Assembly (NCBI GenBank): GCA_016186995.1
Contig: JACPKQ010000007.1
Location: forward strand, 62,001-126,000
DNA from: Deltaproteobacteria bacterium
Lineage (GTDB): Bacteria; Bdellovibrionota; JACOXK01
Direction of reading: 5' to 3'
DNA: 64,000 nt
Shown here one piece after another: positions 1-64,000 of the stretch. Position 1 is the stretch's first letter. Every line of letters starts with the position of its first letter. The notes under the pieces are model-generated. The model was given only the letters and a program-made list of their open reading frames with translations, was not told where the DNA came from and did not search any database. Both the position numbers and the translations under genes were made by a program.

Positions 1-654
1 CTAACGCTTATTGAAAATACGTTTACGTTGTTTAAAGAGCAGATTGTGAAAGGAAAACAACAAAGTCTTCACCTTTTAGATGTCGGTATTAAAAACAGCA
101 AACGCCTCGAAAAATTGGCAGATTTATCGATAGATATTGCTGCTCTGAATGAAGAAAAGTTTATGCCAAAGCAGGAAAGTATGAATCTCAATGAAATTAT
201 TTTAAGTGCGATTCTATCAATGCGCCCGCACGCTCATCAAAAAGGAATTGTTATTAAAGCAGATTCTTTAGAAGACGGGGTTTTAATCATGAGTGACAAA
301 GAGAGATTGGTTAAAGTTATTAAGACTGTTTTAGAAAACGCTATCCAGTTCAGCCCCCAGAATAAAAAAGTAATAATTGAAGAAGAGTTCAGAGAAAATA
401 ATGTTATTATTAAAATTCAGGATTTTGGAGCAGGTATTAAGGAAGACCTCAAACATCTTGTTTTTGAGCCCTTTGCTTCAATAGAAGATATTTTATCTCA
501 TACGAAAGGTTTAGGTTTAAGTCTTTTTTGGTGCAAAAAAGTGATGGGAGTTCTGGGAGGATCGATCTCTTTTGAAAGCAAAGAAGGACAGGGTGCTACC
601 TTTTTTATTCAACTTCCCCTTCTTCAAGAATTAAAGCGGAACAAGGCTGCTTAG
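1..654 (+). CDS. Sensor histidine kinase, 3' part only
   Basis: The reading frame is open back to base 1, so the N-terminus and any sensor domain lie outside the window. What remains is the end of a dimerisation helix and a HATPase_c domain: an N-box (VLENAIQFS), a G1 box (DFGAGI) and a G2-like box (TKGLGLSLFW) before a final beta strand. No phosphoacceptor His box is visible in the part present. It converges on the next gene with 18 bases between them. Family assignment is secure; signal and partner are unknown. Confidence 0.85.
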   Translation, partial: LTLIENTFTLFKEQIVKGKQQSLHLLDVGIKNSKRLEKLADLSIDIAALNEEKFMPKQESMNLNEIILSAILSMRPHAHQKGIVIKADSLEDGVLIMSDKERLVKVIKTVLENAIQFSPQNKKVIIEEEFRENNVIIKIQDFGAGIKEDLKHLVFEPFASIEDILSHTKGLGLSLFWCKKVMGVLGGSISFESKEGQGATFFIQLPLLQELKRNKAA

Positions 655-672
655 AGTTGCAGTTGGATAGTG

Positions 673-2289
673 TCAATGGATCAGCGCGCAGACTTTCCAT
701 GTAGAATCATAGCGCTTGAGATGAATAAGAACTTTGTTTTTTGGAAATGACAGTATGGCTCTGTCGGGTGAAATAAGACGAAAGCGCCCGAATTGAAGTA
801 GCGCATCAGCCGTCATATTCGAGGGGACAACTTTTCGAAAAAAATGAGAGAGTTCATTCGCAATAACATTTCTTCTGGAGAGGCTTTCTTGATGAACACT
901 GTCCAGATAGCGCTGCCTTTTTTTTCTCTTAACTTCTTCTCGTGAAGTTTCACCCAGTCGATTTAACATCTGAAGCCTTTGTTTCCATTGAAGCAGATTT
1001 TGTGTGAGTGTCATGTGCTCTTGTTGTGTCAGGTTGTTTTTTAACAAATTTTCGATCTGAGAAATCTTGCTCTGACACAACCTTAAATCATTTTCCAACT
1101 GATCAAAGTGTTGGTCCACCTGCGCTTCCATCTCTTGAATTTTTTCTTGTACCGTTTTTGTTTCTGAAAATGCCAGTGGAAACCCATCCAGCTGAATAAA
1201 GAGTTCATCTATGGCAACAAATTGATCTATAGTGTTAGCATGTAAATGTTCCTTTTGGAGAATGGATAAAAATTTTGTAGAATCGTTTTTTGCCTCTGCA
1301 CGCAAAGCTTCTTTTTCTTCCAAAGAAAGTGTATCAAGCGCTTTTTTCCCCTCATCCACTCTCAGACGGCTTACTTCGGTAATTTTGCGAATTATTTTTT
1401 CATTTTCATCCCTGATTTGAACGACCCCATTGCATTCTTGAACAACTGTGAGTGGGAATAATGAAGGCATCAATGAAAAAACAAAAGTCTTTTCGTTTGC
1501 CGCTGTCCCTTCAAATTCAAAGACTTCCACAGATAGTTTTTTCTTCTCCGCAAGATGATGAACGAAGATGGAATCTAATTTAATCGTTTTAATAGAGAGA
1601 AAACTTTTAATGTTTATTTTGGGATAGATCTTCCAATCAATAGAAACTTTTTGGGGTTCCTTTTGCCCGGATTTTATCACTTCAAGATCAACAGAAGATT
1701 CATGGACTTTTGTCACCTTGATGACTTCTCTATAGGGTCGATCTTCGGAGATCTCATATATTACATAATCTCCTTCTTGAACGCCCCCCCATAAATATTC
1801 TTTTGAATATTCGAAAGGATAAGAGACAGAATCTTTCACATCTTCTTGATGTGTCACAACCTCAATATGTTCTATGGAGCGAAAAATTTCTGCCATGCGA
1901 AGATCCGCTTTTAAAAAGCTCTCTTCAGCCACAACATAGCCACTTAAAATGGCTCCACCGTCTGTAACCACCGCGGCTGCCAATAGGGGTTGGGTGACAT
2001 CTTTTTCCACAATTTTAAGAGAAGAAAGATCTTGAAATTCAATTTGAATAAAATCAGCCTCTGATATTTTTTCAAAATCCACATCTCTTGAATAATAGAG
2101 ACGAATGGGCGAAACAGATTTTTGTTCAACATCGAAACGAATTATTTTTTGTTCTTCTTGAGGATCTTTCGGTTTTTGAAAAGAGATCTCTACATCATAC
2201 TGGCCTTCATTAAGAGTTGCTGAATATAAATTTACGGGGACCACAGATAGTGCGCACAATAGTGTCATGAAAAGGACATTCATCGCCAT
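673..2289 (-). CDS. Secreted protein with C-terminal coiled coil, function unknown
   Basis: 538 residues. The N-terminus is a signal peptide with a likely cleavage after LYSA near residue 24. The first 350 residues look beta-rich; roughly residues 385-470 are charged and heptad-like, consistent with a coiled coil; the end resembles a small globular module. I recognise no family. A second ATG two codons in could be the real start; neither has a strong Shine-Dalgarno sequence. It is probably periplasmic or surface exposed. It is divergent from the Kelch lipoprotein gene across a 210-bp gap. Confidence 0.75.
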   Translation of the reverse strand: MAMNVLFMTLLCALSVVPVNLYSATLNEGQYDVEISFQKPKDPQEEQKIIRFDVEQKSVSPIRLYYSRDVDFEKISEADFIQIEFQDLSSLKIVEKDVTQPLLAAAVVTDGGAILSGYVVAEESFLKADLRMAEIFRSIEHIEVVTHQEDVKDSVSYPFEYSKEYLWGGVQEGDYVIYEISEDRPYREVIKVTKVHESSVDLEVIKSGQKEPQKVSIDWKIYPKINIKSFLSIKTIKLDSIFVHHLAEKKKLSVEVFEFEGTAANEKTFVFSLMPSLFPLTVVQECNGVVQIRDENEKIIRKITEVSRLRVDEGKKALDTLSLEEKEALRAEAKNDSTKFLSILQKEHLHANTIDQFVAIDELFIQLDGFPLAFSETKTVQEKIQEMEAQVDQHFDQLENDLRLCQSKISQIENLLKNNLTQQEHMTLTQNLLQWKQRLQMLNRLGETSREEVKRKKRQRYLDSVHQESLSRRNVIANELSHFFRKVVPSNMTADALLQFGRFRLISPDRAILSFPKNKVLIHLKRYDSTWKVCALIH

Positions 2290-2429
2290 CTTTATAATCT
2301 GTCAAAAAAATTTAGCAATATGAAAAAATTTCATTGTTTTTTAATCCGTTAGTAAAACTTATTCATTTGAAAAAAACACTATATACTTGATGTCATTGAA
2401 AAATTATTTTTTTGACTGTTTTGCTTAAA

Positions 2430-2445
2430 TGGCACAATCATTGCT
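2430..2445 (+). promoter_or_regulatory. Sigma-54 promoter (perfect -24/-12)
   Basis: TGGCACAATCATTGCT matches the TGGCAC-N5-TTGCW consensus exactly, with GG and GC separated by 10 bp. The predicted transcription start is near 2456, about 44 bases before the GTG start of the Kelch lipoprotein. Sigma-54 promoters need an NtrC-type activator. Confidence 0.85.
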
Positions 2446-2499
2446 AGTCTGCCTTCGTGGAAACGCCTATTGTAATTTCTGAAAAAATGAGGGGGTAAC

Positions 2500-3807
2500 G
2501 TGAAAAAAGTTTTCTTTCAAATCTCAATGATGCTTTATGTTTCATTAACATTTGTGGGCTGCAACTGGTTTGACAACGATGATTCTAATGATGCTCCTTT
2601 TTTATCCACCTTGGGAGGTATTGCAAGCAGAATACATGATATGCCCCATCCATTTTCTCAGATTAAAACCACAAATGTGAATAACAATGAAATTTTTATA
2701 AAAGGCACTGTCAGTCCAGATGGGAGTACTTTTGAAGATAGGGCTTATAAGTATAAAGATCAAGGTAACGAATATGTTGAGATCAATTTTGCAAGCTCCA
2801 GAGAGGATCTTGGAAATGGCAGACAACAATTCAGTCAAACGTTGGTATCCGGTCCGGGAGGACCTGTTGTGCCCACGGACTCTGTGCTGATTATTGGCGG
2901 AATTACATCGAAGGGTATTTCCAATACAGCTGAATTTTATAATCCCTCTGAAAATGTGATTAAATCTTTAGGGAATTTAAAAGTTGCTCGTTACGGCCAC
3001 ACCGTCACTGAGATCAAAAATTCAGGGACACCCTTAGATGGACAGTTTTTGGTCGTGGGGGGAATGGGAGTGGGTCAAGGCCTTGTAAGAAATGAGTTGG
3101 TTTCAACGATTGAATTGTTTGATCCTATGACAGGAACCTTTAGCGTTTTAAATGCCCAACTCAAAGTTGGTCGTGAGCAACACACGGCTACGCGTTTGGC
3201 AGATGGTCGTGTTCTCATTACAGGCGGACGAACCTCTAGTGGCGTGAGCAATTCGGGGGAAATTTTTGATCCGGCGACAGCGACATTTACTGAGATTCCC
3301 AATGCAATGGCGGATGAACGTGTTTTTCATACAGCACTCTATTTAGATAATAAAACTCCTACTGATTCAGCAGATGATGCTGTTTTGCTCGCGGGCGGTC
3401 AGGATTCCATGGGTTTGGTTAATGACTCTGCTGATTTTTTTAATCCTGCAACAGGACTTTTTCAACCGGTCAATAGCATGATTCCGCAGCCCATTTATCA
3501 GCATGCTGCCACAGCACTTCCTGCAACTTCACCGCATGATGCTGTTTTGACGGGGGGGATGACAAAAATGCCAACCTTTGACGAAAGTTCATCAGGAGTG
3601 ACTTTACATATCACAAATCAGGTTGTTGTCTTTGATTACACACATACATCGGCTGGCCCTGACGGATTCTTCACGCAAACCAGAGATATGCTCAAAAAAA
3701 GAGCCATGCACAGCACCGATTCTATGGGAACCAATAAACTTGTGATTTTGGGGGGTGTCGATGAAACTGCCCTTGCTCACACGACAGGTGAAGAGTACGG
3801 ATTTTAA
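2500..3807 (+). CDS. Kelch-repeat lipoprotein
   Basis: 435 residues from a GTG with a G-rich Shine-Dalgarno about 8 bases upstream. A lipobox (TFVGC) at residues 18-22 marks it as a lipoprotein; an Asp/Asn-rich stretch follows. From about residue 125 there are roughly five or six Kelch-type blades, each with a paired glycine (IIGG, VVGG, ITGG, LAGG, LTGG, ILGG) and a downstream FxP/FNP turn. These should form a beta-propeller of the galactose-oxidase central-domain type. No catalytic residues are evident, so a binding or adhesion role is likely. It has its own sigma-54 promoter. Confidence 0.88.
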   Translation: MKKVFFQISMMLYVSLTFVGCNWFDNDDSNDAPFLSTLGGIASRIHDMPHPFSQIKTTNVNNNEIFIKGTVSPDGSTFEDRAYKYKDQGNEYVEINFASSREDLGNGRQQFSQTLVSGPGGPVVPTDSVLIIGGITSKGISNTAEFYNPSENVIKSLGNLKVARYGHTVTEIKNSGTPLDGQFLVVGGMGVGQGLVRNELVSTIELFDPMTGTFSVLNAQLKVGREQHTATRLADGRVLITGGRTSSGVSNSGEIFDPATATFTEIPNAMADERVFHTALYLDNKTPTDSADDAVLLAGGQDSMGLVNDSADFFNPATGLFQPVNSMIPQPIYQHAATALPATSPHDAVLTGGMTKMPTFDESSSGVTLHITNQVVVFDYTHTSAGPDGFFTQTRDMLKKRAMHSTDSMGTNKLVILGGVDETALAHTTGEEYGF

Positions 3808-3833
3808 ATCTTAAGCGAATCTGCTTTTTATAA

Positions 3834-3851
3834 ATATGACATAGATCATAT
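3834..3851. promoter_or_regulatory. CRP/FNR-like inverted repeat
   Basis: ATATGACATAGATCATAT is a perfect 6-6-6 inverted repeat with the TGA-N6-TCA core bound by CRP/FNR-family regulators. It lies about 75 bases upstream of the radical SAM gene. A close relative precedes the malic enzyme gene at 24139-24156. Regulator identity is inferred. Confidence 0.45.
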
Positions 3852-3871
3852 TATTTCACCTACATGAGCGT

Positions 3872-3887
3872 ACGATTTATAAATCGT
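3872..3887. promoter_or_regulatory. 16-bp perfect palindrome, possible operator
   Basis: ACGATTTATAAATCGT is a perfect palindrome 20-40 bases upstream of the radical SAM start. It could be an operator for the pathway or, followed by a T-rich run, a weak terminator. Confidence 0.4.
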
Positions 3888-3913
3888 TTTCTTTTATTGA
3901 GGAGATATTGTTG

Positions 3914-5578
3914 TTGAAAAAGACGCGGAGTTTATTAATCACTTTTTCCGGTTATCCTTACACTCCTTCAAGTTTCTTACCTGATAACGGTTTAGCCAAT
4001 TTAGCCGCATGTTTGAAAGAGGCGGGACACCAAACCTTAATACTGGACTTTAATACGCCACACACCATGGAAGGTCTTGTCAGTGATGAATGGAAAGAAA
4101 TAAATCAGCACATTGTAGATGACATCTCACAATGGTCCTCCAAAAATACGTCATTTTCAGGAATTCATAAAAAACTAAACAAAATTGATCAGTTATTAAC
4201 ACAAGGTTTTAAGCACATTGCTCATCAGATCTGTCAGACTATCGAAAAGGAAAAAATTGATTGGGTTGGGTTGAAAGTATGGAATGGTGATGGCTATACG
4301 GCTTCATGCGTCATTGCTAAAATGATCAAAAAGAATTTTAAAAATATGCCTATTCTTGCCGGAGGCCCTCAGATCGACTGGTTTGGCCCATTTTTCTTAG
4401 AAGTCTCTCCCCATTTTGACTTTGCTGCATTTGGAGAAGGTGAGCCCACCGTTGTTGCCTTTGCAGAAATGGTATTAGGTCAAAGAAAATTATCTGAGGT
4501 TCCAAATCTTTATTATCGTAAAGGTAAAAAAATTCAGCAAACGCAGGTTGTTCGTGTAAAAAACTTAGATACTATTCCAACGGCTTGTTATGATGAAGAT
4601 GTTTATCCAGCTCTTTACACTAATCAAAAAATCAATATTGGTATTTTAGAAGAAAGCCGAGGATGTCCTATTCAGTGTTATTTTTGTGAACACCCAATCA
4701 AATCAGGAGCTGTTTTACGCAAGAAGTCTATTGCAAGAGTTATTGAGGATGTAAAAAATTTTCAAAAAACTCCTGGGTTCCAAGCATATAAATTGGCAGG
4801 TTCCTTCACCCCTTCAAAACACATTCAACAAATAGCAAAAGCTTTATTAGATTTGCCATTTCCAATACAGTATGTGGCTTTTGGCCATCTCAAAGATAGT
4901 GGCAACGATTTCGATCTCTTAAAACGCTCAGGATGTGTTGCTCTTTTCTTCGGGTTGGAAACGGGAAGTGACCTGATTTTAGATAGTAAAATGAAAAAAG
5001 GCTATGAAAGACAACAAGCACTGAAAGCCCTTAAGGACTGTAAGAATGCAGGTATATTTTCGATCACAAGCATCATTTATCCTTCTGCCGGAGAAACTGA
5101 GGAATCCAGACAAGCCACTCTGGATTTTATAGAAGAAATTCAGCCAGATTCCATTCCATGTCACTTTCCCATTATTTTACCTCGTACCCGGTGGTGTTTA
5201 GAGCCCGAACGATTTGGGTTTTCTTTTAATGCCCCCTATCATCATATGAAGGATTATCTTTCATTTTTTATTAATTATAAGCCTCGGCTTTTATATCCTC
5301 CGGAATTTTGGCCACCTCTGCCGTACAAAATTGATGATAAACCTTTTTCGGTGTTTGCGAAGGAAACTTCAAAAATGACACAAACATTGGAAGACAGGGG
5401 GCATCTGACATTAATGTCAGATGAGGTTATGCTTATAGGAAAGCACTCTCAAAAACCATTCAATCACTTTAGAGATGAGTGTCGAAAAGCTCTTTTCTAT
5501 GGTGATTCACAGAAATTAAAAACGCTTGTGTCAGATGTTAATTCGAGCCTTAAGCAAATGAAATGTACGATCCCGTAA
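3914..5578 (+). CDS. B12-binding-type radical SAM protein
   Basis: About 554 residues. The N-terminal 200 residues resemble a cobalamin-binding Rossmann domain (SGYPYTPSSFLPDNGLANLA, then an AGGPQ strand). A radical SAM core follows, with the cluster motif CPIQCYFC (CxxxCxxC) near residue 255. Members of this class methylate unreactive carbons or rearrange carbon skeletons. Three TTG codons run in a row at 3908-3916; the GAGGAG ribosome site at about 3898-3903 best fits the third. It begins a block with ACP, KAS III and methyltransferase genes, so an acyl or polyketide-like substrate is plausible. The C-terminal 150 residues are not recognised. Confidence 0.88.
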   Translation: MKKTRSLLITFSGYPYTPSSFLPDNGLANLAACLKEAGHQTLILDFNTPHTMEGLVSDEWKEINQHIVDDISQWSSKNTSFSGIHKKLNKIDQLLTQGFKHIAHQICQTIEKEKIDWVGLKVWNGDGYTASCVIAKMIKKNFKNMPILAGGPQIDWFGPFFLEVSPHFDFAAFGEGEPTVVAFAEMVLGQRKLSEVPNLYYRKGKKIQQTQVVRVKNLDTIPTACYDEDVYPALYTNQKINIGILEESRGCPIQCYFCEHPIKSGAVLRKKSIARVIEDVKNFQKTPGFQAYKLAGSFTPSKHIQQIAKALLDLPFPIQYVAFGHLKDSGNDFDLLKRSGCVALFFGLETGSDLILDSKMKKGYERQQALKALKDCKNAGIFSITSIIYPSAGETEESRQATLDFIEEIQPDSIPCHFPIILPRTRWCLEPERFGFSFNAPYHHMKDYLSFFINYKPRLLYPPEFWPPLPYKIDDKPFSVFAKETSKMTQTLEDRGHLTLMSDEVMLIGKHSQKPFNHFRDECRKALFYGDSQKLKTLVSDVNSSLKQMKCTIP

Positions 5579-5842
5579 TGTCTCAAGGGTTTGAAAGTGA
5601 GCTAAATCATCTTCAGCCTCTAATGAGATAGGTATATTAAACTTGCTATCTACTTTTTCTTCCACCGCGGTGATAATATCGACAAGATCTAAAGAATCGA
5701 TTGTTTTCTTGGGGCCAAATAATTCAGTATCAAGGGATTTTTGGAGTTTACTTCCTTCAAAACTGTTTTCATTGAACTCATCCACCACATCATAAATGAG
5801 CTGTGTCAAACTTTCTTTAGTGAAATTCGAAAATTTAGCCAT
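5531..5842 (-). CDS. Acyl carrier protein
   Basis: About 103 residues starting at MAKFSN, with an AGGAAAG ribosome site just upstream (an earlier in-frame ATG at 5875 lacks one). The phosphopantetheine attachment motif is present as TIDSLDLVDIITAVEEKV, where the Ser of DSL would carry the prosthetic group. It is slightly longer than FabD-type ACPs (about 78) because of an N-terminal helix. Its last 48 bases overlap the 3' end of the convergent radical SAM gene. Placement between radical SAM and KAS III genes suggests a dedicated carrier rather than the housekeeping one. Confidence 0.9.
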   Translation of the reverse strand: MAKFSNFTKESLTQLIYDVVDEFNENSFEGSKLQKSLDTELFGPKKTIDSLDLVDIITAVEEKVDSKFNIPISLEAEDDLAHFQTLETLRDRTFHLLKARINI

Positions 5843-5865
5843 ATCTTCTTTCCTTTTTTTTAAAT

Positions 5866-5894
5866 ATTTTAACACGCACTTAATATTGACGCAA
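5866..5894 (-). promoter_or_regulatory. Sigma-70-type promoter for the acyl carrier protein
   Basis: On the minus strand a TTGCGT -35 and TAAAAT -10 are separated by 17 bp. The -10 sits about 24 bases before the ACP start codon. The KAS III gene starts divergently about 40 bases away, so the two share one control region. Confidence 0.5.
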
Positions 5895-5935
5895 TTTTAT
5901 TTATATGAAAAAGTCTCCAAGAGAAGGTTATTGTT

Positions 5936-6946
5936 GTGAATATAAAAATTAAAGCAATAGAATATTATTTGCCTGAAAAAACACTCAGTAATTGCGAGCT
6001 CGACAAAGAAAACCCTAGCTGGAGAATGAAAACAGTTGAAGCTCGAACCGGTATTTTAAAGCGCCACATAGCAACGGAAGATGAAACAGCTTTAGACCTT
6101 GCTTTTAAAGCCTGTCAAAAGCTATTTGAAAAACATGATGGTCTTCGACATCAGATTGACGGCATTCTCTTTTGCACACAAAGCCCTGATTACGTCATGC
6201 CTCAAAATGCATGTATCTTACACAAACTTTTAGAATTACCTGAAAATACATTTGCTGTGGATATTAACATGGCATGTTCAGGGTATATCTACACTTTAAG
6301 TATTGCACGCGGATTAATTCACACGGGAATAGCCCACAATGTTCTGCTCATAAATGCTGACACTTATTCCAAATATATTCATGATAAGGATCGAGCCACA
6401 CGCGTCATTTTTGGAGATGGGGGTGCTGTTTCTTGGATCACTTCTGCCGAATCTCACGAAGGTATTATCGATATGCAATGTGCTACGTCTGGAGCAAATT
6501 ATGATAAATTTATGATCAAAGCAGGCGCTTGTCGTATACCCAAATCAGAAGAGACATCTGTGCCAACAACGGATAGCTCAGGAAATGTTCACACAATGGA
6601 AACCATTGAAATGGATGGAGCTGGAATATTAAAATTTGTTTCTGAAAAAGTGCCAAAACAAGTAGTATCAATTTTAGAGCGCAATAACTACACAATAGAA
6701 GATGTAGATTTATTTATCTTTCACCAAGCTAGTAAAATGGTCTTAGATTCTTTATCCCGATTATTGAGAATTAAAAAAGAAAAAGTTTTTTCCAATCTTC
6801 AAAACATAGGTAATACTGTTTCCGCATCTATTCCCATTGCACTCAAAGATGCCATGGAGGAAGGAAAAATTTCAAAAGGGGATACTGTGTTAATTTCGGG
6901 CTTTGGAGTCGGCCTTTCATGGGGTACTGCACTTATAAAAATATAA
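5936..6946 (+). CDS. 3-oxoacyl-ACP synthase III-like condensing enzyme
   Basis: 336 residues from a GTG preceded by GAGAAGG. It has the full KAS III catalytic triad: Cys114 in VDINMACSGYIYTLS, His263 in FIFHQAS and Asn293 in NIGNTVSAS, plus the GFGVGLSWG end. Such enzymes join an acyl-CoA or acyl-ACP to a malonyl-ACP or a second acyl chain. FabH proper starts fatty acid synthesis; relatives (OleA, BioZ-like, pathway-specific KAS III) do other condensations, and sequence alone does not decide. The adjacent ACP and methyltransferase genes favour a pathway-specific role. Confidence 0.9.
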   Translation: MNIKIKAIEYYLPEKTLSNCELDKENPSWRMKTVEARTGILKRHIATEDETALDLAFKACQKLFEKHDGLRHQIDGILFCTQSPDYVMPQNACILHKLLELPENTFAVDINMACSGYIYTLSIARGLIHTGIAHNVLLINADTYSKYIHDKDRATRVIFGDGGAVSWITSAESHEGIIDMQCATSGANYDKFMIKAGACRIPKSEETSVPTTDSSGNVHTMETIEMDGAGILKFVSEKVPKQVVSILERNNYTIEDVDLFIFHQASKMVLDSLSRLLRIKKEKVFSNLQNIGNTVSASIPIALKDAMEEGKISKGDTVLISGFGVGLSWGTALIKI

Positions 6947-6961
6947 AAGGAGAATAAGTCT

Positions 6962-7762
6962 ATGTTGACAAGAATTGCTGAAGACAAACAAGTGATGGAT
7001 CATGTGGAATCGGTCAATGCTTACGATGAAGGGGGCAAAAAGGGAAACCTTCTTCCCACGTATTATCTAGCCGCTGATATTATTTGTCAGTTGGCACCAC
7101 AAGAGGGACACGCTGTGGATATTGCCTGCGGTAATGGGTTGCTTACTTTGACATTAGCACAATCTTTGCCCAACTTTAAATTTCTGGGATTAGAACTTTC
7201 TTCCACCATGCTTGAAAGAGCACAAGAAAATTCTAAATTATTTAACAAGCACGTTGAATTCACTCAAGCAAGCATGACTGACTTAAGTTCAATTCCTTCA
7301 CATTCATCGGACTTAACACTGATCACTTATGCTCTGCACCACACTGATTCAGAGAAAGATGCGCGAAGCATATTGTCTGAAATAAATCGCATTACAAAGA
7401 AAGACGGAGCTATTTTTATTATGGATCTGATTCGTCCTCGAAGTCATATGATATATAAATTTATTTCAAAGGCACTTGGAACAAAAAATCCATATTTACA
7501 AAAAGACTTTGAAGCTTCTCTTAGAGCATCTTATAACACCTCAGAATTTCGAAGGCTCCTAGAATCCGCAGGTTTGACGAACCTGACATATCATCGTGAT
7601 CTTATTTTACACATGGCTTTTAGACCGCATCGCCAGGCTCAAAAAAACTCACCTGTTTTTTTCAATCAAGGTGAAAACTTACTTAAAACAAAAATGATTT
7701 ACAACACATCAAGGCTTATTTTTAACTTGAAGAAAAGGCTCCATCCACGATGGGAAGTGTAA
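6962..7762 (+). CDS. Class I SAM-dependent methyltransferase
   Basis: 266 residues with a good AAAGGAG ribosome site. Motif I is VDIACGNGLLTLTLA near residue 48, with acidic motif II (GLELSSTMLERA) after it, and an LITYALHHTDS motif IV-like strand. The fold is the Methyltransf_11/25 type that acts on small molecules such as quinones, lipids or polyketides. It follows the condensing enzyme by 15 bases and overlaps the PilZ gene, so it is in one operon with both. The C-terminal 60 residues are not recognised. Confidence 0.88.
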   Translation: MLTRIAEDKQVMDHVESVNAYDEGGKKGNLLPTYYLAADIICQLAPQEGHAVDIACGNGLLTLTLAQSLPNFKFLGLELSSTMLERAQENSKLFNKHVEFTQASMTDLSSIPSHSSDLTLITYALHHTDSEKDARSILSEINRITKKDGAIFIMDLIRPRSHMIYKFISKALGTKNPYLQKDFEASLRASYNTSEFRRLLESAGLTNLTYHRDLILHMAFRPHRQAQKNSPVFFNQGENLLKTKMIYNTSRLIFNLKKRLHPRWEV

Positions 7763-9423
7763 CGCACCCGGTATTGATTAAAAATGTGCTTCGGTTTGTT
7801 TCAGAGCAAAAAACGAACGTTTATTGTGAACTTGATCACAGGAAATTTCAGGGAACTCTTGCAATCCAAAAGGAAAACCTTGAAATGAGTATTCCTGGTA
7901 TGAAACCAGACTCTTCTTGTATAAAAACCGGCGATACAATGACCGTTTCCTTTCAGGCGGGCGGTCAGGTTTATTCTTTTGTAACAACAATAGTAAGTAT
8001 GACGTCACATGAACAATTTTTAACTTCTTATCCATCTAAAATCTCTAAAATGGGGCGTAGAAAATGCCCCAGATATGCTATTCCAAAGGATATTCATTTT
8101 TTTATCTCTTTCAGCGATCCGCAAGATACATCCACAAAGATGACGGGAAGAGTAATTGATTTTAATACAACCGGCTTAAGGTTCAAGTTAGATCAGCACA
8201 AACTTAAACTTTCACAATATAAGTCTCCTATAATGTATACGCTTCATTTGTCTCCAAAGAAAATAATTCAAGTTAAGGGAGAGGTGAAGCACGAGATTGT
8301 TCATAATGATTCCTATTATTATGGGCTTTCTTTTTTAAATCTAAAATTAAGTGAGCAACAAGAGCTTTTTCAATACATCCTTGATACATTTTATCCTTCC
8401 CTGACTCATCGATGGGAAGTTGAGTTTGATAAATTCTGGGGACTTCTGGAAGATTCTGGATATCTTGGTGAAAAAGACAGTGTTTTTTTTCAAGGAATGC
8501 AGTGCCAAGCTCAAAAAGTATGGGGGACACTTGCCAAAGATCCATTTAAAATTTCTCAGGATCTGGTCTATGTCAGAAATGGCAAACCACTAGGCACCAT
8601 TTCTGCAACGCGACTCTATGAAAAAAGCTGGCTTTTCCACCAATTGGCCGTTCATCCTAAAAATATTGCAGAAGGAACGGTTCATGCTGACCTCTATCTG
8701 GGTGCTTTTGGGGATTTTATCCTTAACAACCCACACATAGATTTTTTAATGGGATTCTACAATATTCATAATACATGGCATCGAAAATTTTTTGACTATT
8801 TCGGTCAAACAGCTTCAGATGCTTCTAAATTCTATGTTGAGCATTTTCACCTGTTTGAGCCCCTCATACCTGAGAGTCCCTATGTTGACCCCTCTTATCC
8901 ATGGGAGCTTGCAACAGCCGTTGGTGAAGAAAAGAAATGGATTCTCAAGCACATTCAAAAATGTGTCCCTATGATTATACAAGAAGCGTGTAATTTAGAT
9001 GCTACCTCATTTGAAATTCCTAAAACCCGGAAAACTTATATTGAAAAGGGTCTTGCACGAGATCGGAAACTTCTGATCTTAAAAAAAGATAGAGAAATCG
9101 TTGCTTTTGCACTTTTAGAAAACGCAACGACAGGCATTAATATATTCAATCTACTTGATCAGGCTTTTTTGTTTTATCTGGAAGAAACGCCACAGATTCA
9201 AACACTCCTTGTGAAGGGAGTTATGAATCACTACCGATCGCTTGGAAAAAAATCTTTTCTCTTACTTGCTCAAAAAGAAAACCTGGAACCCTATAGGACA
9301 CTGAGGTTACAAGAGATATGTATTCTCAAGAGAGCTGTTTTTCATAGAGATCTTTTTTATGATTATCGCGACTATCTTTTTCTCATGTTCTCAAAAAGCT
9401 TGCACCTTTCTGCTCTTGTTTAA
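7750..9423 (+). CDS. PilZ (c-di-GMP) domain fused to a GNAT-like region
   Basis: 557 residues, overlapping the methyltransferase gene by 13 bases. Residues 1-90 resemble a YcgR-N-type flanking domain. A PilZ domain follows at about 100-210, with the RxxxR motif (RKCPR, 104-108) and a D-x-N-x-x-G version of the DxSxxG motif (137-142). Residues 220-557 form a large domain with strands like YVRNGKPLGTISATRLYEK and QLAVHPKN that look acetyltransferase-like. The assembly suggests that c-di-GMP gates an acyl or aminoacyl transfer step. PilZ is well supported; the GNAT part is tentative. Its end overlaps the convergent kinase gene by 41 bases. Confidence 0.8.
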   Translation: MGSVTHPVLIKNVLRFVSEQKTNVYCELDHRKFQGTLAIQKENLEMSIPGMKPDSSCIKTGDTMTVSFQAGGQVYSFVTTIVSMTSHEQFLTSYPSKISKMGRRKCPRYAIPKDIHFFISFSDPQDTSTKMTGRVIDFNTTGLRFKLDQHKLKLSQYKSPIMYTLHLSPKKIIQVKGEVKHEIVHNDSYYYGLSFLNLKLSEQQELFQYILDTFYPSLTHRWEVEFDKFWGLLEDSGYLGEKDSVFFQGMQCQAQKVWGTLAKDPFKISQDLVYVRNGKPLGTISATRLYEKSWLFHQLAVHPKNIAEGTVHADLYLGAFGDFILNNPHIDFLMGFYNIHNTWHRKFFDYFGQTASDASKFYVEHFHLFEPLIPESPYVDPSYPWELATAVGEEKKWILKHIQKCVPMIIQEACNLDATSFEIPKTRKTYIEKGLARDRKLLILKKDREIVAFALLENATTGINIFNLLDQAFLFYLEETPQIQTLLVKGVMNHYRSLGKKSFLLLAQKENLEPYRTLRLQEICILKRAVFHRDLFYDYRDYLFLMFSKSLHLSALV

Positions 9424-10819
9424 GTGGGAGTGAAATAATGAACGATGTGCCCTCAGATGGCTTGCTGTTTGCGCGTATTGTTCCTGAATGACTTTCTATA
9501 ATCTTTTTACAAATTGCAAGCCCAAGACCCGTTCCCGTTCCTCTAGGTTTTGTCGTGAAAAAAGGTTCAAATATTTTTTTCTGAATATCAGGCGCAATTC
9601 CCTCTCCATTATCTCTAACCTCAATTTCAATATGATGATTCAGTAATCGTGATGATAATTGAATGTGTGGTGTTTCACTATGAGATACTGCATCTTTAGC
9701 ATTGTTTAATAAGTTTAATAAAACTTGCTCAAGTTGATTCGGCTCAGCCATAATAGAATGAATATCGGACTGAAGATTTTTGGTAATTCTAATGGATGCT
9801 TTTTTTGCCTTTGGTTCAAATAGCAAAACTGCGTTTTCAATGATTTCTTCGATTTCAGTTTCAACAAAAACAGGTTTTGAATAGGAAAAATTTCTCAAGT
9901 GTTCTGTAATCTTACTGATACTGTTGCACCCCTTATCAATGCCTTCCAAAAATTCTCTCAATTCACCCTTATATAAATTTCTATTTTCCAAGATTTCATG
10001 GAGCATTTCAGAATAGCCTTCAATAACACCGAGTGGACTTTTGACCTCATGGATAATACCCGAGGTTAACTCCCCAATAGCTCCCATTTTCTCCGATTGA
10101 ATGAGTTGTATCTGAGTCTCTTCTAATTCTTTGATTTTGTTTTTTAAGTCATCGTTAAGTTGACTCACCTCATCATACTTTTCTTCAAGCATGCGATGGT
10201 TCTTTCTCAGTTCCTCAATAGCATGAAGATGCGTTTTGGGACGAATCACAAATTGATACCACAATCTTTGATACCAGGGAATACGAAGGTTCCAGGAAAT
10301 TATGAAATGACAACTCGGCCCTTTTTTTACAGGAACTACCGTGGCTGACTTAACCCCCATATGTGCAGATGTTTTCTCAATAACACCTCTGGCAATATCA
10401 AAGAACGCCTGAGAGGGCTCATAGTCTGGTTTAAATGTATACCCAAGAGTCACCTTGTTCGGTGAGTTATTAACAACCTCACACTGAACACATCTAAACA
10501 TAGAATTTACGTAATAAGGAAACTGTTTATAGATTGCTCTAGGAGAAGCAAGAAGGTGTATCATAATGCTTATAAAGCCAAAGGCTTTAGTATTTACAAT
10601 TTCTCTGCCAATTTCTACAAAAACGTCTGGTTCAGGAAAGTGCTTTCGAATTTTTTCATATATTTTTAAGAGAGTTTCATAATCAATCCAATTATTTTGA
10701 TCAAGAAAATAATCAATAGAATAGGGCATGTCTTTTAAAAATTCATTCAAATCGATGTCTTTTTCTTTTAAAAAAACAAATAGAATATTGAGCGCACGAC
10801 AACTCACTTCTTTTTTCAT
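9383..10819 (-). CDS. Sensor histidine kinase, soluble
   Basis: 478 residues with no convincing membrane segment. Residues 1-180 form a sensory region; the stretch from about 48-110 resembles the ligand-binding domain found N-terminal in some AraC-type regulators (Arabinose_bd-like), a weak resemblance. A coiled coil at about 200-245 leads to the HisKA box IIHEVKSP (His257), then HATPase_c with LLNLLNNAKDA, DNGEGI and GTGTGLGLAICKKI. No response regulator gene is adjacent on this strand; the RR-kinase at 11728 is the nearest candidate partner. It sits between the PilZ and HDO genes and may sense a product of that pathway. Confidence 0.9.
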   Translation of the reverse strand: MKKEVSCRALNILFVFLKEKDIDLNEFLKDMPYSIDYFLDQNNWIDYETLLKIYEKIRKHFPEPDVFVEIGREIVNTKAFGFISIMIHLLASPRAIYKQFPYYVNSMFRCVQCEVVNNSPNKVTLGYTFKPDYEPSQAFFDIARGVIEKTSAHMGVKSATVVPVKKGPSCHFIISWNLRIPWYQRLWYQFVIRPKTHLHAIEELRKNHRMLEEKYDEVSQLNDDLKNKIKELEETQIQLIQSEKMGAIGELTSGIIHEVKSPLGVIEGYSEMLHEILENRNLYKGELREFLEGIDKGCNSISKITEHLRNFSYSKPVFVETEIEEIIENAVLLFEPKAKKASIRITKNLQSDIHSIMAEPNQLEQVLLNLLNNAKDAVSHSETPHIQLSSRLLNHHIEIEVRDNGEGIAPDIQKKIFEPFFTTKPRGTGTGLGLAICKKIIESHSGTIRANSKPSEGTSFIISLPLKQEQKGASFLRT

Positions 10820-10889
10820 GCTTTAATCTCCTCTTCAACGCTTTTCGTGAAAAAAATGAGAAAACTTAAAAAAAAGTTTAAGTTCTTAC

Positions 10890-10919
10890 TTGCAATGAAT
10901 TTTGCAGCAATGCTATACT
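10890..10919 (+). promoter_or_regulatory. Sigma-70-type promoter for the HDO gene
   Basis: TTGCAA and TATACT are separated by 18 bp, placing the start near 10926, about 27 bases before the chosen ATG. A perfect 6-bp inverted repeat (AAACTT/AAGTTT) lies just upstream at about 10862-10879. Confidence 0.5.
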
Positions 10920-10952
10920 TTTCTAAACTATTTCAAAAAAGGAGATACACAT

Positions 10953-11687
10953 ATGCAGACCCAAGTGCACAAGCAGTTGAATCCGACGCTTAGAGCGCCT
11001 TTTAAGAGTTATCAACCTACCTCTGGAGAGGAGTTTTGGGATGTTGTTGTTCGAGAAACAGCTGAAGCAAAGCGTAAATTATATGCAGATCCTTGTTTTA
11101 AGTCTCTTTGTGATGGAACTATGCCACTCAATCAGTATAAAGAATGGCTTAAGGAGACTTATCATTTTACAAGAAATACCCCTCGATTTTTATCTGCAGC
11201 AGGCTCCCAAGTAGAAGATGACAAGCAATTCGTGAGAACACGCTTTTTTCAACACGCGGTTGAAGAAAATGGTCATCACTTAATGGCCCTCAAAGATCTC
11301 AGGAATCTGGGGGTTGATGAGGAAAGTGTGAAGAAAACCTATCCCTGTGCCGGCACAACGGCCATTGTTTCTATGCATTATTACTTAGCACATTACACAA
11401 ATCCTATTGGTATTTTTGGGGCTGTTTTTTGCTTTGAAGGCTTGGCCTTTGACCTTTGTGACCAGTGGGCAAAGAATTTAAAGGCTCACCATGGCCTTTC
11501 TAATAATTGCCTGACATTTATCATTTCACATGGCCATTTTGATATAGAACATATTAAAGAGGCCAAAGAGGTCATTAATCATGAGGTTATAACGGAAACA
11601 GACAGGAGAGATATTATTTATACAGCTAATAAAATGTATGATTATTATCGCCTTACCTTTGAGGAAATTGGCCAACTCAAAGATTAA
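10953..11687 (+). CDS. Haem-oxygenase-like di-iron oxidase/oxygenase (HDO; PqqC/TenA/UndA fold)
   Basis: 244 residues from the ATG after AAAGGAGATACACAT; an earlier in-frame ATG at 10902 has no ribosome site. It is all-helical and carries the HDO metal ligand pattern: E105-x-x-H108, E162 in CFEGLAF, and H193-x3-D197-x2-H200. PqqC and TenA lack this complete set, whereas UndA, SznF and BesC-type enzymes use it to bind iron and O2. UndA turns fatty acids into 1-alkenes, which makes a fatty-acyl substrate attractive given the nearby ACP and KAS III genes. Substrate is inference; fold and metal site are well supported. Confidence 0.85.
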   Translation: MQTQVHKQLNPTLRAPFKSYQPTSGEEFWDVVVRETAEAKRKLYADPCFKSLCDGTMPLNQYKEWLKETYHFTRNTPRFLSAAGSQVEDDKQFVRTRFFQHAVEENGHHLMALKDLRNLGVDEESVKKTYPCAGTTAIVSMHYYLAHYTNPIGIFGAVFCFEGLAFDLCDQWAKNLKAHHGLSNNCLTFIISHGHFDIEHIKEAKEVINHEVITETDRRDIIYTANKMYDYYRLTFEEIGQLKD

Positions 11688-11705
11688 GCACATTTTTACT
11701 TTAGT

Positions 11706-11735
11706 TCCTGCATACTCTGACCGGAGTATGCAGGA
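11706..11735 (+). promoter_or_regulatory. Perfect 12-bp hairpin covering a start codon
   Basis: TCCTGCATACTC and GAGTATGCAGGA are perfect inverted repeats with a 6-base loop. The 3' arm contains the ATG at 11728 and a GGAG ribosome-site-like run. No T-tract follows, so it is not a standard terminator. It may hold down translation of the downstream kinase or insulate it from the HDO transcript. Confidence 0.55.
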
Positions 11736-13305
11736 CAAAAAAGTCATTCTCATTATCGATGATAATAAAGATAATATCAGGATTGTTAGACATAGACTTA
11801 AGGCTATAGATCACGTCAACATACACTCTGTCGAAAGTGGCGTAAACATCCTTTCTATTGTCAAAACATTAAATCCAGATCTCATTATTTTAGACCTTCT
11901 GCTTCCAAACATAAGCGGCTTTCAAATAGCCAAAATCTTAAAATCGAACTCTTCTACGAAAAAAATACCGATTATTATGATATCAGCAATTTTTGATGAA
12001 GCTGATGTTCATGCTAGTTTAAAATTGGGTGTTGAGAGATTTTATCCAAAATCAGAAATTTTTAAAAACTTTTCGAAACTAAATCATGTAGCATTTCTAG
12101 CCTCCATTAAAAATATATTAAGCCATTCTGAGATAGCCTCCGAGGAAAAAATGGTTGGAAAAATTTTCTCTATTGGTAAGAGTTTGCAATCTCAAAATTT
12201 AAATCAACGGCTCCGTCAGAAGAAATTTTACATACACTCCGAAAATGTTTCATCACATATATTCAAAAATATTAAAGAATTTATTCCTCAAGTTATCATA
12301 TTTAATGCAAACAAGATTGCAGATTTTAAATCCTGGATGGCAGAATATAAAAAATCCAAAATTTTAGTACCAGTGATTGTCATTATTGAATCATTCTCAG
12401 AAGACGGAAGTACCGATAGTTTAGAGGTAGAAGCTTGTTTTCACTCTCCTCTTGATTATGATTATTTTGAAAATTATCTCAAGATATTATGTGATGAGGA
12501 CGTGCTTAAGATATCGCAAAAAATATTGCGTCACAACATGATTTCGAAAATACATGAGCTTGAAACTGTATATCAAAATTTAAAAAAATTAGATCAAAGG
12601 AAATCAGATTTTATTACCATTGCCAGCCATGAGCTTCAAACACCACTTACTATTATAAAGTCTGCACTGTCTTTCCTTCAAGAAATGAAACATACTTCTC
12701 CACCATTTCAGAAATTATTTGAAGCCATGGAAAGAAACGTAACCAAAATGGTGAATATTGTAAGAACATATTTGATGATTAATAATATAGAATCTTTTAA
12801 CATGAAACTATCCAAAAAGGAGTTTTCTATTTCTGAGCTTACTCACGATGTTATTACAGCTTATGATCCCATCATTGCAGAAAATAATATGGCTATTTTA
12901 CTTGATATTCCAGATCTCCTTCCCCTAGCTGAAGTCGATGGAGAAAGATTTAAAGATATCTTAGGGCATCTTTTAGAAAACGCGATTAAATTTTCATCGA
13001 AAGGTAAGGAAATAAAGATTTCAGCTAAGTATGAGAAAGATGATTTACATATCATCGTTGAAGATTTTGGAAAAGGCATATCCAAAGAAGATATAAACAC
13101 AATTTTTGAAAAGTATGCCCAACTTGAAGATCCATTATTTCGGCAAGCACAGGGCAGTGGACTTGGGTTATATATTGTAAAAAGATTGGTAGAGCTTCAT
13201 GGAGGACATATTTTCGTCAAAAGCACCCCTCACAAAGGAAGCCGCTTTCATATCATTTTTCCTCAAGCCAAAGTTAAGCAAAAAGAAATTTCACAAGCAG
13301 CATAA
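11728..13305 (+). CDS. Response regulator-histidine kinase hybrid
   Basis: 525 residues if started at MQDKK; the frame is open upstream into the HDO gene, so a longer form is possible. An N-terminal receiver domain has the acidic pair (IIDDNKD) and phosphoacceptor Asp56 in LIILDLLLP. A degenerate second receiver-like region spans about 140-280. HisKA follows with IASHELQTPL and HATPase_c with LLENAIKFS, DFGKGI and GSGLGLYIVKRL. It probably takes a signal from another kinase through its receiver and changes its own activity. It starts 40 bases after the HDO gene. Confidence 0.88.
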   Translation: MQDKKVILIIDDNKDNIRIVRHRLKAIDHVNIHSVESGVNILSIVKTLNPDLIILDLLLPNISGFQIAKILKSNSSTKKIPIIMISAIFDEADVHASLKLGVERFYPKSEIFKNFSKLNHVAFLASIKNILSHSEIASEEKMVGKIFSIGKSLQSQNLNQRLRQKKFYIHSENVSSHIFKNIKEFIPQVIIFNANKIADFKSWMAEYKKSKILVPVIVIIESFSEDGSTDSLEVEACFHSPLDYDYFENYLKILCDEDVLKISQKILRHNMISKIHELETVYQNLKKLDQRKSDFITIASHELQTPLTIIKSALSFLQEMKHTSPPFQKLFEAMERNVTKMVNIVRTYLMINNIESFNMKLSKKEFSISELTHDVITAYDPIIAENNMAILLDIPDLLPLAEVDGERFKDILGHLLENAIKFSSKGKEIKISAKYEKDDLHIIVEDFGKGISKEDINTIFEKYAQLEDPLFRQAQGSGLGLYIVKRLVELHGGHIFVKSTPHKGSRFHIIFPQAKVKQKEISQAA

Positions 13306-13315
13306 CCGGATTTTC

Positions 13316-14422
13316 TTAAAAAAACATTGATAATTGTGTTCGAGATCTATAATCATTCTGATGAGATGCTCCATTGTTCCACAATCGACTCACCTCAAAT
13401 TTCCATACAAGATGAGGAGCAGCCTGAAAATAATAACTAATACCCAAGGTGGCTTCTTCAGGGTCATAGGTTGCAGTTCCCAAAGCAGCATCTTTGTTAA
13501 CTTTGGCATATCGGGCTGCCACTTCGAGATACCTTGGGATGAAAAAATAACCGCACTGTATCATATAGCCAAAATCAGTTTTACGTTTATTTTTGTTATG
13601 AACACCATTTGCCAATCCTAAAAAAGAAAATCCCAAATATCGAAACCCTACGTCTGAGGTCAAGTGATAGAGTGTATTCCCATTTACGCTATTATTTCGA
13701 CTATTCAACCCTGCCACTCCGATATTCAACTGAGGTTTTTGTGAGTGCATAAAATCAGGAACAATTGCATAATGCTTTCCCAGAAGAGAAAAATCAAGGC
13801 GCCCGCCCACAAGAAACGACGTATTGGCATTGGATTGGTGCCGACCTTCACCATTCATGACATGTGCATTATAAAAAATGAGGTCATTAAAAATCCACCC
13901 CTGGAGATTAATACCAAGCTCTCTCTCAAAACCTAGATTTGTGCTGATAATGGACCTGTCAACAAGCTGTAGAAACCATGTACGCTGCATATCTTCATGA
14001 TCAAAGAAGAGAAAAAATTGTCCAATTTTAAGATTAAAATATTTTTCAGGCTTCCAGTTGATCCAAGCATCTCTGAGATCAAAAGTTGCTCTGTCAATTC
14101 CTGCAACGAGCCCACCAGAAGTCGCTGCCATGGTGTATGAGATATAATAATCTAACTTCGGATAAAGAACATTACCTTCGTAATAGGTTTCACTATTAAG
14201 GGTAAATGTATTAACATTTGCAGCACCTCCTTCGGTGTGACGATATTCGTACCTGGGTTGAAGAAGCCATTTAAGTTGGAAAGAAAACAACCCATCTGCT
14301 CTTTTAATGTAAAAATGCTCGTCATAACCAAATTCAAGTGCTTTACCAGCTTCTTGAGGCGACTTCGCCTGTGCACTATGCCACATTAATATAATTATTA
14401 AAAAAAAGACGACCTTCTTCAT
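13316..14422 (-). CDS. Outer-membrane porin, Porin_O_P-like
   Basis: 368 residues with a signal peptide ending at AQA (residue 19). The mature part alternates beta strands with aromatic girdles and ends in FF at the C-terminus, a typical outer-membrane assembly signal (SRTQLSMFF). Segments such as DLRDAWINWKPEKYFNLKIGQFF resemble phosphate-selective porins OprO/OprP. Specificity cannot be read from sequence; basic-residue clusters needed for phosphate selectivity are not obvious. It lies 62 bases downstream of the giant kinase on the same strand and may be cotranscribed. Confidence 0.8.
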   Translation of the reverse strand: MKKVVFFLIIILMWHSAQAKSPQEAGKALEFGYDEHFYIKRADGLFSFQLKWLLQPRYEYRHTEGGAANVNTFTLNSETYYEGNVLYPKLDYYISYTMAATSGGLVAGIDRATFDLRDAWINWKPEKYFNLKIGQFFLFFDHEDMQRTWFLQLVDRSIISTNLGFERELGINLQGWIFNDLIFYNAHVMNGEGRHQSNANTSFLVGGRLDFSLLGKHYAIVPDFMHSQKPQLNIGVAGLNSRNNSVNGNTLYHLTSDVGFRYLGFSFLGLANGVHNKNKRKTDFGYMIQCGYFFIPRYLEVAARYAKVNKDAALGTATYDPEEATLGISYYFQAAPHLVWKFEVSRLWNNGASHQNDYRSRTQLSMFF

Positions 14423-14484
14423 CCTTTAGAAGATTAAATTGCAGTTGAAATGACGTCAATGTTTTTAACCAAAAAGAAAAAAAA

Positions 14485-17400
14485 TTAAGCTGCTTTTTTA
14501 AGCTGTTCTTCTTTAATGATACGTTTTCGGGGAATTCTAAAGGTGAATGTAGAACCTTTTCCATAAACACTTTTGACACAGATATTTCCTCCATGCAATG
14601 CAACAATCCTCTTGCAAAGAAAAAGTCCTAATCCAGACCCTTTTTCAGACTTTTCTACAGGCATTTCTGGAGTTTGGAACCTGTCAAAAATATGAGATAT
14701 TTTTTCTTGCGAAATCCCTTGTCCTGTATCTGTAACAGAAACCTCAACAAACTCTTCTCCATTTTCTTTGATAGCTCTAGCTTTGAGAGTGATGGTACCA
14801 CCCAATGAAGTAAATTTTAAAGCATTGATTAAGAGATTTTCAATAACTTCTCGAATACGATCTGGATCACACGTCATGTTTTCAACAAGATCCTCTATTT
14901 TAAGATTTATGTGAATACCTCGACTCTGGGCAATTATTTTAGTATCTTCAAAAACATTCCTGATAAGCTCTTTCAGAAAAACATTTTTATATTGGAGAGA
15001 AAATTTTTCAGAATCCAGCTGAGAGATGTTAAGAAATTGCTCTGTTAGTCTCGTCATTCTTTGTGTTTGTCGTGATATAATATCTAAAAACTTCCCATGA
15101 TGTCTTGCCGGCATGGTGGAGAAAGATTCAATACAATGTTGAATAATCATGAGTGGATTTTTAAGGTTATGGGAACAAAGTCCAAAGAATACATCTTTAA
15201 GGTTAGTAAGTGTTTTGAGTTTTTCGTAAGCCTGTTTAAGCTCTTCCATTTTCTCTTGAATAACTTCATGTGTCTTTGTAAGTTCTTGAGTTCTTAAATT
15301 TACCTTTTCTTCCAAAGATCGACGGAGTTGATCTAATTCATTGAAAGCCAGAGAGTTTTGAATAGCAATAGCTACTTGTGTCGCAAATACATTAAGTATT
15401 TCTAAATCATCTTTTGTAAAAAGGTTTGTAATAATTCTATTATCAATATAAATGATTCCCAATGTTTCTTTTTCAACTTTTAAAGGCACGCACAGAACAG
15501 ATCTTAGCCCGTATTTGGTAACAGATTTACTTGTCTTAAATTGAGGATCTGTTTGTGCATCGATGACAACAATGCCTTTGGCTTCCTTATAGACCTTTTG
15601 GAGTATTTTTTGACTTAAAGAGAATTCATCCCCTGAGACTTGTGAAGTATCCACATGTCTTGAAATACGAATTTGAAGTTTTCCATCATTATCTTTTAAC
15701 ATGATAAAACCCCTCTCCCCTCCAAAGAGTTCAATAAGCGATTCCATCACGCTTGAAAGTAAAGTGGGCAGGTGACGAATGGAACTTAAATAATTACTGA
15801 CTTTGATAATGGTTTCTAATCGACGATTCCGCTTAACTTTTTCCAGCTGCATATCTTTTCTCTGAATGAGTTGTTGATACTTTGAGCAGAGAAGATTGAG
15901 ATGATACTGATCATCACACTCCTCAAAAATATCTTTGGCAAGGTAAAGATAATGTATGGCGTTAGATTCAGCTTGTGCAAGAAGAAGTTCAGCATAGGAA
16001 AAATAGGTTTGTCCTAATAGATTCTTTGCCCCCAGCTTGTGTAGTGATTCAATGCTTTTTTTATAAACTCGCTTTGCTTGTGCATGTTTTCCAAAGGCTG
16101 TACAGATATCCCCATAAACGCGTAAAGCCCAACCACCATGGTTTGGATACCGCTGAACTTTTAAAATCTGTTTTCCCATTTTCCAGACTTTCTTTTTAAG
16201 TTCTTTATCTTTTTTTTCTTTCCATTTTTCAAGATAGGCTTCCGCTAAAGTAAGTGGGGCACCTTGAACATAGCCGATGCGTATTTTGAATTTTTTGATC
16301 AGTCCTGTTGCCTTTTCTCCATATTCAATAGCCTTCTCAAAATTATGAAACAGCAAATACACCGCTGCCGCTGTGTCATAAAGTATTATTTGCCCAATGA
16401 CATCCTTAATCTCATCAATCATTTTCAGAGTTTGATGGATACACTTAAATGCCTTTTCTTTATTTCCTCTTAAAGCTTCAAGAAGACCTATCCATGGTAA
16501 GATTTTTGTCCTAAAGGAAATATCCTGGACTTCGGTAGCTATATTGAACGCTATTTTGAAATTTTCTAAAGCTTTTCGTAAATCTCCTTTGATCCACCAA
16601 CACAACGCTTTAAAACCGATTGCATTAGAAAGCTCCCACGCATCACCAATTTTCTCACACCCCTCAATGGCTTTCTCTGTACACTCAATGGCTTTATCCG
16701 GATATCCATTATGATAATAGAAAATACCCATACAAGAATGAGTTTGGGCAACACCAAAGACATCGGCATTTTTTATATGAATAGCCAGGGCTTTTCTAGC
16801 ATAATGAAGAGCTCTTTTCTTAAAAGGGGTTACTGCCAAATACACACTGTAAATTGATGAAGCTTGAGCTACTTCTTTTTCTTGTCCAACATCATCGGCA
16901 ACATTTAAATAGCGCTGACAAGAAAGAAAGCCCTTTATGGGAGTGACAAACCAGTAAGTTAAACTAAGGGCCCGATGGATCCTATTTTGTTCTTGAAAGA
17001 TTTTTGCCTGTTTTGAATGCTTTTTTCTTCCAAAGAAATAACGAGGGAATCGTCTATGAAAAAAGCGCATCATGAAAGTTTTTAAAAATGCCAAGACAAG
17101 CCCCGGGGTAGAAGAAGGCATTCTTGCGCCAAGAAATTGCAGGGCTTTTTCAGCATTTTCTATAGATTTTTCATAAGCCCCTTTTCGGAAAAAAAGATCT
17201 CCGCGTTTTCGATACAATCGGCACTTATCTAAAACTGACACTTTTTTTAGAAGAAGATCAGAGTAAATCTTTTCTGCGTCGCTATAATTTCCAATAAGAA
17301 GATTGATATCTGCTTTTTCTTCTAAAACTTCATCTTTAAGAACAAACTCATCTGACCGCATGAATGTTAATGCTCGATTGAAAAAAACAAGGGCTTCTTG

Positions 17401-19632
17401 TGTTGCATAAGAATGCGTAGCAACTTTGCCAGCACGGACCGAGTAATGAACAATTTTTTCAGGAATTTTAGCATGAAAAAAATGGTGAGCTAGTTTGTAA
17501 ATGGCAAGGGGTCGATCTTTGTCTGCACTTTTTTCGATGGCAGTGCCCACAAGCTTGTGAATATGTTTCTTTTGTTCGTCTGGAACTTCTTGATAAATAG
17601 CTTCCTGAATACGGTCGTGAAGAAAATTATAAGTTCCCATATGAAATAGCGATTCTTCTATGAGTTGTGCTTTTTTGGCTTCTTCTAAAGAGTGGTGCAC
17701 CTCCAGCGGATTGGGATAAACATGCATGAGGAGGTCTTGTGTCCACTCCTCTCCGATTGCAGAAGCAATTCTGAGAATTTTCTTAGTGACAGGAGTCACT
17801 CGTTTTAATCGTTCGATAAAGAAACTAAGAATCTCTTCCGGAAACGGAGTCTTAAGAAGTTGTATCTTATTGAGCTGCCATTTATTTTCCTTGAGATAGA
17901 GAATTTCTTTCTCAAATAGCGTCCTGAATATCTGGGTAATATACAAAGGATTTCCTTCACTTCGAGAGTAGATATGTTTTCCAAGCTCCTCTACCCAAGA
18001 GGTTTGGGTCATTAAAATCTCATGACAAAGCTCAACAATATCATTTTCTTTCAAAGGAGAGAGCTTTATTTCCATTGTTTTTTCAAACTTTTTAAACTCT
18101 TGTGAAAATGATTCTAACCATTCTGGCGCTTCTGAGGGACGGTAAGTGATCATAAGTTGAATCGGGGTGTGATCAACAGAAGATACTGTTTTCCGAAGCA
18201 TCTGAAGTGTTTCATGGTCTACGCCGTGAAGATCATCGAGAAACAGAATGAGAGGATGGACAGAAGCTATAGCTTTCCACAAGGAATTAACACAGTTAAA
18301 AAGACGTTCTCTCGCTCTTTCTGGAGAAAGAGGGGAAATGGGAACAGTTGTTTCATTACATATCAGTTTGAGTTCAGGAACAAATTCCAAAACAACTTCC
18401 AACAAATCTTCGAGCTCATCTTCTATTGCTTTTTTAATCTGATCTCGGGTTTTTTTAGAAAAGTTTGCATAAAGTTGAACATACTCTCGTATTGCTTGCT
18501 GTATCGGTGCATAAGGAAAACGTGTTAATAAAACATGTCCTTTCCCAGAAATAATAATACATTGGGAAAGCGTAGCATAAGAACGAAGTTCATTTAAAAT
18601 TCGTGTTTTACCAATGCCAGCCTCTCCAAGGAGAAACGTGACACTTCCTTTGTTTTGCTTGAGTTGATTCACTTGTGAACGTAGCGTATTTATAACATTC
18701 TTCCTACCCATAAGGGGTAGCTCATGCATTAATTTTCCTGTTCGATCCACTTTTCCAAGAGGAAAGTTTTCCATACTTCTTCCTTCCTTCAACTTCTGAA
18801 AAACAATCTTTAAATCATGAATGAGACCTTCTCCAGTTTGATAGCGTTCTGAAGGGTCTTTAGAAAGGAGTTTAAAAACTATTTTTTCGAGTATTTCAGG
18901 AACTTGCTTATTTTTTTGTTGAGTCAGTGAGGGTGGTTGTTTGGTTAAATGATCATGGATAAGCACACCTGCATCTTGAGACTGAAAAGGAGGGGCACCG
19001 CTGAGAAATTCATACAAAATAACTCCAAGCGAATAAAGATCTGAACGAACATCACTGATGTGCCGGAAAAGTCCTGTCTGCTCTGGAGGGATATAGGCAA
19101 GAGAACCAACGAGTGCCTCTTTTTCAAAATAATCATCAATGGTGAGAAGTCTGGCCAAGCCAAAGTCTAAAATTTTTATATTTCCCTTTGAATCAAAAAT
19201 AATGTTTTCAGGTTTAAGATCGCGATGAATAATAAGATTCTGATGGAGATAATTAATAATTTCTATGAGATCAATGGTCCATTTGATGGATTCTTCTATA
19301 CTTATCTTATGTCTACTTAAGATTTCCCGGAGTGTGAGCCCCTCAATATATTCTGTAACAAAATAAAGGCAATCTTGAACCTCTCCAAGATCTAATATTT
19401 TGACGACACCGGGATGAGAGAGTTTAAGAAGAATGTGCATTTCTTCTTTCAACCGAAAGACATTTTTCTCCCCCTGATGCTTAAGATCAAGATATTTTAA
19501 AATGACCTTGTTTTCAGTTTTAAGATCTGTGGCCAAGTATACAAAACTCCCCCCCGACTCTTGAAGAAGCTTTTCTAAAGAATATCGATTATCAATAATA
19601 TGATTTTTCTTTAAAGCCTGCACCTTCGCCAT
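14485..19632 (-). CDS. Giant hybrid Ser/Thr kinase-AAA-TPR-GAF-histidine kinase
   Basis: 1715 residues. Order: Ser/Thr kinase (about 15-275; Lys46, HRDLKPEN at 136-143, DFG at 156-158); AAA/NACHT-like ATPase (Walker A GEAGIGKT near 335, Walker B LILFLDD); a long TPR region (about 740-1200); GAF (about 1290-1430); HisKA with CSHNLKNPL; HATPase_c with VIENLLINALKF, DTGQGI and GSGLGLFLCKRI. Starts at ATG with an AAGGAAAG site. This architecture is known from cyanobacteria (HstK-type) and myxobacteria. Both kinase modules keep their catalytic residues. The partner and signal are unknown. Confidence 0.93.
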   Translation of the reverse strand: MAKVQALKKNHIIDNRYSLEKLLQESGGSFVYLATDLKTENKVILKYLDLKHQGEKNVFRLKEEMHILLKLSHPGVVKILDLGEVQDCLYFVTEYIEGLTLREILSRHKISIEESIKWTIDLIEIINYLHQNLIIHRDLKPENIIFDSKGNIKILDFGLARLLTIDDYFEKEALVGSLAYIPPEQTGLFRHISDVRSDLYSLGVILYEFLSGAPPFQSQDAGVLIHDHLTKQPPSLTQQKNKQVPEILEKIVFKLLSKDPSERYQTGEGLIHDLKIVFQKLKEGRSMENFPLGKVDRTGKLMHELPLMGRKNVINTLRSQVNQLKQNKGSVTFLLGEAGIGKTRILNELRSYATLSQCIIISGKGHVLLTRFPYAPIQQAIREYVQLYANFSKKTRDQIKKAIEDELEDLLEVVLEFVPELKLICNETTVPISPLSPERARERLFNCVNSLWKAIASVHPLILFLDDLHGVDHETLQMLRKTVSSVDHTPIQLMITYRPSEAPEWLESFSQEFKKFEKTMEIKLSPLKENDIVELCHEILMTQTSWVEELGKHIYSRSEGNPLYITQIFRTLFEKEILYLKENKWQLNKIQLLKTPFPEEILSFFIERLKRVTPVTKKILRIASAIGEEWTQDLLMHVYPNPLEVHHSLEEAKKAQLIEESLFHMGTYNFLHDRIQEAIYQEVPDEQKKHIHKLVGTAIEKSADKDRPLAIYKLAHHFFHAKIPEKIVHYSVRAGKVATHSYATQEALVFFNRALTFMRSDEFVLKDEVLEEKADINLLIGNYSDAEKIYSDLLLKKVSVLDKCRLYRKRGDLFFRKGAYEKSIENAEKALQFLGARMPSSTPGLVLAFLKTFMMRFFHRRFPRYFFGRKKHSKQAKIFQEQNRIHRALSLTYWFVTPIKGFLSCQRYLNVADDVGQEKEVAQASSIYSVYLAVTPFKKRALHYARKALAIHIKNADVFGVAQTHSCMGIFYYHNGYPDKAIECTEKAIEGCEKIGDAWELSNAIGFKALCWWIKGDLRKALENFKIAFNIATEVQDISFRTKILPWIGLLEALRGNKEKAFKCIHQTLKMIDEIKDVIGQIILYDTAAAVYLLFHNFEKAIEYGEKATGLIKKFKIRIGYVQGAPLTLAEAYLEKWKEKKDKELKKKVWKMGKQILKVQRYPNHGGWALRVYGDICTAFGKHAQAKRVYKKSIESLHKLGAKNLLGQTYFSYAELLLAQAESNAIHYLYLAKDIFEECDDQYHLNLLCSKYQQLIQRKDMQLEKVKRNRRLETIIKVSNYLSSIRHLPTLLSSVMESLIELFGGERGFIMLKDNDGKLQIRISRHVDTSQVSGDEFSLSQKILQKVYKEAKGIVVIDAQTDPQFKTSKSVTKYGLRSVLCVPLKVEKETLGIIYIDNRIITNLFTKDDLEILNVFATQVAIAIQNSLAFNELDQLRRSLEEKVNLRTQELTKTHEVIQEKMEELKQAYEKLKTLTNLKDVFFGLCSHNLKNPLMIIQHCIESFSTMPARHHGKFLDIISRQTQRMTRLTEQFLNISQLDSEKFSLQYKNVFLKELIRNVFEDTKIIAQSRGIHINLKIEDLVENMTCDPDRIREVIENLLINALKFTSLGGTITLKARAIKENGEEFVEVSVTDTGQGISQEKISHIFDRFQTPEMPVEKSEKGSGLGLFLCKRIVALHGGNICVKSVYGKGSTFTFRIPRKRIIKEEQLKKAA

Positions 19633-19773
19633 TTAATTCTTTCCTTAGCTAAATGAATAAATGATAAGAAATATGAGGATATTCCACTCTTGCTACTATT
19701 TTATCATATAAAAACCAGTCGTGCTAAAATAACTTAAGAGTTTGATTTTATTACTATAAATTTATCATAGGAA

Positions 19774-20460
19774 CTACTCTTTTTGGAATGAGACAAAAAT
19801 ATTGTCATTCAAGAGGATGTTAAACGAATCTAAACGGTTGATAAATACTTGTGTTTCTTTATCTTTCGAAATCGATTTTAGATAAGTAATTATTTTTTTT
19901 ACGCAGCATAGTAGCACATAGCGATACATAGAAGGTTTGATTTTTATGGAATGAACTTTATTAAGGGAGAGCCCATATTTTTTTGCAAAAGAAATGAGAA
20001 ATGAGAGGTTGATAGGAGACATATGCACATGCTCACCCTCAGAAGGCATTTTTACGAAGTGTGGAAATCCTCTGTATGTACCCATTGTAAAAAAACGCAT
20101 TCTACTTTTGATATTGAGAGGATTAGGTGTAGAAACTAACAAAACTCCCTTTTTTCTTAATATCCTATGAAATTCTCGCAATACATGATGCTCATTTTCT
20201 ATATGCTCAAGGCCCTCTAGACATGCGATATAGTCAAACGAATTATCATCATAGGGAAGAGATTTATTTAAATCTACACTTTTGAAATTTCGAGAAAAAC
20301 ACGGAGTTGCTGGATCCATATCAGCAGCATAATAGTGCCAAGCATCATCCTTTAATTCATTATAAAGCCAGCCATTACCACATGGAATATCCAGTATTTT
20401 CCCAGGTTGAGCATTGCTTAGCAAAAAGGAAATGATGCTTTGTTTCAGATTGGCTTGCAT
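19774..20460 (-). CDS. Class I SAM-dependent methyltransferase
   Basis: 228 residues. Motif I is LDIPCGNGWLYNEL, followed by an acidic loop (AADMDPA), LPYDDNSFDYIACLEGLEHIE (motif IV) and an FHRILRKKGVLLVSTPNP strand. This resembles methyltransferases of the Methyltransf_11/23 group, often linked to polysaccharide or lipid modification; no substrate can be assigned. It is divergent from the HEAT-repeat gene with start codons about 100 bases apart. Confidence 0.85.
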   Translation of the reverse strand: MQANLKQSIISFLLSNAQPGKILDIPCGNGWLYNELKDDAWHYYAADMDPATPCFSRNFKSVDLNKSLPYDDNSFDYIACLEGLEHIENEHHVLREFHRILRKKGVLLVSTPNPLNIKSRMRFFTMGTYRGFPHFVKMPSEGEHVHMSPINLSFLISFAKKYGLSLNKVHSIKIKPSMYRYVLLCCVKKIITYLKSISKDKETQVFINRLDSFNILLNDNIFVSFQKE

Positions 20461-20560
20461 GTCAAGGTATACTGGTAATTTATTGGAATTACACCGTCAA
20501 GATGCCATCACTCAATATTTTTTTGTACCTTCCGATATGACTATAAAAGGAGATAACTCT

Positions 20561-21766
20561 ATGCGACGAATCCACACAGTAAAGATCATAATGATAGTTT
20601 TCGCTGTTCTCACGAGTATAAATCTGCCAGAACTTACAGCTCAAGATAACAGAAAAGTTGATGAACTTATCAAACAATTAAATAGCCCGGATCCAAAGGT
20701 AAGAGAAACAGCAGCATGGGACCTTGCCTTTACGCAACCTCTTCCAGAAAAATCCGCGTATCCTCTTATTCAAATTTTTAAGAACGACAATAATCCAAAA
20801 GTAAGAATTGCTGCGGCTTCTGCCCTTGCATATTTAAAGAGTACTGCTCAAGAAACAATTCCTCTTTTTATGAAAACTCTCAAAGAAGAGACTCACGACG
20901 AAGTGAGGGCAAGTGCAGCTCAGGCTCTTGGCTATTTAGGTCCGGTTGCTAAAGACGCCATTCCTTTGTTGATCATAACTCTAAACGATAAAAATAAACA
21001 AGTAAGAAAGAATGCAGCTTATGCTCTTGGGAATATGGGCGCATTAGCTCAAGAAGCAATTCCTCAGCTCATCGAGGTCCTTAGGGATGATGATGCCTTT
21101 GTGAGATTCAATGCTGCAGAAGCGCTCGCGCGTATGAGTAGGGATGTTAAAACGATCATTCCTCTTCTTGTTAAGAAACTTGAGCAGGGTGATCGACGTT
21201 ATACATTGGGTATTATAAAAGTTATTGATAATTCGGATAAGCAGCTTGGTAAGCCAGCCGTCCCTGAGCTGCTTAAATTGTTAAAGGATAGTGATCAAAA
21301 TGTCAGAAGAGAAGCTGCCGGAGCAATCGTCAGAACAGGCACGACCCCTCAAGAAGCCCTTCCTCCACTGATTGAAGCACTTCAACATCAGGATGGGGGT
21401 GAGAGATCTGGGGCGCTGTCTTCTCTAGCCTTCTTTGAAGGTAAGAAGAACTCAGAAGCAATCACTCCTCATCTCATAAGCGCTCTAAAAGATAAAGACT
21501 GGCGTGTCATTCTAACCGCTGGAATCACACTGTCTTGGCGTGGTAAGAAAGATCCTAAAGTTGTGATGCCTTATCTTATCGAGGCGTTAGCGAAAAGCGA
21601 GTCTGCTTATGTCAGAAAAGGCGTGGCAGAGGCGCTTGGAACAATGGGGGCACAAGCTAAAGATGCCGTACCTGCCCTTAAAAAAGCGGAAAAAGATCAA
21701 GATAAGAATGTCAGAGAGTCTGCAACGAGAGCTATTTCTTCTATTAATTCAAAACTGGGTAAATAA
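20561..21766 (+). CDS. Secreted HEAT-repeat protein
   Basis: 401 residues from the ATG after AAAAGGAGATAACTCT; the frame stays open 49 codons upstream but without a ribosome site. A signal peptide ends near LTAQ (residue 27). The remainder is about nine HEAT/PBS-lyase-type repeats of roughly 37 residues with recurring P-x-L-I-x-x-L and VRxxAAxALG signatures. Such arrays form a solenoid for protein binding. Function is probably scaffolding in the periplasm. Confidence 0.88.
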   Translation: MRRIHTVKIIMIVFAVLTSINLPELTAQDNRKVDELIKQLNSPDPKVRETAAWDLAFTQPLPEKSAYPLIQIFKNDNNPKVRIAAASALAYLKSTAQETIPLFMKTLKEETHDEVRASAAQALGYLGPVAKDAIPLLIITLNDKNKQVRKNAAYALGNMGALAQEAIPQLIEVLRDDDAFVRFNAAEALARMSRDVKTIIPLLVKKLEQGDRRYTLGIIKVIDNSDKQLGKPAVPELLKLLKDSDQNVRREAAGAIVRTGTTPQEALPPLIEALQHQDGGERSGALSSLAFFEGKKNSEAITPHLISALKDKDWRVILTAGITLSWRGKKDPKVVMPYLIEALAKSESAYVRKGVAEALGTMGAQAKDAVPALKKAEKDQDKNVRESATRAISSINSKLGK

Positions 21767-21772
21767 CATGTG

Positions 21773-21793
21773 AAGTTTTTATGAACTTTTTTT
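21773..21793 (+). terminator. Weak intrinsic terminator after the HEAT gene
   Basis: AAGTT/AACTT form a 5-bp stem with a 6-base loop followed by a run of T. It reaches the 3' end of the convergent malic enzyme gene. Confidence 0.3.
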
Positions 21794-24077
21794 ATTTATC
21801 TTTAGCTTCAACAACTGTTATGGCTGTCATATTCACAATGTCTGTGACAGAACAATTGTGTTGTAATACGTGAACAGGCTTTTTCATTCCAAGTAAAATG
21901 GGTCCTACAACCTCAGCCTGTCCAATAGATTTCATCAGTTTATAACTGATATTCCCAGACTGGAGATCTGGAAATATTAAAACGTTGGCGCCATTTCTGA
22001 GTTCTGAAAATGAAAACGACATGTTGATAAGTTCTGGTAAAACAGCAACATCTGCTTGAATTTCTCCATCAACAACAATATTGGGTTTTTTGCTTCTCAC
22101 AATGTCTACTGCTTTTTTAACCTTATCAACTAAAGGGTGTTTTGCAGAACCAAAGTTTGAAAAAGAAAGCATGGCAATTCGAGGCTCAACATCAAAAGAA
22201 TGAACACGATTTGCAGTGCTGATGGCAATCTCAGCTAATTGTTCGGAGGTGGGTTCAATATTTACTGTTGTATCAGCAAAAAAGAAAACGCCTTTTTCTG
22301 TTAACACCACAAAAAGACCAGCGACAACATGGACTTCTTTTTTCATGCCTACAATTTCAAGAGCCGGTCGAATTGTTTCTGGGTAGCTTGTTGTGACCCC
22401 ACTTACAAGGCCGTCTGCAGAGCCCTCTCTGACCATCATGCAACCCACATGTATGGGAGAAGTAAGCATGGTATGTTCCGCCTTTTCAAGGGTCATGCCT
22501 TTTCTTTTTCGAAGTTGATAGTACTTTTCTATATAAGATTGAAGTTTTGGGTGATTGGGTGGAAAAATAATTTCAGCTTTTCGTAAATCATAATGATTTT
22601 CTTTTTCAATTTTTTGGATGATTTCTTTTTTTCCTAATAATACAGGTGTTGCAATGCCTTCTTCTATAATAATTTGGGCTGCTCGAATTACTTTTTTGTT
22701 ATGTCCTTCAGGAAGCACAATACGCTTAAGATCGTTTTGTTTTTTGATAGGAAGATGGCCGACTCCACCCCGTGCTTTATTAATGACATCTCTCATAAAA
22801 CCACGTGAACGTCCTAAAAGTTTATCGAGTGATTGTCTGTAAGCCTCTAAATCTTTGATGGGTTTTCGGGCAACACCTGTTTCCATAGCTGCTTTGGCAA
22901 CTGCAGGAGCTACCCAGAGAAGTGCTCTGTAATCAAAGGGTTTTGGAATGATATAGTCAGATCCAAACTTGATTGAAATATTTCCATAAACTTTACGTAC
23001 AGATTCTGGCACAGCTTCACGTGCTAAACTTGATAAAGCCTTGGCTGCTGCAATTTTCATTTTTTCATTAACCGTCTGGGCTCCTACATCGAGAGCTCCT
23101 CGAAAAATAAAAGGGAATCCAAGAACATTATTCACTTGATTGGGGTAATCTGACCTGCCTGTGGCAATAATGGCATCTTTTCTAACAGATTGAACTTCCT
23201 GAGGTGTAATTTCAGGATCAGGGTTGGCTAAGGCAAAAATAATTGGATTTTGTGCCATATTTTTAACCCAAGCTTTTTTTAAAGCCCCTTTGGCAGAGAG
23301 CCCTACAAATACATCCGCTTTTTTAAGTGCTTCTTCTAGTGTTCTTAATTTTGTTTTTTGTGCAAACTGTTCTTTATAGGAGTTCATCCGTTCTGTTCTT
23401 CCTTGATAAATAACCCCTGCTGTATCTATCATTGTAATATTTTTTTTCATAACTCCTAAAGAAACAAAAAAGTTTGCACAGGAAATAGCTGAAGCGCCTG
23501 CTCCGTTAAAAACAATTTTAATTTTTTTTATATTCTTTTTTGTTAAGTGAGTTGCATTTAAAAGAGCAGCCCCCGTGATAATGGCAGTTCCATGTTGATC
23601 ATCATGAAAAACAGGAATTTTCATTGTTTTTCGAAGTTCTTCTTCGATGTAAAAGCAATCCGGGCTTCGGATATCTTCAAGATTGATTCCACCAAAGGTA
23701 GGCTCCAATGCTTGAACCGCGCGAACAACTTCTTTTGGATCAAGGGCGTTGAGTTCAATATCAAAAACATCAATGTCTGCAAATTTTTTAAATAAAACAC
23801 CCTTGCCTTCCATAACAGGTTTGGCAGCCAAGGGGCCTATGTTACCTAACCCCAAAACCGCTGTTCCGTTTGTTACCACAGCGACTAAATTTCCTTTGGC
23901 AGTGTAAGTGTAGGCTTTGGAAGGAACACGTTGAATTTCTAAGCATGGTTCTGCTACACCAGGGCTGTAGGCAAGAGATAAATCACGTTGTGTTTCACAC
24001 GGCTTTGTGGACACAACCTGAATTTTTCCTTTTCGTCCTCGTGAGTGGTATTCAAGAGCCTCTTTTTTTCGTCTCAT
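21792..24077 (-). CDS. maeB: NADP-dependent malic enzyme with phosphotransacetylase domain
   Basis: 761 residues, the usual length for MaeB-type enzymes. Residues 1-420 are the malic enzyme (malate to pyruvate, CO2 and NADPH), with [14 protein letters not shown], the [19 protein letters not shown] segment and a dinucleotide-binding [15 protein letters not shown]. Residues about 425-755 are a phosphate acetyltransferase-like domain ([16 protein letters not shown]), which in MaeB proteins is regulatory and responds to acetyl-CoA. A GGAGA site precedes the ATG. An FNR/CRP-like site lies about 62 bases upstream. Confidence 0.95.
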
Positions 24078-24138
24078 ATAATTTATCTCCGTGAGTATCT
24101 CAGAAATTCCTCAAAATGAAAATGAGTTGATTTTTAAA

Positions 24139-24156
24139 ATATGATGTAGATCATGT
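24139..24156. promoter_or_regulatory. CRP/FNR-like inverted repeat upstream of maeB
   Basis: ATATGATGTAGATCATGT has the TGA-N6-TCA core with 15 of 18 positions identical to the site at 3834-3851. Both could be bound by one CRP/FNR-family regulator. It also lies just past the stop codon of the MFS gene. Confidence 0.4.
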
Positions 24157-25521
24157 CTGAGGTCCCCCTTCTTCTTTTTCAAAAAAATCTTTAAGAATAA
24201 TCATGGCATTCCAGCCTCGGGCAAGCCCTATAAGAGGGCGTGCTTTAACAACGCTAAAGAAAAGTCGAAGGCTTGAAACTTGATGTTGTACGGCCCTTAC
24301 TTCTTTAAAGTGGTGAAAGAGAAAAATATAAGAAGCAAAACGTAAGATTCCAGAAATAAGAAAAAGTGTCAGTAAATGAAAGCCTTTGATGGTAGGAAGG
24401 TGGGGAATAATAAATCCACCCGATGTACTTCCTATAAAAATGGCGATCCCGTTAATAAGTGTAAAGTAACTGAGGCATCTCATTCTTTTTGGAGGAGTGA
24501 CAGCATCATAAATAAAATTAATAGCACACAAATTAAAACCACCCCACAGAATACCTCCTATAAGCTCAACACAGAAAAGATAATAAAAATGAGGTGAAAC
24601 AAGAACAGCAATGGGAACAAGAGGGATAAGAACGCTTGAAAGTTTTAACATTTTTGCATTGCCTACAAGATCTGCATGCTTGCCCCAAATAGGAAAGGCA
24701 ACAAGCCCTCCAATAACTGCGGCAACTTGAATAATCATGTAAGAGCCGTAACTAAATTTTAAATCTTGTAATAAATAAACAGCATAATAAGGGGCGGAAA
24801 TATAGGTAGCAAGCGTTAAACTTCCAACAAAAAATGTGAATTTTGCAAAATTGCTTTTTCGAAAACTTTTGATAAACATTTTGAAGGTAAATTGATGTTC
24901 TGGATTATAAGTAGTTGGTAAGTCTTTCATCTTTGTAAAATAATAAGCTGAAAAAAAACGGCAGAGGCATCCTAAAGCAAATAAAATAAAAAAAGCTTTT
25001 CCTGTAAACCCGTTTTCAAAGAAGTGAAGGGTCATTCCGCCAAACGCAACTCCACCTAAACCAGCAAGTCCCACAATTTGAGATCGCCAACCAAAATAAA
25101 TACCTCTTTTTTCTGGCGGTAAGTATTCGCTGACAAGGCTTCCCCAAAAAGCGCCTAAAATGTTTGCAAGAATTCTAAATAAAATGGTCAGAACCATAAG
25201 AAAGTAAATAGAGAGAGGAGAAGAAATAAAAATAAGAGAGGCAATAAAGATGAGAAGGCTTCCCTGAAGAATAGAAAAGTTTATGAGTAACTTTTGGCGA
25301 CTTTGTATTTTTTTTGCGATGTTCACAGAAAAAATTTGAGAAAGTGAACCTAATAGATGTGAAAAGGCCACAAGAAAACCAATCTGTAAATTTTTAGCCC
25401 CTAAAAAAAGCGCAAAAGGAATGAGGTAATAATCAAAAATACCAAGCATGACGTTGGCAAAAGCGCCTTCTACCCAGCAAGCCTTAAGACTTTCTTTAAT
25501 TGTGATATTTTTTTTGTGCAT
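24151..25521 (-). CDS. Major facilitator superfamily transporter
   Basis: 456 residues with about 12 hydrophobic segments. Between TM2 and TM3 is a basic loop (KKIQSRQK), and a large basic loop near residue 205 separates the two halves. The family is clear but the substrate is not; the general pattern resembles uncharacterised MFS_1 members. An AAAGGAGG run about 30 bases upstream is too far away to serve its ATG and no start codon joins it in frame. It lies upstream of maeB on the same strand. Confidence 0.8.
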   Translation of the reverse strand: MHKKNITIKESLKACWVEGAFANVMLGIFDYYLIPFALFLGAKNLQIGFLVAFSHLLGSLSQIFSVNIAKKIQSRQKLLINFSILQGSLLIFIASLIFISSPLSIYFLMVLTILFRILANILGAFWGSLVSEYLPPEKRGIYFGWRSQIVGLAGLGGVAFGGMTLHFFENGFTGKAFFILFALGCLCRFFSAYYFTKMKDLPTTYNPEHQFTFKMFIKSFRKSNFAKFTFFVGSLTLATYISAPYYAVYLLQDLKFSYGSYMIIQVAAVIGGLVAFPIWGKHADLVGNAKMLKLSSVLIPLVPIAVLVSPHFYYLFCVELIGGILWGGFNLCAINFIYDAVTPPKRMRCLSYFTLINGIAIFIGSTSGGFIIPHLPTIKGFHLLTLFLISGILRFASYIFLFHHFKEVRAVQHQVSSLRLFFSVVKARPLIGLARGWNAMIILKDFFEKEEGGPQT

Positions 25522-25769
25522 AAAAGTTTAATCCCAATTCTGGCAGGTCCTCCTTTAAATATCGATCTCGGATTTGAGAAGGTCAAGACGCTTTTTGTAA
25601 GGAGTCCGTTCCCTTTTGCATAAAAAGTAGACGTCTTTGTCTAGCTTTTAGATAGGCTTATCTTATTGTTTTCAAAGGAGAAATTCGTGTGACGGAATTG
25701 TGACTAAAATTGAAGAATTTTCATGCGGGAAGATGAAGCTAACCTATTGAAATGATTATTTTTTGACTT
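25522..25769. other. Intergenic region, mostly featureless
   Basis: No open frame with a ribosome site is convincing here. It separates the minus-strand MFS gene from the sigma-54 promoter of the next gene. An orphan AAAGGAGG motif (minus strand, about 25549-25556) and an AAAGGAG followed by GTG-TGA (plus strand, about 25675) lead nowhere. Confidence 0.5.
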
Positions 25770-25785
25770 TGGCATCTGATTTGCA
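25770..25785 (+). promoter_or_regulatory. Sigma-54 promoter (one mismatch)
   Basis: TGGCATCTGATTTGCA differs from TGGCAC-N5-TTGCW only at the sixth base; the GG-to-GC spacing is exactly 10. The predicted start is near 25796. It drives the HEADH lipoprotein gene, with a REP-like element inside the leader. Confidence 0.75.
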
Positions 25786-25803
25786 GTTTTAATGAACTAA
25801 GAC

Positions 25804-25832
25804 TGGATCCTTCGACGAGCTCAGGATGACAG
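25804..25832. repeat. REP-like palindromic fragment
   Basis: The segment reads TGGATCC-TTCGACGAGCTC-AGGATGACAG, with TCCT/AGGA arms. This type of imperfect palindrome recurs in intergenic DNA of many bacteria. Here it lies inside the 5' leader of a gene. Confidence 0.5.
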
Positions 25833-25872
25833 AGAGGGTCGCGGGAATGACATGTCAAAGAAGGCTATGAGA

Positions 25873-26733
25873 ATGGGGTATCGGGTTTACATTCTATTTT
25901 TTTGTTCCTTTTTATTATTGTGGGGGTGTGGTGGTAATACAGATGGGCGAAGCCCATCGAGTGCACATCAACTTTTACCAACAGGAACCGCTCAAGCCCA
26001 CAATTCAAATTGTTTTGTAGAGAACTACAGAGGGTTTGATTTAAGATGTTTAAGTCCGCACAATGCTTCCCAAAGTCTTAAAGACGACATGGTCAAAGAA
26101 TGGCTTGATTTTTTAAGGTTTGACACCCATCAATACGATTTTCTTGGGGCTGAAAAAGATCCGTTTACCTTTGTACTTAATAGAGCTGATATTTTTACCT
26201 ATCTTGCAGATGATGATGTTTATCGAGATATAAAAACCTCCTATTATGACCCGCAAGATTTTTATAGCCACATAGGAAATGCAAGTGGTGTGAATATTTA
26301 TGGATTACAAGAAAAAGTAGTAGGCATTTTTCCACTCGCTTTTTTAGATATTCAATATTGGCAAAGCCCACGTTTTTTAAGTCAGGAATCCATTCAAATA
26401 TTACAAAATAGTTTTTTATTACCCCTTAAGCAAAGTAATGTACATCGTGCTATGGGAGCAGCTCTTTTACTTCATGAAGCAGATCATTCAACGTATGGGC
26501 CACATCAAACCCAGGTAGGATTGAGTGATCCTTATGGACTTCAAATGCAGTATCTTATAGAAGTTGCTTTAAGTGGACATCACCCACTTTTAAATCAGTG
26601 CTTTGATCGAAAGCAGATCATTCAAGAAGCCCTTGTTCTAGGAGATTCAAATATGAATCAACAAGAGTTTGATAATTATCACGCTTCACTTCTTCTACGT
26701 CTTGCTACTTTTTACTCTCAAGCCTGTCCTTAA
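25873..26733 (+). CDS. Lipoprotein with HExxH zinc motif (HEADH)
   Basis: 286 residues if started at the ATG 8 bases after AAGAAGG; in-frame ATGs at 25852 and 25867 are alternatives. A lipobox (LLWGC) puts the lipidated Cys at residue 19. The only recognisable motif is LLLHEADHSTYGPH, with H201, E202 and H205 as in zincin metallopeptidases; a third ligand is not evident. It shares an N-terminal lipobox, HExxH motif and sigma-54 promoter with the genes at 39321 and 53081. Peptidase activity is inferred. Confidence 0.75.
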   Translation: MGYRVYILFFCSFLLLWGCGGNTDGRSPSSAHQLLPTGTAQAHNSNCFVENYRGFDLRCLSPHNASQSLKDDMVKEWLDFLRFDTHQYDFLGAEKDPFTFVLNRADIFTYLADDDVYRDIKTSYYDPQDFYSHIGNASGVNIYGLQEKVVGIFPLAFLDIQYWQSPRFLSQESIQILQNSFLLPLKQSNVHRAMGAALLLHEADHSTYGPHQTQVGLSDPYGLQMQYLIEVALSGHHPLLNQCFDRKQIIQEALVLGDSNMNQQEFDNYHASLLLRLATFYSQACP

Positions 26734-26783
26734 AATATTTTTTCTTGCATCCTACTCCTTTTTCCTATTAGTCTGGTGAGGCT

Positions 26784-28397
26784 ATGGGAAAATGCTCTCA
26801 GTACGATGCCATTATTATTGGTGCGGGCCACAACGGGCTTATCACAGCCGCTTATTTAGGAAAAGCAGGGAAGAAAGTTCTGCTTTTGGAAAAGCGCCCT
26901 GTGATAGGGGGATCTTGTGTTACTGAAGAAGTTATTCCAGGCTTTAAAATTTCAACCACTTCTTATGTATGTTCACTTTTAAGACCTGAGGTTATTCATG
27001 ATTTAGAGCTTAAAAAATTTGGATTTAAACTTTTGCTTCGTGATCCTTCATCTCTTTCTCTTTTCCCAGATGGAAAGTATTTTTATTTTTGGCGAGATCC
27101 CAAAAAAACTCATCAAGAGATTGCAAAACTTTCAGAAAAAGATGCCCGAAACTGGGCTCATTATCATGAAGATTTAGAACAAATCGCAAGTATTGTAGAA
27201 CCCATGATGATAAAACCAGCGCTTGATCCTCAAACAAAAAAAATCAAAGAACTTTTTGAAATGGCAAAACTAGGTTTGCGTGTAAGAAAAGAAGATAAAG
27301 CCCTTTCGAATCTGTTGCGCATGTTTTCTATGAGTGTGGCTGATTTTTTGGATTCTTACTTTGAAAGTACAGAGCTTAAAGCAACCCTTGCCACAGATGG
27401 GGTGATTGGGGCTTTTGCAGGGCCTTATATGCCGGGTACAGCTTATGTTCTTTTTCATCATGTGATGGGTGAAGCCGAAGGTGTAAAGGGTGCGTGGGGT
27501 TATGTTGAAGGGGGCATGGGCGGTATTACCCAAGCTCTTTATAAATCAGCCACACGTTTTAAAGTAGAGGCTTTAACGAATGCATCTGTTCACAAGATAT
27601 TAGTTAAAAATGGAGAGGCTTATGGTGTTGCACTCCAAGATGGACGTGAATTTTACGCCAAAGCTATTATTTCAAATGCAGATCCTAAAAAAACATTTTT
27701 AGATTTTGTTTCTTCTCATGATTTACCTAGTGATTTTATTCGCGGTGTAAAAAATATTAAATTTCGAAGTGCTTCTTTTAAAATTAATTTAGCTTTGGAT
27801 TCACTTCCTTCGTGGAAGGCTATCCCAGGAAGTGAATTAGGCCCGCAACACAGGGGAACCATTCATCTTTCTCCAAGCATGGAATACATTGAAAGAGCTT
27901 TCGATGATGCAAAATATGGAAGGCCTTCAAGACAACCTGTTTTAGAGTGTACGATTCCAACAAGTGTGGATCCTACGATTGCTCCATTAGGAAAACATAT
28001 TATGGGAATGTTTGTGCAGTATTTCCCCTATGATTTAAAAGAAGGAAATGTGGTTCAAGAAAAAGAAAAGTTTGTAAAAACGTGTCTTAATCTTTTAGAA
28101 GAATATGCACCAGGAATTCAAAATAAAATAAGTGGGGTGCATGCCTTAAGCCCACAAGATTTAGAAAAAGAATACGGCCTTACAGGAGGAAATCTTTTTC
28201 ATGGAGAGATGACTTTAGACCAACTTCTTTTTATGAGACCACAACCTGGGTGGTCAAGGTATCGAACTCCTTTACCGCATCTTTATTTATGTGGATCAGG
28301 GGCTCATCCTGGTGGCGGTGTTTTAGGGGCACCAGGGTATTTGGCTGCCAAAACCATTCTTTCGCTCGAGTCATCACGAACCCAAAGGACGTGGTGA
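26784..28397 (+). CDS. FAD-dependent oxidoreductase, PYROXD2/phytoene-desaturase-like
   Basis: 537 residues. The N-terminus is a dinucleotide-binding Rossmann fold, IIGAGHNGLITAAYLGKAG, followed by LLEKRPVIGGSCVTEE. The C-terminus has the family FAD-contacting signature LYLCGSGAHPGGGVLGAPGY. Length and motifs fit the amine-oxidase/CrtI-like clade of PYROXD2, whose substrate is unknown. No carotenoid genes are nearby, so a phytoene desaturase role is unlikely. Confidence 0.9.
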   Translation: MGKCSQYDAIIIGAGHNGLITAAYLGKAGKKVLLLEKRPVIGGSCVTEEVIPGFKISTTSYVCSLLRPEVIHDLELKKFGFKLLLRDPSSLSLFPDGKYFYFWRDPKKTHQEIAKLSEKDARNWAHYHEDLEQIASIVEPMMIKPALDPQTKKIKELFEMAKLGLRVRKEDKALSNLLRMFSMSVADFLDSYFESTELKATLATDGVIGAFAGPYMPGTAYVLFHHVMGEAEGVKGAWGYVEGGMGGITQALYKSATRFKVEALTNASVHKILVKNGEAYGVALQDGREFYAKAIISNADPKKTFLDFVSSHDLPSDFIRGVKNIKFRSASFKINLALDSLPSWKAIPGSELGPQHRGTIHLSPSMEYIERAFDDAKYGRPSRQPVLECTIPTSVDPTIAPLGKHIMGMFVQYFPYDLKEGNVVQEKEKFVKTCLNLLEEYAPGIQNKISGVHALSPQDLEKEYGLTGGNLFHGEMTLDQLLFMRPQPGWSRYRTPLPHLYLCGSGAHPGGGVLGAPGYLAAKTILSLESSRTQRTW

Positions 28398-28539
28398 TCT
28401 CGAGGGGCGTGTTTACTTGGAGCATTTATTTTTTAAATATCACATATTTTAGTGTTTACAGTATTGACGCTGCGACGTGCCATTGATAGAAACGAAATGT
28501 TGTTGTGTAAAAAGTTCCGTATTATGTAAGGAGGTATGT

Positions 28540-29301
28540 ATGGTGTGGAAAGGTATCGTTAAGTGTAGTTTTCTACTTTCTTTCCTTGTTATTCCCACTT
28601 CATTTGCCATTCCAAAAGATCACAGAGATCTTGATCGTCTAGATCATTCTCGTGTTCGTGTTTTGGCTGATCAAGTGAGTAGGAAGGCACGTGAAGTGCG
28701 TTCTGAGGCAGAAAGATATTACCAGGGTGGAGAAGTTGAACGAAGAGCCATTGAAGATTTAAGAGAACTTGACAGAGAAGCCACCCTTTTTCAACAAGAG
28801 GTGGATCATGCTCGAGATCTTGAACGAGAGTTTGATCGTTTAGAACGTGCTTATGATAAAGCATACGTCACCGTTTCTCGCGCACGTTTTTATCGCTATC
28901 TTGAGAGAAATTTTCTTGAAATAGGTCGTTTACTGAAAGAACTTGAGAGAGAGTTAGATGATGGTCTTTTTGGAGACCCATTATTAAAACTTTCAAAAAG
29001 TGTAGAGCTTAAAACTGAAAGTCTTTATAGACTGGCACAAAAATCTATACTTGGCTGGAATTACCAAGATGGCAAAGCCCTTGAAGATTTAAGAATGCTT
29101 GCTGAAGATGCAAGACGTCACTTTGAAGCTGCAAGGCGTGATCGTCGTTATAGTTCACAATACGAGTTTAGAAAACTTTTAGCTTCTTATAGAGAGGCAA
29201 AGATTTCTTTACGGTTATCTCCGTCATTGAATTATTTGCATGGGCATCTTGATGAAATTGAAGCTGATTTAAGAGAATTGAGAAATCTTTATGGAGAATA
29301 G
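28540..29301 (+). CDS. Secreted helical protein, paralogue of the next gene
   Basis: 253 residues from the ATG 5 bases after AAGGAGG. The signal peptide ends near TSFA (residue 25). The mature protein is almost entirely charged alpha-helix, probably a helical bundle in the periplasm. The segment ARFYRYLERNFLEIGRLLKELE matches ATFFRFIMDDLNRASESVRELR in the next gene at the same position, so the two arose by duplication. No known family is recognised. Confidence 0.75.
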   Translation: MVWKGIVKCSFLLSFLVIPTSFAIPKDHRDLDRLDHSRVRVLADQVSRKAREVRSEAERYYQGGEVERRAIEDLRELDREATLFQQEVDHARDLEREFDRLERAYDKAYVTVSRARFYRYLERNFLEIGRLLKELERELDDGLFGDPLLKLSKSVELKTESLYRLAQKSILGWNYQDGKALEDLRMLAEDARRHFEAARRDRRYSSQYEFRKLLASYREAKISLRLSPSLNYLHGHLDEIEADLRELRNLYGE

Positions 29302-29327
29302 GTTTTTAAAGTATTAAAGGAGGTCTT

Positions 29328-30128
29328 ATGTCACTCAGAAAGTCGATATTTGTTTTAGTGACTGTATGTGCTGGATTGTTTTATCAGCCTGTGAATGCAG
29401 CGGAAAGTGTGGGCCTGTTAGGTAGCACTCTTCGTGAGCATGCACGAGAAATCCACAGAGCTTCAGAAAGAATGGTAGCTCAAGCCGAAGCCTACAAAGG
29501 CTATTACGATTCTGATAACTTTCATGTAGTTTATCAGTTAAGAGACTTAGAAAGCTCAGCCAGACGCTTCCGTAGCCGGGTAGATTCGTGGTTGCAAGAT
29601 CCTTCTCTTGCCTACAACGAATTTTATGATGTTGCAGGCGATCTTGAAGATGTAAAAATGGTAGCTTCACGAGCTACTTTTTTTCGTTTCATTATGGATG
29701 ATTTGAATCGAGCAAGTGAAAGCGTAAGAGAGCTTCGTTTGTATTATTATGGTTATGGTTACCGTCATTGGGATGATCATTATAGAGATGATCGTGAAAG
29801 ACGTCGCCATGAAGAACGTGAACGTCGTGAGCGTGAAAGAAGAGACCATTGGGATCGAGATGGACATCGCTACGATCGAGATCGTCATGAACGTGAAAGA
29901 AGAGATCGCGAACGTTGGGACAGAGACCGTCGTGATCGTGAAGAGCGCGACAGAAATGAACGTGAACGTCGTGAAAGAGAAAGACGTGAACGTGAAGATC
30001 GTGAAAGGCGCGATCGTGATAACCGAGATCGAGACCGTTGGGATAGAGACAGAGATCGTGATCGCGGAGATCGAGACCGTCGCGATCGTGAAGACCGTGA
30101 AAGACGCGATAGAAATCGCCATAGATAA
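29328..30128 (+). CDS. Secreted helical protein with Arg/Asp/Glu repeat tail
   Basis: 266 residues with an AAAGGAGG site and a signal peptide ending at VNAA (residue 25). Residues 26-140 are a helical domain paralogous to the upstream gene, followed by a Tyr/Gly/His linker (YYYGYGYRHW). About 115 residues then consist almost entirely of Arg, Asp and Glu in short RD/RE units (RDRERRDRE-type), a mixed-charge low-complexity tail. The repeats leave other frames open as artefacts. Such a tail should be disordered and could bind polyanions, metal or the cell wall; no function is known. Confidence 0.8.
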   Translation: MSLRKSIFVLVTVCAGLFYQPVNAAESVGLLGSTLREHAREIHRASERMVAQAEAYKGYYDSDNFHVVYQLRDLESSARRFRSRVDSWLQDPSLAYNEFYDVAGDLEDVKMVASRATFFRFIMDDLNRASESVRELRLYYYGYGYRHWDDHYRDDRERRRHEERERRERERRDHWDRDGHRYDRDRHERERRDRERWDRDRRDREERDRNERERRERERREREDRERRDRDNRDRDRWDRDRDRDRGDRDRRDREDRERRDRNRHR

Positions 30129-30152
30129 GATCAAGATACGTAATTGGAAAGC

Positions 30153-30237
30153 TGTCATCGCGAGGGAATGAAATGACCGTGGCGATCTCATCGCAGTAGC
30201 GATGGGCATGGCGCAGCACCCTTACCTCGCAATGACG
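30153..30237. repeat. REP/MITE-like element with terminal inverted repeats
   Basis: TGTCATCGCGAGG at the left and CCTCGCAATGACG at the right are imperfect inverted ends of one short non-coding element. The internal sequence also pairs (GGCGATCTCATCGC). It belongs with the elements at 32986-33094 and 41127-41172. Confidence 0.65.
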
Positions 30238-30296
30238 AGGCCTTTTGCAATGATACGCTTTCGTGTGGGACGTTTCTCTGCTATAATCAAAAATAT

Positions 30297-30764
30297 ATGA
30301 GGGGTTTTCTAAAACCTTTCGCTTTTATTGCTTTTTTCCTTCCTTTTTTTTCTTTTTCTCTGTGGACAGGTGAATGGCAGGGTGAAGCAGAAATGCATTC
30401 TTATACCTTGCCTGCTTCAAAGGGAATACTTTATGTTTCTTATACACAAACAGGGGTACAATTAGTTCTTAATAAAGCTCAGTACAAAACAAAATATACA
30501 CAACAAGAATGGGGGCCCGAAACTTACGAAATTCGAAACGGTGACCTTTTTGATGAGAGTAAAAAAATTGGAGAAGTGAGCGAAAATCACATTTCTATTT
30601 TTAGAGAAGCCCTGACTCCGCAAGGAAAGTATTATTTTGAAACCCATGTCACAAAAACAGGTGAACATTCTGTTTCTTATGATGAAAATTGGTTTACTCA
30701 GAAAAAGCCTGTTTACTCTTTAAAGGGCGTTCTCGAAGTAGTTCCAAGTCAAAAATTGCCTTGA
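30297..30764 (+). CDS. Secreted protein, function unknown
   Basis: 155 residues with a hydrophobic signal-like N-terminus (residues 1-22). The mature part is beta-rich (GEWQGEAEMHSYTLPASKG, then several Tyr-containing strands) and could be a small periplasmic barrel. The ATG overlaps a TATAAT-like box region (about 30285) and has no strong ribosome site, so the start is uncertain. No homologous family is recognised. Confidence 0.65.
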   Translation: MRGFLKPFAFIAFFLPFFSFSLWTGEWQGEAEMHSYTLPASKGILYVSYTQTGVQLVLNKAQYKTKYTQQEWGPETYEIRNGDLFDESKKIGEVSENHISIFREALTPQGKYYFETHVTKTGEHSVSYDENWFTQKKPVYSLKGVLEVVPSQKLP

Positions 30765-30826
30765 TTTCAGAAAACATTAAAGTTAAAAATGAAAAATGCT
30801 TTTCTTTAAGGAAAAAGGGTTAAAAT

Positions 30827-31990
30827 ATGCCGCGGGGTAAAATTGAACTTGGAAGTGTTGAAACACTTTCTATTTTAGATTGTAAGGGCACTGTTGACGA
30901 GGGGCTTATGCCTCTACTTGATAATAAAACTCTTCTTAAGGCTTATCGTCTCATGCTTTTGGGAAGGCGCTTAGATGAACAAGCGATGCGCTATCAAAGA
31001 CAAGGACGAATTGGAACTTTTGCACCTAATATTGGACAAGAGGCTGCTCAAGTGGGTGCAGGGCTTGCCATGAAAAAAGAAGATTGGTTTGCCCCTTCAT
31101 TTCGTGAATTGGGTGTGTGGCTTGCTCGCGGAATGACCATTAAAAATTATTTTTTAGGATGGATGGGAATTGAAGACGGAAACAGTGGGCTTAAAGGAAC
31201 TGCCAACGTTCCTGTTGCTGTTCCTGTTGCAACTCAATGTACTTACGCTGCGGGTATTGCCTGGGGAATTAAACTTGATAAGAAAAAAGCAGCGTGCGTT
31301 GTTTTTTTTGGTGATGGGGCAACCTCAGAGGGAAGTTTTCATGAAGGAATTAATTTTTGCGGGGCTATGAATTTACCTGCCGTGTACTTTTGCCAAAATA
31401 ATCAATGGGCCATTTCAACACCTCGTAAAAAACAAACAAAATCAGAAACCATTGCTCAAAAAGCAATAGCTTATGGCATTCATGGTATTCAAGTGGATGG
31501 GAATGATTTTTTTTCTGTTTATGTTGCTTCGATTGAGGCTTTGAAAAGGGCTTATGAAGGTAAGGGGCCTACACTCGTAGAAGCCATCACCTATCGTCGT
31601 TCTGTTCATACGACAGCTGACGATCCGCGTGTGTATCGAAGTGAAAAAGAAGAAAAGGAATGGGATGAAAAAGATCCTATTCATAGAATGAGAAGTTATT
31701 TAGAAAAGAAAAAGATTTTAACGAAAGAAGATAACGAAAAATTAGAGGCCGTTATTGCAGCTGAAATTAAAGCTGGTTATGTCGAAGCTGAAGCCTATCG
31801 AAATAGTAATATAGATCCTCTTTCTTATTTTGATTATATTTATAAAGAAATACCCCCTTATCTAAAATGGCAAAAAGAAATAGCCCGTCATCATCTTAAA
31901 GGACGTAATGTTATTAAAGGAGCGACCGAACCTGTGAAAGGCACAGGCGGGGCTGCTGCTGTTGGGCAACTTGAGGAGGCAGAAGATTAA
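30827..31990 (+). CDS. pdhA: 2-oxoacid (pyruvate-type) dehydrogenase E1 alpha subunit
   Basis: 387 residues. It has the thiamine diphosphate motif GDGATSEGSFHEGINFCGAMNL...QNNQW (GDG to NN) and the phosphorylation-loop region TADDPRVYRS. Length and motifs fit the alpha subunit of a heterotetrameric E1 (PdhA, AcoA or BkdA1 type). It oxidatively decarboxylates a 2-oxoacid together with E1 beta. Its stop codon overlaps the next ATG by one base. The extra 30-residue Gly/Ala-rich C-terminus is unusual. Confidence 0.93.
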   Translation: MPRGKIELGSVETLSILDCKGTVDEGLMPLLDNKTLLKAYRLMLLGRRLDEQAMRYQRQGRIGTFAPNIGQEAAQVGAGLAMKKEDWFAPSFRELGVWLARGMTIKNYFLGWMGIEDGNSGLKGTANVPVAVPVATQCTYAAGIAWGIKLDKKKAACVVFFGDGATSEGSFHEGINFCGAMNLPAVYFCQNNQWAISTPRKKQTKSETIAQKAIAYGIHGIQVDGNDFFSVYVASIEALKRAYEGKGPTLVEAITYRRSVHTTADDPRVYRSEKEEKEWDEKDPIHRMRSYLEKKKILTKEDNEKLEAVIAAEIKAGYVEAEAYRNSNIDPLSYFDYIYKEIPPYLKWQKEIARHHLKGRNVIKGATEPVKGTGGAAAVGQLEEAED

Positions 31991-32979
31991 TGGCTGAAAC
32001 AAAACGCTTAACCATGGTTGAGGCTTTAAACTTAGCTCTTTTTGAAGAGATGGAAAGAGACAAAAACGTTCTTGTTTTAGGTGAAGATGTTGGGGTAGAT
32101 GGCGGAGTTTTTCGTGTGACCAAAGGGCTTGTAGAAAAGTATGGAGAAGAGCGCGTTGTTGATACGCCCTTAGCCGAAGAAGGTATTATGGGTGCAGCGG
32201 TTGGGTTGGCTCTTTATGGAAAAAGACCTGTGTGTGAAATTCAATTTAGTGGTTTTATTTTTGAAGGCTATGAACAGTTAGAATCTCATGCCAGGCGTCT
32301 TCGTTTGAGAACTCACGGGGCGCTTGAGTGTCCTATGGTTTTAAGAGCGCCTTGTGCAGGTGGTATTCGTGCTTTGGAACATCATAATGAATCAGCAGAA
32401 ATGATTTATGGACACATGCCAGGTTTAGTTGTTGTTATGCCTTCTGGACCCAGAAATGCTCGTGGACTTTTAAAAGCAGCCATTCGTTCAAATGACCCTG
32501 TGGTTTTTTTAGAACCTAAATCAGTGTACCGATCTATTCGTGAAGATGTACCTCTTCATGATGATGTGTATCCACTTGGAAAAGCCGCTGTCCTGAGAGA
32601 AGGCTCTCAGTTTACTGTTGTAACCTACGGAGCCCAAGTCAAGCTTGTTAAAGAAGTTATGAAAAAAGGAATTGAAGAGCAAGGTTGGGATCCTGAAATT
32701 ATTGATCTTCAAACAATAATGCCTTTTGATTATGAAACAGTGGTACAAAGCGTTCAGAAAACAGGGCGTTGCCTTATTGTGCATGAAGCACCCAGGTCAG
32801 GTGGTTTAGGTGCTGAAATTGTGGCTCGTCTTATTGAGTTTTCTTTCCTTTACTTGGAGGCCCCTATTGAAAGAGTCACAGGGTGGGATACCCCATTTCC
32901 ATTTTATGCAAGAGAAGATACTTATCTTCCGGATGCCCAAAGAATTACTTCAGCCGTTCATAATATTTTAAGTTATTAG
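31990..32979 (+). CDS. pdhB: 2-oxoacid (pyruvate-type) dehydrogenase E1 beta subunit
   Basis: 329 residues. LVLGEDVGVDGGVFRVTKGL and the segment DTPLAEEGIMGAAVGLALYGKRPVCEIQF are diagnostic of E1 beta; the C-terminal transketolase domain ends with GWDTPFPFY. It completes the thiamine-dependent E1. No E2 (lipoyl acyltransferase) or E3 gene follows, as a repeat element and an opposing gene come next, so the remaining subunits must be elsewhere. Confidence 0.93.
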   Translation: MAETKRLTMVEALNLALFEEMERDKNVLVLGEDVGVDGGVFRVTKGLVEKYGEERVVDTPLAEEGIMGAAVGLALYGKRPVCEIQFSGFIFEGYEQLESHARRLRLRTHGALECPMVLRAPCAGGIRALEHHNESAEMIYGHMPGLVVVMPSGPRNARGLLKAAIRSNDPVVFLEPKSVYRSIREDVPLHDDVYPLGKAAVLREGSQFTVVTYGAQVKLVKEVMKKGIEEQGWDPEIIDLQTIMPFDYETVVQSVQKTGRCLIVHEAPRSGGLGAEIVARLIEFSFLYLEAPIERVTGWDTPFPFYAREDTYLPDAQRITSAVHNILSY

Positions 32980-32985
32980 GAATTT

Positions 32986-33094
32986 TGTCATTGCGAGGCG
33001 AGGCCGAAGCAATCTCCTAGAATTGCTTTAGCAATTCTAGGACAACACTTGCGTGTTGGGATCGCCACGTCGCTTATAGCTCCTCGCGATGACA
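32986..33094. repeat. REP/MITE-like element with terminal inverted repeats and central hairpin
   Basis: About 109 bp with ends TGTCATTGCGAGG and CCTCGCGATGACA (12 of 13 pair). Inside is a perfect 12-bp stem with a 4-base loop at 33015-33042 (TCCTAGAATTGC/GCAATTCTAGGA). It lies between the E1 beta and bcp genes, which converge on it, and may also act as a bidirectional terminator. Confidence 0.75.
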
Positions 33095-33108
33095 GACTTG
33101 TATGCTAT

Positions 33109-33582
33109 TTAGGCTTTTCTTAGAAAATCCACAACTTCTTCAGCATGGCCTTCGGATTTTACTTTTTCATAAATTTTTTCAATTTTCCCATCTTTTCCAA
33201 CAATAAAAGTAGTTCGAGCAACCCCCCAATACTTTTTGCCATACATATTTTTTTCTATCCACACGCCGTAATCTTGGCAGGTCTTTTTTTCTTCATCGGA
33301 TAAAAGAATAAAAGGTAAATTAAATTTTTCTATAAACTTATGATGTGATTCAATGCCATCAGGGCTGATACCTAAAATAACCGCATTTTGATTTTCTATT
33401 TTTTTATGGCTGTCTCTAAAACCACAGGATTCTACTGTACAACCTGGTGTGTCATCTTTTGGATAAAAATAAAGAACAACTCTTTTTTTACCTTTAAAAT
33501 CAGAAAGCTTCACTTTTTCTCCAGAACTAGCAGTTAAGTGAATAGCAGGGGCACGATCTCCTTCTTTTAAGTGTGACATCAT
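33109..33582 (-). CDS. bcp: Thioredoxin-dependent peroxiredoxin (BCP/PrxQ type)
   Basis: 157 residues from an ATG preceded by AAAGAG; an ATG seven codons earlier is possible. VVLYFYPKDDTPGCTVESCGFRD holds the peroxidatic Cys48 and a resolving Cys53 five residues on, the PrxQ/BCP arrangement. It reduces hydrogen peroxide and organic peroxides in the cytoplasm using thioredoxin. Confidence 0.93.
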   Translation of the reverse strand: MMSHLKEGDRAPAIHLTASSGEKVKLSDFKGKKRVVLYFYPKDDTPGCTVESCGFRDSHKKIENQNAVILGISPDGIESHHKFIEKFNLPFILLSDEEKKTCQDYGVWIEKNMYGKKYWGVARTTFIVGKDGKIEKIYEKVKSEGHAEEVVDFLRKA

Positions 33583-33670
33583 TATGTTCTCTTTAGAATT
33601 CATATTTTAAAGCGATATCATGGTAAAGATCTGCTTGCAATCTTAAGGAAGTGGGTATTAATATCAAGCA

Positions 33671-34006
33671 ATGAAAAAAATCCTTCTTTTTTTATTTTTA
33701 TTTTCTTTAGCTTTGTTTGAAGCACTTACAGCGGCACCACAAGGTGAACAAATTTTCAATACAAAGTGTGCTTTGTGTCACACCATGGGTGGTGGGAAAA
33801 AGATTGGCCCTGATCTTAAAGGGGTCACTAAAAAGAGGACAAAAGAGTGGATGAGGAAAATGATTAAAGATCCCATGAATTTTGTAAAAACAGATCCAGA
33901 AGCTAAAAAAATTTTTGAAGAATACAAAAAAATGCCCATGGTTGTAGCCCCTCCTCTTACAGATGCAGAAATAGATGCTGTTATCAAGTATTTAGAAAAG
34001 AAGTAA
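33671..34006 (+). CDS. Small c-type cytochrome
   Basis: 111 residues with a signal peptide ending near LTAAP. The haem motif CALCH is at residues 33-37 and a Met ligand is probably in the MPMVVAPPL segment, giving a class I monohaem cytochrome c of the periplasm. Its redox partner is unknown. It starts 68 bases from bcp in the opposite direction. Confidence 0.9.
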   Translation: MKKILLFLFLFSLALFEALTAAPQGEQIFNTKCALCHTMGGGKKIGPDLKGVTKKRTKEWMRKMIKDPMNFVKTDPEAKKIFEEYKKMPMVVAPPLTDAEIDAVIKYLEKK

Positions 34007-34038
34007 ATACCTAGTTTTGTTGTTGTGGGTAGTTTTTT

Positions 34039-35730
34039 ATGAAGCTCAAAATTGTTGTTGGTATTTTTATTATTCTTACTTTTTCCTGTATTTTTAGTTA
34101 TTTAAGTTTAGATCAAGAGTATTTAAAACAAACAGCTCCGGATAAGTGGGTGCATTGGGTTTCTGTATTACCCCCGCTCATTGCCATTGTTTTAGCTTAT
34201 TTAACAGGCGAGATTATTTCTGCACTTTTTGTGGCTGTTCTTTTAGGTGGTTTTATTGCTTCACCCAAAAACCCATTTTTGGCTCTCAAATTAAGTTTTT
34301 TTGATTTTATGTGGAAAAGTGTTCAAGATGAATTCCATATTCTTGTTGTTGTTTTCATTATAACGCTTGTGGGAATGGTTGCTGTGATGAGTCGAATGGG
34401 TGGAACTCAAGCCATTATTAATGTGTTTTCAAAAAAGGTAGGAACTGGACGTGGAGCAGAAATCATTACAGCCCTTTTGGGTATTTTTATTTTTTTTGAC
34501 GATTATGCCAATACTATTTTAGTGGGAAGTTCAGCAAGACCTCTCACAGATAAATACAGAGTATCTCGAGAAAAACTTGCCTATCTTGTAGATTCAACCG
34601 CAGCTCCTGTAGCAGGGTTGGCTGTTCTTTCAACCTGGATTGGTTATGAAGTAGGGTTGTTTCAAACTGTTTTGTCCGAAATGCATTTAAATATTTCCGG
34701 TTACGAAGCTTTTTTTAGGGCTTTACCTTTTCGTTTTTATTGTATTTTTACAATTTTTTTTGTTTTTTTAAATGTTATTTTAGGGAGGGATTTTGGAAGC
34801 ATGCTTAAAGCGCAGAAAAGGGCCTATCATGAGAATAAACTCTATGCAGATGATGCAGAGTTTAAAACATCCATTGCTGTTGAAAAAACAACAATGCATC
34901 ATGGTGTTAAACCCAAATTGAGAAATGCGACCTTACCTTTGATAGTTGTTATTTTAGTTATTTGGGTGGGGCTTTATTTAAGTGGTATGCGTAACATGTC
35001 ATCCTCCGGTTTAACCGGAGGATCTCTCAGCATTATCCATCTTTTTTCTTTTGATATAATGCGACAATGTTTTTCAAATGCAGATAATCTTTTTGTTTTA
35101 GCAATGAGTGGAGTCATAGGCTCTCTTGTTGCACTTTTTTTAGCTGTATCTCAGAAGATTTTATCTTTTAAAGAAAGTCTTGCTACGTGGAGTTCTAGTT
35201 TTAAAGCTATTATCTCTCCACTTTGTATTCTTATTTTAGCCTGGTCTATTCAAAGGGTGTGTGATCATCTTGGAACAAGTCTTTTTTTAACGGCGACACT
35301 TAAAAATTTTGTGTCACCTGGGTTTTTACCACTTCTTATTTTTATTCTGGCCGGCGTTATTGCTTTTGCTACAGGAACCTCTTGGGGAACTATGGCCATT
35401 CTTATTCCTACAGCCATTCCTCTGACTTATCACATGGGTGGATTAGAACTTACTTTCATTTCAATGGCAGCTGTGTTAGATGGTGCCATTTTTGGAGATC
35501 ACTGCTCTCCTGTTTCGGATACAACGCTGATGTCTTCTATAGCTTCAGCCTGCGATCACATGCACCATGTTAAAACTCAACTTCCCTATGCACTTGTATG
35601 TATGGTTCTGTCTTCAACTCTAGGATATTATCTAAGCATTTCGGGTATTCATGTTGTGATCTCTTATGTTTTAGGTGGACTCGCCAGTTTTTTTATTCTT
35701 ATGTTTATAGGCAAGAGGGTGAGAACGTGA
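34039..35730 (+). CDS. NhaC-family Na+/H+ antiporter
   Basis: 563 residues with about 12-13 hydrophobic segments. The signature region IFFDDYANTILVGSSARPLTDKYRVSREKLAYLVDSTAAP is typical of NhaC-family transporters, with paired DD and a mid-membrane TSWGTMAIL loop. It exchanges sodium (or another solute) for protons; MleN-type malate or basic amino acid exchange is possible in the same family. It begins 32 bases after the cytochrome gene. Confidence 0.88.
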   Translation: MKLKIVVGIFIILTFSCIFSYLSLDQEYLKQTAPDKWVHWVSVLPPLIAIVLAYLTGEIISALFVAVLLGGFIASPKNPFLALKLSFFDFMWKSVQDEFHILVVVFIITLVGMVAVMSRMGGTQAIINVFSKKVGTGRGAEIITALLGIFIFFDDYANTILVGSSARPLTDKYRVSREKLAYLVDSTAAPVAGLAVLSTWIGYEVGLFQTVLSEMHLNISGYEAFFRALPFRFYCIFTIFFVFLNVILGRDFGSMLKAQKRAYHENKLYADDAEFKTSIAVEKTTMHHGVKPKLRNATLPLIVVILVIWVGLYLSGMRNMSSSGLTGGSLSIIHLFSFDIMRQCFSNADNLFVLAMSGVIGSLVALFLAVSQKILSFKESLATWSSSFKAIISPLCILILAWSIQRVCDHLGTSLFLTATLKNFVSPGFLPLLIFILAGVIAFATGTSWGTMAILIPTAIPLTYHMGGLELTFISMAAVLDGAIFGDHCSPVSDTTLMSSIASACDHMHHVKTQLPYALVCMVLSSTLGYYLSISGIHVVISYVLGGLASFFILMFIGKRVRT

Positions 35731-35879
35731 AAGAAGATTTTATTGTGCTAGGTATGATTTTGGTCTTATGAATGATGTATTTGATTAAAAATTCATCGTT
35801 TTCTCATATTAATTGAGAGCTGAGATCCTTAAATTTTGATATAATAAAAACAAGTATTTTAAAAAAAGGAGAGGTGTGT

Positions 35880-36254
35880 ATGTTAAGAAAATTTTTGGGT
35901 TGCGGAGTTTTGTTAGCGTTAGTGTTGGGTGTTTCTTTAGTAGAAGCACGAAAAGGAAAAGGTTCTCATGATCGCACGCAAATGAAAAAGCATCAGAAGA
36001 TGAGAGAACACAAAAAAGAATCCTCTGAAAGAAAGGGCAAACGAACGCAGGAAGAAAAAAGGGCTGCGCTTGAAAAGCAGCATGATCGAAAACTTAAAAA
36101 AGCAGAAGCTCAAAAAGAAAAAAGATTGACTCATTGTAAAGGAGATCAGAAGTGTATGGATCGTGCTAATCAGATTTATGAGAAGCAAAAAAGCCAAGTT
36201 GAAAAGCAATATGAGAAAAGAAGTAAGGGTTTAGCAAGCACCGAAAGTAGATAA
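35880..36254 (+). CDS. Small secreted Lys/Glu-rich protein
   Basis: 124 residues from the ATG after GGAGAGG (a GTG two codons earlier is weaker). A signal peptide ends near VEARKG (residue 24), then a highly charged Lys/Arg/Glu helix with two Cys (HCKGDQKCMD) that could form a disulfide. No family is recognised. Confidence 0.7.
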   Translation: MLRKFLGCGVLLALVLGVSLVEARKGKGSHDRTQMKKHQKMREHKKESSERKGKRTQEEKRAALEKQHDRKLKKAEAQKEKRLTHCKGDQKCMDRANQIYEKQKSQVEKQYEKRSKGLASTESR

Positions 36255-36275
36255 TTTAAAATATCTAAAAATTTT

Positions 36276-36302
36276 AAAAGGGGCCTTTTGAGGTCCCTTT
36301 TT
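36276..36302 (+). terminator. Intrinsic terminator
   Basis: AAAAGGGGCC and GGTCCCTTTT form a 10-bp stem with one G-U pair and a 6-base loop, ending in T5. It closes transcription of the Lys/Glu-rich protein gene. Confidence 0.75.
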
Positions 36303-36362
36303 CATTCAGGGGGGGGACTCAACTTTTATACACATTAATCCGATCAGAAAGGTAGGAAGGAA

Positions 36363-37694
36363 ATGAAAAAAACTCTTTTCACCCTTTTGCTTTCCTTAAC
36401 TCCTCTTTTCAGTTTTGCTGGAATTCAAACAGCTCCAAAAGCTCCATGGTTTAATACCATTCCTAACCTTTTCACGAAAGAAGCACTCATCGAAAAAAGA
36501 ACTTTAGAGATGGTAACACCAACAGGACTTCTTCTCTACAAAGCCTACTTCCCATGGACGGATAAAGAAAAATATTTGATAAGTCATGATATAGCCGACC
36601 TCCCTGCCTGGCAGGGATATCTTATGGCTAGCTATGCTTTTAAAGAAGCTGTGACAGGAAAAGACTTTGATCCCGAAATTTCAAAACTAGCAGACGGGCT
36701 TTTAAAGTTTTACGAGGTCACAGGAATTCCAGGTCTTTTAGGACGATCTGTCATGCCAGATTACACAGGACCTATGCTTCCATGGATGGTCACAAAGGAG
36801 CAGCGTCCAACAGCATATTGGATACAAGGACCTAAAGGCCAATGGTGGCGAAACGGTGTTGCTAAAGACCATGTAAACTTAGCTGTTTTTGGGTGCTCCA
36901 TTCCTCTTGCTTTAGAGCGAAGAGGCCAGATTCATTTAACAGATGAAACACGCCAAAAACTTATTTCTTTCATGCTTCCTCTTGTTCAGAGAATTGTGTA
37001 CCACGGATTTCAAATTATAGATTGGAATGGACAAAGAACCGAGTATGGTAGTTTACGCTCGGCAGCAAACGGATTTAACCAGCTTTTAATGCTTCATATG
37101 TTGGCTACTGCTGCCCCTTATGACAGAGGTATGTACAAAGTCTATCGAAGTAAAATTAAAGGGTGGCATAGAACAATTGGTTGGTCACTTGAAGCTCTTG
37201 GACAAGGTGTTCATAAAATAATCGAAAATCGCAGAGGCACATACGACAAACCAAGCTTCTCGGACATGCAAGCTTTAGGTCTTGCCTATCTTTCGCTTTA
37301 TTTCCAGGAACACAGAAGAAAGTATATGAAATCAATTAGAAGAGGAATGGAAGGTGTGTGGAAATTTATGCGCTATGAAAGAAACCCTATGTTTGCTATT
37401 CCTTATGTCGCCACGATTCGCGCACAAGAGGTTCACCGTATCTTTCCTATTATAGAAGATTTAAGAGATTTCCCAGTGGATAAATATGAGGCTAATACAA
37501 GTCGAAGAGATACAAAGTATATCCAACCTCTTGCAAACCGTCCTTATAATACAAACTATTGGAAGAGCAGTCCGTTTAGAGCGATTGCTCACACTCCACC
37601 TCCGAAAACAGGAAATGAGCAAGTTTTTGCAGGTATGGATTACCTCTTAGCTTATTGGACGGGGAGATACTTTAATTTAGTACCACACGAATAA
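36363..37694 (+). CDS. Secreted protein, possible six-hairpin (alpha/alpha)6 fold
   Basis: 443 residues with a signal peptide ending at SFA (residue 19) and an AGGAAGG site. The pattern of Trp/Tyr-rich helices (LPAWQGYLMASYAFKEAVTG, NGFNQLLMLHMLATAAPYD) resembles an alpha/alpha toroid as in some glycosidases, lyases and terpene-related proteins. No catalytic motif is certain. A G8 run about 50 bases upstream is a slippage-prone tract in the leader. The function is unknown. Confidence 0.65.
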   Translation: MKKTLFTLLLSLTPLFSFAGIQTAPKAPWFNTIPNLFTKEALIEKRTLEMVTPTGLLLYKAYFPWTDKEKYLISHDIADLPAWQGYLMASYAFKEAVTGKDFDPEISKLADGLLKFYEVTGIPGLLGRSVMPDYTGPMLPWMVTKEQRPTAYWIQGPKGQWWRNGVAKDHVNLAVFGCSIPLALERRGQIHLTDETRQKLISFMLPLVQRIVYHGFQIIDWNGQRTEYGSLRSAANGFNQLLMLHMLATAAPYDRGMYKVYRSKIKGWHRTIGWSLEALGQGVHKIIENRRGTYDKPSFSDMQALGLAYLSLYFQEHRRKYMKSIRRGMEGVWKFMRYERNPMFAIPYVATIRAQEVHRIFPIIEDLRDFPVDKYEANTSRRDTKYIQPLANRPYNTNYWKSSPFRAIAHTPPPKTGNEQVFAGMDYLLAYWTGRYFNLVPHE

Positions 37695-37739
37695 TTTATA
37701 AACTATGTGAGTTGTGTCGTATTTGCTTGGGTTTTTTTA

Positions 37740-39059
37740 TTACTCAAACAACTTGAAAATACTTCTCACTAATGGAATATCTTCGATGATTTTTTTGAAA
37801 AATCCAGTTGGATTATCTCCAAAAGGACCTTTTTTCCATTCTTCTAGTTTCCTATCCAATTGTTCTGCTCTTTGTTGAAGAGAAGACTGCCAACCATCAT
37901 TATCCATACCATCTTTAACAATATTGAGACCCTCTGTAGCTAGCTTGAAACCTTTAATATCCCATTTAAGAACTTCTTTCAGCACATAGCCAGGAGCTCC
38001 AGCCATAGCAGGACTTGCCTGTATTGGAATAATATCAATGAGATCTAAAACCTTGTCTTCTTCAAAATTGTTTGGATCAAACACTTGAGCTATTGTTAAA
38101 AGCTTATCTGTTTTTGAAATAAGCCCACCAAATACTTTTGTCACTTCTGGCGCGCCCAGGTTTTCTCCAATATCTAAAATAGCCCCAGCTTTACTTAATT
38201 GTTCTTTCATGGCAGCTATATTTTCTTCTTTTGGAAAAACAGGCTCTTTTGAAAAACCCGTATCCATTTTTAAAAGTTGATCGAGAAGTTCTTCGGCCAC
38301 ATTAAGAAATGGATCTTTTAATTTTTTAAGTTCCTCTTTTTTCTCGTTTTCTTTTTTTGCTGAGGCAATCATGAGTCGTGTTGCACGAATGAGTACTTCT
38401 CTTTTTTCTGAAGATTCACGAGCTTCTTTTAAGATTTTTTCCTTTTTTTCTGCAGCTATGACATCGTATCTTTTTTTAAGATGTTCGCGTGCCCTATCTT
38501 GGCACAACCCCATGGCACCTATGTTTTTAAACCATTGTTCATTACCTGTATGATAAAATCTTTCTAGTTCCATAACTGGTCCGTTGAGAGGACGCAGAAA
38601 ACTACCGTTATAATAACCTTTTAAATGATTACCCATAGGCATCATGGTGAGATAATAATCTTTATAAGAAAAGGCATAAACAACTTCATGAAAAACGGCG
38701 ACAACTTTATCATCTGTAAAATTGAGAGGTCCATGAAGGCTAACATAATCTGTAAATTCAAAATCTGGACTCTTTCGAAGTTCCTCAACGCTTTCATAGC
38801 CTGGTTTTACGATAATAGCACTATTAGAACGAAGACCATGAGTGGCTATGTATTTTTTATCATCACGCGTGAAAAAATAAGGAACGCCAGCTTCTTTTTC
38901 AATAAAAATGCTTGCATTATAAATCCATTCACCGTCATAATAACAAAACTTCCAATGACCCTCTAAAGAATCAGCGTAAGATACAGAACTGATAGACAAA
39001 AAACACACAAATAGAACGTACTTGAATAAAGACTTGAACAACACAACGACCTCCTTCAT
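37740..39059 (-). CDS. Secreted protein, function unknown
   Basis: 439 residues with a signal peptide ending near SYA (residue 29). Residues 30-190 include LEGHWKFCYYDGEWIYNASIF and resemble a small beta domain; residues 195-270 are a long charged coiled coil; the rest is helical and hydrophobic-charged. No family is recognised. It is convergent with the preceding gene and divergent from the dockerin-like lipoprotein gene. Confidence 0.7.
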   Translation of the reverse strand: MKEVVVLFKSLFKYVLFVCFLSISSVSYADSLEGHWKFCYYDGEWIYNASIFIEKEAGVPYFFTRDDKKYIATHGLRSNSAIIVKPGYESVEELRKSPDFEFTDYVSLHGPLNFTDDKVVAVFHEVVYAFSYKDYYLTMMPMGNHLKGYYNGSFLRPLNGPVMELERFYHTGNEQWFKNIGAMGLCQDRAREHLKKRYDVIAAEKKEKILKEARESSEKREVLIRATRLMIASAKKENEKKEELKKLKDPFLNVAEELLDQLLKMDTGFSKEPVFPKEENIAAMKEQLSKAGAILDIGENLGAPEVTKVFGGLISKTDKLLTIAQVFDPNNFEEDKVLDLIDIIPIQASPAMAGAPGYVLKEVLKWDIKGFKLATEGLNIVKDGMDNDGWQSSLQQRAEQLDRKLEEWKKGPFGDNPTGFFKKIIEDIPLVRSIFKLFE

Positions 39060-39206
39060 TGATAAACAATGAAAAACAACACCTTAATTCAAGAAATTTT
39101 TATATTAATCTAATAGTAATGGCAAGAGGTTTCGAAAGCAGACTTTAACACAAACATAATAAATATAACTGGGCTCAGTGCCATCCTGATGTTCGCAAGA
39201 ATGCTG

Positions 39207-39222
39207 TGGCACATGAATTGCT
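39207..39222 (+). promoter_or_regulatory. Sigma-54 promoter (perfect -24/-12)
   Basis: TGGCACATGAATTGCT matches TGGCAC-N5-TTGCW exactly. The predicted start is near 39233, giving a structured leader of about 88 bases before the lipoprotein ATG. Confidence 0.85.
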
Positions 39223-39235
39223 ATATTAGCGAGAT

Positions 39236-39301
39236 GTGATACAAGTCGTGCTTGTGTCACTATAAAATAGTGCCGTTTTAGGGCATTTTGTAAACAAAAT
39301 G
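39236..39301 (+). promoter_or_regulatory. Structured mRNA leader with three hairpins
   Basis: Three inverted repeats follow the sigma-54 start: GTGATACAAG/CTTGTGTCAC (39236-39260, one G-U), CACTAT/ATAGTG (39258-39272, sharing three bases with the first, so the two compete), and CATTTTG/CAAAATG (39284-39301). No Shine-Dalgarno precedes the ATG. It may control translation by folding. Confidence 0.5.
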
Positions 39302-39320
39302 TTAATTTTCAGAATATATT

Positions 39321-40835
39321 ATGAACATTAAAAATTTAATATTATTTTTTGTTTTTGGACTATTTCTTGTTTCATGTAATAGTAATGATAGTAACGATCA
39401 GGTTAATAACCTTTCAGCTGAAGAAGCATTTACCACATTAGCTGGTTCAAAAATCCCAGCAAATGAGATTCAGGCATTATTAAAAGTTCAGACATTTCAG
39501 GACATGTTTCAGCTTATTGACAATGACCCGAGTGTTGAACTTGTAGCTCTTCCGACAAGATTGGGAACAAGAACAGCTATTAACATACCAGATAATTATT
39601 TCTCAGAAGATCCAGTTCTTACTGAAAAACTGGGAGAAAATAAAGGAATATATGTTGCAATTGGAAAAAAAGTTTATACTCAAAAGGTCGCAAAAATACT
39701 TGTAGTACGGGATGTATCTCTTATGACACTACGCCATGAATGGTTTCATCATTTAGTAGCTAAACATTCCGGGGACATCCTATCTTATTATTCATACATA
39801 CATAAAAAACAAATGAGTAATGGTGATATTGCGGGAGAATTTAACGAACAAATTATAGAAAAACTTGATGCTTTATCTCGAAACGAAGAATTAAATGGTG
39901 GGCTTACGGAGGAAGAATTTACGGAATTTTATTTTCTGAATATACAGCGCAGTATTCTTTTTTGTTTGTTCAATTTATTTTCACATATTAGTGAAATTGA
40001 AGACTATTTTTTCTTTCTTCAATATCGACACAATTATGAAGTGACCAAATTTGAATTAGTTGAAATTAAATTTGCTTTGAATGATTACTTTAAGAAGATA
40101 GATGAAAGTATAGAAAGAATAAAAGAATTTGTTCAGGAGATGCAACAAGAATTAAAAACACACCTTGGAAAAGAAACTCTTCCTCAATATATTCAAGCTT
40201 ATTTAGATGCTTGGAATAAACAAAACGAAGTTTATGAAGAGCAAAGAATTATTGTTCAAAATGAAATAAAAAAATTAGAAAATGAGAATACTCTAGTATT
40301 TGTGAAAATTTACTCACATGAAATATCTCTCTTTGCTGATCTCAATCTGGATGGTGCAGTCAATCTTACTGATCGTTCAATTCTTGAAAATCTCGTGACT
40401 GATCCAGATATGACAGTTGATGAATACATAAACAATACAGCAGACTTAGATGGAGATCATGTTATTACTCAAAATGACTTAGTATGGATGGATCATCTAT
40501 TAGAAGTTATGCCACTTGATGAGTTTTCATCTTTTCAACAGCTATTGGCTGCCCTCGCAAAAGAAAGAGGTTATGAAATTGATTTTACAAGTCTTCATAC
40601 AAATACCAACATCAATAGAGGTTTTTCTACAATCAAGAGATGTGCATACATTGCTCTCTATCTTGTATTAAAGGATGAACGTTCCAAAAATAAGGATATA
40701 CAGTTCATTCGCTTTACAGAGGATGAGTATCAATACAGTCAAAGTGAAAAACAAATATTTATTAAGCCTGCATGGATATCTGAGATAGAAGATTTGTCAG
40801 ATTTTTTCTTTGCCTTGCCAGAGAAATCAGACTAA
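39321..40835 (+). CDS. Lipoprotein with HExxH motif and dockerin-like repeats
   Basis: 504 residues. A lipobox (FLVSC) places the lipidated Cys at residue 19. LRHEWFHHLVAKH carries H139, E140 and H143, a zincin signature. A coiled-coil region spans about 225-320. At about 345-405 there are two calcium-loop units like dockerin type I or EF-hand repeats (DLNLDGAVNLTDRSIL and DLDGDHVITQNDLVWM). No cohesin was recognised in the window. It is probably a surface-anchored metalloprotease-like protein. It has a sigma-54 promoter. Confidence 0.8.
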   Translation: MNIKNLILFFVFGLFLVSCNSNDSNDQVNNLSAEEAFTTLAGSKIPANEIQALLKVQTFQDMFQLIDNDPSVELVALPTRLGTRTAINIPDNYFSEDPVLTEKLGENKGIYVAIGKKVYTQKVAKILVVRDVSLMTLRHEWFHHLVAKHSGDILSYYSYIHKKQMSNGDIAGEFNEQIIEKLDALSRNEELNGGLTEEEFTEFYFLNIQRSILFCLFNLFSHISEIEDYFFFLQYRHNYEVTKFELVEIKFALNDYFKKIDESIERIKEFVQEMQQELKTHLGKETLPQYIQAYLDAWNKQNEVYEEQRIIVQNEIKKLENENTLVFVKIYSHEISLFADLNLDGAVNLTDRSILENLVTDPDMTVDEYINNTADLDGDHVITQNDLVWMDHLLEVMPLDEFSSFQQLLAALAKERGYEIDFTSLHTNTNINRGFSTIKRCAYIALYLVLKDERSKNKDIQFIRFTEDEYQYSQSEKQIFIKPAWISEIEDLSDFFFALPEKSD

Positions 40836-40848
40836 CCGTCAAGAGAAG

Positions 40849-40922
40849 GGTGAGTGATGGGACTTGAACCCACGGCCGCTGGAGCCACAATCCAGAGCTC
40901 TACCAACTGAGCTACACTCACC
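40849..40922 (-). tRNA. tRNA-His (anticodon GTG)
   Basis: The minus strand folds into a cloverleaf: an 8-bp acceptor including the His-specific extra 5' G (GGTGAGTG with CACTCACC), a D-arm TAGCTCAGTTGG, an anticodon stem CTGGA/TCCAG with loop TTGTGGC, and a T-arm GTGGGTTCAAGTCCCAT. No CCA is encoded. The discriminator C73 and G-1 support His identity. Confidence 0.95.
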
Positions 40923-40926
40923 ACAC
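40911..40926. repeat. Direct repeat copy 1 (end of tRNA-His)
   Basis: GCTACACTCACCACAC, the 5' end of tRNA-His plus flank, recurs exactly at 41041-41056. The copies bracket about 114 bp of hairpin-rich DNA. Confidence 0.85.
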
Positions 40927-40953
40927 GAAAAATGTTAAAACAACAAAACAATT

Positions 40954-41033
40954 CCCCAGTTTGAGGGGATCCCGGATATTCGGCTAAAGCCTCTTCCGGG
41001 ACTCGTCTTTTTGGGACTGGCGTTTCCCAAAAA
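40954..41033. repeat. Cluster of three hairpins (REP-like)
   Basis: Three inverted repeats in a row: CCCC/GGGG (40954-40968), TCCCGGA/TCCGGGA (40970-41001), and TTTTTGGGA/TCCCAAAAA (41008-41033). They lie between the two copies of the tRNA-His end. The last could act as a terminator in either direction. Confidence 0.6.
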
Positions 41034-41040
41034 TACTTCG

Positions 41041-41056
41041 GCTACACTCACCACAC
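41041..41056. repeat. Direct repeat copy 2 (tRNA-His end duplicate)
   Basis: Exact second copy of GCTACACTCACCACAC. The rest of the tRNA is absent here, so it is a remnant rather than a gene. Confidence 0.85.
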
Positions 41057-41066
41057 AAAAAATAAG

Positions 41067-41086
41067 ATCCCTGCTTTCGCAGGGAT
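41067..41086. repeat. REP-like hairpin
   Basis: ATCCCTGC/GCAGGGAT form a perfect 8-bp stem with a TTTC loop. This motif followed by GACA is a common dispersed bacterial palindrome. Confidence 0.6.
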
Positions 41087-41126
41087 GACAGACAGTATAG
41101 AAGTAAAATGACTTCCTTATAAAGTC

Positions 41127-41172
41127 AATGAGATTGCCGCGCCTCATTTCATTCGGCTCGCAATGACGAGGA
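41127..41172. repeat. Half of a REP/MITE-like element
   Basis: GAGATTGC on the left and CTCGCAATGACGAGG on the right match internal and terminal parts of the elements at 30153 and 32986, so this looks like a truncated copy. Confidence 0.55.
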
Positions 41173-41179
41173 GGTTTTG

Positions 41180-42130
41180 TTAATATCGATAGAGAAAATA
41201 AAGAAATGTGGCATACCCAAGCAAGAAAAAGATACCTGTTTTTTTACCTATGTGAACGTGTTTAAAGGCAAGGGGTGCAAAAATAAATGTGACGAGAAGC
41301 ATAACAGGTATAGAAAGATAAAGAATATCATTGCTGATTGTTACATTTGAAAACCCAACGATACCCCCAATGACAAGAATATTAAGAATATTGCTTCCGA
41401 TAATAGTTCCTAAAGAAATTTGAGGTTTTCCTTTTAAAACAGCCATGAGACTCACAGACAGTTCTGGAAGGGAAGTGCCCACGGCTATAATAGAGGTTCC
41501 GATGATAGAGTCTGAGATTCCAAAATAAGTTGCAATATGAACCCCTGTTTTGGTCACGACTTCCCCACCAATAACAAGAAAGACAAGTCCAAGAACAATG
41601 AGTAAAAGATCTCTGGCATAATTTCCTTCTTTTTGAATATCTTCTATATCAAGCTGCTTTTTAAATTGTTTGTCTTCACGAAAAGCTAGTTTTAAATAAT
41701 AAAAAAGAAATAGTGCTAAAGCTACAAGGAGAATAACACTTTCATAAGGTTGTAAAACTTTATCAAAGCAAAAAAGAGCAAAAAGAAGAGAAGCAGCATA
41801 AACAGCAACAAGTTCTTTGATAATGTTTTCAGATTTAATGTTGATATCAAGAAATAAAAGACAGATTCCAAATATCAAAGCAATGTTTGCAATATTGCTT
41901 CCTACTATGTTTCCAACGGCAATACCAGAGGCCCCATGCCACGCAGCGAGAACACTCACACACACTTCTGGTAGTGAAGTTCCTAGGGCAATAATGGTAG
42001 CTGCAATAACAATAGGTTTTATACCCAAAAGAAGGGCAAGGTTGGAGGCCCCATCTACAAGAACCTTAGCCCCGTAGGAGAGAAAAAGAATTCCGCCAAA
42101 CAAAAGTAAAAAAGAAATTCCAATACTCAT
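41180..42130 (-). CDS. Calcium/sodium antiporter, CaCA family (YrbG-like)
   Basis: 316 residues starting at MSIGIS; the frame is open 33 codons further but that stretch does not look like the family. Two homologous halves each carry the alpha-repeat: IALGTSLPEVCVSVLAA with VGNIVGSNIANIALI, and IAVGTSLPELSVSLMA with LGTIIGSNILNILVI. It exchanges cations across the inner membrane. It is the last gene after a terminator on the minus strand. Confidence 0.9.
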   Translation of the reverse strand: MSIGISFLLLFGGILFLSYGAKVLVDGASNLALLLGIKPIVIAATIIALGTSLPEVCVSVLAAWHGASGIAVGNIVGSNIANIALIFGICLLFLDINIKSENIIKELVAVYAASLLFALFCFDKVLQPYESVILLVALALFLFYYLKLAFREDKQFKKQLDIEDIQKEGNYARDLLLIVLGLVFLVIGGEVVTKTGVHIATYFGISDSIIGTSIIAVGTSLPELSVSLMAVLKGKPQISLGTIIGSNILNILVIGGIVGFSNVTISNDILYLSIPVMLLVTFIFAPLAFKHVHIGKKTGIFFLLGYATFLYFLYRY

Positions 42131-42201
42131 TTCTTTTTTATACCAAAGAAATAGGATTCTTGATAGGAAAGATATGGTGAAAAATGATGTAGTTGTTGAT
42201 T

Positions 42202-42234
42202 TTTGTGGCACTTTTATCAAAAGTGCCACAAAAC
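42202..42234 (-). terminator. Strong hairpin terminator after the cation antiporter gene
   Basis: TTTTGTGGCACTTTT and AAAAGTGCCACAAAA are a perfect 15-bp stem with a 3-base loop, starting 8 bases after the stop of the Kef-type gene. T and A tracts flank it, so it could work in both directions. TGGCAC inside it is not a promoter, as no -12 GC follows at the right spacing. Confidence 0.85.
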
Positions 42235-42242
42235 CGCAGGGC

Positions 42243-43967
42243 TTATGGGTGCAGTTCGTTGTTCGTCATGTGACCCATCTTATCAATAACAGTTTCAATA
42301 TCGTTAATGATTTCTTCTTTTGTTTTTCCAAGCGTTTTGAGAGTGTTTCTTAAAAGATCGATAATGATTTCAAGTTCTGTGTAGGTGACATAGGTTTTTT
42401 CACCCCCGAGTTGTTTAAAAAGTAGAGCTTCATTTTTATAATTTGCCCGAACAATAAGAGGAATATTTTCATTGATATCTCGAACTGTTTTAATAATGTG
42501 ATGGGTTGCAATGGGGTCTGGAAGTGTAATCACAATAACTTGTGCATTATGAATACCTGCTTTCTCGAGTAAAAAGGGGGTTGAGGCATCTCCTAAAATA
42601 GTTTCAAAACCATCTTTCTTTGCCCGTTCCACATTATAAATATAGGTATCTATAACAACAGTGTGGGTTTTGTGTTTTTTTAAAATTTTTCCAATAGCAC
42701 TGCCTACTGTTCCGTAACCTGCAATAACAATATGGTTTTTTGGATCTGCTTGAACTTGAATGTCTTTATCGATGTAAAACTTTTTCAAGAATGCAAGAAA
42801 AGAAAGATTGGCCATCCACTTTCCAGCGGGGTGAGAAATTCTAAAAAGAAGAGGGGAGAGTAACATAGAAATAAGTGCTGATGAAACTGTAAGTTGAAAT
42901 GTTCTTTCACCAATGAGATTGGCTTTGAGTCCTTCACTTGCAAGAACAAAGGAAAACTCTCCTATTTGAGAAAGTAAAAGGCCTGCTGTGATAGAAAGTG
43001 AGAGTGGATATCTAGCAAAAATAAAAACAAGCGTACAGATAAGAGCTTTTCCAATCACAATAAAAGAAAGTATCATTGATATTTCAAAAATATTTTCTTG
43101 AACAAAAACTGGGTTTAAAAAAAGGCCAATAGAGATAAAAAAAATAGATTCAAAAAAACCCCTAAAAGAAAGTATGTGGGCTGACATTTGATAAGAATAT
43201 TCAGAAGAGGCAAGCATGACACCTGCAATAAAAGCCCCAAGAGCAAGAGATAAACCAAACTGATGACTTATAAAAGCAACTCCAAAACAGGTGAGTACGA
43301 TCATCAGAACAAAAACTTCTCTATTTCGAGTTTTTACAATTTCTTTAAAAAGTTGATCCATCACAAAACGATTGAGCAAGTAAATGATGGCAAGAAAAAC
43401 TCCTGTTTTAAAAACCGCGTTGAGTAAAAGTATAGGGTTAAAATCTTCTCCTCCAAAAATAGGAAGAAGTATCAGCATGGGAATAACAGCAATATCTTGG
43501 AAGATAAGAATAGCCATACTCATTCTTCCGGAAACGGTTGCCATCATCCCTTTTTCTGAAAGAAGTTTAATAACAATAGAAGTACTACTGAGTGAGAGAA
43601 TACCCCCTAGAAAAATGGCTTTATAAACGCTTAGATTGAGAAGGTTTGAAAAAAGACAGGTGAGTAAAATAGTGAGAATAATCTGAGCTGTGCCTCCAAA
43701 AAGGGCAAGTTTAAAATATCTTTTAAAGTCATTGAGGGGAAACTCCAGCCCTATTGAGAAGAGGAGAAGAATAACCCCAATTTCTGCAATGGTATTGATG
43801 TCTTGAGAGTTTTGAATAATAGAAAGCCCATGAGGGCCCAGAAGAGTACCTGATAAAAGAAACCCAATAAGAGGTGGAACTTTAATAAATTTTAAAAGAT
43901 AAACAACAATGAGAGCAACTAAAATAATAACAACAAGATGCGAAAGAAGGGTTGCGTCACCGTGCAT
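42243..43967 (-). CDS. Kef-type cation:proton antiporter with RCK (TrkA-N) domain
   Basis: 574 residues. A Na_H_Exchanger domain spans about residues 10-380 (about 12 TM segments, with LLGPHGLSII and FSIGLEFPL). A TrkA-N domain follows (IVIAGYGTVGSAIGKIL, residues about 413-530) that binds a nucleotide to gate K+ efflux. The C-terminal helix may be an RCK_C-type tail. It lies 20 bases after feoB on the same strand. Confidence 0.9.
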   Translation of the reverse strand: MHGDATLLSHLVVIILVALIVVYLLKFIKVPPLIGFLLSGTLLGPHGLSIIQNSQDINTIAEIGVILLLFSIGLEFPLNDFKRYFKLALFGGTAQIILTILLTCLFSNLLNLSVYKAIFLGGILSLSSTSIVIKLLSEKGMMATVSGRMSMAILIFQDIAVIPMLILLPIFGGEDFNPILLLNAVFKTGVFLAIIYLLNRFVMDQLFKEIVKTRNREVFVLMIVLTCFGVAFISHQFGLSLALGAFIAGVMLASSEYSYQMSAHILSFRGFFESIFFISIGLFLNPVFVQENIFEISMILSFIVIGKALICTLVFIFARYPLSLSITAGLLLSQIGEFSFVLASEGLKANLIGERTFQLTVSSALISMLLSPLLFRISHPAGKWMANLSFLAFLKKFYIDKDIQVQADPKNHIVIAGYGTVGSAIGKILKKHKTHTVVIDTYIYNVERAKKDGFETILGDASTPFLLEKAGIHNAQVIVITLPDPIATHHIIKTVRDINENIPLIVRANYKNEALLFKQLGGEKTYVTYTELEIIIDLLRNTLKTLGKTKEEIINDIETVIDKMGHMTNNELHP

Positions 43968-43987
43968 AACCTAAAGTATACAGTGTA

Positions 43988-46084
43988 CTAAAAAAGAATG
44001 CTACCTACTTGATAAACAAGAAGTGCTGCAACGTAAGCAAGGGCAGTCATATAGGCAACCATAAAAAGTGGCCAACGCCACGAGTTTGTTTCACGTCTCA
44101 CAATGGCAATAGTTGACATACACTGGCAGGCAAAAACATAAAAAACAAGAAGACTCATGGCAACAAGTGGGGTTAAGTTAGTATCTCTTTGAAGGGATTC
44201 TCTTAAAGAGAGAGATTCTTCATCGGCCCCTTCAACTTGATAGATCGTTGCCATCGTGCTTACAAAAACTTCTCGTGCGGCAAAAGAAGCAACAAGACCA
44301 ATACCAATTTTCCAATCAAACCCAAGGGGTTTAATAACAGGTTCAATAAACTTTCCAATTCTTCCTGCATAGCTTTGTTCAAGCATGTTTGAAGAAACAA
44401 CTTGAGGTGAAGCACCTTCAAGAACAAGCTTATTTTCAAGTTCTGGATTTTTAGGAAAAGAGCTTAAAAGCCAAAGCACAATGGACATGCTTAAGATAAT
44501 TGTTCCAGCACGTCTTACAAACATTTTAGATCTGTTCCACATGTTTCTTAAAACAACTTTAAGTTGAGGCATTTTGTAAGTGGGAAGTTCTAAAATAACA
44601 GGAGGAGCTTCCCCTCGAAAAATAGTTTTCCTAAAAACCCAGGCTGCACCAATAACCCCTATAATTCCTAAAAGATAAAGACCAAAAAGAGTGACACCTG
44701 GAAGAGTGAGTCCAAAAGCAAGGGGTATAGCGGGTACAAAGGCTCCAATCAAAAGAGCATAAACAGGAAGTCTTGCTGAACATGTTGTAAGTGGTGCTAC
44801 AAGCATTGTTGTAAAACGATCTCTTTTGTTTTCAATCGTTCTGCAAGCCATAACTCCCGGAATGGCACAAGCAAAAGAGCTAAGAAGCGGAATAAAAGAT
44901 TTTCCAGAAAGCCCCACACGAGCCATCAGACGGTCCATTAAAAATGCAGCTCGTGCCATATAACCAGTATCTTCTAAAAGACAAATGAAGAAAAAAAGAA
45001 GAAGAATTTGAGGTAAAAAGATGATCACAGATCCCACGCCTCCAATCACACCTTCGACAAAAAGATCACGAAGAAAACTAGAGGGCACAATATTTTCAAC
45101 CTGAACGGAAAGCCATCCAAAAGTCGTATCAATCACATCCATAGGATAAGTAGCCCATGTAAAAATAGATTGGAAAAGAATGGCAATCAGTCCAAAAAAG
45201 ATAAAGGGGCCGGCGACCTTATGAAGAAGAACTTTGTCGATTTTTTCAGTCCATGTAATTTGGCTTTCAGAGGGGTGATGAAGTACTGTTGAAAGAATTT
45301 TTTCAATCCATTGGTATCGAGCACTAATTTCTTCTTCTGAAAAGTGAATACCTTGCCAGGCAAGTTGATTGAGACATTGTGTAAGGTATTTTTGTAAATC
45401 TTCTGGAAGTTTTAAAACTTGAGAGAGTGGAGAATTTTTAGTGCGTAAAAGTCCACGAGCATAAAAATCTGAAACTTCTTCAGCCACTAGGTTTTTTAAA
45501 ACAAGTTTTTGACTGACTCGAGAGCACAACTCTTCAAGTGGGGGTGAAAGCTTCCATTTTCTTTGTATATCAATAGATGTAAATTTTTCTTCTTCTAGAA
45601 AATCTTTAAGTGCTTGAATACCTAATTCAGAACGTGCCACCATGGGCACAACAGGAACACCTAATTTATTTGAAAGTTCTTCAATATTAATTTTTTTGTT
45701 ATGTCGTTGTGCGATATCCATCATGTTAAGGGCAATAATAATGGGAGTACCCGTTTCTTTGAGTTGTAAAGTTAAATAAAGGTGTCTTTCAAGATTATCG
45801 GCGTCAACAACGACCACAATAGCATGGGGTTTTTCTGTATCTTTTCTTAAACCTAGAAGAACTTCTTGTGCAATTTGTTCATCGGGCGATGTAGCATCCA
45901 AGCTATAAGTACCCGGAAGATCAAGAACAATAATGTTTTTCCCTTTTTTAGATTTAAAAGCACCTTCTTTTTTTTCAACTGTAACCCCACCATAATTAGC
46001 AATTTTTTGCTGGCTTCCTGTAAGAGCATTAAAAACGGTTGTTTTTCCAGAGTTTGGATTACCGGCAAGAGCAATGCGTATCAT
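43988..46084 (-). CDS. feoB: Ferrous iron transport protein B
   Basis: 698 residues. An N-terminal G-domain has G1 GNPNSGKT (8-15), G3 DLPGTYSL and G4 ALNMMD; the Fe(II) membrane region follows, with about ten TM segments and gate motifs such as CAIPGVMACRTIE and CSARLPVYALLIGAF. It takes up ferrous iron under low oxygen. Its ATG overlaps the stop of the MarR-FeoA gene by 4 bases, so the two are coupled. Confidence 0.97.
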   Translation of the reverse strand: MIRIALAGNPNSGKTTVFNALTGSQQKIANYGGVTVEKKEGAFKSKKGKNIIVLDLPGTYSLDATSPDEQIAQEVLLGLRKDTEKPHAIVVVVDADNLERHLYLTLQLKETGTPIIIALNMMDIAQRHNKKINIEELSNKLGVPVVPMVARSELGIQALKDFLEEEKFTSIDIQRKWKLSPPLEELCSRVSQKLVLKNLVAEEVSDFYARGLLRTKNSPLSQVLKLPEDLQKYLTQCLNQLAWQGIHFSEEEISARYQWIEKILSTVLHHPSESQITWTEKIDKVLLHKVAGPFIFFGLIAILFQSIFTWATYPMDVIDTTFGWLSVQVENIVPSSFLRDLFVEGVIGGVGSVIIFLPQILLLFFFICLLEDTGYMARAAFLMDRLMARVGLSGKSFIPLLSSFACAIPGVMACRTIENKRDRFTTMLVAPLTTCSARLPVYALLIGAFVPAIPLAFGLTLPGVTLFGLYLLGIIGVIGAAWVFRKTIFRGEAPPVILELPTYKMPQLKVVLRNMWNRSKMFVRRAGTIILSMSIVLWLLSSFPKNPELENKLVLEGASPQVVSSNMLEQSYAGRIGKFIEPVIKPLGFDWKIGIGLVASFAAREVFVSTMATIYQVEGADEESLSLRESLQRDTNLTPLVAMSLLVFYVFACQCMSTIAIVRRETNSWRWPLFMVAYMTALAYVAALLVYQVGSILF

Positions 46085-46758
46085 ACATAAACCTCTTCAG
46101 AGAGGCTTACTTCAATTTGTGAAGCTTCTTGTTTTCGAATCGAGACAAGAGAACCTCTTACCTGAATTTCAAACGGATCTCCTAAAGGAGCTATTTTTAA
46201 AAGTTTAATTTTTGTTCCTGAAAGAACTCCCATTTCCATGAGACGTGTTTTAGTAGAGCCATCTGAACGAATAGATTCAATGCGAGCCACTTGTCCTGGT
46301 TTAAGTTGATCCGCGGTGAGAGGAATCGACATAGAGTGATTGAGCTTTTGTAATGTGTTGAAAAATAAATCGACCTCACCGGGGTTTAAAATTTCTCTAA
46401 TTTTTTTTGTGAGATTTTTGTGAAACTGTGTGTGCCAGTAGTTGAGTTTGTTTCCACGTTCAGTGAGTTCAAGAGAAACAATTCTACGATCTGATTCATC
46501 GCGCGTTCTTTTAAGATATTTTTTTTCCTCAATGCGGTTTACAAGTGAGGTCAGAGAGGATTGTGTAATTTGAAGATCCTGTGCAATAACATTCATAGGT
46601 TGAGGCGCTTCGTATTTTCCTAATTCGTAAACAACGTGAATTTCGGTATAGGTAAGATCTTTGGCCAACAATTCATTTTCAAATGCTTTTTCTTCAATTT
46701 CATGTACACGATTGATAAAATTAAAAAGCCACTGATTGTACTTATCCGGTTGATACAT
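46081..46758 (-). CDS. MarR-family regulator fused to a FeoA (SH3-like) domain
   Basis: 225 residues, start chosen at the ATG after GGGGGA (a TTG lies one codon earlier). Residues 1-145 are a MarR winged helix: DLQITQSSLTSLVNRIEEKKYL recognition helix and the wing KRTRDESDRRIVSL. Residues 150-222 are FeoA-like: LTADQLKPGQVARIESI...LMEMGVLSGTKIKLLK...FEIQVRGSLVSIRK. FeoA normally helps FeoB; DtxR regulators carry a similar domain. The fusion likely couples iron sensing or FeoB interaction to repression of its own operon. Confidence 0.9.
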   Translation of the reverse strand: MYQPDKYNQWLFNFINRVHEIEEKAFENELLAKDLTYTEIHVVYELGKYEAPQPMNVIAQDLQITQSSLTSLVNRIEEKKYLKRTRDESDRRIVSLELTERGNKLNYWHTQFHKNLTKKIREILNPGEVDLFFNTLQKLNHSMSIPLTADQLKPGQVARIESIRSDGSTKTRLMEMGVLSGTKIKLLKIAPLGDPFEIQVRGSLVSIRKQEASQIEVSLSEEVYV

Positions 46759-46778
46759 CAATCCCCCACCATTATAAT
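46750..46778 (+). promoter_or_regulatory. Sigma-70-type promoter reading toward the membrane protein
   Basis: TTGATA and TATAAT are separated by exactly 17 bp on the plus strand. The start would be near 46785, just before the palindromic operator, and would transcribe the gene at 46901. It overlaps the first codons of the regulator on the opposite strand. Confidence 0.5.
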
Positions 46779-46792
46779 GTTTGAATGCCTAA

Positions 46793-46807
46793 TAGTTAGG
46801 CTAACTA
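46793..46807. promoter_or_regulatory. Palindromic operator for the MarR-FeoA regulator
   Basis: TAGTTAG-G-CTAACTA is a perfect 7-1-7 palindrome in the divergent control region; a second overlapping pair (ATAGTTA/TAACTAT) extends it. The core TTAGGCTAA equals the centre of the DtxR/IdeR iron box. A minus-strand TTGACT (46827-46832) lies one helical turn away, so binding would block the feo promoter. Confidence 0.65.
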
Positions 46808-46900
46808 ACTATTTTTAGTGTAGAAAGTCAATCCCCTTTTAAGTTATTGAAATTCCAAGGGGGATAGACAATAATAATAGTTATAAGAGAGGTATTGCTT

Positions 46901-47710
46901 GTGATTTTGTCATTACACGACATTTTTTTCCAATTTACTGTCCTTTTTGGGGTGGGTATTTTTCTCCTTTTAATACCTTTGCCAGTCAAATTTATAGGGG
47001 AAAAGTTTTTCGAATCACAAACATGGTTTGCTGTAGGTTGTCTTTCTTTAGGTTTATTAGGACGCTTTTATCAGTTTATCTCGCAGCACAGGGAGCTTCC
47101 TTTTTATCTTTTTCTTTATGTTTTGGTGGTGGGGCTTTCTTTTCTTTATGTTCGTTTTTTAAGAGAAACCCAATTTCAAAGTGCTAAAGTGGTTCTTTTT
47201 CTTCAAGCTGTGCTTATTATTGTAGGACTCTATTTTCATGCAGGAGATCTTTCAAGAAATCGTTTTTATTTTGAAAACATAGGTATTTTTACACAATTTT
47301 TAATGTCTTCTTTTTTATTGGGTTCTGTTTTTACCTCGATGATGCTCTGTCATTGGTTTTTTATGAATCATAAACTTCCTATTAAGTATTTAAAAAGAAT
47401 GAGTCAGATTTTTACGTTTTCTCTGATTGCTAAAATATTTTTTACAGGCGTTGTTCTCTGGGTTTGGAAAATTTACTTTTCAGATGATTTTTCACGTCTT
47501 GTTGCCTTTGAGGGTGGGTTTATATACCTCATGATGCGATTTATATTAGGGCTTTTATTTCCATTGATTCTGGCTTTTGGAACAGAGGTTACTATTAAAC
47601 TTCCCACAAATCATGCAGCTATTGGTATTCTTTATGTAGCTGTTATTTTCATTTTTATGGGTGAGGTGTTAGGGCAATACCTTTCATTAATACAGAGGAT
47701 CCCACTTTAA
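46901..47710 (+). CDS. Integral membrane protein, function unknown
   Basis: About 269 residues. The GTG start 8 bases after GAGAGG is preferred to a TTG two codons earlier. There are about eight hydrophobic segments with a few charged loops. One region resembles NrfD-like subunits but no conserved residue is certain. It is divergent from the Feo operon and shares its operator region, so it could be iron-regulated. Confidence 0.65.
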   Translation: MILSLHDIFFQFTVLFGVGIFLLLIPLPVKFIGEKFFESQTWFAVGCLSLGLLGRFYQFISQHRELPFYLFLYVLVVGLSFLYVRFLRETQFQSAKVVLFLQAVLIIVGLYFHAGDLSRNRFYFENIGIFTQFLMSSFLLGSVFTSMMLCHWFFMNHKLPIKYLKRMSQIFTFSLIAKIFFTGVVLWVWKIYFSDDFSRLVAFEGGFIYLMMRFILGLLFPLILAFGTEVTIKLPTNHAAIGILYVAVIFIFMGEVLGQYLSLIQRIPL

Positions 47711-47717
47711 GTTTAAT

Positions 47718-48260
47718 ATGAGACTTTTTTTATCTATAGATATTGACCGTTCTGTTTTGTTAAAAGTTGAAGAGATTCAAAAAGAGATCAAGCAAAAAGT
47801 AGGTTTTAATTGGGTGCCACCAGAAAATTTTCATATTACGCTTAAGTTTCTAGATGCCTTTAAAAAAGATCAGGTAGAAGGGCTTAAAATTCTTTTAGGA
47901 AGTATTAAACTACCTTCTTTTAAATTAAGTTTAGAAAAACTTGAACTTTTTCCAACAGTTTCCGAACCCAAAGTTTTTATTTATTCTTTAGGTGGGGATA
48001 GTGAAAGGCTTGAAGAATTGCATGAGCTTATTGAAAAAAGTTGTCGCACACTGGGCTTTGCAAGAGAAAAAAGAAAGTTTCATCCACATTTAACATTAGC
48101 TCGAGTTAAAAAATTAAGTGAGGTTAAAAAAGTGTTTTCTTATTTAAATAAAAAATGTGGATTAGAGTTTAACGTTAATAGTTTTTGTCTTATGCACAGT
48201 ACTCTCACCCCTGAAGGTGCCCAATACTCACTGATTAAGGAGTTTAAACTTCATGAATAA
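47718..48260 (+). CDS. thpR: RNA 2',3'-cyclic phosphodiesterase
   Basis: 180 residues with both 2H motifs: FHITLKF (about 40) and FHPHLTLARVK (about 127). These catalytic His-x-Thr/Leu pairs define the 2H phosphoesterase family, formerly called 2'-5' RNA ligase. It opens cyclic phosphates on RNA ends. The 3' end overlaps the next gene by 8 bases. Confidence 0.92.
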   Translation: MRLFLSIDIDRSVLLKVEEIQKEIKQKVGFNWVPPENFHITLKFLDAFKKDQVEGLKILLGSIKLPSFKLSLEKLELFPTVSEPKVFIYSLGGDSERLEELHELIEKSCRTLGFAREKRKFHPHLTLARVKKLSEVKKVFSYLNKKCGLEFNVNSFCLMHSTLTPEGAQYSLIKEFKLHE

Positions 48261-48912
48261 ATATAAATCTTTTCTATTGGGTAAAAGTGCTCAAGATCGA
48301 AATATAGAGGGTTTTGAATTTGGTACAAGTGGGCGTTCACTTCATATTTATGGCGGTATTCATGGAGATGAACCAGAAAGTGTCGATGTTCTCTTACGAT
48401 TCATAGAAGTTTTGAAAGAAGAGGGAAGTGTGTATGATGGTAAACATGTTTATATTATTCCTAATTTAAATCCTGATGGATGGTTTTTAAAAACACGTGT
48501 GAATGCCAATAAGGTAGATTTAAATAGAAATTTTCCAAGTAGTAATTGGAGCCCTCAATTTGAACTTTTAAAAAACAATCCTGGCAAAAAACCTCTTTCA
48601 GAACCTGAAATAAAATTGTTAGTACAGTTTGTTGAAAAACATCCTCCACAAGTTGTTCTTTCTGTGCATTCTTGGTTACCTCAAGTAAATTATGATGGCC
48701 CTGCGCTTTCGATAGCACGCACACTTGCTAAGGCCACAGGCTATAAAGTGACCGATCACATAGGATATGCAACGCCAGGCTCTTTAGGGGCTTGGTTGGG
48801 GGATGATCAAAAAATTCCTGTTGTTACGCTTGAGGTGCCTGAAAAAACAAATTTTGACAGAGTGTGGATGGAGAACAAAAAAGCCCTTTTAACCTTTATC
48901 AAAAAGGCATAG
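48253..48912 (+). CDS. M14-family zinc peptidase (murein peptide amidase-like)
   Basis: 219 residues, near the 240 of MpaA. The zinc ligands are in GGIHGDEPES (H37, E40) and a later His in VVLSVHSWLP; the substrate residues NRNFPSSNW and catalytic Glu in VTLEVPE are present. It lacks a signal peptide, as expected for a cytoplasmic muropeptide recycling enzyme. The family is secure; the substrate is inferred. Confidence 0.88.
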   Translation: MNKYKSFLLGKSAQDRNIEGFEFGTSGRSLHIYGGIHGDEPESVDVLLRFIEVLKEEGSVYDGKHVYIIPNLNPDGWFLKTRVNANKVDLNRNFPSSNWSPQFELLKNNPGKKPLSEPEIKLLVQFVEKHPPQVVLSVHSWLPQVNYDGPALSIARTLAKATGYKVTDHIGYATPGSLGAWLGDDQKIPVVTLEVPEKTNFDRVWMENKKALLTFIKKA

Positions 48913-48982
48913 CTCTTATTTTGAGTAATAATTGGGCATTTTTTTGACTTTTAGGGTTTTCTCCGAGATACTTCAGAAAGAA

Positions 48983-50917
48983 ATGAGAGATCTCTCTCGA
49001 AAAGACGACGTTCTTGTCATATCTGATGATTCTCAATTTTTGAAATCATTTCTTGAAAAGTTTCAAGATCCTTTATTTTCTTTTTCCTATTTTTCAAGTA
49101 AAGAAGAGGCTCAAGATTTTTTGAAGGTCCGAAAACCGCTTATTATTTTAGGTGGAGAAAACTTTGTTTCCTTTCTTGAAGAAGCAAAAAAAGTTTCGCC
49201 TTATTCTGTAAGAGTTTTTTTGTCTGAAGAAAATAATTTAGAAACAATTCAAGAGGCCATTAATCAAGCTGATGTTTATCGTGTCATTTCTTCTGATTCT
49301 GATCTGATTCATTTAAGAAAAACACTTCGAGAGGTAAGAGAATACGGCATGATTTATAGTGAAAACCAAAAACTTCTTCAAAAAGCAGAAGAGCAATCTT
49401 TAGAATTAGATCAGATGATTCTTTCTTTAGAAAAAAATATTGAAGAAAGAACAAAAATACTAGCAGAATCTCGTCTTGAAATTTCTCAAACTGAAGCTGA
49501 GTTAGAGCATCTTAATAAATTTCTTAAGAACATTAGTATGGCTATGACTATAGAGGATATTAAAGTATGGCTTGAAAAAGAGCTTAAAAACATTCTTCCT
49601 ATTGATGAACTTTCTTTAGTGGTGAACGAGCCGCAACCACGGGGTTTTAAGAATGCCGATAAATTTACGGTGGCTTTTCCTCTTATTTACGGAACAAAAC
49701 TTTTAGGACATTTTTATTTACGTGGAAAAGATGAAGAACTTTTAAAACAAGCAGAACTTCTTCTAGGGTTTTTACAACAAGTAACTCATACTATTGCTAT
49801 TACGGTTGATCGTATTCAATCTTTTGAAGCGATTGCTCAAGATAAAAAGGCATGGGAGGCTTCTTTTGATGCGATTGTCGATCCGGTTGCTATTTTAAAT
49901 CATCATTATGAAGTGATTCGTGCGAATTCAGCTTATGCTCGTGCAAGTGGAACCTCTCTTCAAAAACTTTTTGGAAGAAAATGTTATGAAGTTTTTGAAA
50001 ATAGAAAAACATTTTGTGAGGGGTGTTATGTAAAAGAAGCATTTTCAGCTAACCAAGGTGTCATGTCTGATATTTCAAGTTTAAAACAAAATAAAAAGTA
50101 TAAGGCAACAAGTTACCCAGTTTTGGACAAAAACGGAAAAGTAAAATTTATTGTTCAGTATTATAAGGATGTGACTCGAGAACACAGTTATAGGGATCAG
50201 CTTGTAAGAGCTGAAAAAACAGCAGAATTGGGCATTTTAGCAGGAAGTATTGCCCATGAAATTAATAATCCGTTAGGGGGTATTTTGGCTTTTGTGCAAA
50301 TTCTTAAGTCTGAACTACAAGAAAAAGAACCACTTTTTGAAGATATTCTTGATATTGAAGAAGCGGCACTTCGTTGTAAACGTATTATTGAAAATCTGCT
50401 TAAATTTGCAAGACAGTCTAGAGATGAGAAAAGAAAAAAATATTACCTTCAAAATATTTTAAAACTTTCTATTGCGTTGATTGAGTTTCAAGCCAAACAT
50501 TTTAATATTTCAATCACAAAAAAAATATCTTCAAAACCTATTTATATTTTAGGGCACTTCAATCAACTCTGGCAGGCAATTGTAAATATATTAGAAAATG
50601 CCATTGAAGCTGTAGTTGAAAAAAAAGAGGGGGCAAAAAAAATAAAAATTACTGTGCAAACCTTTTCGAAGAAAACGGAGAAAGGTATAGAAAAATGTGT
50701 ACGTATTGCTCTTATCAATAATGGTAAACCCATTTCAAAGTCTGAGTTATCAAAAATTTTTGATCCTCTTTACACCACAAAAGACCCACAAAAAAATCCA
50801 GGGCTTGGGCTTTCCATGAGTCAGAGTATTGTACAAGATCATGGTGGGCAATTAAGAGTGTATCAAACCCCCAAAAAAGAGACAGTATTTGCCATAACGC
50901 TGCCTGTTTTTGAGTAA
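48983..50917 (+). CDS. PAS-containing histidine kinase with degenerate receiver
   Basis: 644 residues from the ATG at 48983; a TTG 17 codons earlier has no better ribosome site. Residues 10-120 fold like a receiver domain but the phosphoacceptor Asp is replaced (KPLIILGGENF). A long coiled coil, a GAF-like region and a PAS domain with a Cys-rich loop (CYEVFENRKTFCEGC) follow. HisKA has SIAHEINNPLGG and HATPase has IVNILENAIEA and NPGLGLSMSQSI. It is the likely partner of the NtrC-type regulator 147 bases downstream. Confidence 0.92.
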   Translation: MRDLSRKDDVLVISDDSQFLKSFLEKFQDPLFSFSYFSSKEEAQDFLKVRKPLIILGGENFVSFLEEAKKVSPYSVRVFLSEENNLETIQEAINQADVYRVISSDSDLIHLRKTLREVREYGMIYSENQKLLQKAEEQSLELDQMILSLEKNIEERTKILAESRLEISQTEAELEHLNKFLKNISMAMTIEDIKVWLEKELKNILPIDELSLVVNEPQPRGFKNADKFTVAFPLIYGTKLLGHFYLRGKDEELLKQAELLLGFLQQVTHTIAITVDRIQSFEAIAQDKKAWEASFDAIVDPVAILNHHYEVIRANSAYARASGTSLQKLFGRKCYEVFENRKTFCEGCYVKEAFSANQGVMSDISSLKQNKKYKATSYPVLDKNGKVKFIVQYYKDVTREHSYRDQLVRAEKTAELGILAGSIAHEINNPLGGILAFVQILKSELQEKEPLFEDILDIEEAALRCKRIIENLLKFARQSRDEKRKKYYLQNILKLSIALIEFQAKHFNISITKKISSKPIYILGHFNQLWQAIVNILENAIEAVVEKKEGAKKIKITVQTFSKKTEKGIEKCVRIALINNGKPISKSELSKIFDPLYTTKDPQKNPGLGLSMSQSIVQDHGGQLRVYQTPKKETVFAITLPVFE

Positions 50918-51064
50918 AATTGACAGAAAAGTAATCAAAATGATACTGTGAATTTAGGGTTATGGTTGTGTTGCTGTTCTCAATTTTTCAATCGTACGTG
51001 TAGAAGTAGGGTTGCTTGTTGATTACTTTTCATCCCTTATGGAGAGGAGACGGGCAAGACTATT

Positions 51065-52447
51065 ATGTCTTTAAAAAAAATTCTCATTATCGATGACGAA
51101 TCTTCCTGCCGAATAGCTCTTGGAAAATTTCTCACAAAAGAAAATTACGATGTTAAATCTGTTCGAAAAGGTGAAGAAGCTTTAGAACTTTTTAAAAACC
51201 AACATTTTGATCTTGTCATTACTGATTTAAAAATGCCAGATGTAGATGGCATGGAAATTGTTTCTTTCATTTCAAAAAATTTTCCAGAAACACATTCTAT
51301 TGTGATGACGGGTTTTGGAAGTATTGAATCTTCTATTGAAGCTTTAAAAAGAGGAGCCTTTCACTACATTACAAAACCGTTTCGTCTTGAAGAAATAAAA
51401 AATCTTGTTCAAAAAGCAATAGGTGAAAAAGAACTTCAAAAAGCAAATCAACTTTACAGAAAAGAGCTTCAAGCAACTTATCAGTTTGAAAACATTATAG
51501 GCGAAAGTCGTAAAATGAAAGACGTTTTTGAACTTATTGAAAAGGTGGCGGTTACTGATTGTACGGTGCTTATAACGGGCGAAAGTGGTACTGGGAAAGA
51601 ACTTGTGGTACGGGCTATCCATTATAATAGTTTAAGGTCTAAAAAACCCTTGGTTACAGTTAATTGTGGAGCTATTCCTGAAAGCCTTCTTGAATCAGAG
51701 CTTTTTGGGCATATGAAAGGTTCGTTCACAGGGGCCATTTCTAATAGAGAGGGGCGTTTTGAAACGGCAGACAAGGGGACCCTTTTTTTAGATGAAATTG
51801 GAAGCATGCCTTTCGCTTTACAAGTAAAACTTCTTCGTGTTCTTCAAACAAAGTCTTTTGATCCTGTCGGAGGAAAAACAAGACAAGTTGATGTTCGAAT
51901 TATAGCTGCTACGAATCGTGATTTAGAGCAAGCAGTGAACAAAAATGAGTTTCGTGAAGATCTTTTCTATCGCTTGAATGTTATTCCTATTCACATTGCT
52001 CCTTTAAGAGAGCGAAAAGAAGATATACCCCTGTTGATTGACCACTTTGTTAAAAACTTTAATAAAAGAAATCCTAACAAGAAGGTATCAGGTATTTCAG
52101 GAGAAGCCCTTCGTATTATGCTCGATTATGATTGGCCGGGTAATGTAAGACAGCTTGAAAATATTATTGAAAGAATTTTAATACTCAAGGAAAAAGGGGG
52201 TATTCTTCCAAAAGACTTGCCACTTAAAATGTATCAAGATCAAAATGGTAAAAAACACTTTGATGTTTCTATTCCAGAAGATGGTCTTGATTTTAATAAT
52301 ATGATTGATGAATTTGAAGAGAATATTTTAAGACAGGCGCTTCATCAAACAAAGTGGAATCAAAACAAAGCTGCAAAACTTTTAAAATTAAAACGCACCA
52401 CTCTTATCGAAAAACTCAAAAGAAAAAAAATCTCAAAACCTCTTTAA
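51065..52447 (+). CDS. NtrC-family sigma-54-dependent response regulator
   Basis: 460 residues: receiver (1-120, Asp54 in LVITDLKMP), AAA+ domain (about 140-380, Walker A GESGTGKE, Walker B GTLFLDEIGSM) and a C-terminal Fis-type HTH (NQNKAAKLLKLKRTTLIEKLKRKKI). The loop that contacts sigma-54 reads GSFTGA where GAFTGA is usual; the key Thr is kept. It should activate sigma-54 promoters, and a perfect one lies 0.6 kb downstream. The upstream kinase is its probable partner. Confidence 0.96.
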   Translation: MSLKKILIIDDESSCRIALGKFLTKENYDVKSVRKGEEALELFKNQHFDLVITDLKMPDVDGMEIVSFISKNFPETHSIVMTGFGSIESSIEALKRGAFHYITKPFRLEEIKNLVQKAIGEKELQKANQLYRKELQATYQFENIIGESRKMKDVFELIEKVAVTDCTVLITGESGTGKELVVRAIHYNSLRSKKPLVTVNCGAIPESLLESELFGHMKGSFTGAISNREGRFETADKGTLFLDEIGSMPFALQVKLLRVLQTKSFDPVGGKTRQVDVRIIAATNRDLEQAVNKNEFREDLFYRLNVIPIHIAPLRERKEDIPLLIDHFVKNFNKRNPNKKVSGISGEALRIMLDYDWPGNVRQLENIIERILILKEKGGILPKDLPLKMYQDQNGKKHFDVSIPEDGLDFNNMIDEFEENILRQALHQTKWNQNKAAKLLKLKRTTLIEKLKRKKISKPL

Positions 52448-52786
52448 AAAATACAAAAGTCAGTAAATTATTTTATGCTGTTTGTTGTTTTAGAAATATC
52501 AAACTTCCAAGCCATGAGGAGGCATAACCATATCTCCTAATGAGCCCGCTGTAAGATTGAGAATGTTGAAGTCCACCCTCTCCCTAGCCCTCTCCCATCA
52601 AGGGAGAGGGAATAGCTGATAACTACCAGGAAGTGACATCGGAATTCACTGCTATAAACCAGGGGACCTCCTCGGCCACTTCTGTGGCCTCGAGGTGAAA
52701 TGCACGCAGTGCATTTCATCCTGGTGTTCGCGAGATGGTGATTCATCTGCTTGAGAAATGTTTGACAGTCTTGTAACGTGGGCCGG
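52448..52786. other. Intergenic region with palindromes
   Basis: It holds REP-like hairpins (next entry) and no convincing gene. An open frame on the minus strand (52537-52821) reads through the repeats and looks like an artefact. Confidence 0.5.
52566..52735. repeat. REP-like hairpin cluster
   Basis: Inverted repeats include CCCTCTCCC/GGGAGAGGG (52588-52610) preceded by a second CCCTCTCCC, GGCCAC/GTGGCC, and GAAATGCAC/GTGCATTTC with a 3-base loop. The segment CATCCTGGTGTTCGCGAGA near 52719 differs at only two positions from CATCCTGATGTTCGCAAGA near 39182. Confidence 0.6.
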
Positions 52787-52960
52787 ATGAAAAAAGCCAA
52801 AATTCGAGATTTCTCATTCAAAGATTTTATCTTGGATCAACTTTCTGACTTGCCCGAGACGATTGCTTCTCCAATGTTTAGCAGCTACGGTCTTTACTCC
52901 AACGATATATTCTTCGGGATCATAAACGATGGCATCCTTAAGATTAAAGCAACCTGTTAG
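52787..52960 (+). pseudogene. Truncated TfoX N-terminal domain
   Basis: 57 residues (MKKAKIRDFSFKDF...). LSDLPETIASPMFSSYGLYS and FFGIINDGILKIKA match the first half of TfoX_N, a 90-residue competence-related domain, whose second half (after the ILKIK strand) is missing. The frame ends in a TAG; the downstream DNA holds no continuation in any frame. It has no strong ribosome site. I read it as a gene remnant. Confidence 0.6.
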
Positions 52961-53031
52961 ATTTGTGACGCTGTCTAATATTTGAATACTTTTGAGTATG
53001 GAAAAGGGGTACGTTTAAGCTTGAAAAGGGG

Positions 53032-53047
53032 TGGCACGTGAGTTGCA
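53032..53047 (+). promoter_or_regulatory. Sigma-54 promoter (perfect -24/-12)
   Basis: TGGCACGTGAGTTGCA matches the consensus exactly, including the G after CAC. The start is near 53058, about 23 bases before the lipoprotein ATG. Confidence 0.9.
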
Positions 53048-53080
53048 AAGAAAACCCCTATCTTGAAAAAAGGGGGGACC

Positions 53081-54154
53081 ATGACATACCGAAAGCGTTT
53101 GTTAGCGATTCTTTTAGGAATTTTTTCCTTAGCGATTTTAGGCTGTGGGGCCAGAACCTCAGAAGCTCCTAAGCCTTTTTACTCTGAATTTCTCTGGACG
53201 GCGCAAAACATAGACTCGAAAGAGCCCATGCAATTTGCCAGCATGAGTGAGAATCAAATAGTAGAAACTTTAAGAACAAAATATGGAATAAAAGTGATTA
53301 TTTTAAGTAGTGCTGAAACCCCCAACCCTCACTTAACGATTGGAAATTTAAGAGAAGACAGAGATCTGGTCTCCTATTTTGAACAGGACGCAGAAGATCA
53401 AATTTGTGTAAAAACAGGAACTTGTAAAGAAGAAAGTGAAGTTGCAGCAGGACAGTTCTTATATCCTTATGAACATAGGCATTCCTCTGTAGACAATTTA
53501 GAAGCAGGCACTCATCGTCCAGGCTTAAATAAACCTATTATTGTTTTAACAAAAAGTTCGACTCGCCGGCATATGATTCATGAGTTTATGCATTATTATT
53601 TAGGGACTTTAACCAACGATGATGTTCCTCAAACAATAGATGGAGTGCTTCATTGTAATCGCTGCTCTCGAATTGTAGAAACATTGCAACTCAATCGCCT
53701 TCTTTCTGAGAAACAAAAATTTCATGATGAGAATATCAACACATTTTCTTCTCAGGCCCATTATAATTTAGATATGGAGTTAGAAAAAATAAGAACACAA
53801 ATAATCATCAATAATTTCACAACTCTTTTGAAAAAAGGAGAAGAGATTGATATTCATCGTTTTTGCTTTGATCATAGAAAAAAGTTGGGTTTTAACACAG
53901 AAGAAGCCGCGCAAGATTTGGGAGCCATTGTTGGATATGTAAAGGAAATTTCTAAGAAAATGAAAGATATGAATATGGAAACCGTAGCCAAAAATATCCA
54001 AAAAAATATTAATTTATATTCTCCAGATGTCCAATCCACACTTTCTAAATTAGAAGATCTTTTTGAAAAGATTAACTCTAAAATAACGGAGTCCAAAGGA
54101 TGGATCAGCTCTATTGGGATACCCGGTTCAATATGGGAGGAAGATCTTAACTAA
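53081..54154 (+). CDS. Lipoprotein with HExxH zinc motif (HEFMH)
   Basis: 357 residues from the ATG after a G6 run (a TTG six codons earlier is less likely). The lipobox AILGC places Cys22 as the lipidated residue. RRHMIHEFMHYYLG has H167, E168 and H171 of a zinc metallopeptidase. A Cys pair (LHCNRCSRIVETLQ) follows. The rest is helical and charged. The region before the motif (PIIVLTKSS) parallels KILVVRDVS in the lipoprotein at 39321, so they may be homologous. It lies 0.6 kb after an NtrC-type gene. Confidence 0.8.
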   Translation: MTYRKRLLAILLGIFSLAILGCGARTSEAPKPFYSEFLWTAQNIDSKEPMQFASMSENQIVETLRTKYGIKVIILSSAETPNPHLTIGNLREDRDLVSYFEQDAEDQICVKTGTCKEESEVAAGQFLYPYEHRHSSVDNLEAGTHRPGLNKPIIVLTKSSTRRHMIHEFMHYYLGTLTNDDVPQTIDGVLHCNRCSRIVETLQLNRLLSEKQKFHDENINTFSSQAHYNLDMELEKIRTQIIINNFTTLLKKGEEIDIHRFCFDHRKKLGFNTEEAAQDLGAIVGYVKEISKKMKDMNMETVAKNIQKNINLYSPDVQSTLSKLEDLFEKINSKITESKGWISSIGIPGSIWEEDLN

Positions 54155-54204
54155 GTTTTTTAGAGATACAGTCAAACCGCTGATAGAGTGTGTAGCTACC
54201 AGAC

Positions 54205-54242
54205 TTAAAGCCTGAGATTCTTCGCTTCGCTCAGAATGAATT
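54205..54242. repeat. REP-like palindrome fragment
   Basis: CTGAGATTCTTCGCTTCGCT followed by CAGAATGA, with ATTCT/AGAAT arms, is a dispersed bacterial palindrome resembling the one at 25804. Confidence 0.5.
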
Positions 54243-54304
54243 GATAAGGAAAATTTAGATATGACGAGTCAATAATAGTGGAATCATTTGCCAAAAGGTC
54301 TTAC

Positions 54305-54336
54305 TTGACTCTATAGTATACTATAGAGTTTATAAT
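54305..54336 (+). promoter_or_regulatory. MerR-type promoter and operator
   Basis: TTGACT and TATAAT are separated by 20 bp, the over-long spacing used by MerR activators. A perfect 20-bp palindrome, CTCTATAGTATACTATAGAG (54309-54328), fills the spacer. MerR would untwist it when metal binds. It lies 18 bases before the merR start. Confidence 0.9.
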
Positions 54337-54353
54337 AATACATAGGAGGGAAA

Positions 54354-54752
54354 ATGGAGCGGGTTTTTAAAATTGGCCAGGTAGCTAAGGTGGCTCAAGT
54401 CAATATTCAAACCGTGCGGTATTATGAAAAGTTAAATCTTTTGAAACCTCAGGGACGAAAACTTTCTGGATATAGGCTCTACGATATGCACGCCATTCTC
54501 CAGCTCAGGTTTATAAAAAAAGCGCAAGCTCTTGGGTTTACACTCTCTGAAATAAAAGCCCTCTTAGAGCTCAGTGTATCTCATTCAAACGAGTGCAATT
54601 CTGTAAGAAAAAAAGCGACTGATAAGATTTCTGAAATTGAAGATAAAATAAAACTTTTAAACAACATGAAAAAGACACTGAAAGAGCTTGTTCATTGTTG
54701 TGAAAAAAAGAAAAAAACGGAGAAATGCCCCATATTAAAAAGTTTAAAATAG
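54354..54752 (+). CDS. merR: MerR-type metal-responsive regulator
   Basis: 132 residues with AGGAGGG upstream. The winged helix (FKIGQVAKVAQVNIQTVRYYEKLNLL) and coiled coil are typical. Cysteines 81, 115/116 and 125 match the spacing of the Hg(II) ligands of Tn501 MerR (82, 117, 126). It both represses and activates the adjacent promoter. Mercury is the best-supported metal, but sequence alone cannot exclude others. Confidence 0.9.
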   Translation: MERVFKIGQVAKVAQVNIQTVRYYEKLNLLKPQGRKLSGYRLYDMHAILQLRFIKKAQALGFTLSEIKALLELSVSHSNECNSVRKKATDKISEIEDKIKLLNNMKKTLKELVHCCEKKKKTEKCPILKSLK

Positions 54753-54761
54753 GAGGAGTGC

Positions 54762-55088
54762 ATGAAAAAAATAACTAGTTCTGTAGCTATTATAAGTTCA
54801 GTATTTGCTTCAGCCTGTTGTCTTTTACCCGTTCTTTTGGCTGGGGTTGCAGGTATTGCAGGGGTGGCTTCGGTTTTTGAAAAACTTCGACTTCCTTTTA
54901 TCGTCGTTGCTACTCTATTTCTTGGTTATGGATTTTATATAGCTTATTTTCAAAAGAAAAAAGAATGTGCTCCAGGTGAAGCATGTTCGACATCACAAGG
55001 TAAACACAAACAGCGCATTATTCTATGGGTCATTACGGTACTCGTAACCCTTGTCATTACGTTTCCATATTGGATTCAACTCTTATAA
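54762..55088 (+). CDS. merT: MerT-like mercuric transport membrane protein
   Basis: 108 residues, three predicted TM helices. The first has the paired Cys19-Cys20 (FASACCLLPVLLAG) and the cytoplasmic loop has Cys69 and Cys75 (ECAPGEAC), the arrangement in MerT that passes Hg(II) inward. AGGAGG upstream. Confidence 0.9.
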   Translation: MKKITSSVAIISSVFASACCLLPVLLAGVAGIAGVASVFEKLRLPFIVVATLFLGYGFYIAYFQKKKECAPGEACSTSQGKHKQRIILWVITVLVTLVITFPYWIQLL

Positions 55089-55103
55089 GGGAGGAAAAGG
55101 ATC

Positions 55104-55415
55104 ATGAAACTTATTTTAATCTCATTTTTGATTGTCAGCATGGGGCTTTTAGCTCTGGGGTGTACGAATAAGAAAAAAGCTGTTCCCGAAGGGGCAGTAC
55201 TTAAAGAGCTCACATTTAAGGTAGATGGCATGACCTGCGGGGGGTGTGAATACAATGTCAAAAAGTCACTTTTAAAACTAGACGGTGTTGTTGAGGCATC
55301 AGCCGACCATAAAAAAGGAGAAGCTACGGTTTCTTTTGTTGAAGGAAAAGTAACTGAAAATCAATTGATCGAGGCTGTCAATTCGAGTGGCTATAAGGCC
55401 ACATTACAAAAATAG
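55104..55415 (+). CDS. merP: MerP-like mercury-binding lipoprotein
   Basis: 103 residues. The heavy-metal-associated domain has GMTCGGC (42-48; Cys45 and Cys48). Unlike usual soluble MerP, the N-terminus ends in a lipobox (LALGC, Cys20), so it is probably membrane-anchored in the periplasm. Confidence 0.9.
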   Translation: MKLILISFLIVSMGLLALGCTNKKKAVPEGAVLKELTFKVDGMTCGGCEYNVKKSLLKLDGVVEASADHKKGEATVSFVEGKVTENQLIEAVNSSGYKATLQK

Positions 55416-55424
55416 GGGGATTTT

Positions 55425-55904
55425 ATGAGCACATGTTGTTCCATAAATAATAAAAAAGAAAAAGTATTAACTCCGGGAAACTGTCCAACGTGTCAGGCAA
55501 AAGGAAAAAAAGTGGGACTTATCACCCTTTTTCAACTCATCAAGCGCCCCTTTCAAAAAGAGATTAACCGAAGCAGTCAATATTACTTTTGTAGTTCCAA
55601 AGAATGTGAGGTTGTTTACTTTTCAAATCAAAACAATGACTTTTTATTTAAAAAAGAACATCTCATTGTAAAAGTTGGGCAGAAAGAAAGCACTCCAAAA
55701 CAAGTGTGTTACTGTTTTGATTATACCCATCAAGACATTTTAGAAGAGGTGCAAAAAACAGGAAAAAGCACAGCCACACAAATCATTACCCAAAATATTA
55801 AAGAAGGGCTTTGCGCCTGTGAAATGAGAAATCCTCAAGGAAGCTGTTGCCTGGGCAATGTAAAAGAAGCTGAAAATCAGGCCACTGAAAAATGTAAAAA
55901 ATAA
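55425..55904 (+). CDS. CopZ-like metallochaperone with BFD-type Fe-S domain
   Basis: 159 residues with about 16 Cys, including CC, CPTC, CYC, CAC and CC clusters. The C-terminal part resembles the BFD-like [2Fe-2S] domain (CYCFDYTHQDILEEVQKTG...CACEMRNPQGSCCLG), as in the N-terminal half of archaeal CopZ. It ends the mer-like operon and could carry electrons or bind the metal. There is no merA reductase here. Confidence 0.8.
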   Translation: MSTCCSINNKKEKVLTPGNCPTCQAKGKKVGLITLFQLIKRPFQKEINRSSQYYFCSSKECEVVYFSNQNNDFLFKKEHLIVKVGQKESTPKQVCYCFDYTHQDILEEVQKTGKSTATQIITQNIKEGLCACEMRNPQGSCCLGNVKEAENQATEKCKK

Positions 55905-55942
55905 TTGACCCAAGGAAAAACCACCTCCCGTATGGGGAATTT

Positions 55943-56170
55943 TTATTTTTTAAATGTTTTTTCTAAAAGTTCTATAAGTGCTTTTGGCGGATTTTCTTTT
56001 GGGATTTTGCCTGTCAACTCAACTGATTTTTTAAATTGTTTTAAATATTTTCTACAATTGTGGCACATCCATAAATGAAGGCGAAATATAAGACGTTTAT
56101 GAAAAGGAAGTTCTTTTTCCATATAATCGGAAAGTCGATAAATCATTTGTTTACAGGTATACATTTTCAT
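55943..56170 (-). CDS. Putative anti-sigma factor (zinc-finger type)
   Basis: 75 residues. YTCKQMIYRLSDYMEKELPF and HLWMCHNCRKYLKQF (His-x3-Cys-x2-Cys) match the ZAS-like anti-sigma fold. No TM helix is present, so it would be soluble. It overlaps the sigma gene by 4 bases, supporting a regulatory pair. Confidence 0.8.
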   Translation of the reverse strand: MKMYTCKQMIYRLSDYMEKELPFHKRLIFRLHLWMCHNCRKYLKQFKKSVELTGKIPKENPPKALIELLEKTFKK

Positions 56171-56796
56171 TTTTTTGTCTTAAAAAACGAGTCCAATGCC
56201 ATTTTTAATTTCAGTCTCCCTCGATGCAATATCACTCTTAAATGAGTCTCAGAAACTTGTAAAATGTTACTGATTTCTTTAATTTTTAACTCTTCTATGT
56301 CTTTTAAATAAACAGCCTCACCGTAGGGGGATGGTAGATTGTGAATGGCCTCATTTAACTGAGAGAAGATCTCTTTTTGAATGAGTAATGTTTCTGGATT
56401 TTTACCCCAATCTGAAACCTCATCATTCCAAGCATCTTTTTCATTAAAAAGATGGTTGAGTTCTAAAAGTTCCTCTTCTAATGGGGTTTCATATTTTTGT
56501 GTTTTAAAAAGGTCATAGGCTTTATGTCGAAAAATCTGAATGAGCCATGTTTTAAAGGTTGATTTTCCTTGAAATTTTTCAATGCTTTTTAAGCAGGCTT
56601 CAAAGGTATCTGAGATCAGGTCTGGAATTTCTTCCTTATTGGCGATAAACCGCATGCCGTAGTTATAGAGTATGGGTGTATATATTTTTAAGAGCTCTTC
56701 AACAGTCTTTGAATCACTTCTTTTTAAGGCCTCTATAAATAGTTGATTTTCCATAACAAATGGCACTGTAACATTTTGTCTTCTAAAGCTACTCAT
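56167..56796 (-). CDS. ECF-type sigma-70 factor
   Basis: 209 residues; an alternative ATG 14 codons on (MENQLFIEALKRSDSKTV) fits ECF N-termini better, but neither has a clear ribosome site. Region 2 (RFIANKEEIPDLISDTFEACLKSIEKFQ) and region 4 (YGEAVYLKDIEELKIKEISNILQVSETHLRVILHRGRLKL) are present. Its promoter region carries three TAACG-like repeats about 10 bases apart (about 56820-56845). Confidence 0.9.
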   Translation of the reverse strand: MSSFRRQNVTVPFVMENQLFIEALKRSDSKTVEELLKIYTPILYNYGMRFIANKEEIPDLISDTFEACLKSIEKFQGKSTFKTWLIQIFRHKAYDLFKTQKYETPLEEELLELNHLFNEKDAWNDEVSDWGKNPETLLIQKEIFSQLNEAIHNLPSPYGEAVYLKDIEELKIKEISNILQVSETHLRVILHRGRLKLKMALDSFFKTKK

Positions 56797-56857
56797 TTAC
56801 GTAAAAAAGGTCGATAAAACGAAGTATAACGTATGTAACGAAATAAAGGGAGGGGTT

Positions 56858-57286
56858 ATGAATACCATTCAATTTCCAAAGGCAGTTATTTCAGGGATAC
56901 TGGGTACGGGAGCTTTTACCGTTTTTACCCAGCTTCAATCGTTCATTGGGTTTCCACAAGGAGATATCCCCATGATGCTCTCATCATTTTTGGGAGCACC
57001 CTTGTTTATAGGATGGCTCATGCACTTTGGTATAGGGATTGCTTTAGCAATCATCTATGCCTTTTTAAGCAATAAGCTTCCTTTTTGTGGATGGAAACAA
57101 GGGGCATTTTATGGAATCTTTCCTTGGCTCATGGCCATGTTTCTTGTGATGCCTATGATGGGAATGCCTGTATTTACGGGGTCTTTCCTTATGGCAACAG
57201 CCAGTCTCATTGGGCACATCATCTATGGTGCTTCAGTAGGATATGTTTACATAGGACAAGAGGCATGTTCTATAAGCAATGAGTAA
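56858..57286 (+). CDS. Small four-helix membrane protein
   Basis: 142 residues with four hydrophobic segments, resembling DUF6789-type proteins. GGGAGGGG lies 3 bases before the ATG. It starts divergently from the ECF sigma gene and could be one of its targets. No function is known. Confidence 0.75.
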   Translation: MNTIQFPKAVISGILGTGAFTVFTQLQSFIGFPQGDIPMMLSSFLGAPLFIGWLMHFGIGIALAIIYAFLSNKLPFCGWKQGAFYGIFPWLMAMFLVMPMMGMPVFTGSFLMATASLIGHIIYGASVGYVYIGQEACSISNE

Positions 57287-57299
57287 CGCTTAACATTCG

Positions 57300-57347
57300 G
57301 CTTAAACCTTTATGAAGTATTGAAATCATTTTCATAAAGGTTTAAGC
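57300..57347. terminator. Long hairpin terminator
   Basis: GCTTAAACCTTTATGAA and TTCATAAAGGTTTAAGC form a perfect 17-bp stem with a 14-base loop, 13 bases after the membrane protein stop. It is followed by an AT-rich tract and is likely the terminator. Confidence 0.8.
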
Positions 57348-57355
57348 TATTTTAT

Positions 57356-57514
57356 ATGGTTGAAACATGTCTTCAATTTATCTCTCATGAAGGTTTTCAA
57401 TTATTCGTGGCCATTTTTTTAGGGGGCCTCATCGGATTAGAACGAGAGATGAAGGGAAAGCCTTCGGGGCAGGTCATTGGAGCTTTTAACTTTTACTCTT
57501 CTTTCTTGTCTTGA
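57356..57514 (+). pseudogene. Truncated MgtC-family membrane protein
   Basis: 52 residues. LFVAIFLGGLIGLEREMKGKPSG matches the first helix and conserved GLEREMKGKPSG loop of MgtC/SapB proteins, which normally exceed 140 residues. Homology stops after VIGAF, where the frame runs into the reverse complement of the mlaD 3' end. This is a broken gene at a junction. Confidence 0.8.
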
Positions 57515-58362
57515 TCAATTTCTTCAGCTTTTTTGATAGAGTAACGAATGAGATATTTAAAGGTTTTGCTCCGTGAAGCTCCTGAAAGAATGGTTTTTAA
57601 ATCTTCATACACAGTAGGGTCGTTAACAAGGGCACCGATAGTGCCTTTGCCTTTATTTATTTTCCAACTCATTTGATTGAGTTGTTCAGAGAGGCCTGCT
57701 AATTCACGAGATGTTTTTTGAAAGTTCGTTTTTATTTCTTCGTCAAAAATAAGAGAGTGTAATAGACCTTTTCCTTCTTTAATTTCTTGTGAAACAGTAG
57801 CCATGTTTTCAGAAAGAGTTGCTAGGTTATCAAGGATTTTATGACCTGATCCTGTTTTTTGGAGTTTTTCATCGATGAAAGTGACGATGTTATCTACCTT
57901 GGATAAAATACCACCCAATTTGCTGACGTAATCTGCAAGCTCTTTGGGTGAGTCTGCTGGAATCCATCCGTTAGGTTCAATCAGAGGTTTGTTGGGATCT
58001 CCAAAAGTGATTTCAATATATTTATCTCCTAAAACGCCGAGGGTATTGATAGAGGCTCGTGAGTCAGCTCGAATATAATCTTTTTTCATATAATCAAGCT
58101 TAAGTTCAACAATGACGTATTCTCGATCTCCAGGCTCTGTAGAGAAGAAAATATTGTTAACAGTACCAATATTGTATCCAGCAAGGCGAACACTAGCACC
58201 ATTTTGAAGGCCAAGAATATTTGGAAATCGACAAAAAAGAGTGTAATCGGCTTTGAAGAAAAGCTTATCGCTTCCTACCAGGAGTATCATCATAGAGATG
58301 AGCAAAACCCCTAAAAACACGAAAAAACCTACTTTAATGTCTGTCAGACGTTCTTTAATCAT
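57493..58362 (-). CDS. mlaD: MlaD-like MCE-domain lipid-binding protein
   Basis: 289 residues: one N-terminal TM helix (VGFFVFLGVLLISMMILLVG), then an MCE domain (about 38-120; GLQNGASVRLAGYNIGTVNNI and LGVLGDKYIEITFG), then a long helical tail. MlaD binds phospholipid at the periplasmic face of the transporter. The tail is longer than in E. coli MlaD (183), more like actinobacterial and deltaproteobacterial Mce proteins. Confidence 0.93.
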   Translation of the reverse strand: MIKERLTDIKVGFFVFLGVLLISMMILLVGSDKLFFKADYTLFCRFPNILGLQNGASVRLAGYNIGTVNNIFFSTEPGDREYVIVELKLDYMKKDYIRADSRASINTLGVLGDKYIEITFGDPNKPLIEPNGWIPADSPKELADYVSKLGGILSKVDNIVTFIDEKLQKTGSGHKILDNLATLSENMATVSQEIKEGKGLLHSLIFDEEIKTNFQKTSRELAGLSEQLNQMSWKINKGKGTIGALVNDPTVYEDLKTILSGASRSKTFKYLIRYSIKKAEEIDQDKKEE

Positions 58363-59120
58363 GAGTCTAATGGCTCCCCTGTTATAAATCCTTTTACTAT
58401 TTCATTATCGGTTTTTTTGATATTTTCTTTTGTTTCCTCGATAATAATTTTTCCCCTATAAACCATGGCGATACGGTCGGTGACCTCAAAGGCACTTTCC
58501 ATATCGTGAGTAACAATAATACAAGTGATATTTTTTCTCTTATTAAGATCCATAATAATTTCGTTAATTTTTCGGGTGTTGTAAGGATCAAGCCCTGTTG
58601 TGGGTTCATCAAAAAGAATAATTTCAGGTTCTAAAATAGTAGCTCGTGCTAGGCCAACGCGTTTTTTCATACCACCACTTAAATCTGATGGCATTAGGTT
58701 CTGTTTTTCTGAAAGCCCTACAAGCGCTAATTCTTCTGAAACTCTTTTTTGTATTTCTTCTTCTGTGAGTGTTGTATGTTCTCTTAAAGGGTAGGCTAAA
58801 TTTTCACCTACTGTAAGAGAATCAAAAAGAGCTCCACCTTGAAAAAGCATGGCAATTCTTTTTCGAACTGGGATATATTCTTCTTCTTTTAAATGACTAA
58901 TATTGTGGCCATCAAAAATAATTTCTCCTTCATCAGGTTGTAAAAGTCCTATAAAATGTTTTAACATAACGGATTTTCCAATGCCTGAGCCACCTATAAT
59001 AGTAATAACCTCACCCTTTTTGATAGTGAGGTTAGCACCATCATAAACGATATTATCTCCAAATTTTTTGTGGAGATTTTTGACTTCAATAATGTTTTCA
59101 ACTTTTTGATCTTTATTCAT
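58359..59120 (-). CDS. mlaF: MlaF-like ABC transporter ATPase
   Basis: 253 residues: Walker A GGSGIGKS, signature DLSGGMKKRVGLARA, Walker B IILFDEPTTGLDP and a switch His (VTHD). It powers lipid transport with MlaE. Overlaps mlaD and mlaE by 4 bases each. Confidence 0.95.
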   Translation of the reverse strand: MNKDQKVENIIEVKNLHKKFGDNIVYDGANLTIKKGEVITIIGGSGIGKSVMLKHFIGLLQPDEGEIIFDGHNISHLKEEEYIPVRKRIAMLFQGGALFDSLTVGENLAYPLREHTTLTEEEIQKRVSEELALVGLSEKQNLMPSDLSGGMKKRVGLARATILEPEIILFDEPTTGLDPYNTRKINEIIMDLNKRKNITCIIVTHDMESAFEVTDRIAMVYRGKIIIEETKENIKKTDNEIVKGFITGEPLDS

Positions 59121-59896
59121 AATTCCATGAAGAGTTTTGTTAAAAAGAAGTCAGCTATCAGTATTGAAATAGTACCCAAAACAACAGATTGCGTTGTTGA
59201 GATTCCCACCCCTTGGGTTCCTCCCTTTGTGGTTAAACCTTTATAGCAACCGATCATAGAAATAATAATGGCAAAGAAAAAAGTTTTTCCCATTCCTGCA
59301 AAAAAGTCTTTAAGAATGATTGTTTCAGTAATTTTATTGTAATAAAATTGAGGGGTCAAATTAAGTTCGGTGTAACAAATAATCATACCTCCTATAAGAC
59401 CAATCAAAATTCCAAATACAGTAAGAATAGGAAGAGCAATGAGTGTTGCTGAAATGCGTGGAATCACAATTTTTTTTATGGGGCTTGTTCCTAAAGCCCG
59501 AATAGCATCAATTTGTTCTGTCACATTCATAGAACCTACTTCTGCTGCAATTCCTGCACCCACGCGTGCACACACCATAAGACTTGTAAAAACAGGGCCT
59601 AGCTCTCGAATGAAAGAAAGTGCAATAACCTTAGGAACGTAGAGCTGACCACCAAATTTCTCAAGACCATAGGCAAATTGAAGGGCAATAACCATGCCTG
59701 TTGAAAGACAAGTAACCACGACAAGGGGAAGTGATTCATTCCCAATAGATTGAATTTGATTCAATGTGAGTTGTATATATTGAGGAGAATGAAACATGTC
59801 TTTAAATGTTTTAGCTGAAAGTCTCCCCAGTCCCCCTAGAAACTCTAGAAAGTCAGTCACAACTTTTCCAAATTTTTCGAAAAAAAATTCAACCAT
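59117..59896 (-). CDS. mlaE: MlaE-like permease
   Basis: 259 residues with about five TM segments. ICARVGAGIAAEVGSMNVTEQIDAIRALG is the family signature, where the GSM-EQIDA loop contacts the ATPase. It is the membrane core of the Mla lipid transporter. Confidence 0.95.
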   Translation of the reverse strand: MVEFFFEKFGKVVTDFLEFLGGLGRLSAKTFKDMFHSPQYIQLTLNQIQSIGNESLPLVVVTCLSTGMVIALQFAYGLEKFGGQLYVPKVIALSFIRELGPVFTSLMVCARVGAGIAAEVGSMNVTEQIDAIRALGTSPIKKIVIPRISATLIALPILTVFGILIGLIGGMIICYTELNLTPQFYYNKITETIILKDFFAGMGKTFFFAIIISMIGCYKGLTTKGGTQGVGISTTQSVVLGTISILIADFFLTKLFMEL

Positions 59897-59898
59897 TT

Positions 59899-60399
59899 TT
59901 ACTCTTTGTTATCCACTGTTTTAAAAGTATGAAGAAGGTTTTCAAAATCTTTCACATCTTTTTCATAGTTTCCTGGGCGCGCTGTATAGGTAAAATCATA
60001 AAGGCAATAATCTTTTCTTAAGACATAAATATTCATTTTAACTTGAACGCCATCAAGACTTCCTGTTGCAACAGTGTGTTTTGCTTTTCTATTTGAGAGT
60101 GTTACAAATTCCTCAACCTCAATTTCAACATCATCAACCCCGCGAAGAAGATTTTGAGAAAGAATGTCTAAAGAGGCGTTATTATATCTTTCACAAAGAG
60201 AATTAATGTAAATGGTAGCCGCAGATCGTAAGGATGAAAATGAAGCATCGGCTTGGGTATCTTGAATTGCTTCCCAGTGCTTAGGAAGTTTACCTATCTT
60301 ATAGTTTTCGCTTTTTTTCTCTTCAACATTGATATCCAAGGAGGCACAGCCCAGCACGCTTGAAATCATTAGAATGTAAAACAGCTTTTTGTACTTCAT
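59899..60399 (-). CDS. Lipoprotein of the mla operon
   Basis: 166 residues with a lipobox (SVLGC, Cys18). The mature domain, with paired Cys (SLCERYNN and KDYCLYD), resembles small outer-membrane lipoproteins. It leads the operon, two bases before mlaE. It may be a partner in outer-membrane lipid transfer, but no MlaA or MlaC family match is seen. Confidence 0.8.
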   Translation of the reverse strand: MKYKKLFYILMISSVLGCASLDINVEEKKSENYKIGKLPKHWEAIQDTQADASFSSLRSAATIYINSLCERYNNASLDILSQNLLRGVDDVEIEVEEFVTLSNRKAKHTVATGSLDGVQVKMNIYVLRKDYCLYDFTYTARPGNYEKDVKDFENLLHTFKTVDNKE

Positions 60400-60526
60400 G
60401 AAACGTTTACTTCTCTTCTAAGGGCGTATCGGTCTTATCATTTCAATACTTTACAAAGCTTTTTTATATTTTTTTGAAGCCTAAAAGTACTGAAAATATG
60501 CTGCTTCTAGGGGTTTAAGCCAAAGC

Positions 60527-60555
60527 TTTTCAAGTCAAAAAAATGAACTTGAAAA
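60527..60555. promoter_or_regulatory. Inverted repeat, possible sigma-54 activator site
   Basis: TTTTCAAGT/ACTTGAAAA is a perfect 9-bp inverted repeat with an 11-base spacer, about 56 bases upstream of the -24 element. That is the position expected for an enhancer bound by an NtrC-type activator. The rest of 60400-60652 holds no gene. Confidence 0.5.
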
Positions 60556-60610
60556 ACCTTAAAGTCGAATTTTTGACATGGGAGATCACGGAATTATTGG
60601 AAAAATTCTC

Positions 60611-60626
60611 TGGCACAGCTCTTGCT
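60611..60626 (+). promoter_or_regulatory. Sigma-54 promoter (perfect -24/-12) for fliA
   Basis: TGGCACAGCTCTTGCT matches TGGCAC-N5-TTGCW exactly. The start is near 60637, about 16 bases before the ATG. Confidence 0.88.
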
Positions 60627-60652
60627 CTATCTAAAAAGTAAGGGGAGGGACC

Positions 60653-61414
60653 ATGAGTATTTTATTAAAAAAATATAAGAAAAAACCTAAATCTCTTTCT
60701 TCTAGGGAGAGAGACGAACTTATTAAAGAGTACACCCCACTTATCAAGTTTGTGGCCAAGAAAATCGCTATGCGATTGCCTGCTAATATTGAATTAGATG
60801 ATCTTATGAGTTCAGGAGTGATAGGGCTTATGGATGCACTTGAAAAGTATGATCCTAGTCGAGACAATCAATTTAAAACTTACGCAGAGTTTCGAATTCG
60901 AGGAGCTATTTTAGATGAATTGCGTTCTCAAGATTGGGTGCCCAGATCCATTCGTGAAAAATCAAAAATGCTTGAAAAAGCTTTTGCAAAAGCAGAAAAA
61001 AAACTAGGACGTTTTGCAAGTAATAAAGAAGTGGCTAAGGAGTTAGGAGTTTCTTTAGATGAATTGCATGATCTTTTAAGCCAGACAAAATCTGTTTCCA
61101 TTTTAAATATCGATGCCGTTTCAGATTTTTCTTATTCCGACAGGAGAAGTTTACTTAATCTTATTGATGCAGGAAATAATGAAAGCCCTGTTTCTAAACT
61201 ATCTCAAGAAGCAACACAAAAAATAGTTACGCAAGCGCTTGATGAATTACCTGAAAAGCAAAAGCTTGTGTTAGCACTTTATTATTATGAAGATTTAAAC
61301 CTTAAAGAGATCGGAGATGTTTTAGAGGTAACAGAATCTCGTGTTTCACAGCTTCATACTCAGGCGGTTATAAAGCTTAAAGGTAAATTAAAGAAAAAAC
61401 TCGATGTATTGTAA
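60653..61414 (+). CDS. fliA: Flagellar-type sigma factor (FliA/WhiG)
   Basis: 253 residues, the usual length for FliA. Region 2 is IKFVAKKIAMRLPANIELDDLMSSGVIGLMDALEKYDPSRDNQFKTYAEFRIRGAILDELRSQDW (the YAxxRIRGA signature); region 3 and 4 (LKEIGDVLEVTESRVSQLH) follow. It directs transcription of late flagellar genes. AGGGGAGGG lies 4 bases upstream. It is followed by an HD-GYP gene. Confidence 0.9.
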   Translation: MSILLKKYKKKPKSLSSRERDELIKEYTPLIKFVAKKIAMRLPANIELDDLMSSGVIGLMDALEKYDPSRDNQFKTYAEFRIRGAILDELRSQDWVPRSIREKSKMLEKAFAKAEKKLGRFASNKEVAKELGVSLDELHDLLSQTKSVSILNIDAVSDFSYSDRRSLLNLIDAGNNESPVSKLSQEATQKIVTQALDELPEKQKLVLALYYYEDLNLKEIGDVLEVTESRVSQLHTQAVIKLKGKLKKKLDVL

Positions 61415-61448
61415 GTATTTTCCTCTCTCATGCCGATAAGCTTAAAGT

Positions 61449-62117
61449 ATGGATCAAAAACAAAATGAGCTCTATTTTTTATGGTTAGTAGTTCAAGAGA
61501 ATCAAGAATTTAGAAAAAGAAATAAAACTGTTGTTGAAGAAACTCTTAAAGCGCTTTTAAGAACACTTGAGATTAAAGATCGCTATACCCACGGGCATTC
61601 ACAACGTGTGGCCTTTTTTGCGAGGCTTATAGCAGAGAACATGGGCTTTGAAGAAGAAGAAATTCAAGAAATTAAATTAGCCGCTATGCTCCATGATCTT
61701 GGCAAGATAGGTACCCCCTTAGAAATTCTTAATAAACCTGGAAAACTTACGGATGAAGAATTTGATGTGATTAAAGAACATCCCATCTATAGTTATGAAA
61801 TTATTTCTCAAGTCTCAAGCCTTCAAAATATTGCACGGTGGATTCGTGCCCATCAGGAAAGAATGGATGGTTTTGGGTACCCGGACGGGCTTAAAGGGGA
61901 AGAAATTCCGCTTCAAGCTCGTATTATCACAGTGGCCGATGCCTTTGATGCTATGACTTCAGATAGGCCTTATCGCAAAGCCCTTTCTTTAGAAACAGCT
62001 TATGAAGAGCTTAAAAGATGCGCAGGTACACAATTCGATAAAGAAGTGGTAAAAGTCTTCCTCGATGTATATCAAAATCATTTAGCGGAGAAACAAGTTC
62101 GAAAGAAGAGGGCATAA
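61449..62117 (+). CDS. HD-GYP c-di-GMP phosphodiesterase
   Basis: 222 residues, a stand-alone HD-GYP domain. MLHDLGKIGTP holds the HD metal pair; the second motif RMDGFGYPDGLKGEEIP is the GYP signature; HxxERMDG has Gln where a His often follows (AHQERMDG). It would lower c-di-GMP, which the PilZ protein at 7750 senses. Probably cotranscribed with fliA. Confidence 0.92.
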   Translation: MDQKQNELYFLWLVVQENQEFRKRNKTVVEETLKALLRTLEIKDRYTHGHSQRVAFFARLIAENMGFEEEEIQEIKLAAMLHDLGKIGTPLEILNKPGKLTDEEFDVIKEHPIYSYEIISQVSSLQNIARWIRAHQERMDGFGYPDGLKGEEIPLQARIITVADAFDAMTSDRPYRKALSLETAYEELKRCAGTQFDKEVVKVFLDVYQNHLAEKQVRKKRA

Positions 62118-63365
62118 TTGGAAAAAGCAGTTTTGGTGGGTGTTCAGAAAAAAAATTCTCAGGACAATCTTCAAAGTTCACTCGAAGAGCTTCAAGCCCT
62201 TGTCAAAACAGCAGGTGGAATAACTAAAAAAATTTTTACTCAGAAACTTCAAAAAATTCACCCAGGTACTTTTATTGGTAAAGGAAAGATGGAGGAGATC
62301 AAAGAATATCTTCAAAAAGAGGATATTGATATTATCGTTCTTGATGCCAACCTTTCTCCTTCGCAACAAACTCAATTAGAAGTTTTTTTTGAAAAGCCTA
62401 TTTTAGATAGAACAGCTATCATTCTTCATATTTTTGCAAAACATGCGCGAACTAAGGAAGGGGCTTTACAGGTTGAGTTTGCACAACTCGAATATCGTCT
62501 ACCACGTCTTGTAGGAAGTAAAAAATATCTTTCAAGATTGGGAGGGGGTATTGGAACGCAAGGGCCTGGAGAAACACAGCTTGAAATTGATAGACGTCGC
62601 ATTCGTCAAAAGATGGACTCCATTAAAGCAGAACTGGAAAATGTTAAAAGGCATCGGGAGATTTATAGAAGTAAAAGAAAAGGAGTTCCTCTTCCTGTTG
62701 TATCTTTGGTTGGGTATACAAATGCTGGTAAATCAACACTTTTAAACTGTCTCTGTGGAAAGACCGTTGTGAAGGCTCAAGATAAACTTTTTGAAACCCT
62801 TGACCCAACAACACGAAAGATCAAACTTAAAAATAATCAAGCAGTTCTTATAACAGATACTGTAGGGTTTATTGAAAAACTTCCTCACCAGTTAGTAGAG
62901 GCTTTTAGAGCGACTTTTGAAGAAGTTTCTGAGAGTGATCTTCTGATTCATGTTATTGATGGCTCGCACCCGCAGTTTTTTAAACAAGCGGAAACAGTTT
63001 TAAAAGTTTTGGAAGAATTAAGTTTATCACATAAACCTATACTTCATGTTTATAATAAACTTGATCTTTATGAAGATGATAAAGTACGTTTTTTAAAACA
63101 CCCAAAACTTTTTCCTTCTCTTATTCTTTCTGCTGAAAAAAATATAAATATTGAACAGCTTTTAGAAAAGCTTGAAGAATTTTTAAGTTCGTTTGTAGAA
63201 GAAATTGAAGTGGAATTACCTTTAGATGAACAGGCTCAAAAATTAAGGGCTTTAATTTCAGAAAATGGCAAAATTCTTTTAGAGAAGGTAGAACATAACA
63301 CCCTTAAAATTAAAGCAAGTGTAAATAAAAAAATAGCACATTACTTGAGAAATAAAGTACAGTAA
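62118..63365 (+). CDS. hflX: GTPase HflX
   Basis: 415 residues from a TTG abutting the previous stop. The glycine-rich linker RLGGGIGTQGPGETQLEIDRR and the G1 motif VGYTNAGKS are diagnostic. HflX binds stalled 50S subunits and helps ribosome recovery. Length is close to the usual 420-430. Confidence 0.95.
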   Translation: MEKAVLVGVQKKNSQDNLQSSLEELQALVKTAGGITKKIFTQKLQKIHPGTFIGKGKMEEIKEYLQKEDIDIIVLDANLSPSQQTQLEVFFEKPILDRTAIILHIFAKHARTKEGALQVEFAQLEYRLPRLVGSKKYLSRLGGGIGTQGPGETQLEIDRRRIRQKMDSIKAELENVKRHREIYRSKRKGVPLPVVSLVGYTNAGKSTLLNCLCGKTVVKAQDKLFETLDPTTRKIKLKNNQAVLITDTVGFIEKLPHQLVEAFRATFEEVSESDLLIHVIDGSHPQFFKQAETVLKVLEELSLSHKPILHVYNKLDLYEDDKVRFLKHPKLFPSLILSAEKNINIEQLLEKLEEFLSSFVEEIEVELPLDEQAQKLRALISENGKILLEKVEHNTLKIKASVNKKIAHYLRNKVQ

Positions 63366-63375
63366 GAATAATAAG

Positions 63376-63618
63376 TTAAATTTTGTATTTTTCTTTGAGT
63401 TTTTTTCTACGGTAAGAAATTTTAAGATAAATCCATTTTGTCTTAAGGTGTTCTTTTTTAAGTTCAATATATTCTTGAAGCATTCTGGCATCGGGTTCCT
63501 CACCTTGGTTGAGTTTCTTTTCAAAATAGTTAAATTGGGTTTCAAGGTTTTGAAGCCGTTTTTGCAGGCGGTTTGATTCTCTTAAGATTTCATCCATTTC
63601 ACGGTAGGCCTGCTTCAT
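63376..63618 (-). CDS. Small coiled-coil protein
   Basis: 80 residues, entirely helical and charged with heptad-like leucines. It converges on hflX with a 10-base gap. No family is recognised. Confidence 0.6.
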   Translation of the reverse strand: MKQAYREMDEILRESNRLQKRLQNLETQFNYFEKKLNQGEEPDARMLQEYIELKKEHLKTKWIYLKISYRRKKLKEKYKI

Positions 63619-63669
63619 AAATAAGGTTTATAGCATAAACCCTGTGAAGAGGCCAGGGGGCCACAGGTG

Positions 63670-64000
63670 CTAAAGTGGTTTTGAAGAGAGAAAACCGCGA
63701 GAGTCTTGTGTTACTTCAAAGTGATAAAAGTCATTCTTCTTGGCACCCATATTAATGCCTGTTTGAGAGAGAAGAGGCTCTAAAGAGGCTAAATTTCTTG
63801 AGAGTTTAAGCTTTACCTTAGCTTTAAATTCACTCATTCTTTGATATCTGGGATTGAATTTAAATGTCCAATCAAGATCTAAAAGAATGTCATTTGTATC
63901 CGTGTCAGAGACAACACTCACATGAAAAGGGTCTGTTTCTGAGAAATTTTGGCTTATGAGTTTTTTTAAACCTAAAATACTTGTGTTAATCCTTAAATTT
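63670..64000 (-). CDS. Partial protein, GspN-like C-terminus (tentative)
   Basis: The frame is open to the window edge, so the N-terminus is missing; the GTG at 63921 need not be the start. The end, with LDLDWTFKFNPRY, LASLEPLLSQTGI and NDFYHFEVTQDSRGF, resembles the C-terminus of GspN/AsmA-like type II secretion proteins (which end in DGxYxFxxxGTLxxP). The resemblance is weak and an unrelated lipid- or OM-linked protein is possible. Confidence 0.45.
   Translation of the reverse strand, partial: NLRINTSILGLKKLISQNFSETDPFHVSVVSDTDTNDILLDLDWTFKFNPRYQRMSEFKAKVKLKLSRNLASLEPLLSQTGINMGAKKNDFYHFEVTQDSRGFLSSKPL

Follow-up and report, generated by a model that had tools for sequence, protein, structure and literature searches.

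Predicted sigma-54 promoters precede genes of surface proteins and an orphan fliA in a flagella-less relative of predatory bacteria

Five elements resembling sigma-54 promoters are scattered over a 64-kb stretch of DNA (hereafter the window, meaning the whole stretch analysed), four of them before lipoprotein genes and one before fliA. We asked whether these elements are likely to be real promoters, what kind of gene they serve in the rest of the genome, and what a sigma-54 element before fliA could mean in a lineage that lacks a flagellum. The perfect motif TGGCAC-N5-TTGCW was found at 2430, 39207, 53032 and 60611, and all five boxes lie on the plus strand, 26-98 bp upstream of co-oriented genes. 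A sequence-only reading of this DNA had given the same five positions, with a Kelch lipoprotein, three HExxH lipoproteins and fliA as targets; the positions and strand (four perfect boxes and one TGGCAT variant) and the target list agree with the boxes and genes found here.

The perfect box TGGCACAATCATTGCT (2430..2445) is followed 54 bp on by the GTG start of the Kelch-repeat lipoprotein gene (2500..3807, plus strand; lipobox FVGC; Kelch_1 5e-18). The variant box TGGCATCTGATTTGCA (25770..25785, plus strand; TGGCAT, with T for C at position 6 as its single mismatch) precedes the gene of an HExxH (HEADH) lipoprotein (25852..26733, plus strand) with an LWGC lipobox-like signal and no Pfam match. 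The perfect box TGGCACATGAATTGCT (39207..39222, plus strand) stands 98 bp before the ATG at 39321 of a second HExxH (HEWFH) lipoprotein gene (39321..40835, plus strand; lipobox LVSC), whose product carries a weak dockerin-like repeat (Dockerin_1 3e-4, slightly under the cut-off). The perfect box TGGCACGTGAGTTGCA (53032..53047, plus strand) lies 33 bp before the gene of a third HExxH (HEFMH) lipoprotein (53081..54154, plus strand); the start of this gene is better placed at the ATG of position 53081, which follows GGGGGG, than at the TTG of 53063. The perfect box TGGCACAGCTCTTGCT (60611..60626, plus strand) is located 26 bp before the gene of a fliA/whiG-family sigma factor (60653..61414, plus strand; TIGR02479 1e-82), the only copy in the genome. 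After a 34-bp gap fliA is followed by the gene of an HD-domain (HD-GYP-like) protein (61449..62117, plus strand; HD_5 7e-44), which is probably co-transcribed with it.

By their motif the window HExxH lipoproteins are candidate zinc metalloproteases, and none of them matched a Pfam or NCBIfam family. The HEFMH family is conserved within the class and beyond: homologues with HExxH intact occur in genomes G002, G003, G007 and G018, with a perfect sigma-54 box before the G007 gene and the TGGCAT variant before a G018 gene. AlphaFold models of two of the HExxH lipoproteins, computed without alignment, reached a pLDDT of ∼40. Downstream of the HEFMH gene, positions 54354-55904 hold a small cluster that looks metal-related (the start of a MerR-like regulator, a small membrane protein, a lipoprotein with a GMTC motif and a cysteine-rich protein), and 29328-30128 encodes a secreted protein with a long low-complexity tail rich in Arg, Asp and Glu, the opposite strand being open as well.

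Next, the chance expectation was examined. Dinucleotide shuffles gave 0.05 perfect copies per window, close to the earlier estimate of 0.06, and the observed four were reached in 0/100 shuffles. With one mismatch allowed, five sites were observed vs 1.83 expected in the window, and 3/100 shuffles reached five. The 25770 site alone is thus poor evidence, and it is backed by the finding that TGGCAT-N5-TTGC is a common permitted variant genome-wide. The mild enrichment of one-mismatch matches is what speaks for regarding the boxes as chance matches, with the genes served by ordinary promoters. Against this stands the genome-wide count. The host genome is a draft of 1.68 Mb, 93% complete, from a small-genome relative of predatory bacteria, and the control was the same motif read backwards. 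A whole-genome scan with comparison of target functions, as the sequence-only reading had proposed, yielded 25 perfect sites vs 0 for the control and 54 sites of the relaxed form TGGCAY-N5-TTGC, again vs 0, and the targets were mostly of the cell exterior. The reading had also considered that the motif might prove equally common inside genes: 24 of the 25 perfect sites are non-coding, with a same-strand gene or RNA-like unit closely downstream, in a genome that is ∼89% coding as judged from the sampled contig. Among the perfect sites, the one where pilP begins (L008) has an ambiguous placement. Of the remaining relaxed sites, 24/29 are intergenic. When aligned, the sites conform to the sigma-54 pattern; position 6 is C or T, and the flanks are rich in T. 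The box was present in 20/20 genomes searched, far above the backwards control in most, and boxes are kept before orthologous genes in other genera. We consider chance very improbable and refuted as a general explanation, and individual sites could be inactive. These results support the five window elements being sigma-54 promoters, predicted to belong to a regulon far larger than five genes.

The machinery for such promoters is encoded. The genome has one RpoN, with the RpoN box ARRTVAKYRD, and approximately eight sigma-54 activators, the G[AS]FTGA loop being readable in five. One activator lies in the window, where the gene of an AtoS-like PAS histidine kinase (48932..50917, plus strand; HisKA, HATPase_c, PAS_4) is followed by that of an NtrC/AtoC-type activator (51065..52447, plus strand; REC, AAA+, Fis HTH and GSFTGA loop; Sigma54_activat 3e-73). 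The 53032 box is found ∼600 bp downstream of this kinase-activator pair (48932-52447), and the ∼585 bp that separate this promoter from the activator gene (52448-53031) form an unusually long gap, with no clear gene inside. A search upstream of 48 boxes for shared activator-binding dyads or k-mers gave none above shuffles. Another signalling gene of the window, at 14485-19632, encodes a 1715-aa protein; inspection of its translation by eye suggests a serine/threonine-kinase-like domain fused, through a large central part, to a histidine kinase.

What do the boxes precede genome-wide? Export calls were made with a home-made rule-based predictor and compared with a background of 166 non-target genes from one contig. 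Measured in this way, lipoproteins made up 9/24 of the perfect-site targets vs 5/166 of the background (P = 2e-6), and exported or membrane proteins 18/24 vs 34/166 (P = 2e-7); for all sites the latter ratio was 33/48 vs 34/166 (P = 1e-9). The proposal of a sigma-54 regulon for surface proteins is borne out by both enrichments, and a surface regulon is supported as the predicted identity of the target set. Many targets have no Pfam family. Among recognizable domains were an M6 InhA-like protease, two subtilases, an AAT-type acyltransferase and Kelch. A further secreted HExxH protein (HEFFH) is encoded behind a TGGCAT box at C19:8651 (L227:500-1560, minus strand). The InhA-like M6 metalloprotease at L237:1918-4185 (catalytic, MAM and VEG domains) was seen immediately downstream of a perfect sigma-54 box. 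Regulatory domains among the targets included PilZ, two GGDEF proteins, a PAS protein and a sigma-54 activator, and pilus domains included an Flp1 pilin, a pilus secretin, T2SSF and PilP. Similar target types were found behind the same boxes in G002, G004 and G005. Exported targets occurred at 43/57 sites with an ORF in G004, G005 and part of G006; the share was lower in G002 (16/33 sites with an ORF).

The sequence-only reading had further described the regulon as tied to motility. In the flagellar sense this part did not hold. FlhA was absent from the window genome and its seven classmates (eight class genomes, one of them 100% complete) and present in seven flagellate members of the phylum; FliG_C was absent from the window genome and 6/7 classmates, with one weak 34.7-bit match in G001. 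The link to flagellar motility is unsupported because FlhA is missing from the class and FliG_C nearly so, and a flagellar sigma-54/FliA hierarchy was rejected with FlhA in 0/8 class genomes. A pilus link in place of the flagellar one is possible. Taken further, the target set could be read as a regulon for pilus-based motility and attachment in a lineage that moves by type IV or Tad pili, which the boxes before the Flp1 pilin, pilus secretin, T2SSF and PilP genes, and those before the PilZ and GGDEF genes, would favour; the majority of targets, however, are lipoproteins or secreted proteins without pilus domains, and we regard this reading as somewhat doubtful.

The fliA gene itself is well preserved. 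The window sigma factor scored 277 bits against TIGR02479 (cut-off 190) and has Sigma70_r2, r3 and r4; the gene is single-copy in 20/20 genomes, and all eight class members carry an intact copy. The fliA matches help to place the organism, probably, near Bdellovibrionota. In 7/8 class members, the window genome with its perfect box included, fliA is preceded at 26-67 bp by a box that departs from the motif by no more than one base; G003 has none within 300 bp. Outside the class, the box also precedes fliA in two phylum members without FlhA, G010 (55 bp) and G018 (∼156 bp, start estimated), and in 0/7 flagellate relatives. Of 80 named fliA loci, just two had a one-mismatch box: L137 and L071, the latter from the organism of G001. 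Presence of a sigma-54 box before fliA is therefore associated with lack of the flagellum. Judged by the gene content of these genomes, fliA is here an orphan sigma factor gene. It is known that sigma-54 drives flagellar genes, fliA included in some bacteria (PMC3930126), and the flagellum is gone in this class; from these two points one might regard the box as the relic of a flagellar hierarchy, in which a leftover sigma-54 promoter precedes a decaying fliA, with the surface genes unconnected to it. Yet the intact, single-copy gene in 8/8 class members, the box kept in seven of them and the lack of a box before fliA in the flagellate relatives examined all weigh against a relic, which we consider unlikely. 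Since the flagellate relatives have no such box, the link was apparently acquired or retained to serve some other purpose and not inherited from their arrangement. FliA-type promoters as a second tier were rejected as a candidate: canonical sigma-28 promoters were at background level in a genome-wide search, as was the Bdellovibrio-type FliA motif in the 366 kb searched.

Two boxes have no downstream ORF and instead precede candidate small RNAs that are conserved across genera. The first, sRNA-A, follows the box at C12:17563 (region L212:1502-1645; RNA L212:1528-1640; fold z -6.5). Its near-invariant 43-nt core GAACACCTTCTGTCRAATTTTACACAACACAACGATACCTTAT recurs behind a perfect box in G002, in G005 and, shorter by one base, in G004 (loci L284, L299 and L324). 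Box and terminator are found in four genomes, the terminator stem varying on both sides, and the covariation amounts to nine pairs, every one within the terminator. When the core was paired with the leaders of sigma-54 mRNAs, 5/152 leaders reached -33 kcal/mol or lower vs 0.18 in 60 shuffles, and two reached -40 kcal/mol or lower vs none in the shuffles. The best pairing (-48.6 kcal/mol) involves nearly the whole core and the start-codon region of the HEFFH gene at L227. Next came L336 of G005, where two stretches of 11 and 12 bp pair perfectly, one of them across the ribosome-binding site, and then the leader of a subtilase of the window genome (L211) and the PilZ mRNA in G002 and the window genome. 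L336 may be the same PilZ gene, its contig ending eight codons in. In a narrow start-codon window, the duplex energy of sRNA-A was not significant vs shuffled RNAs, and single background genes also reached ∼-29. Because of this narrower test and these background genes, the targets are a lead and not proof; with moderate confidence, sRNA-A is predicted to be a trans-acting antisense RNA for sigma-54 mRNAs. The second, sRNA-B, follows the box at C26:19792 (L236:1501-1692) and is predicted to fold into a long hairpin (z -6.6) whose loop is rich in C. Boxes in G002, G004 and G005 also precede similarly shaped hairpins, and one in G001 precedes a related RNA, so that the shape recurs in five class genomes (the other loci being L249, L290, L315 and L327). 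Pairing of the sRNA-B C-rich loop with leaders was not above shuffles and was rejected. An Rfam search of both RNA loci gave nothing at the gathering score.

Taken together, we assign a probability of about 0.82 to the reading that the window elements are sigma-54 (RpoN) promoters of a genome-wide, exterior-dominated regulon of ∼45-50 transcription units whose regulatory outputs would be fliA and small RNAs. The sequence itself shows the boxes and where they lie, the genes of RpoN and its activators, the make-up of the target set, the lack of flagellar export and the conservation. Transcription from the boxes, the signal, the choice of activator, the targets of FliA, the action of the RNAs and whatever predatory or epibiotic role there may be are what we infer from it. 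RNA polymerase with sigma-54 would be held at the boxes until opened by one of the approximately eight NtrC-type activators, the kinase-regulator pair at 48932-52447 being an example of a possible activating pair. The output would comprise lipoproteins and secreted proteases (the M6 InhA-like protease, two subtilases and several HExxH proteins), and also parts of Tad and type IV pili, c-di-GMP proteins (PilZ, GGDEF) and at least one activator. With no flagellum to serve, FliA is most likely a second-tier sigma factor, so that sigma-54 would act on surface genes and on FliA in parallel. Two small RNAs would be further targets, and one of them may base-pair with other sigma-54 mRNA leaders and form an incoherent feed-forward loop.

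This locus offers a concrete case of sigma-54 and FliA, best known from flagella, persisting without a flagellum and tied to exterior genes, to be set beside the much-studied FliA attack programme of Bdellovibrio; a switch for swimming seems to have been re-used for control of the cell surface. The role of an orphan FliA, and whether whole regulons move between sigma factors, become testable. Two candidate families of sigma-54-driven RNAs are offered, and the promoter signature may be used to find contact or predation genes among unannotated lipoproteins.

The regulon had been called undescribed, which is correct in part. That sigma-54 controls the bacterial exterior has been described before (Francke et al., 2011; PMC3162934); this particular regulon, the fliA link without flagella and the small RNAs were not found in the literature searched. 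The points looked for there were the combination in flagella-less bacteria, both RNAs, and conservation of a box upstream of an orphan fliA; the result is not proof of absence. The system of Francke et al. shares sigma-54 promoters tied to lipoproteins, envelope and appendages; there the connection runs chiefly through how envelope precursors are made and transported, and through co-occurrence with flagella, whereas the present case has lineage-specific lipoproteins, secreted proteases and pili, and no flagella. The text of PMC3162934 does not mention Bdellovibrio. In the Borrelia Rrp2-RpoN-RpoS pathway (PMC3037356, PMC2940757), sigma-54 and an NtrC-type activator likewise act on a second sigma factor, and the pathway ends in surface lipoproteins. 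There the lipoproteins are made via RpoS, whereas here the lipoprotein genes carry their own sigma-54 boxes and the second sigma factor is of the FliA/WhiG type. Campylobacter CJnc230 (PMC11187230), an RpoN-dependent RNA that represses mRNA translation in a sigma hierarchy, is comparable with the role that sRNA-A may have; it is processed from a flagellar mRNA, whereas sRNA-A is predicted to be stand-alone, with its own box and no flagellum.

The Bdellovibrio FliA, reported to be essential, drives attack-phase surface, protease and Tad pilus genes (PMC3627812; Tad/flp: PMC5430801). Cell-surface proteins, proteases, a Tad pilus, small RNAs and a FliA beyond a purely flagellar role are common to both systems. 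In Bdellovibrio the FliA motif TTAAG-N16-CCGATA drives such genes, whereas here they are preceded by sigma-54 boxes, as is fliA, and FliA motifs do not exceed background. We tentatively suggest, as a scenario with perhaps one chance in three, that in this flagella-less class of Bdellovibrio relatives the surface, protease and pilus programme of the Bdellovibrio FliA passed to sigma-54, unless sigma-54 had it from the start; sigma-54 would also have taken over the orphan fliA and would carry sRNA-A for tuning its target mRNAs, among them the messages for PilZ and for a secreted HExxH protein.
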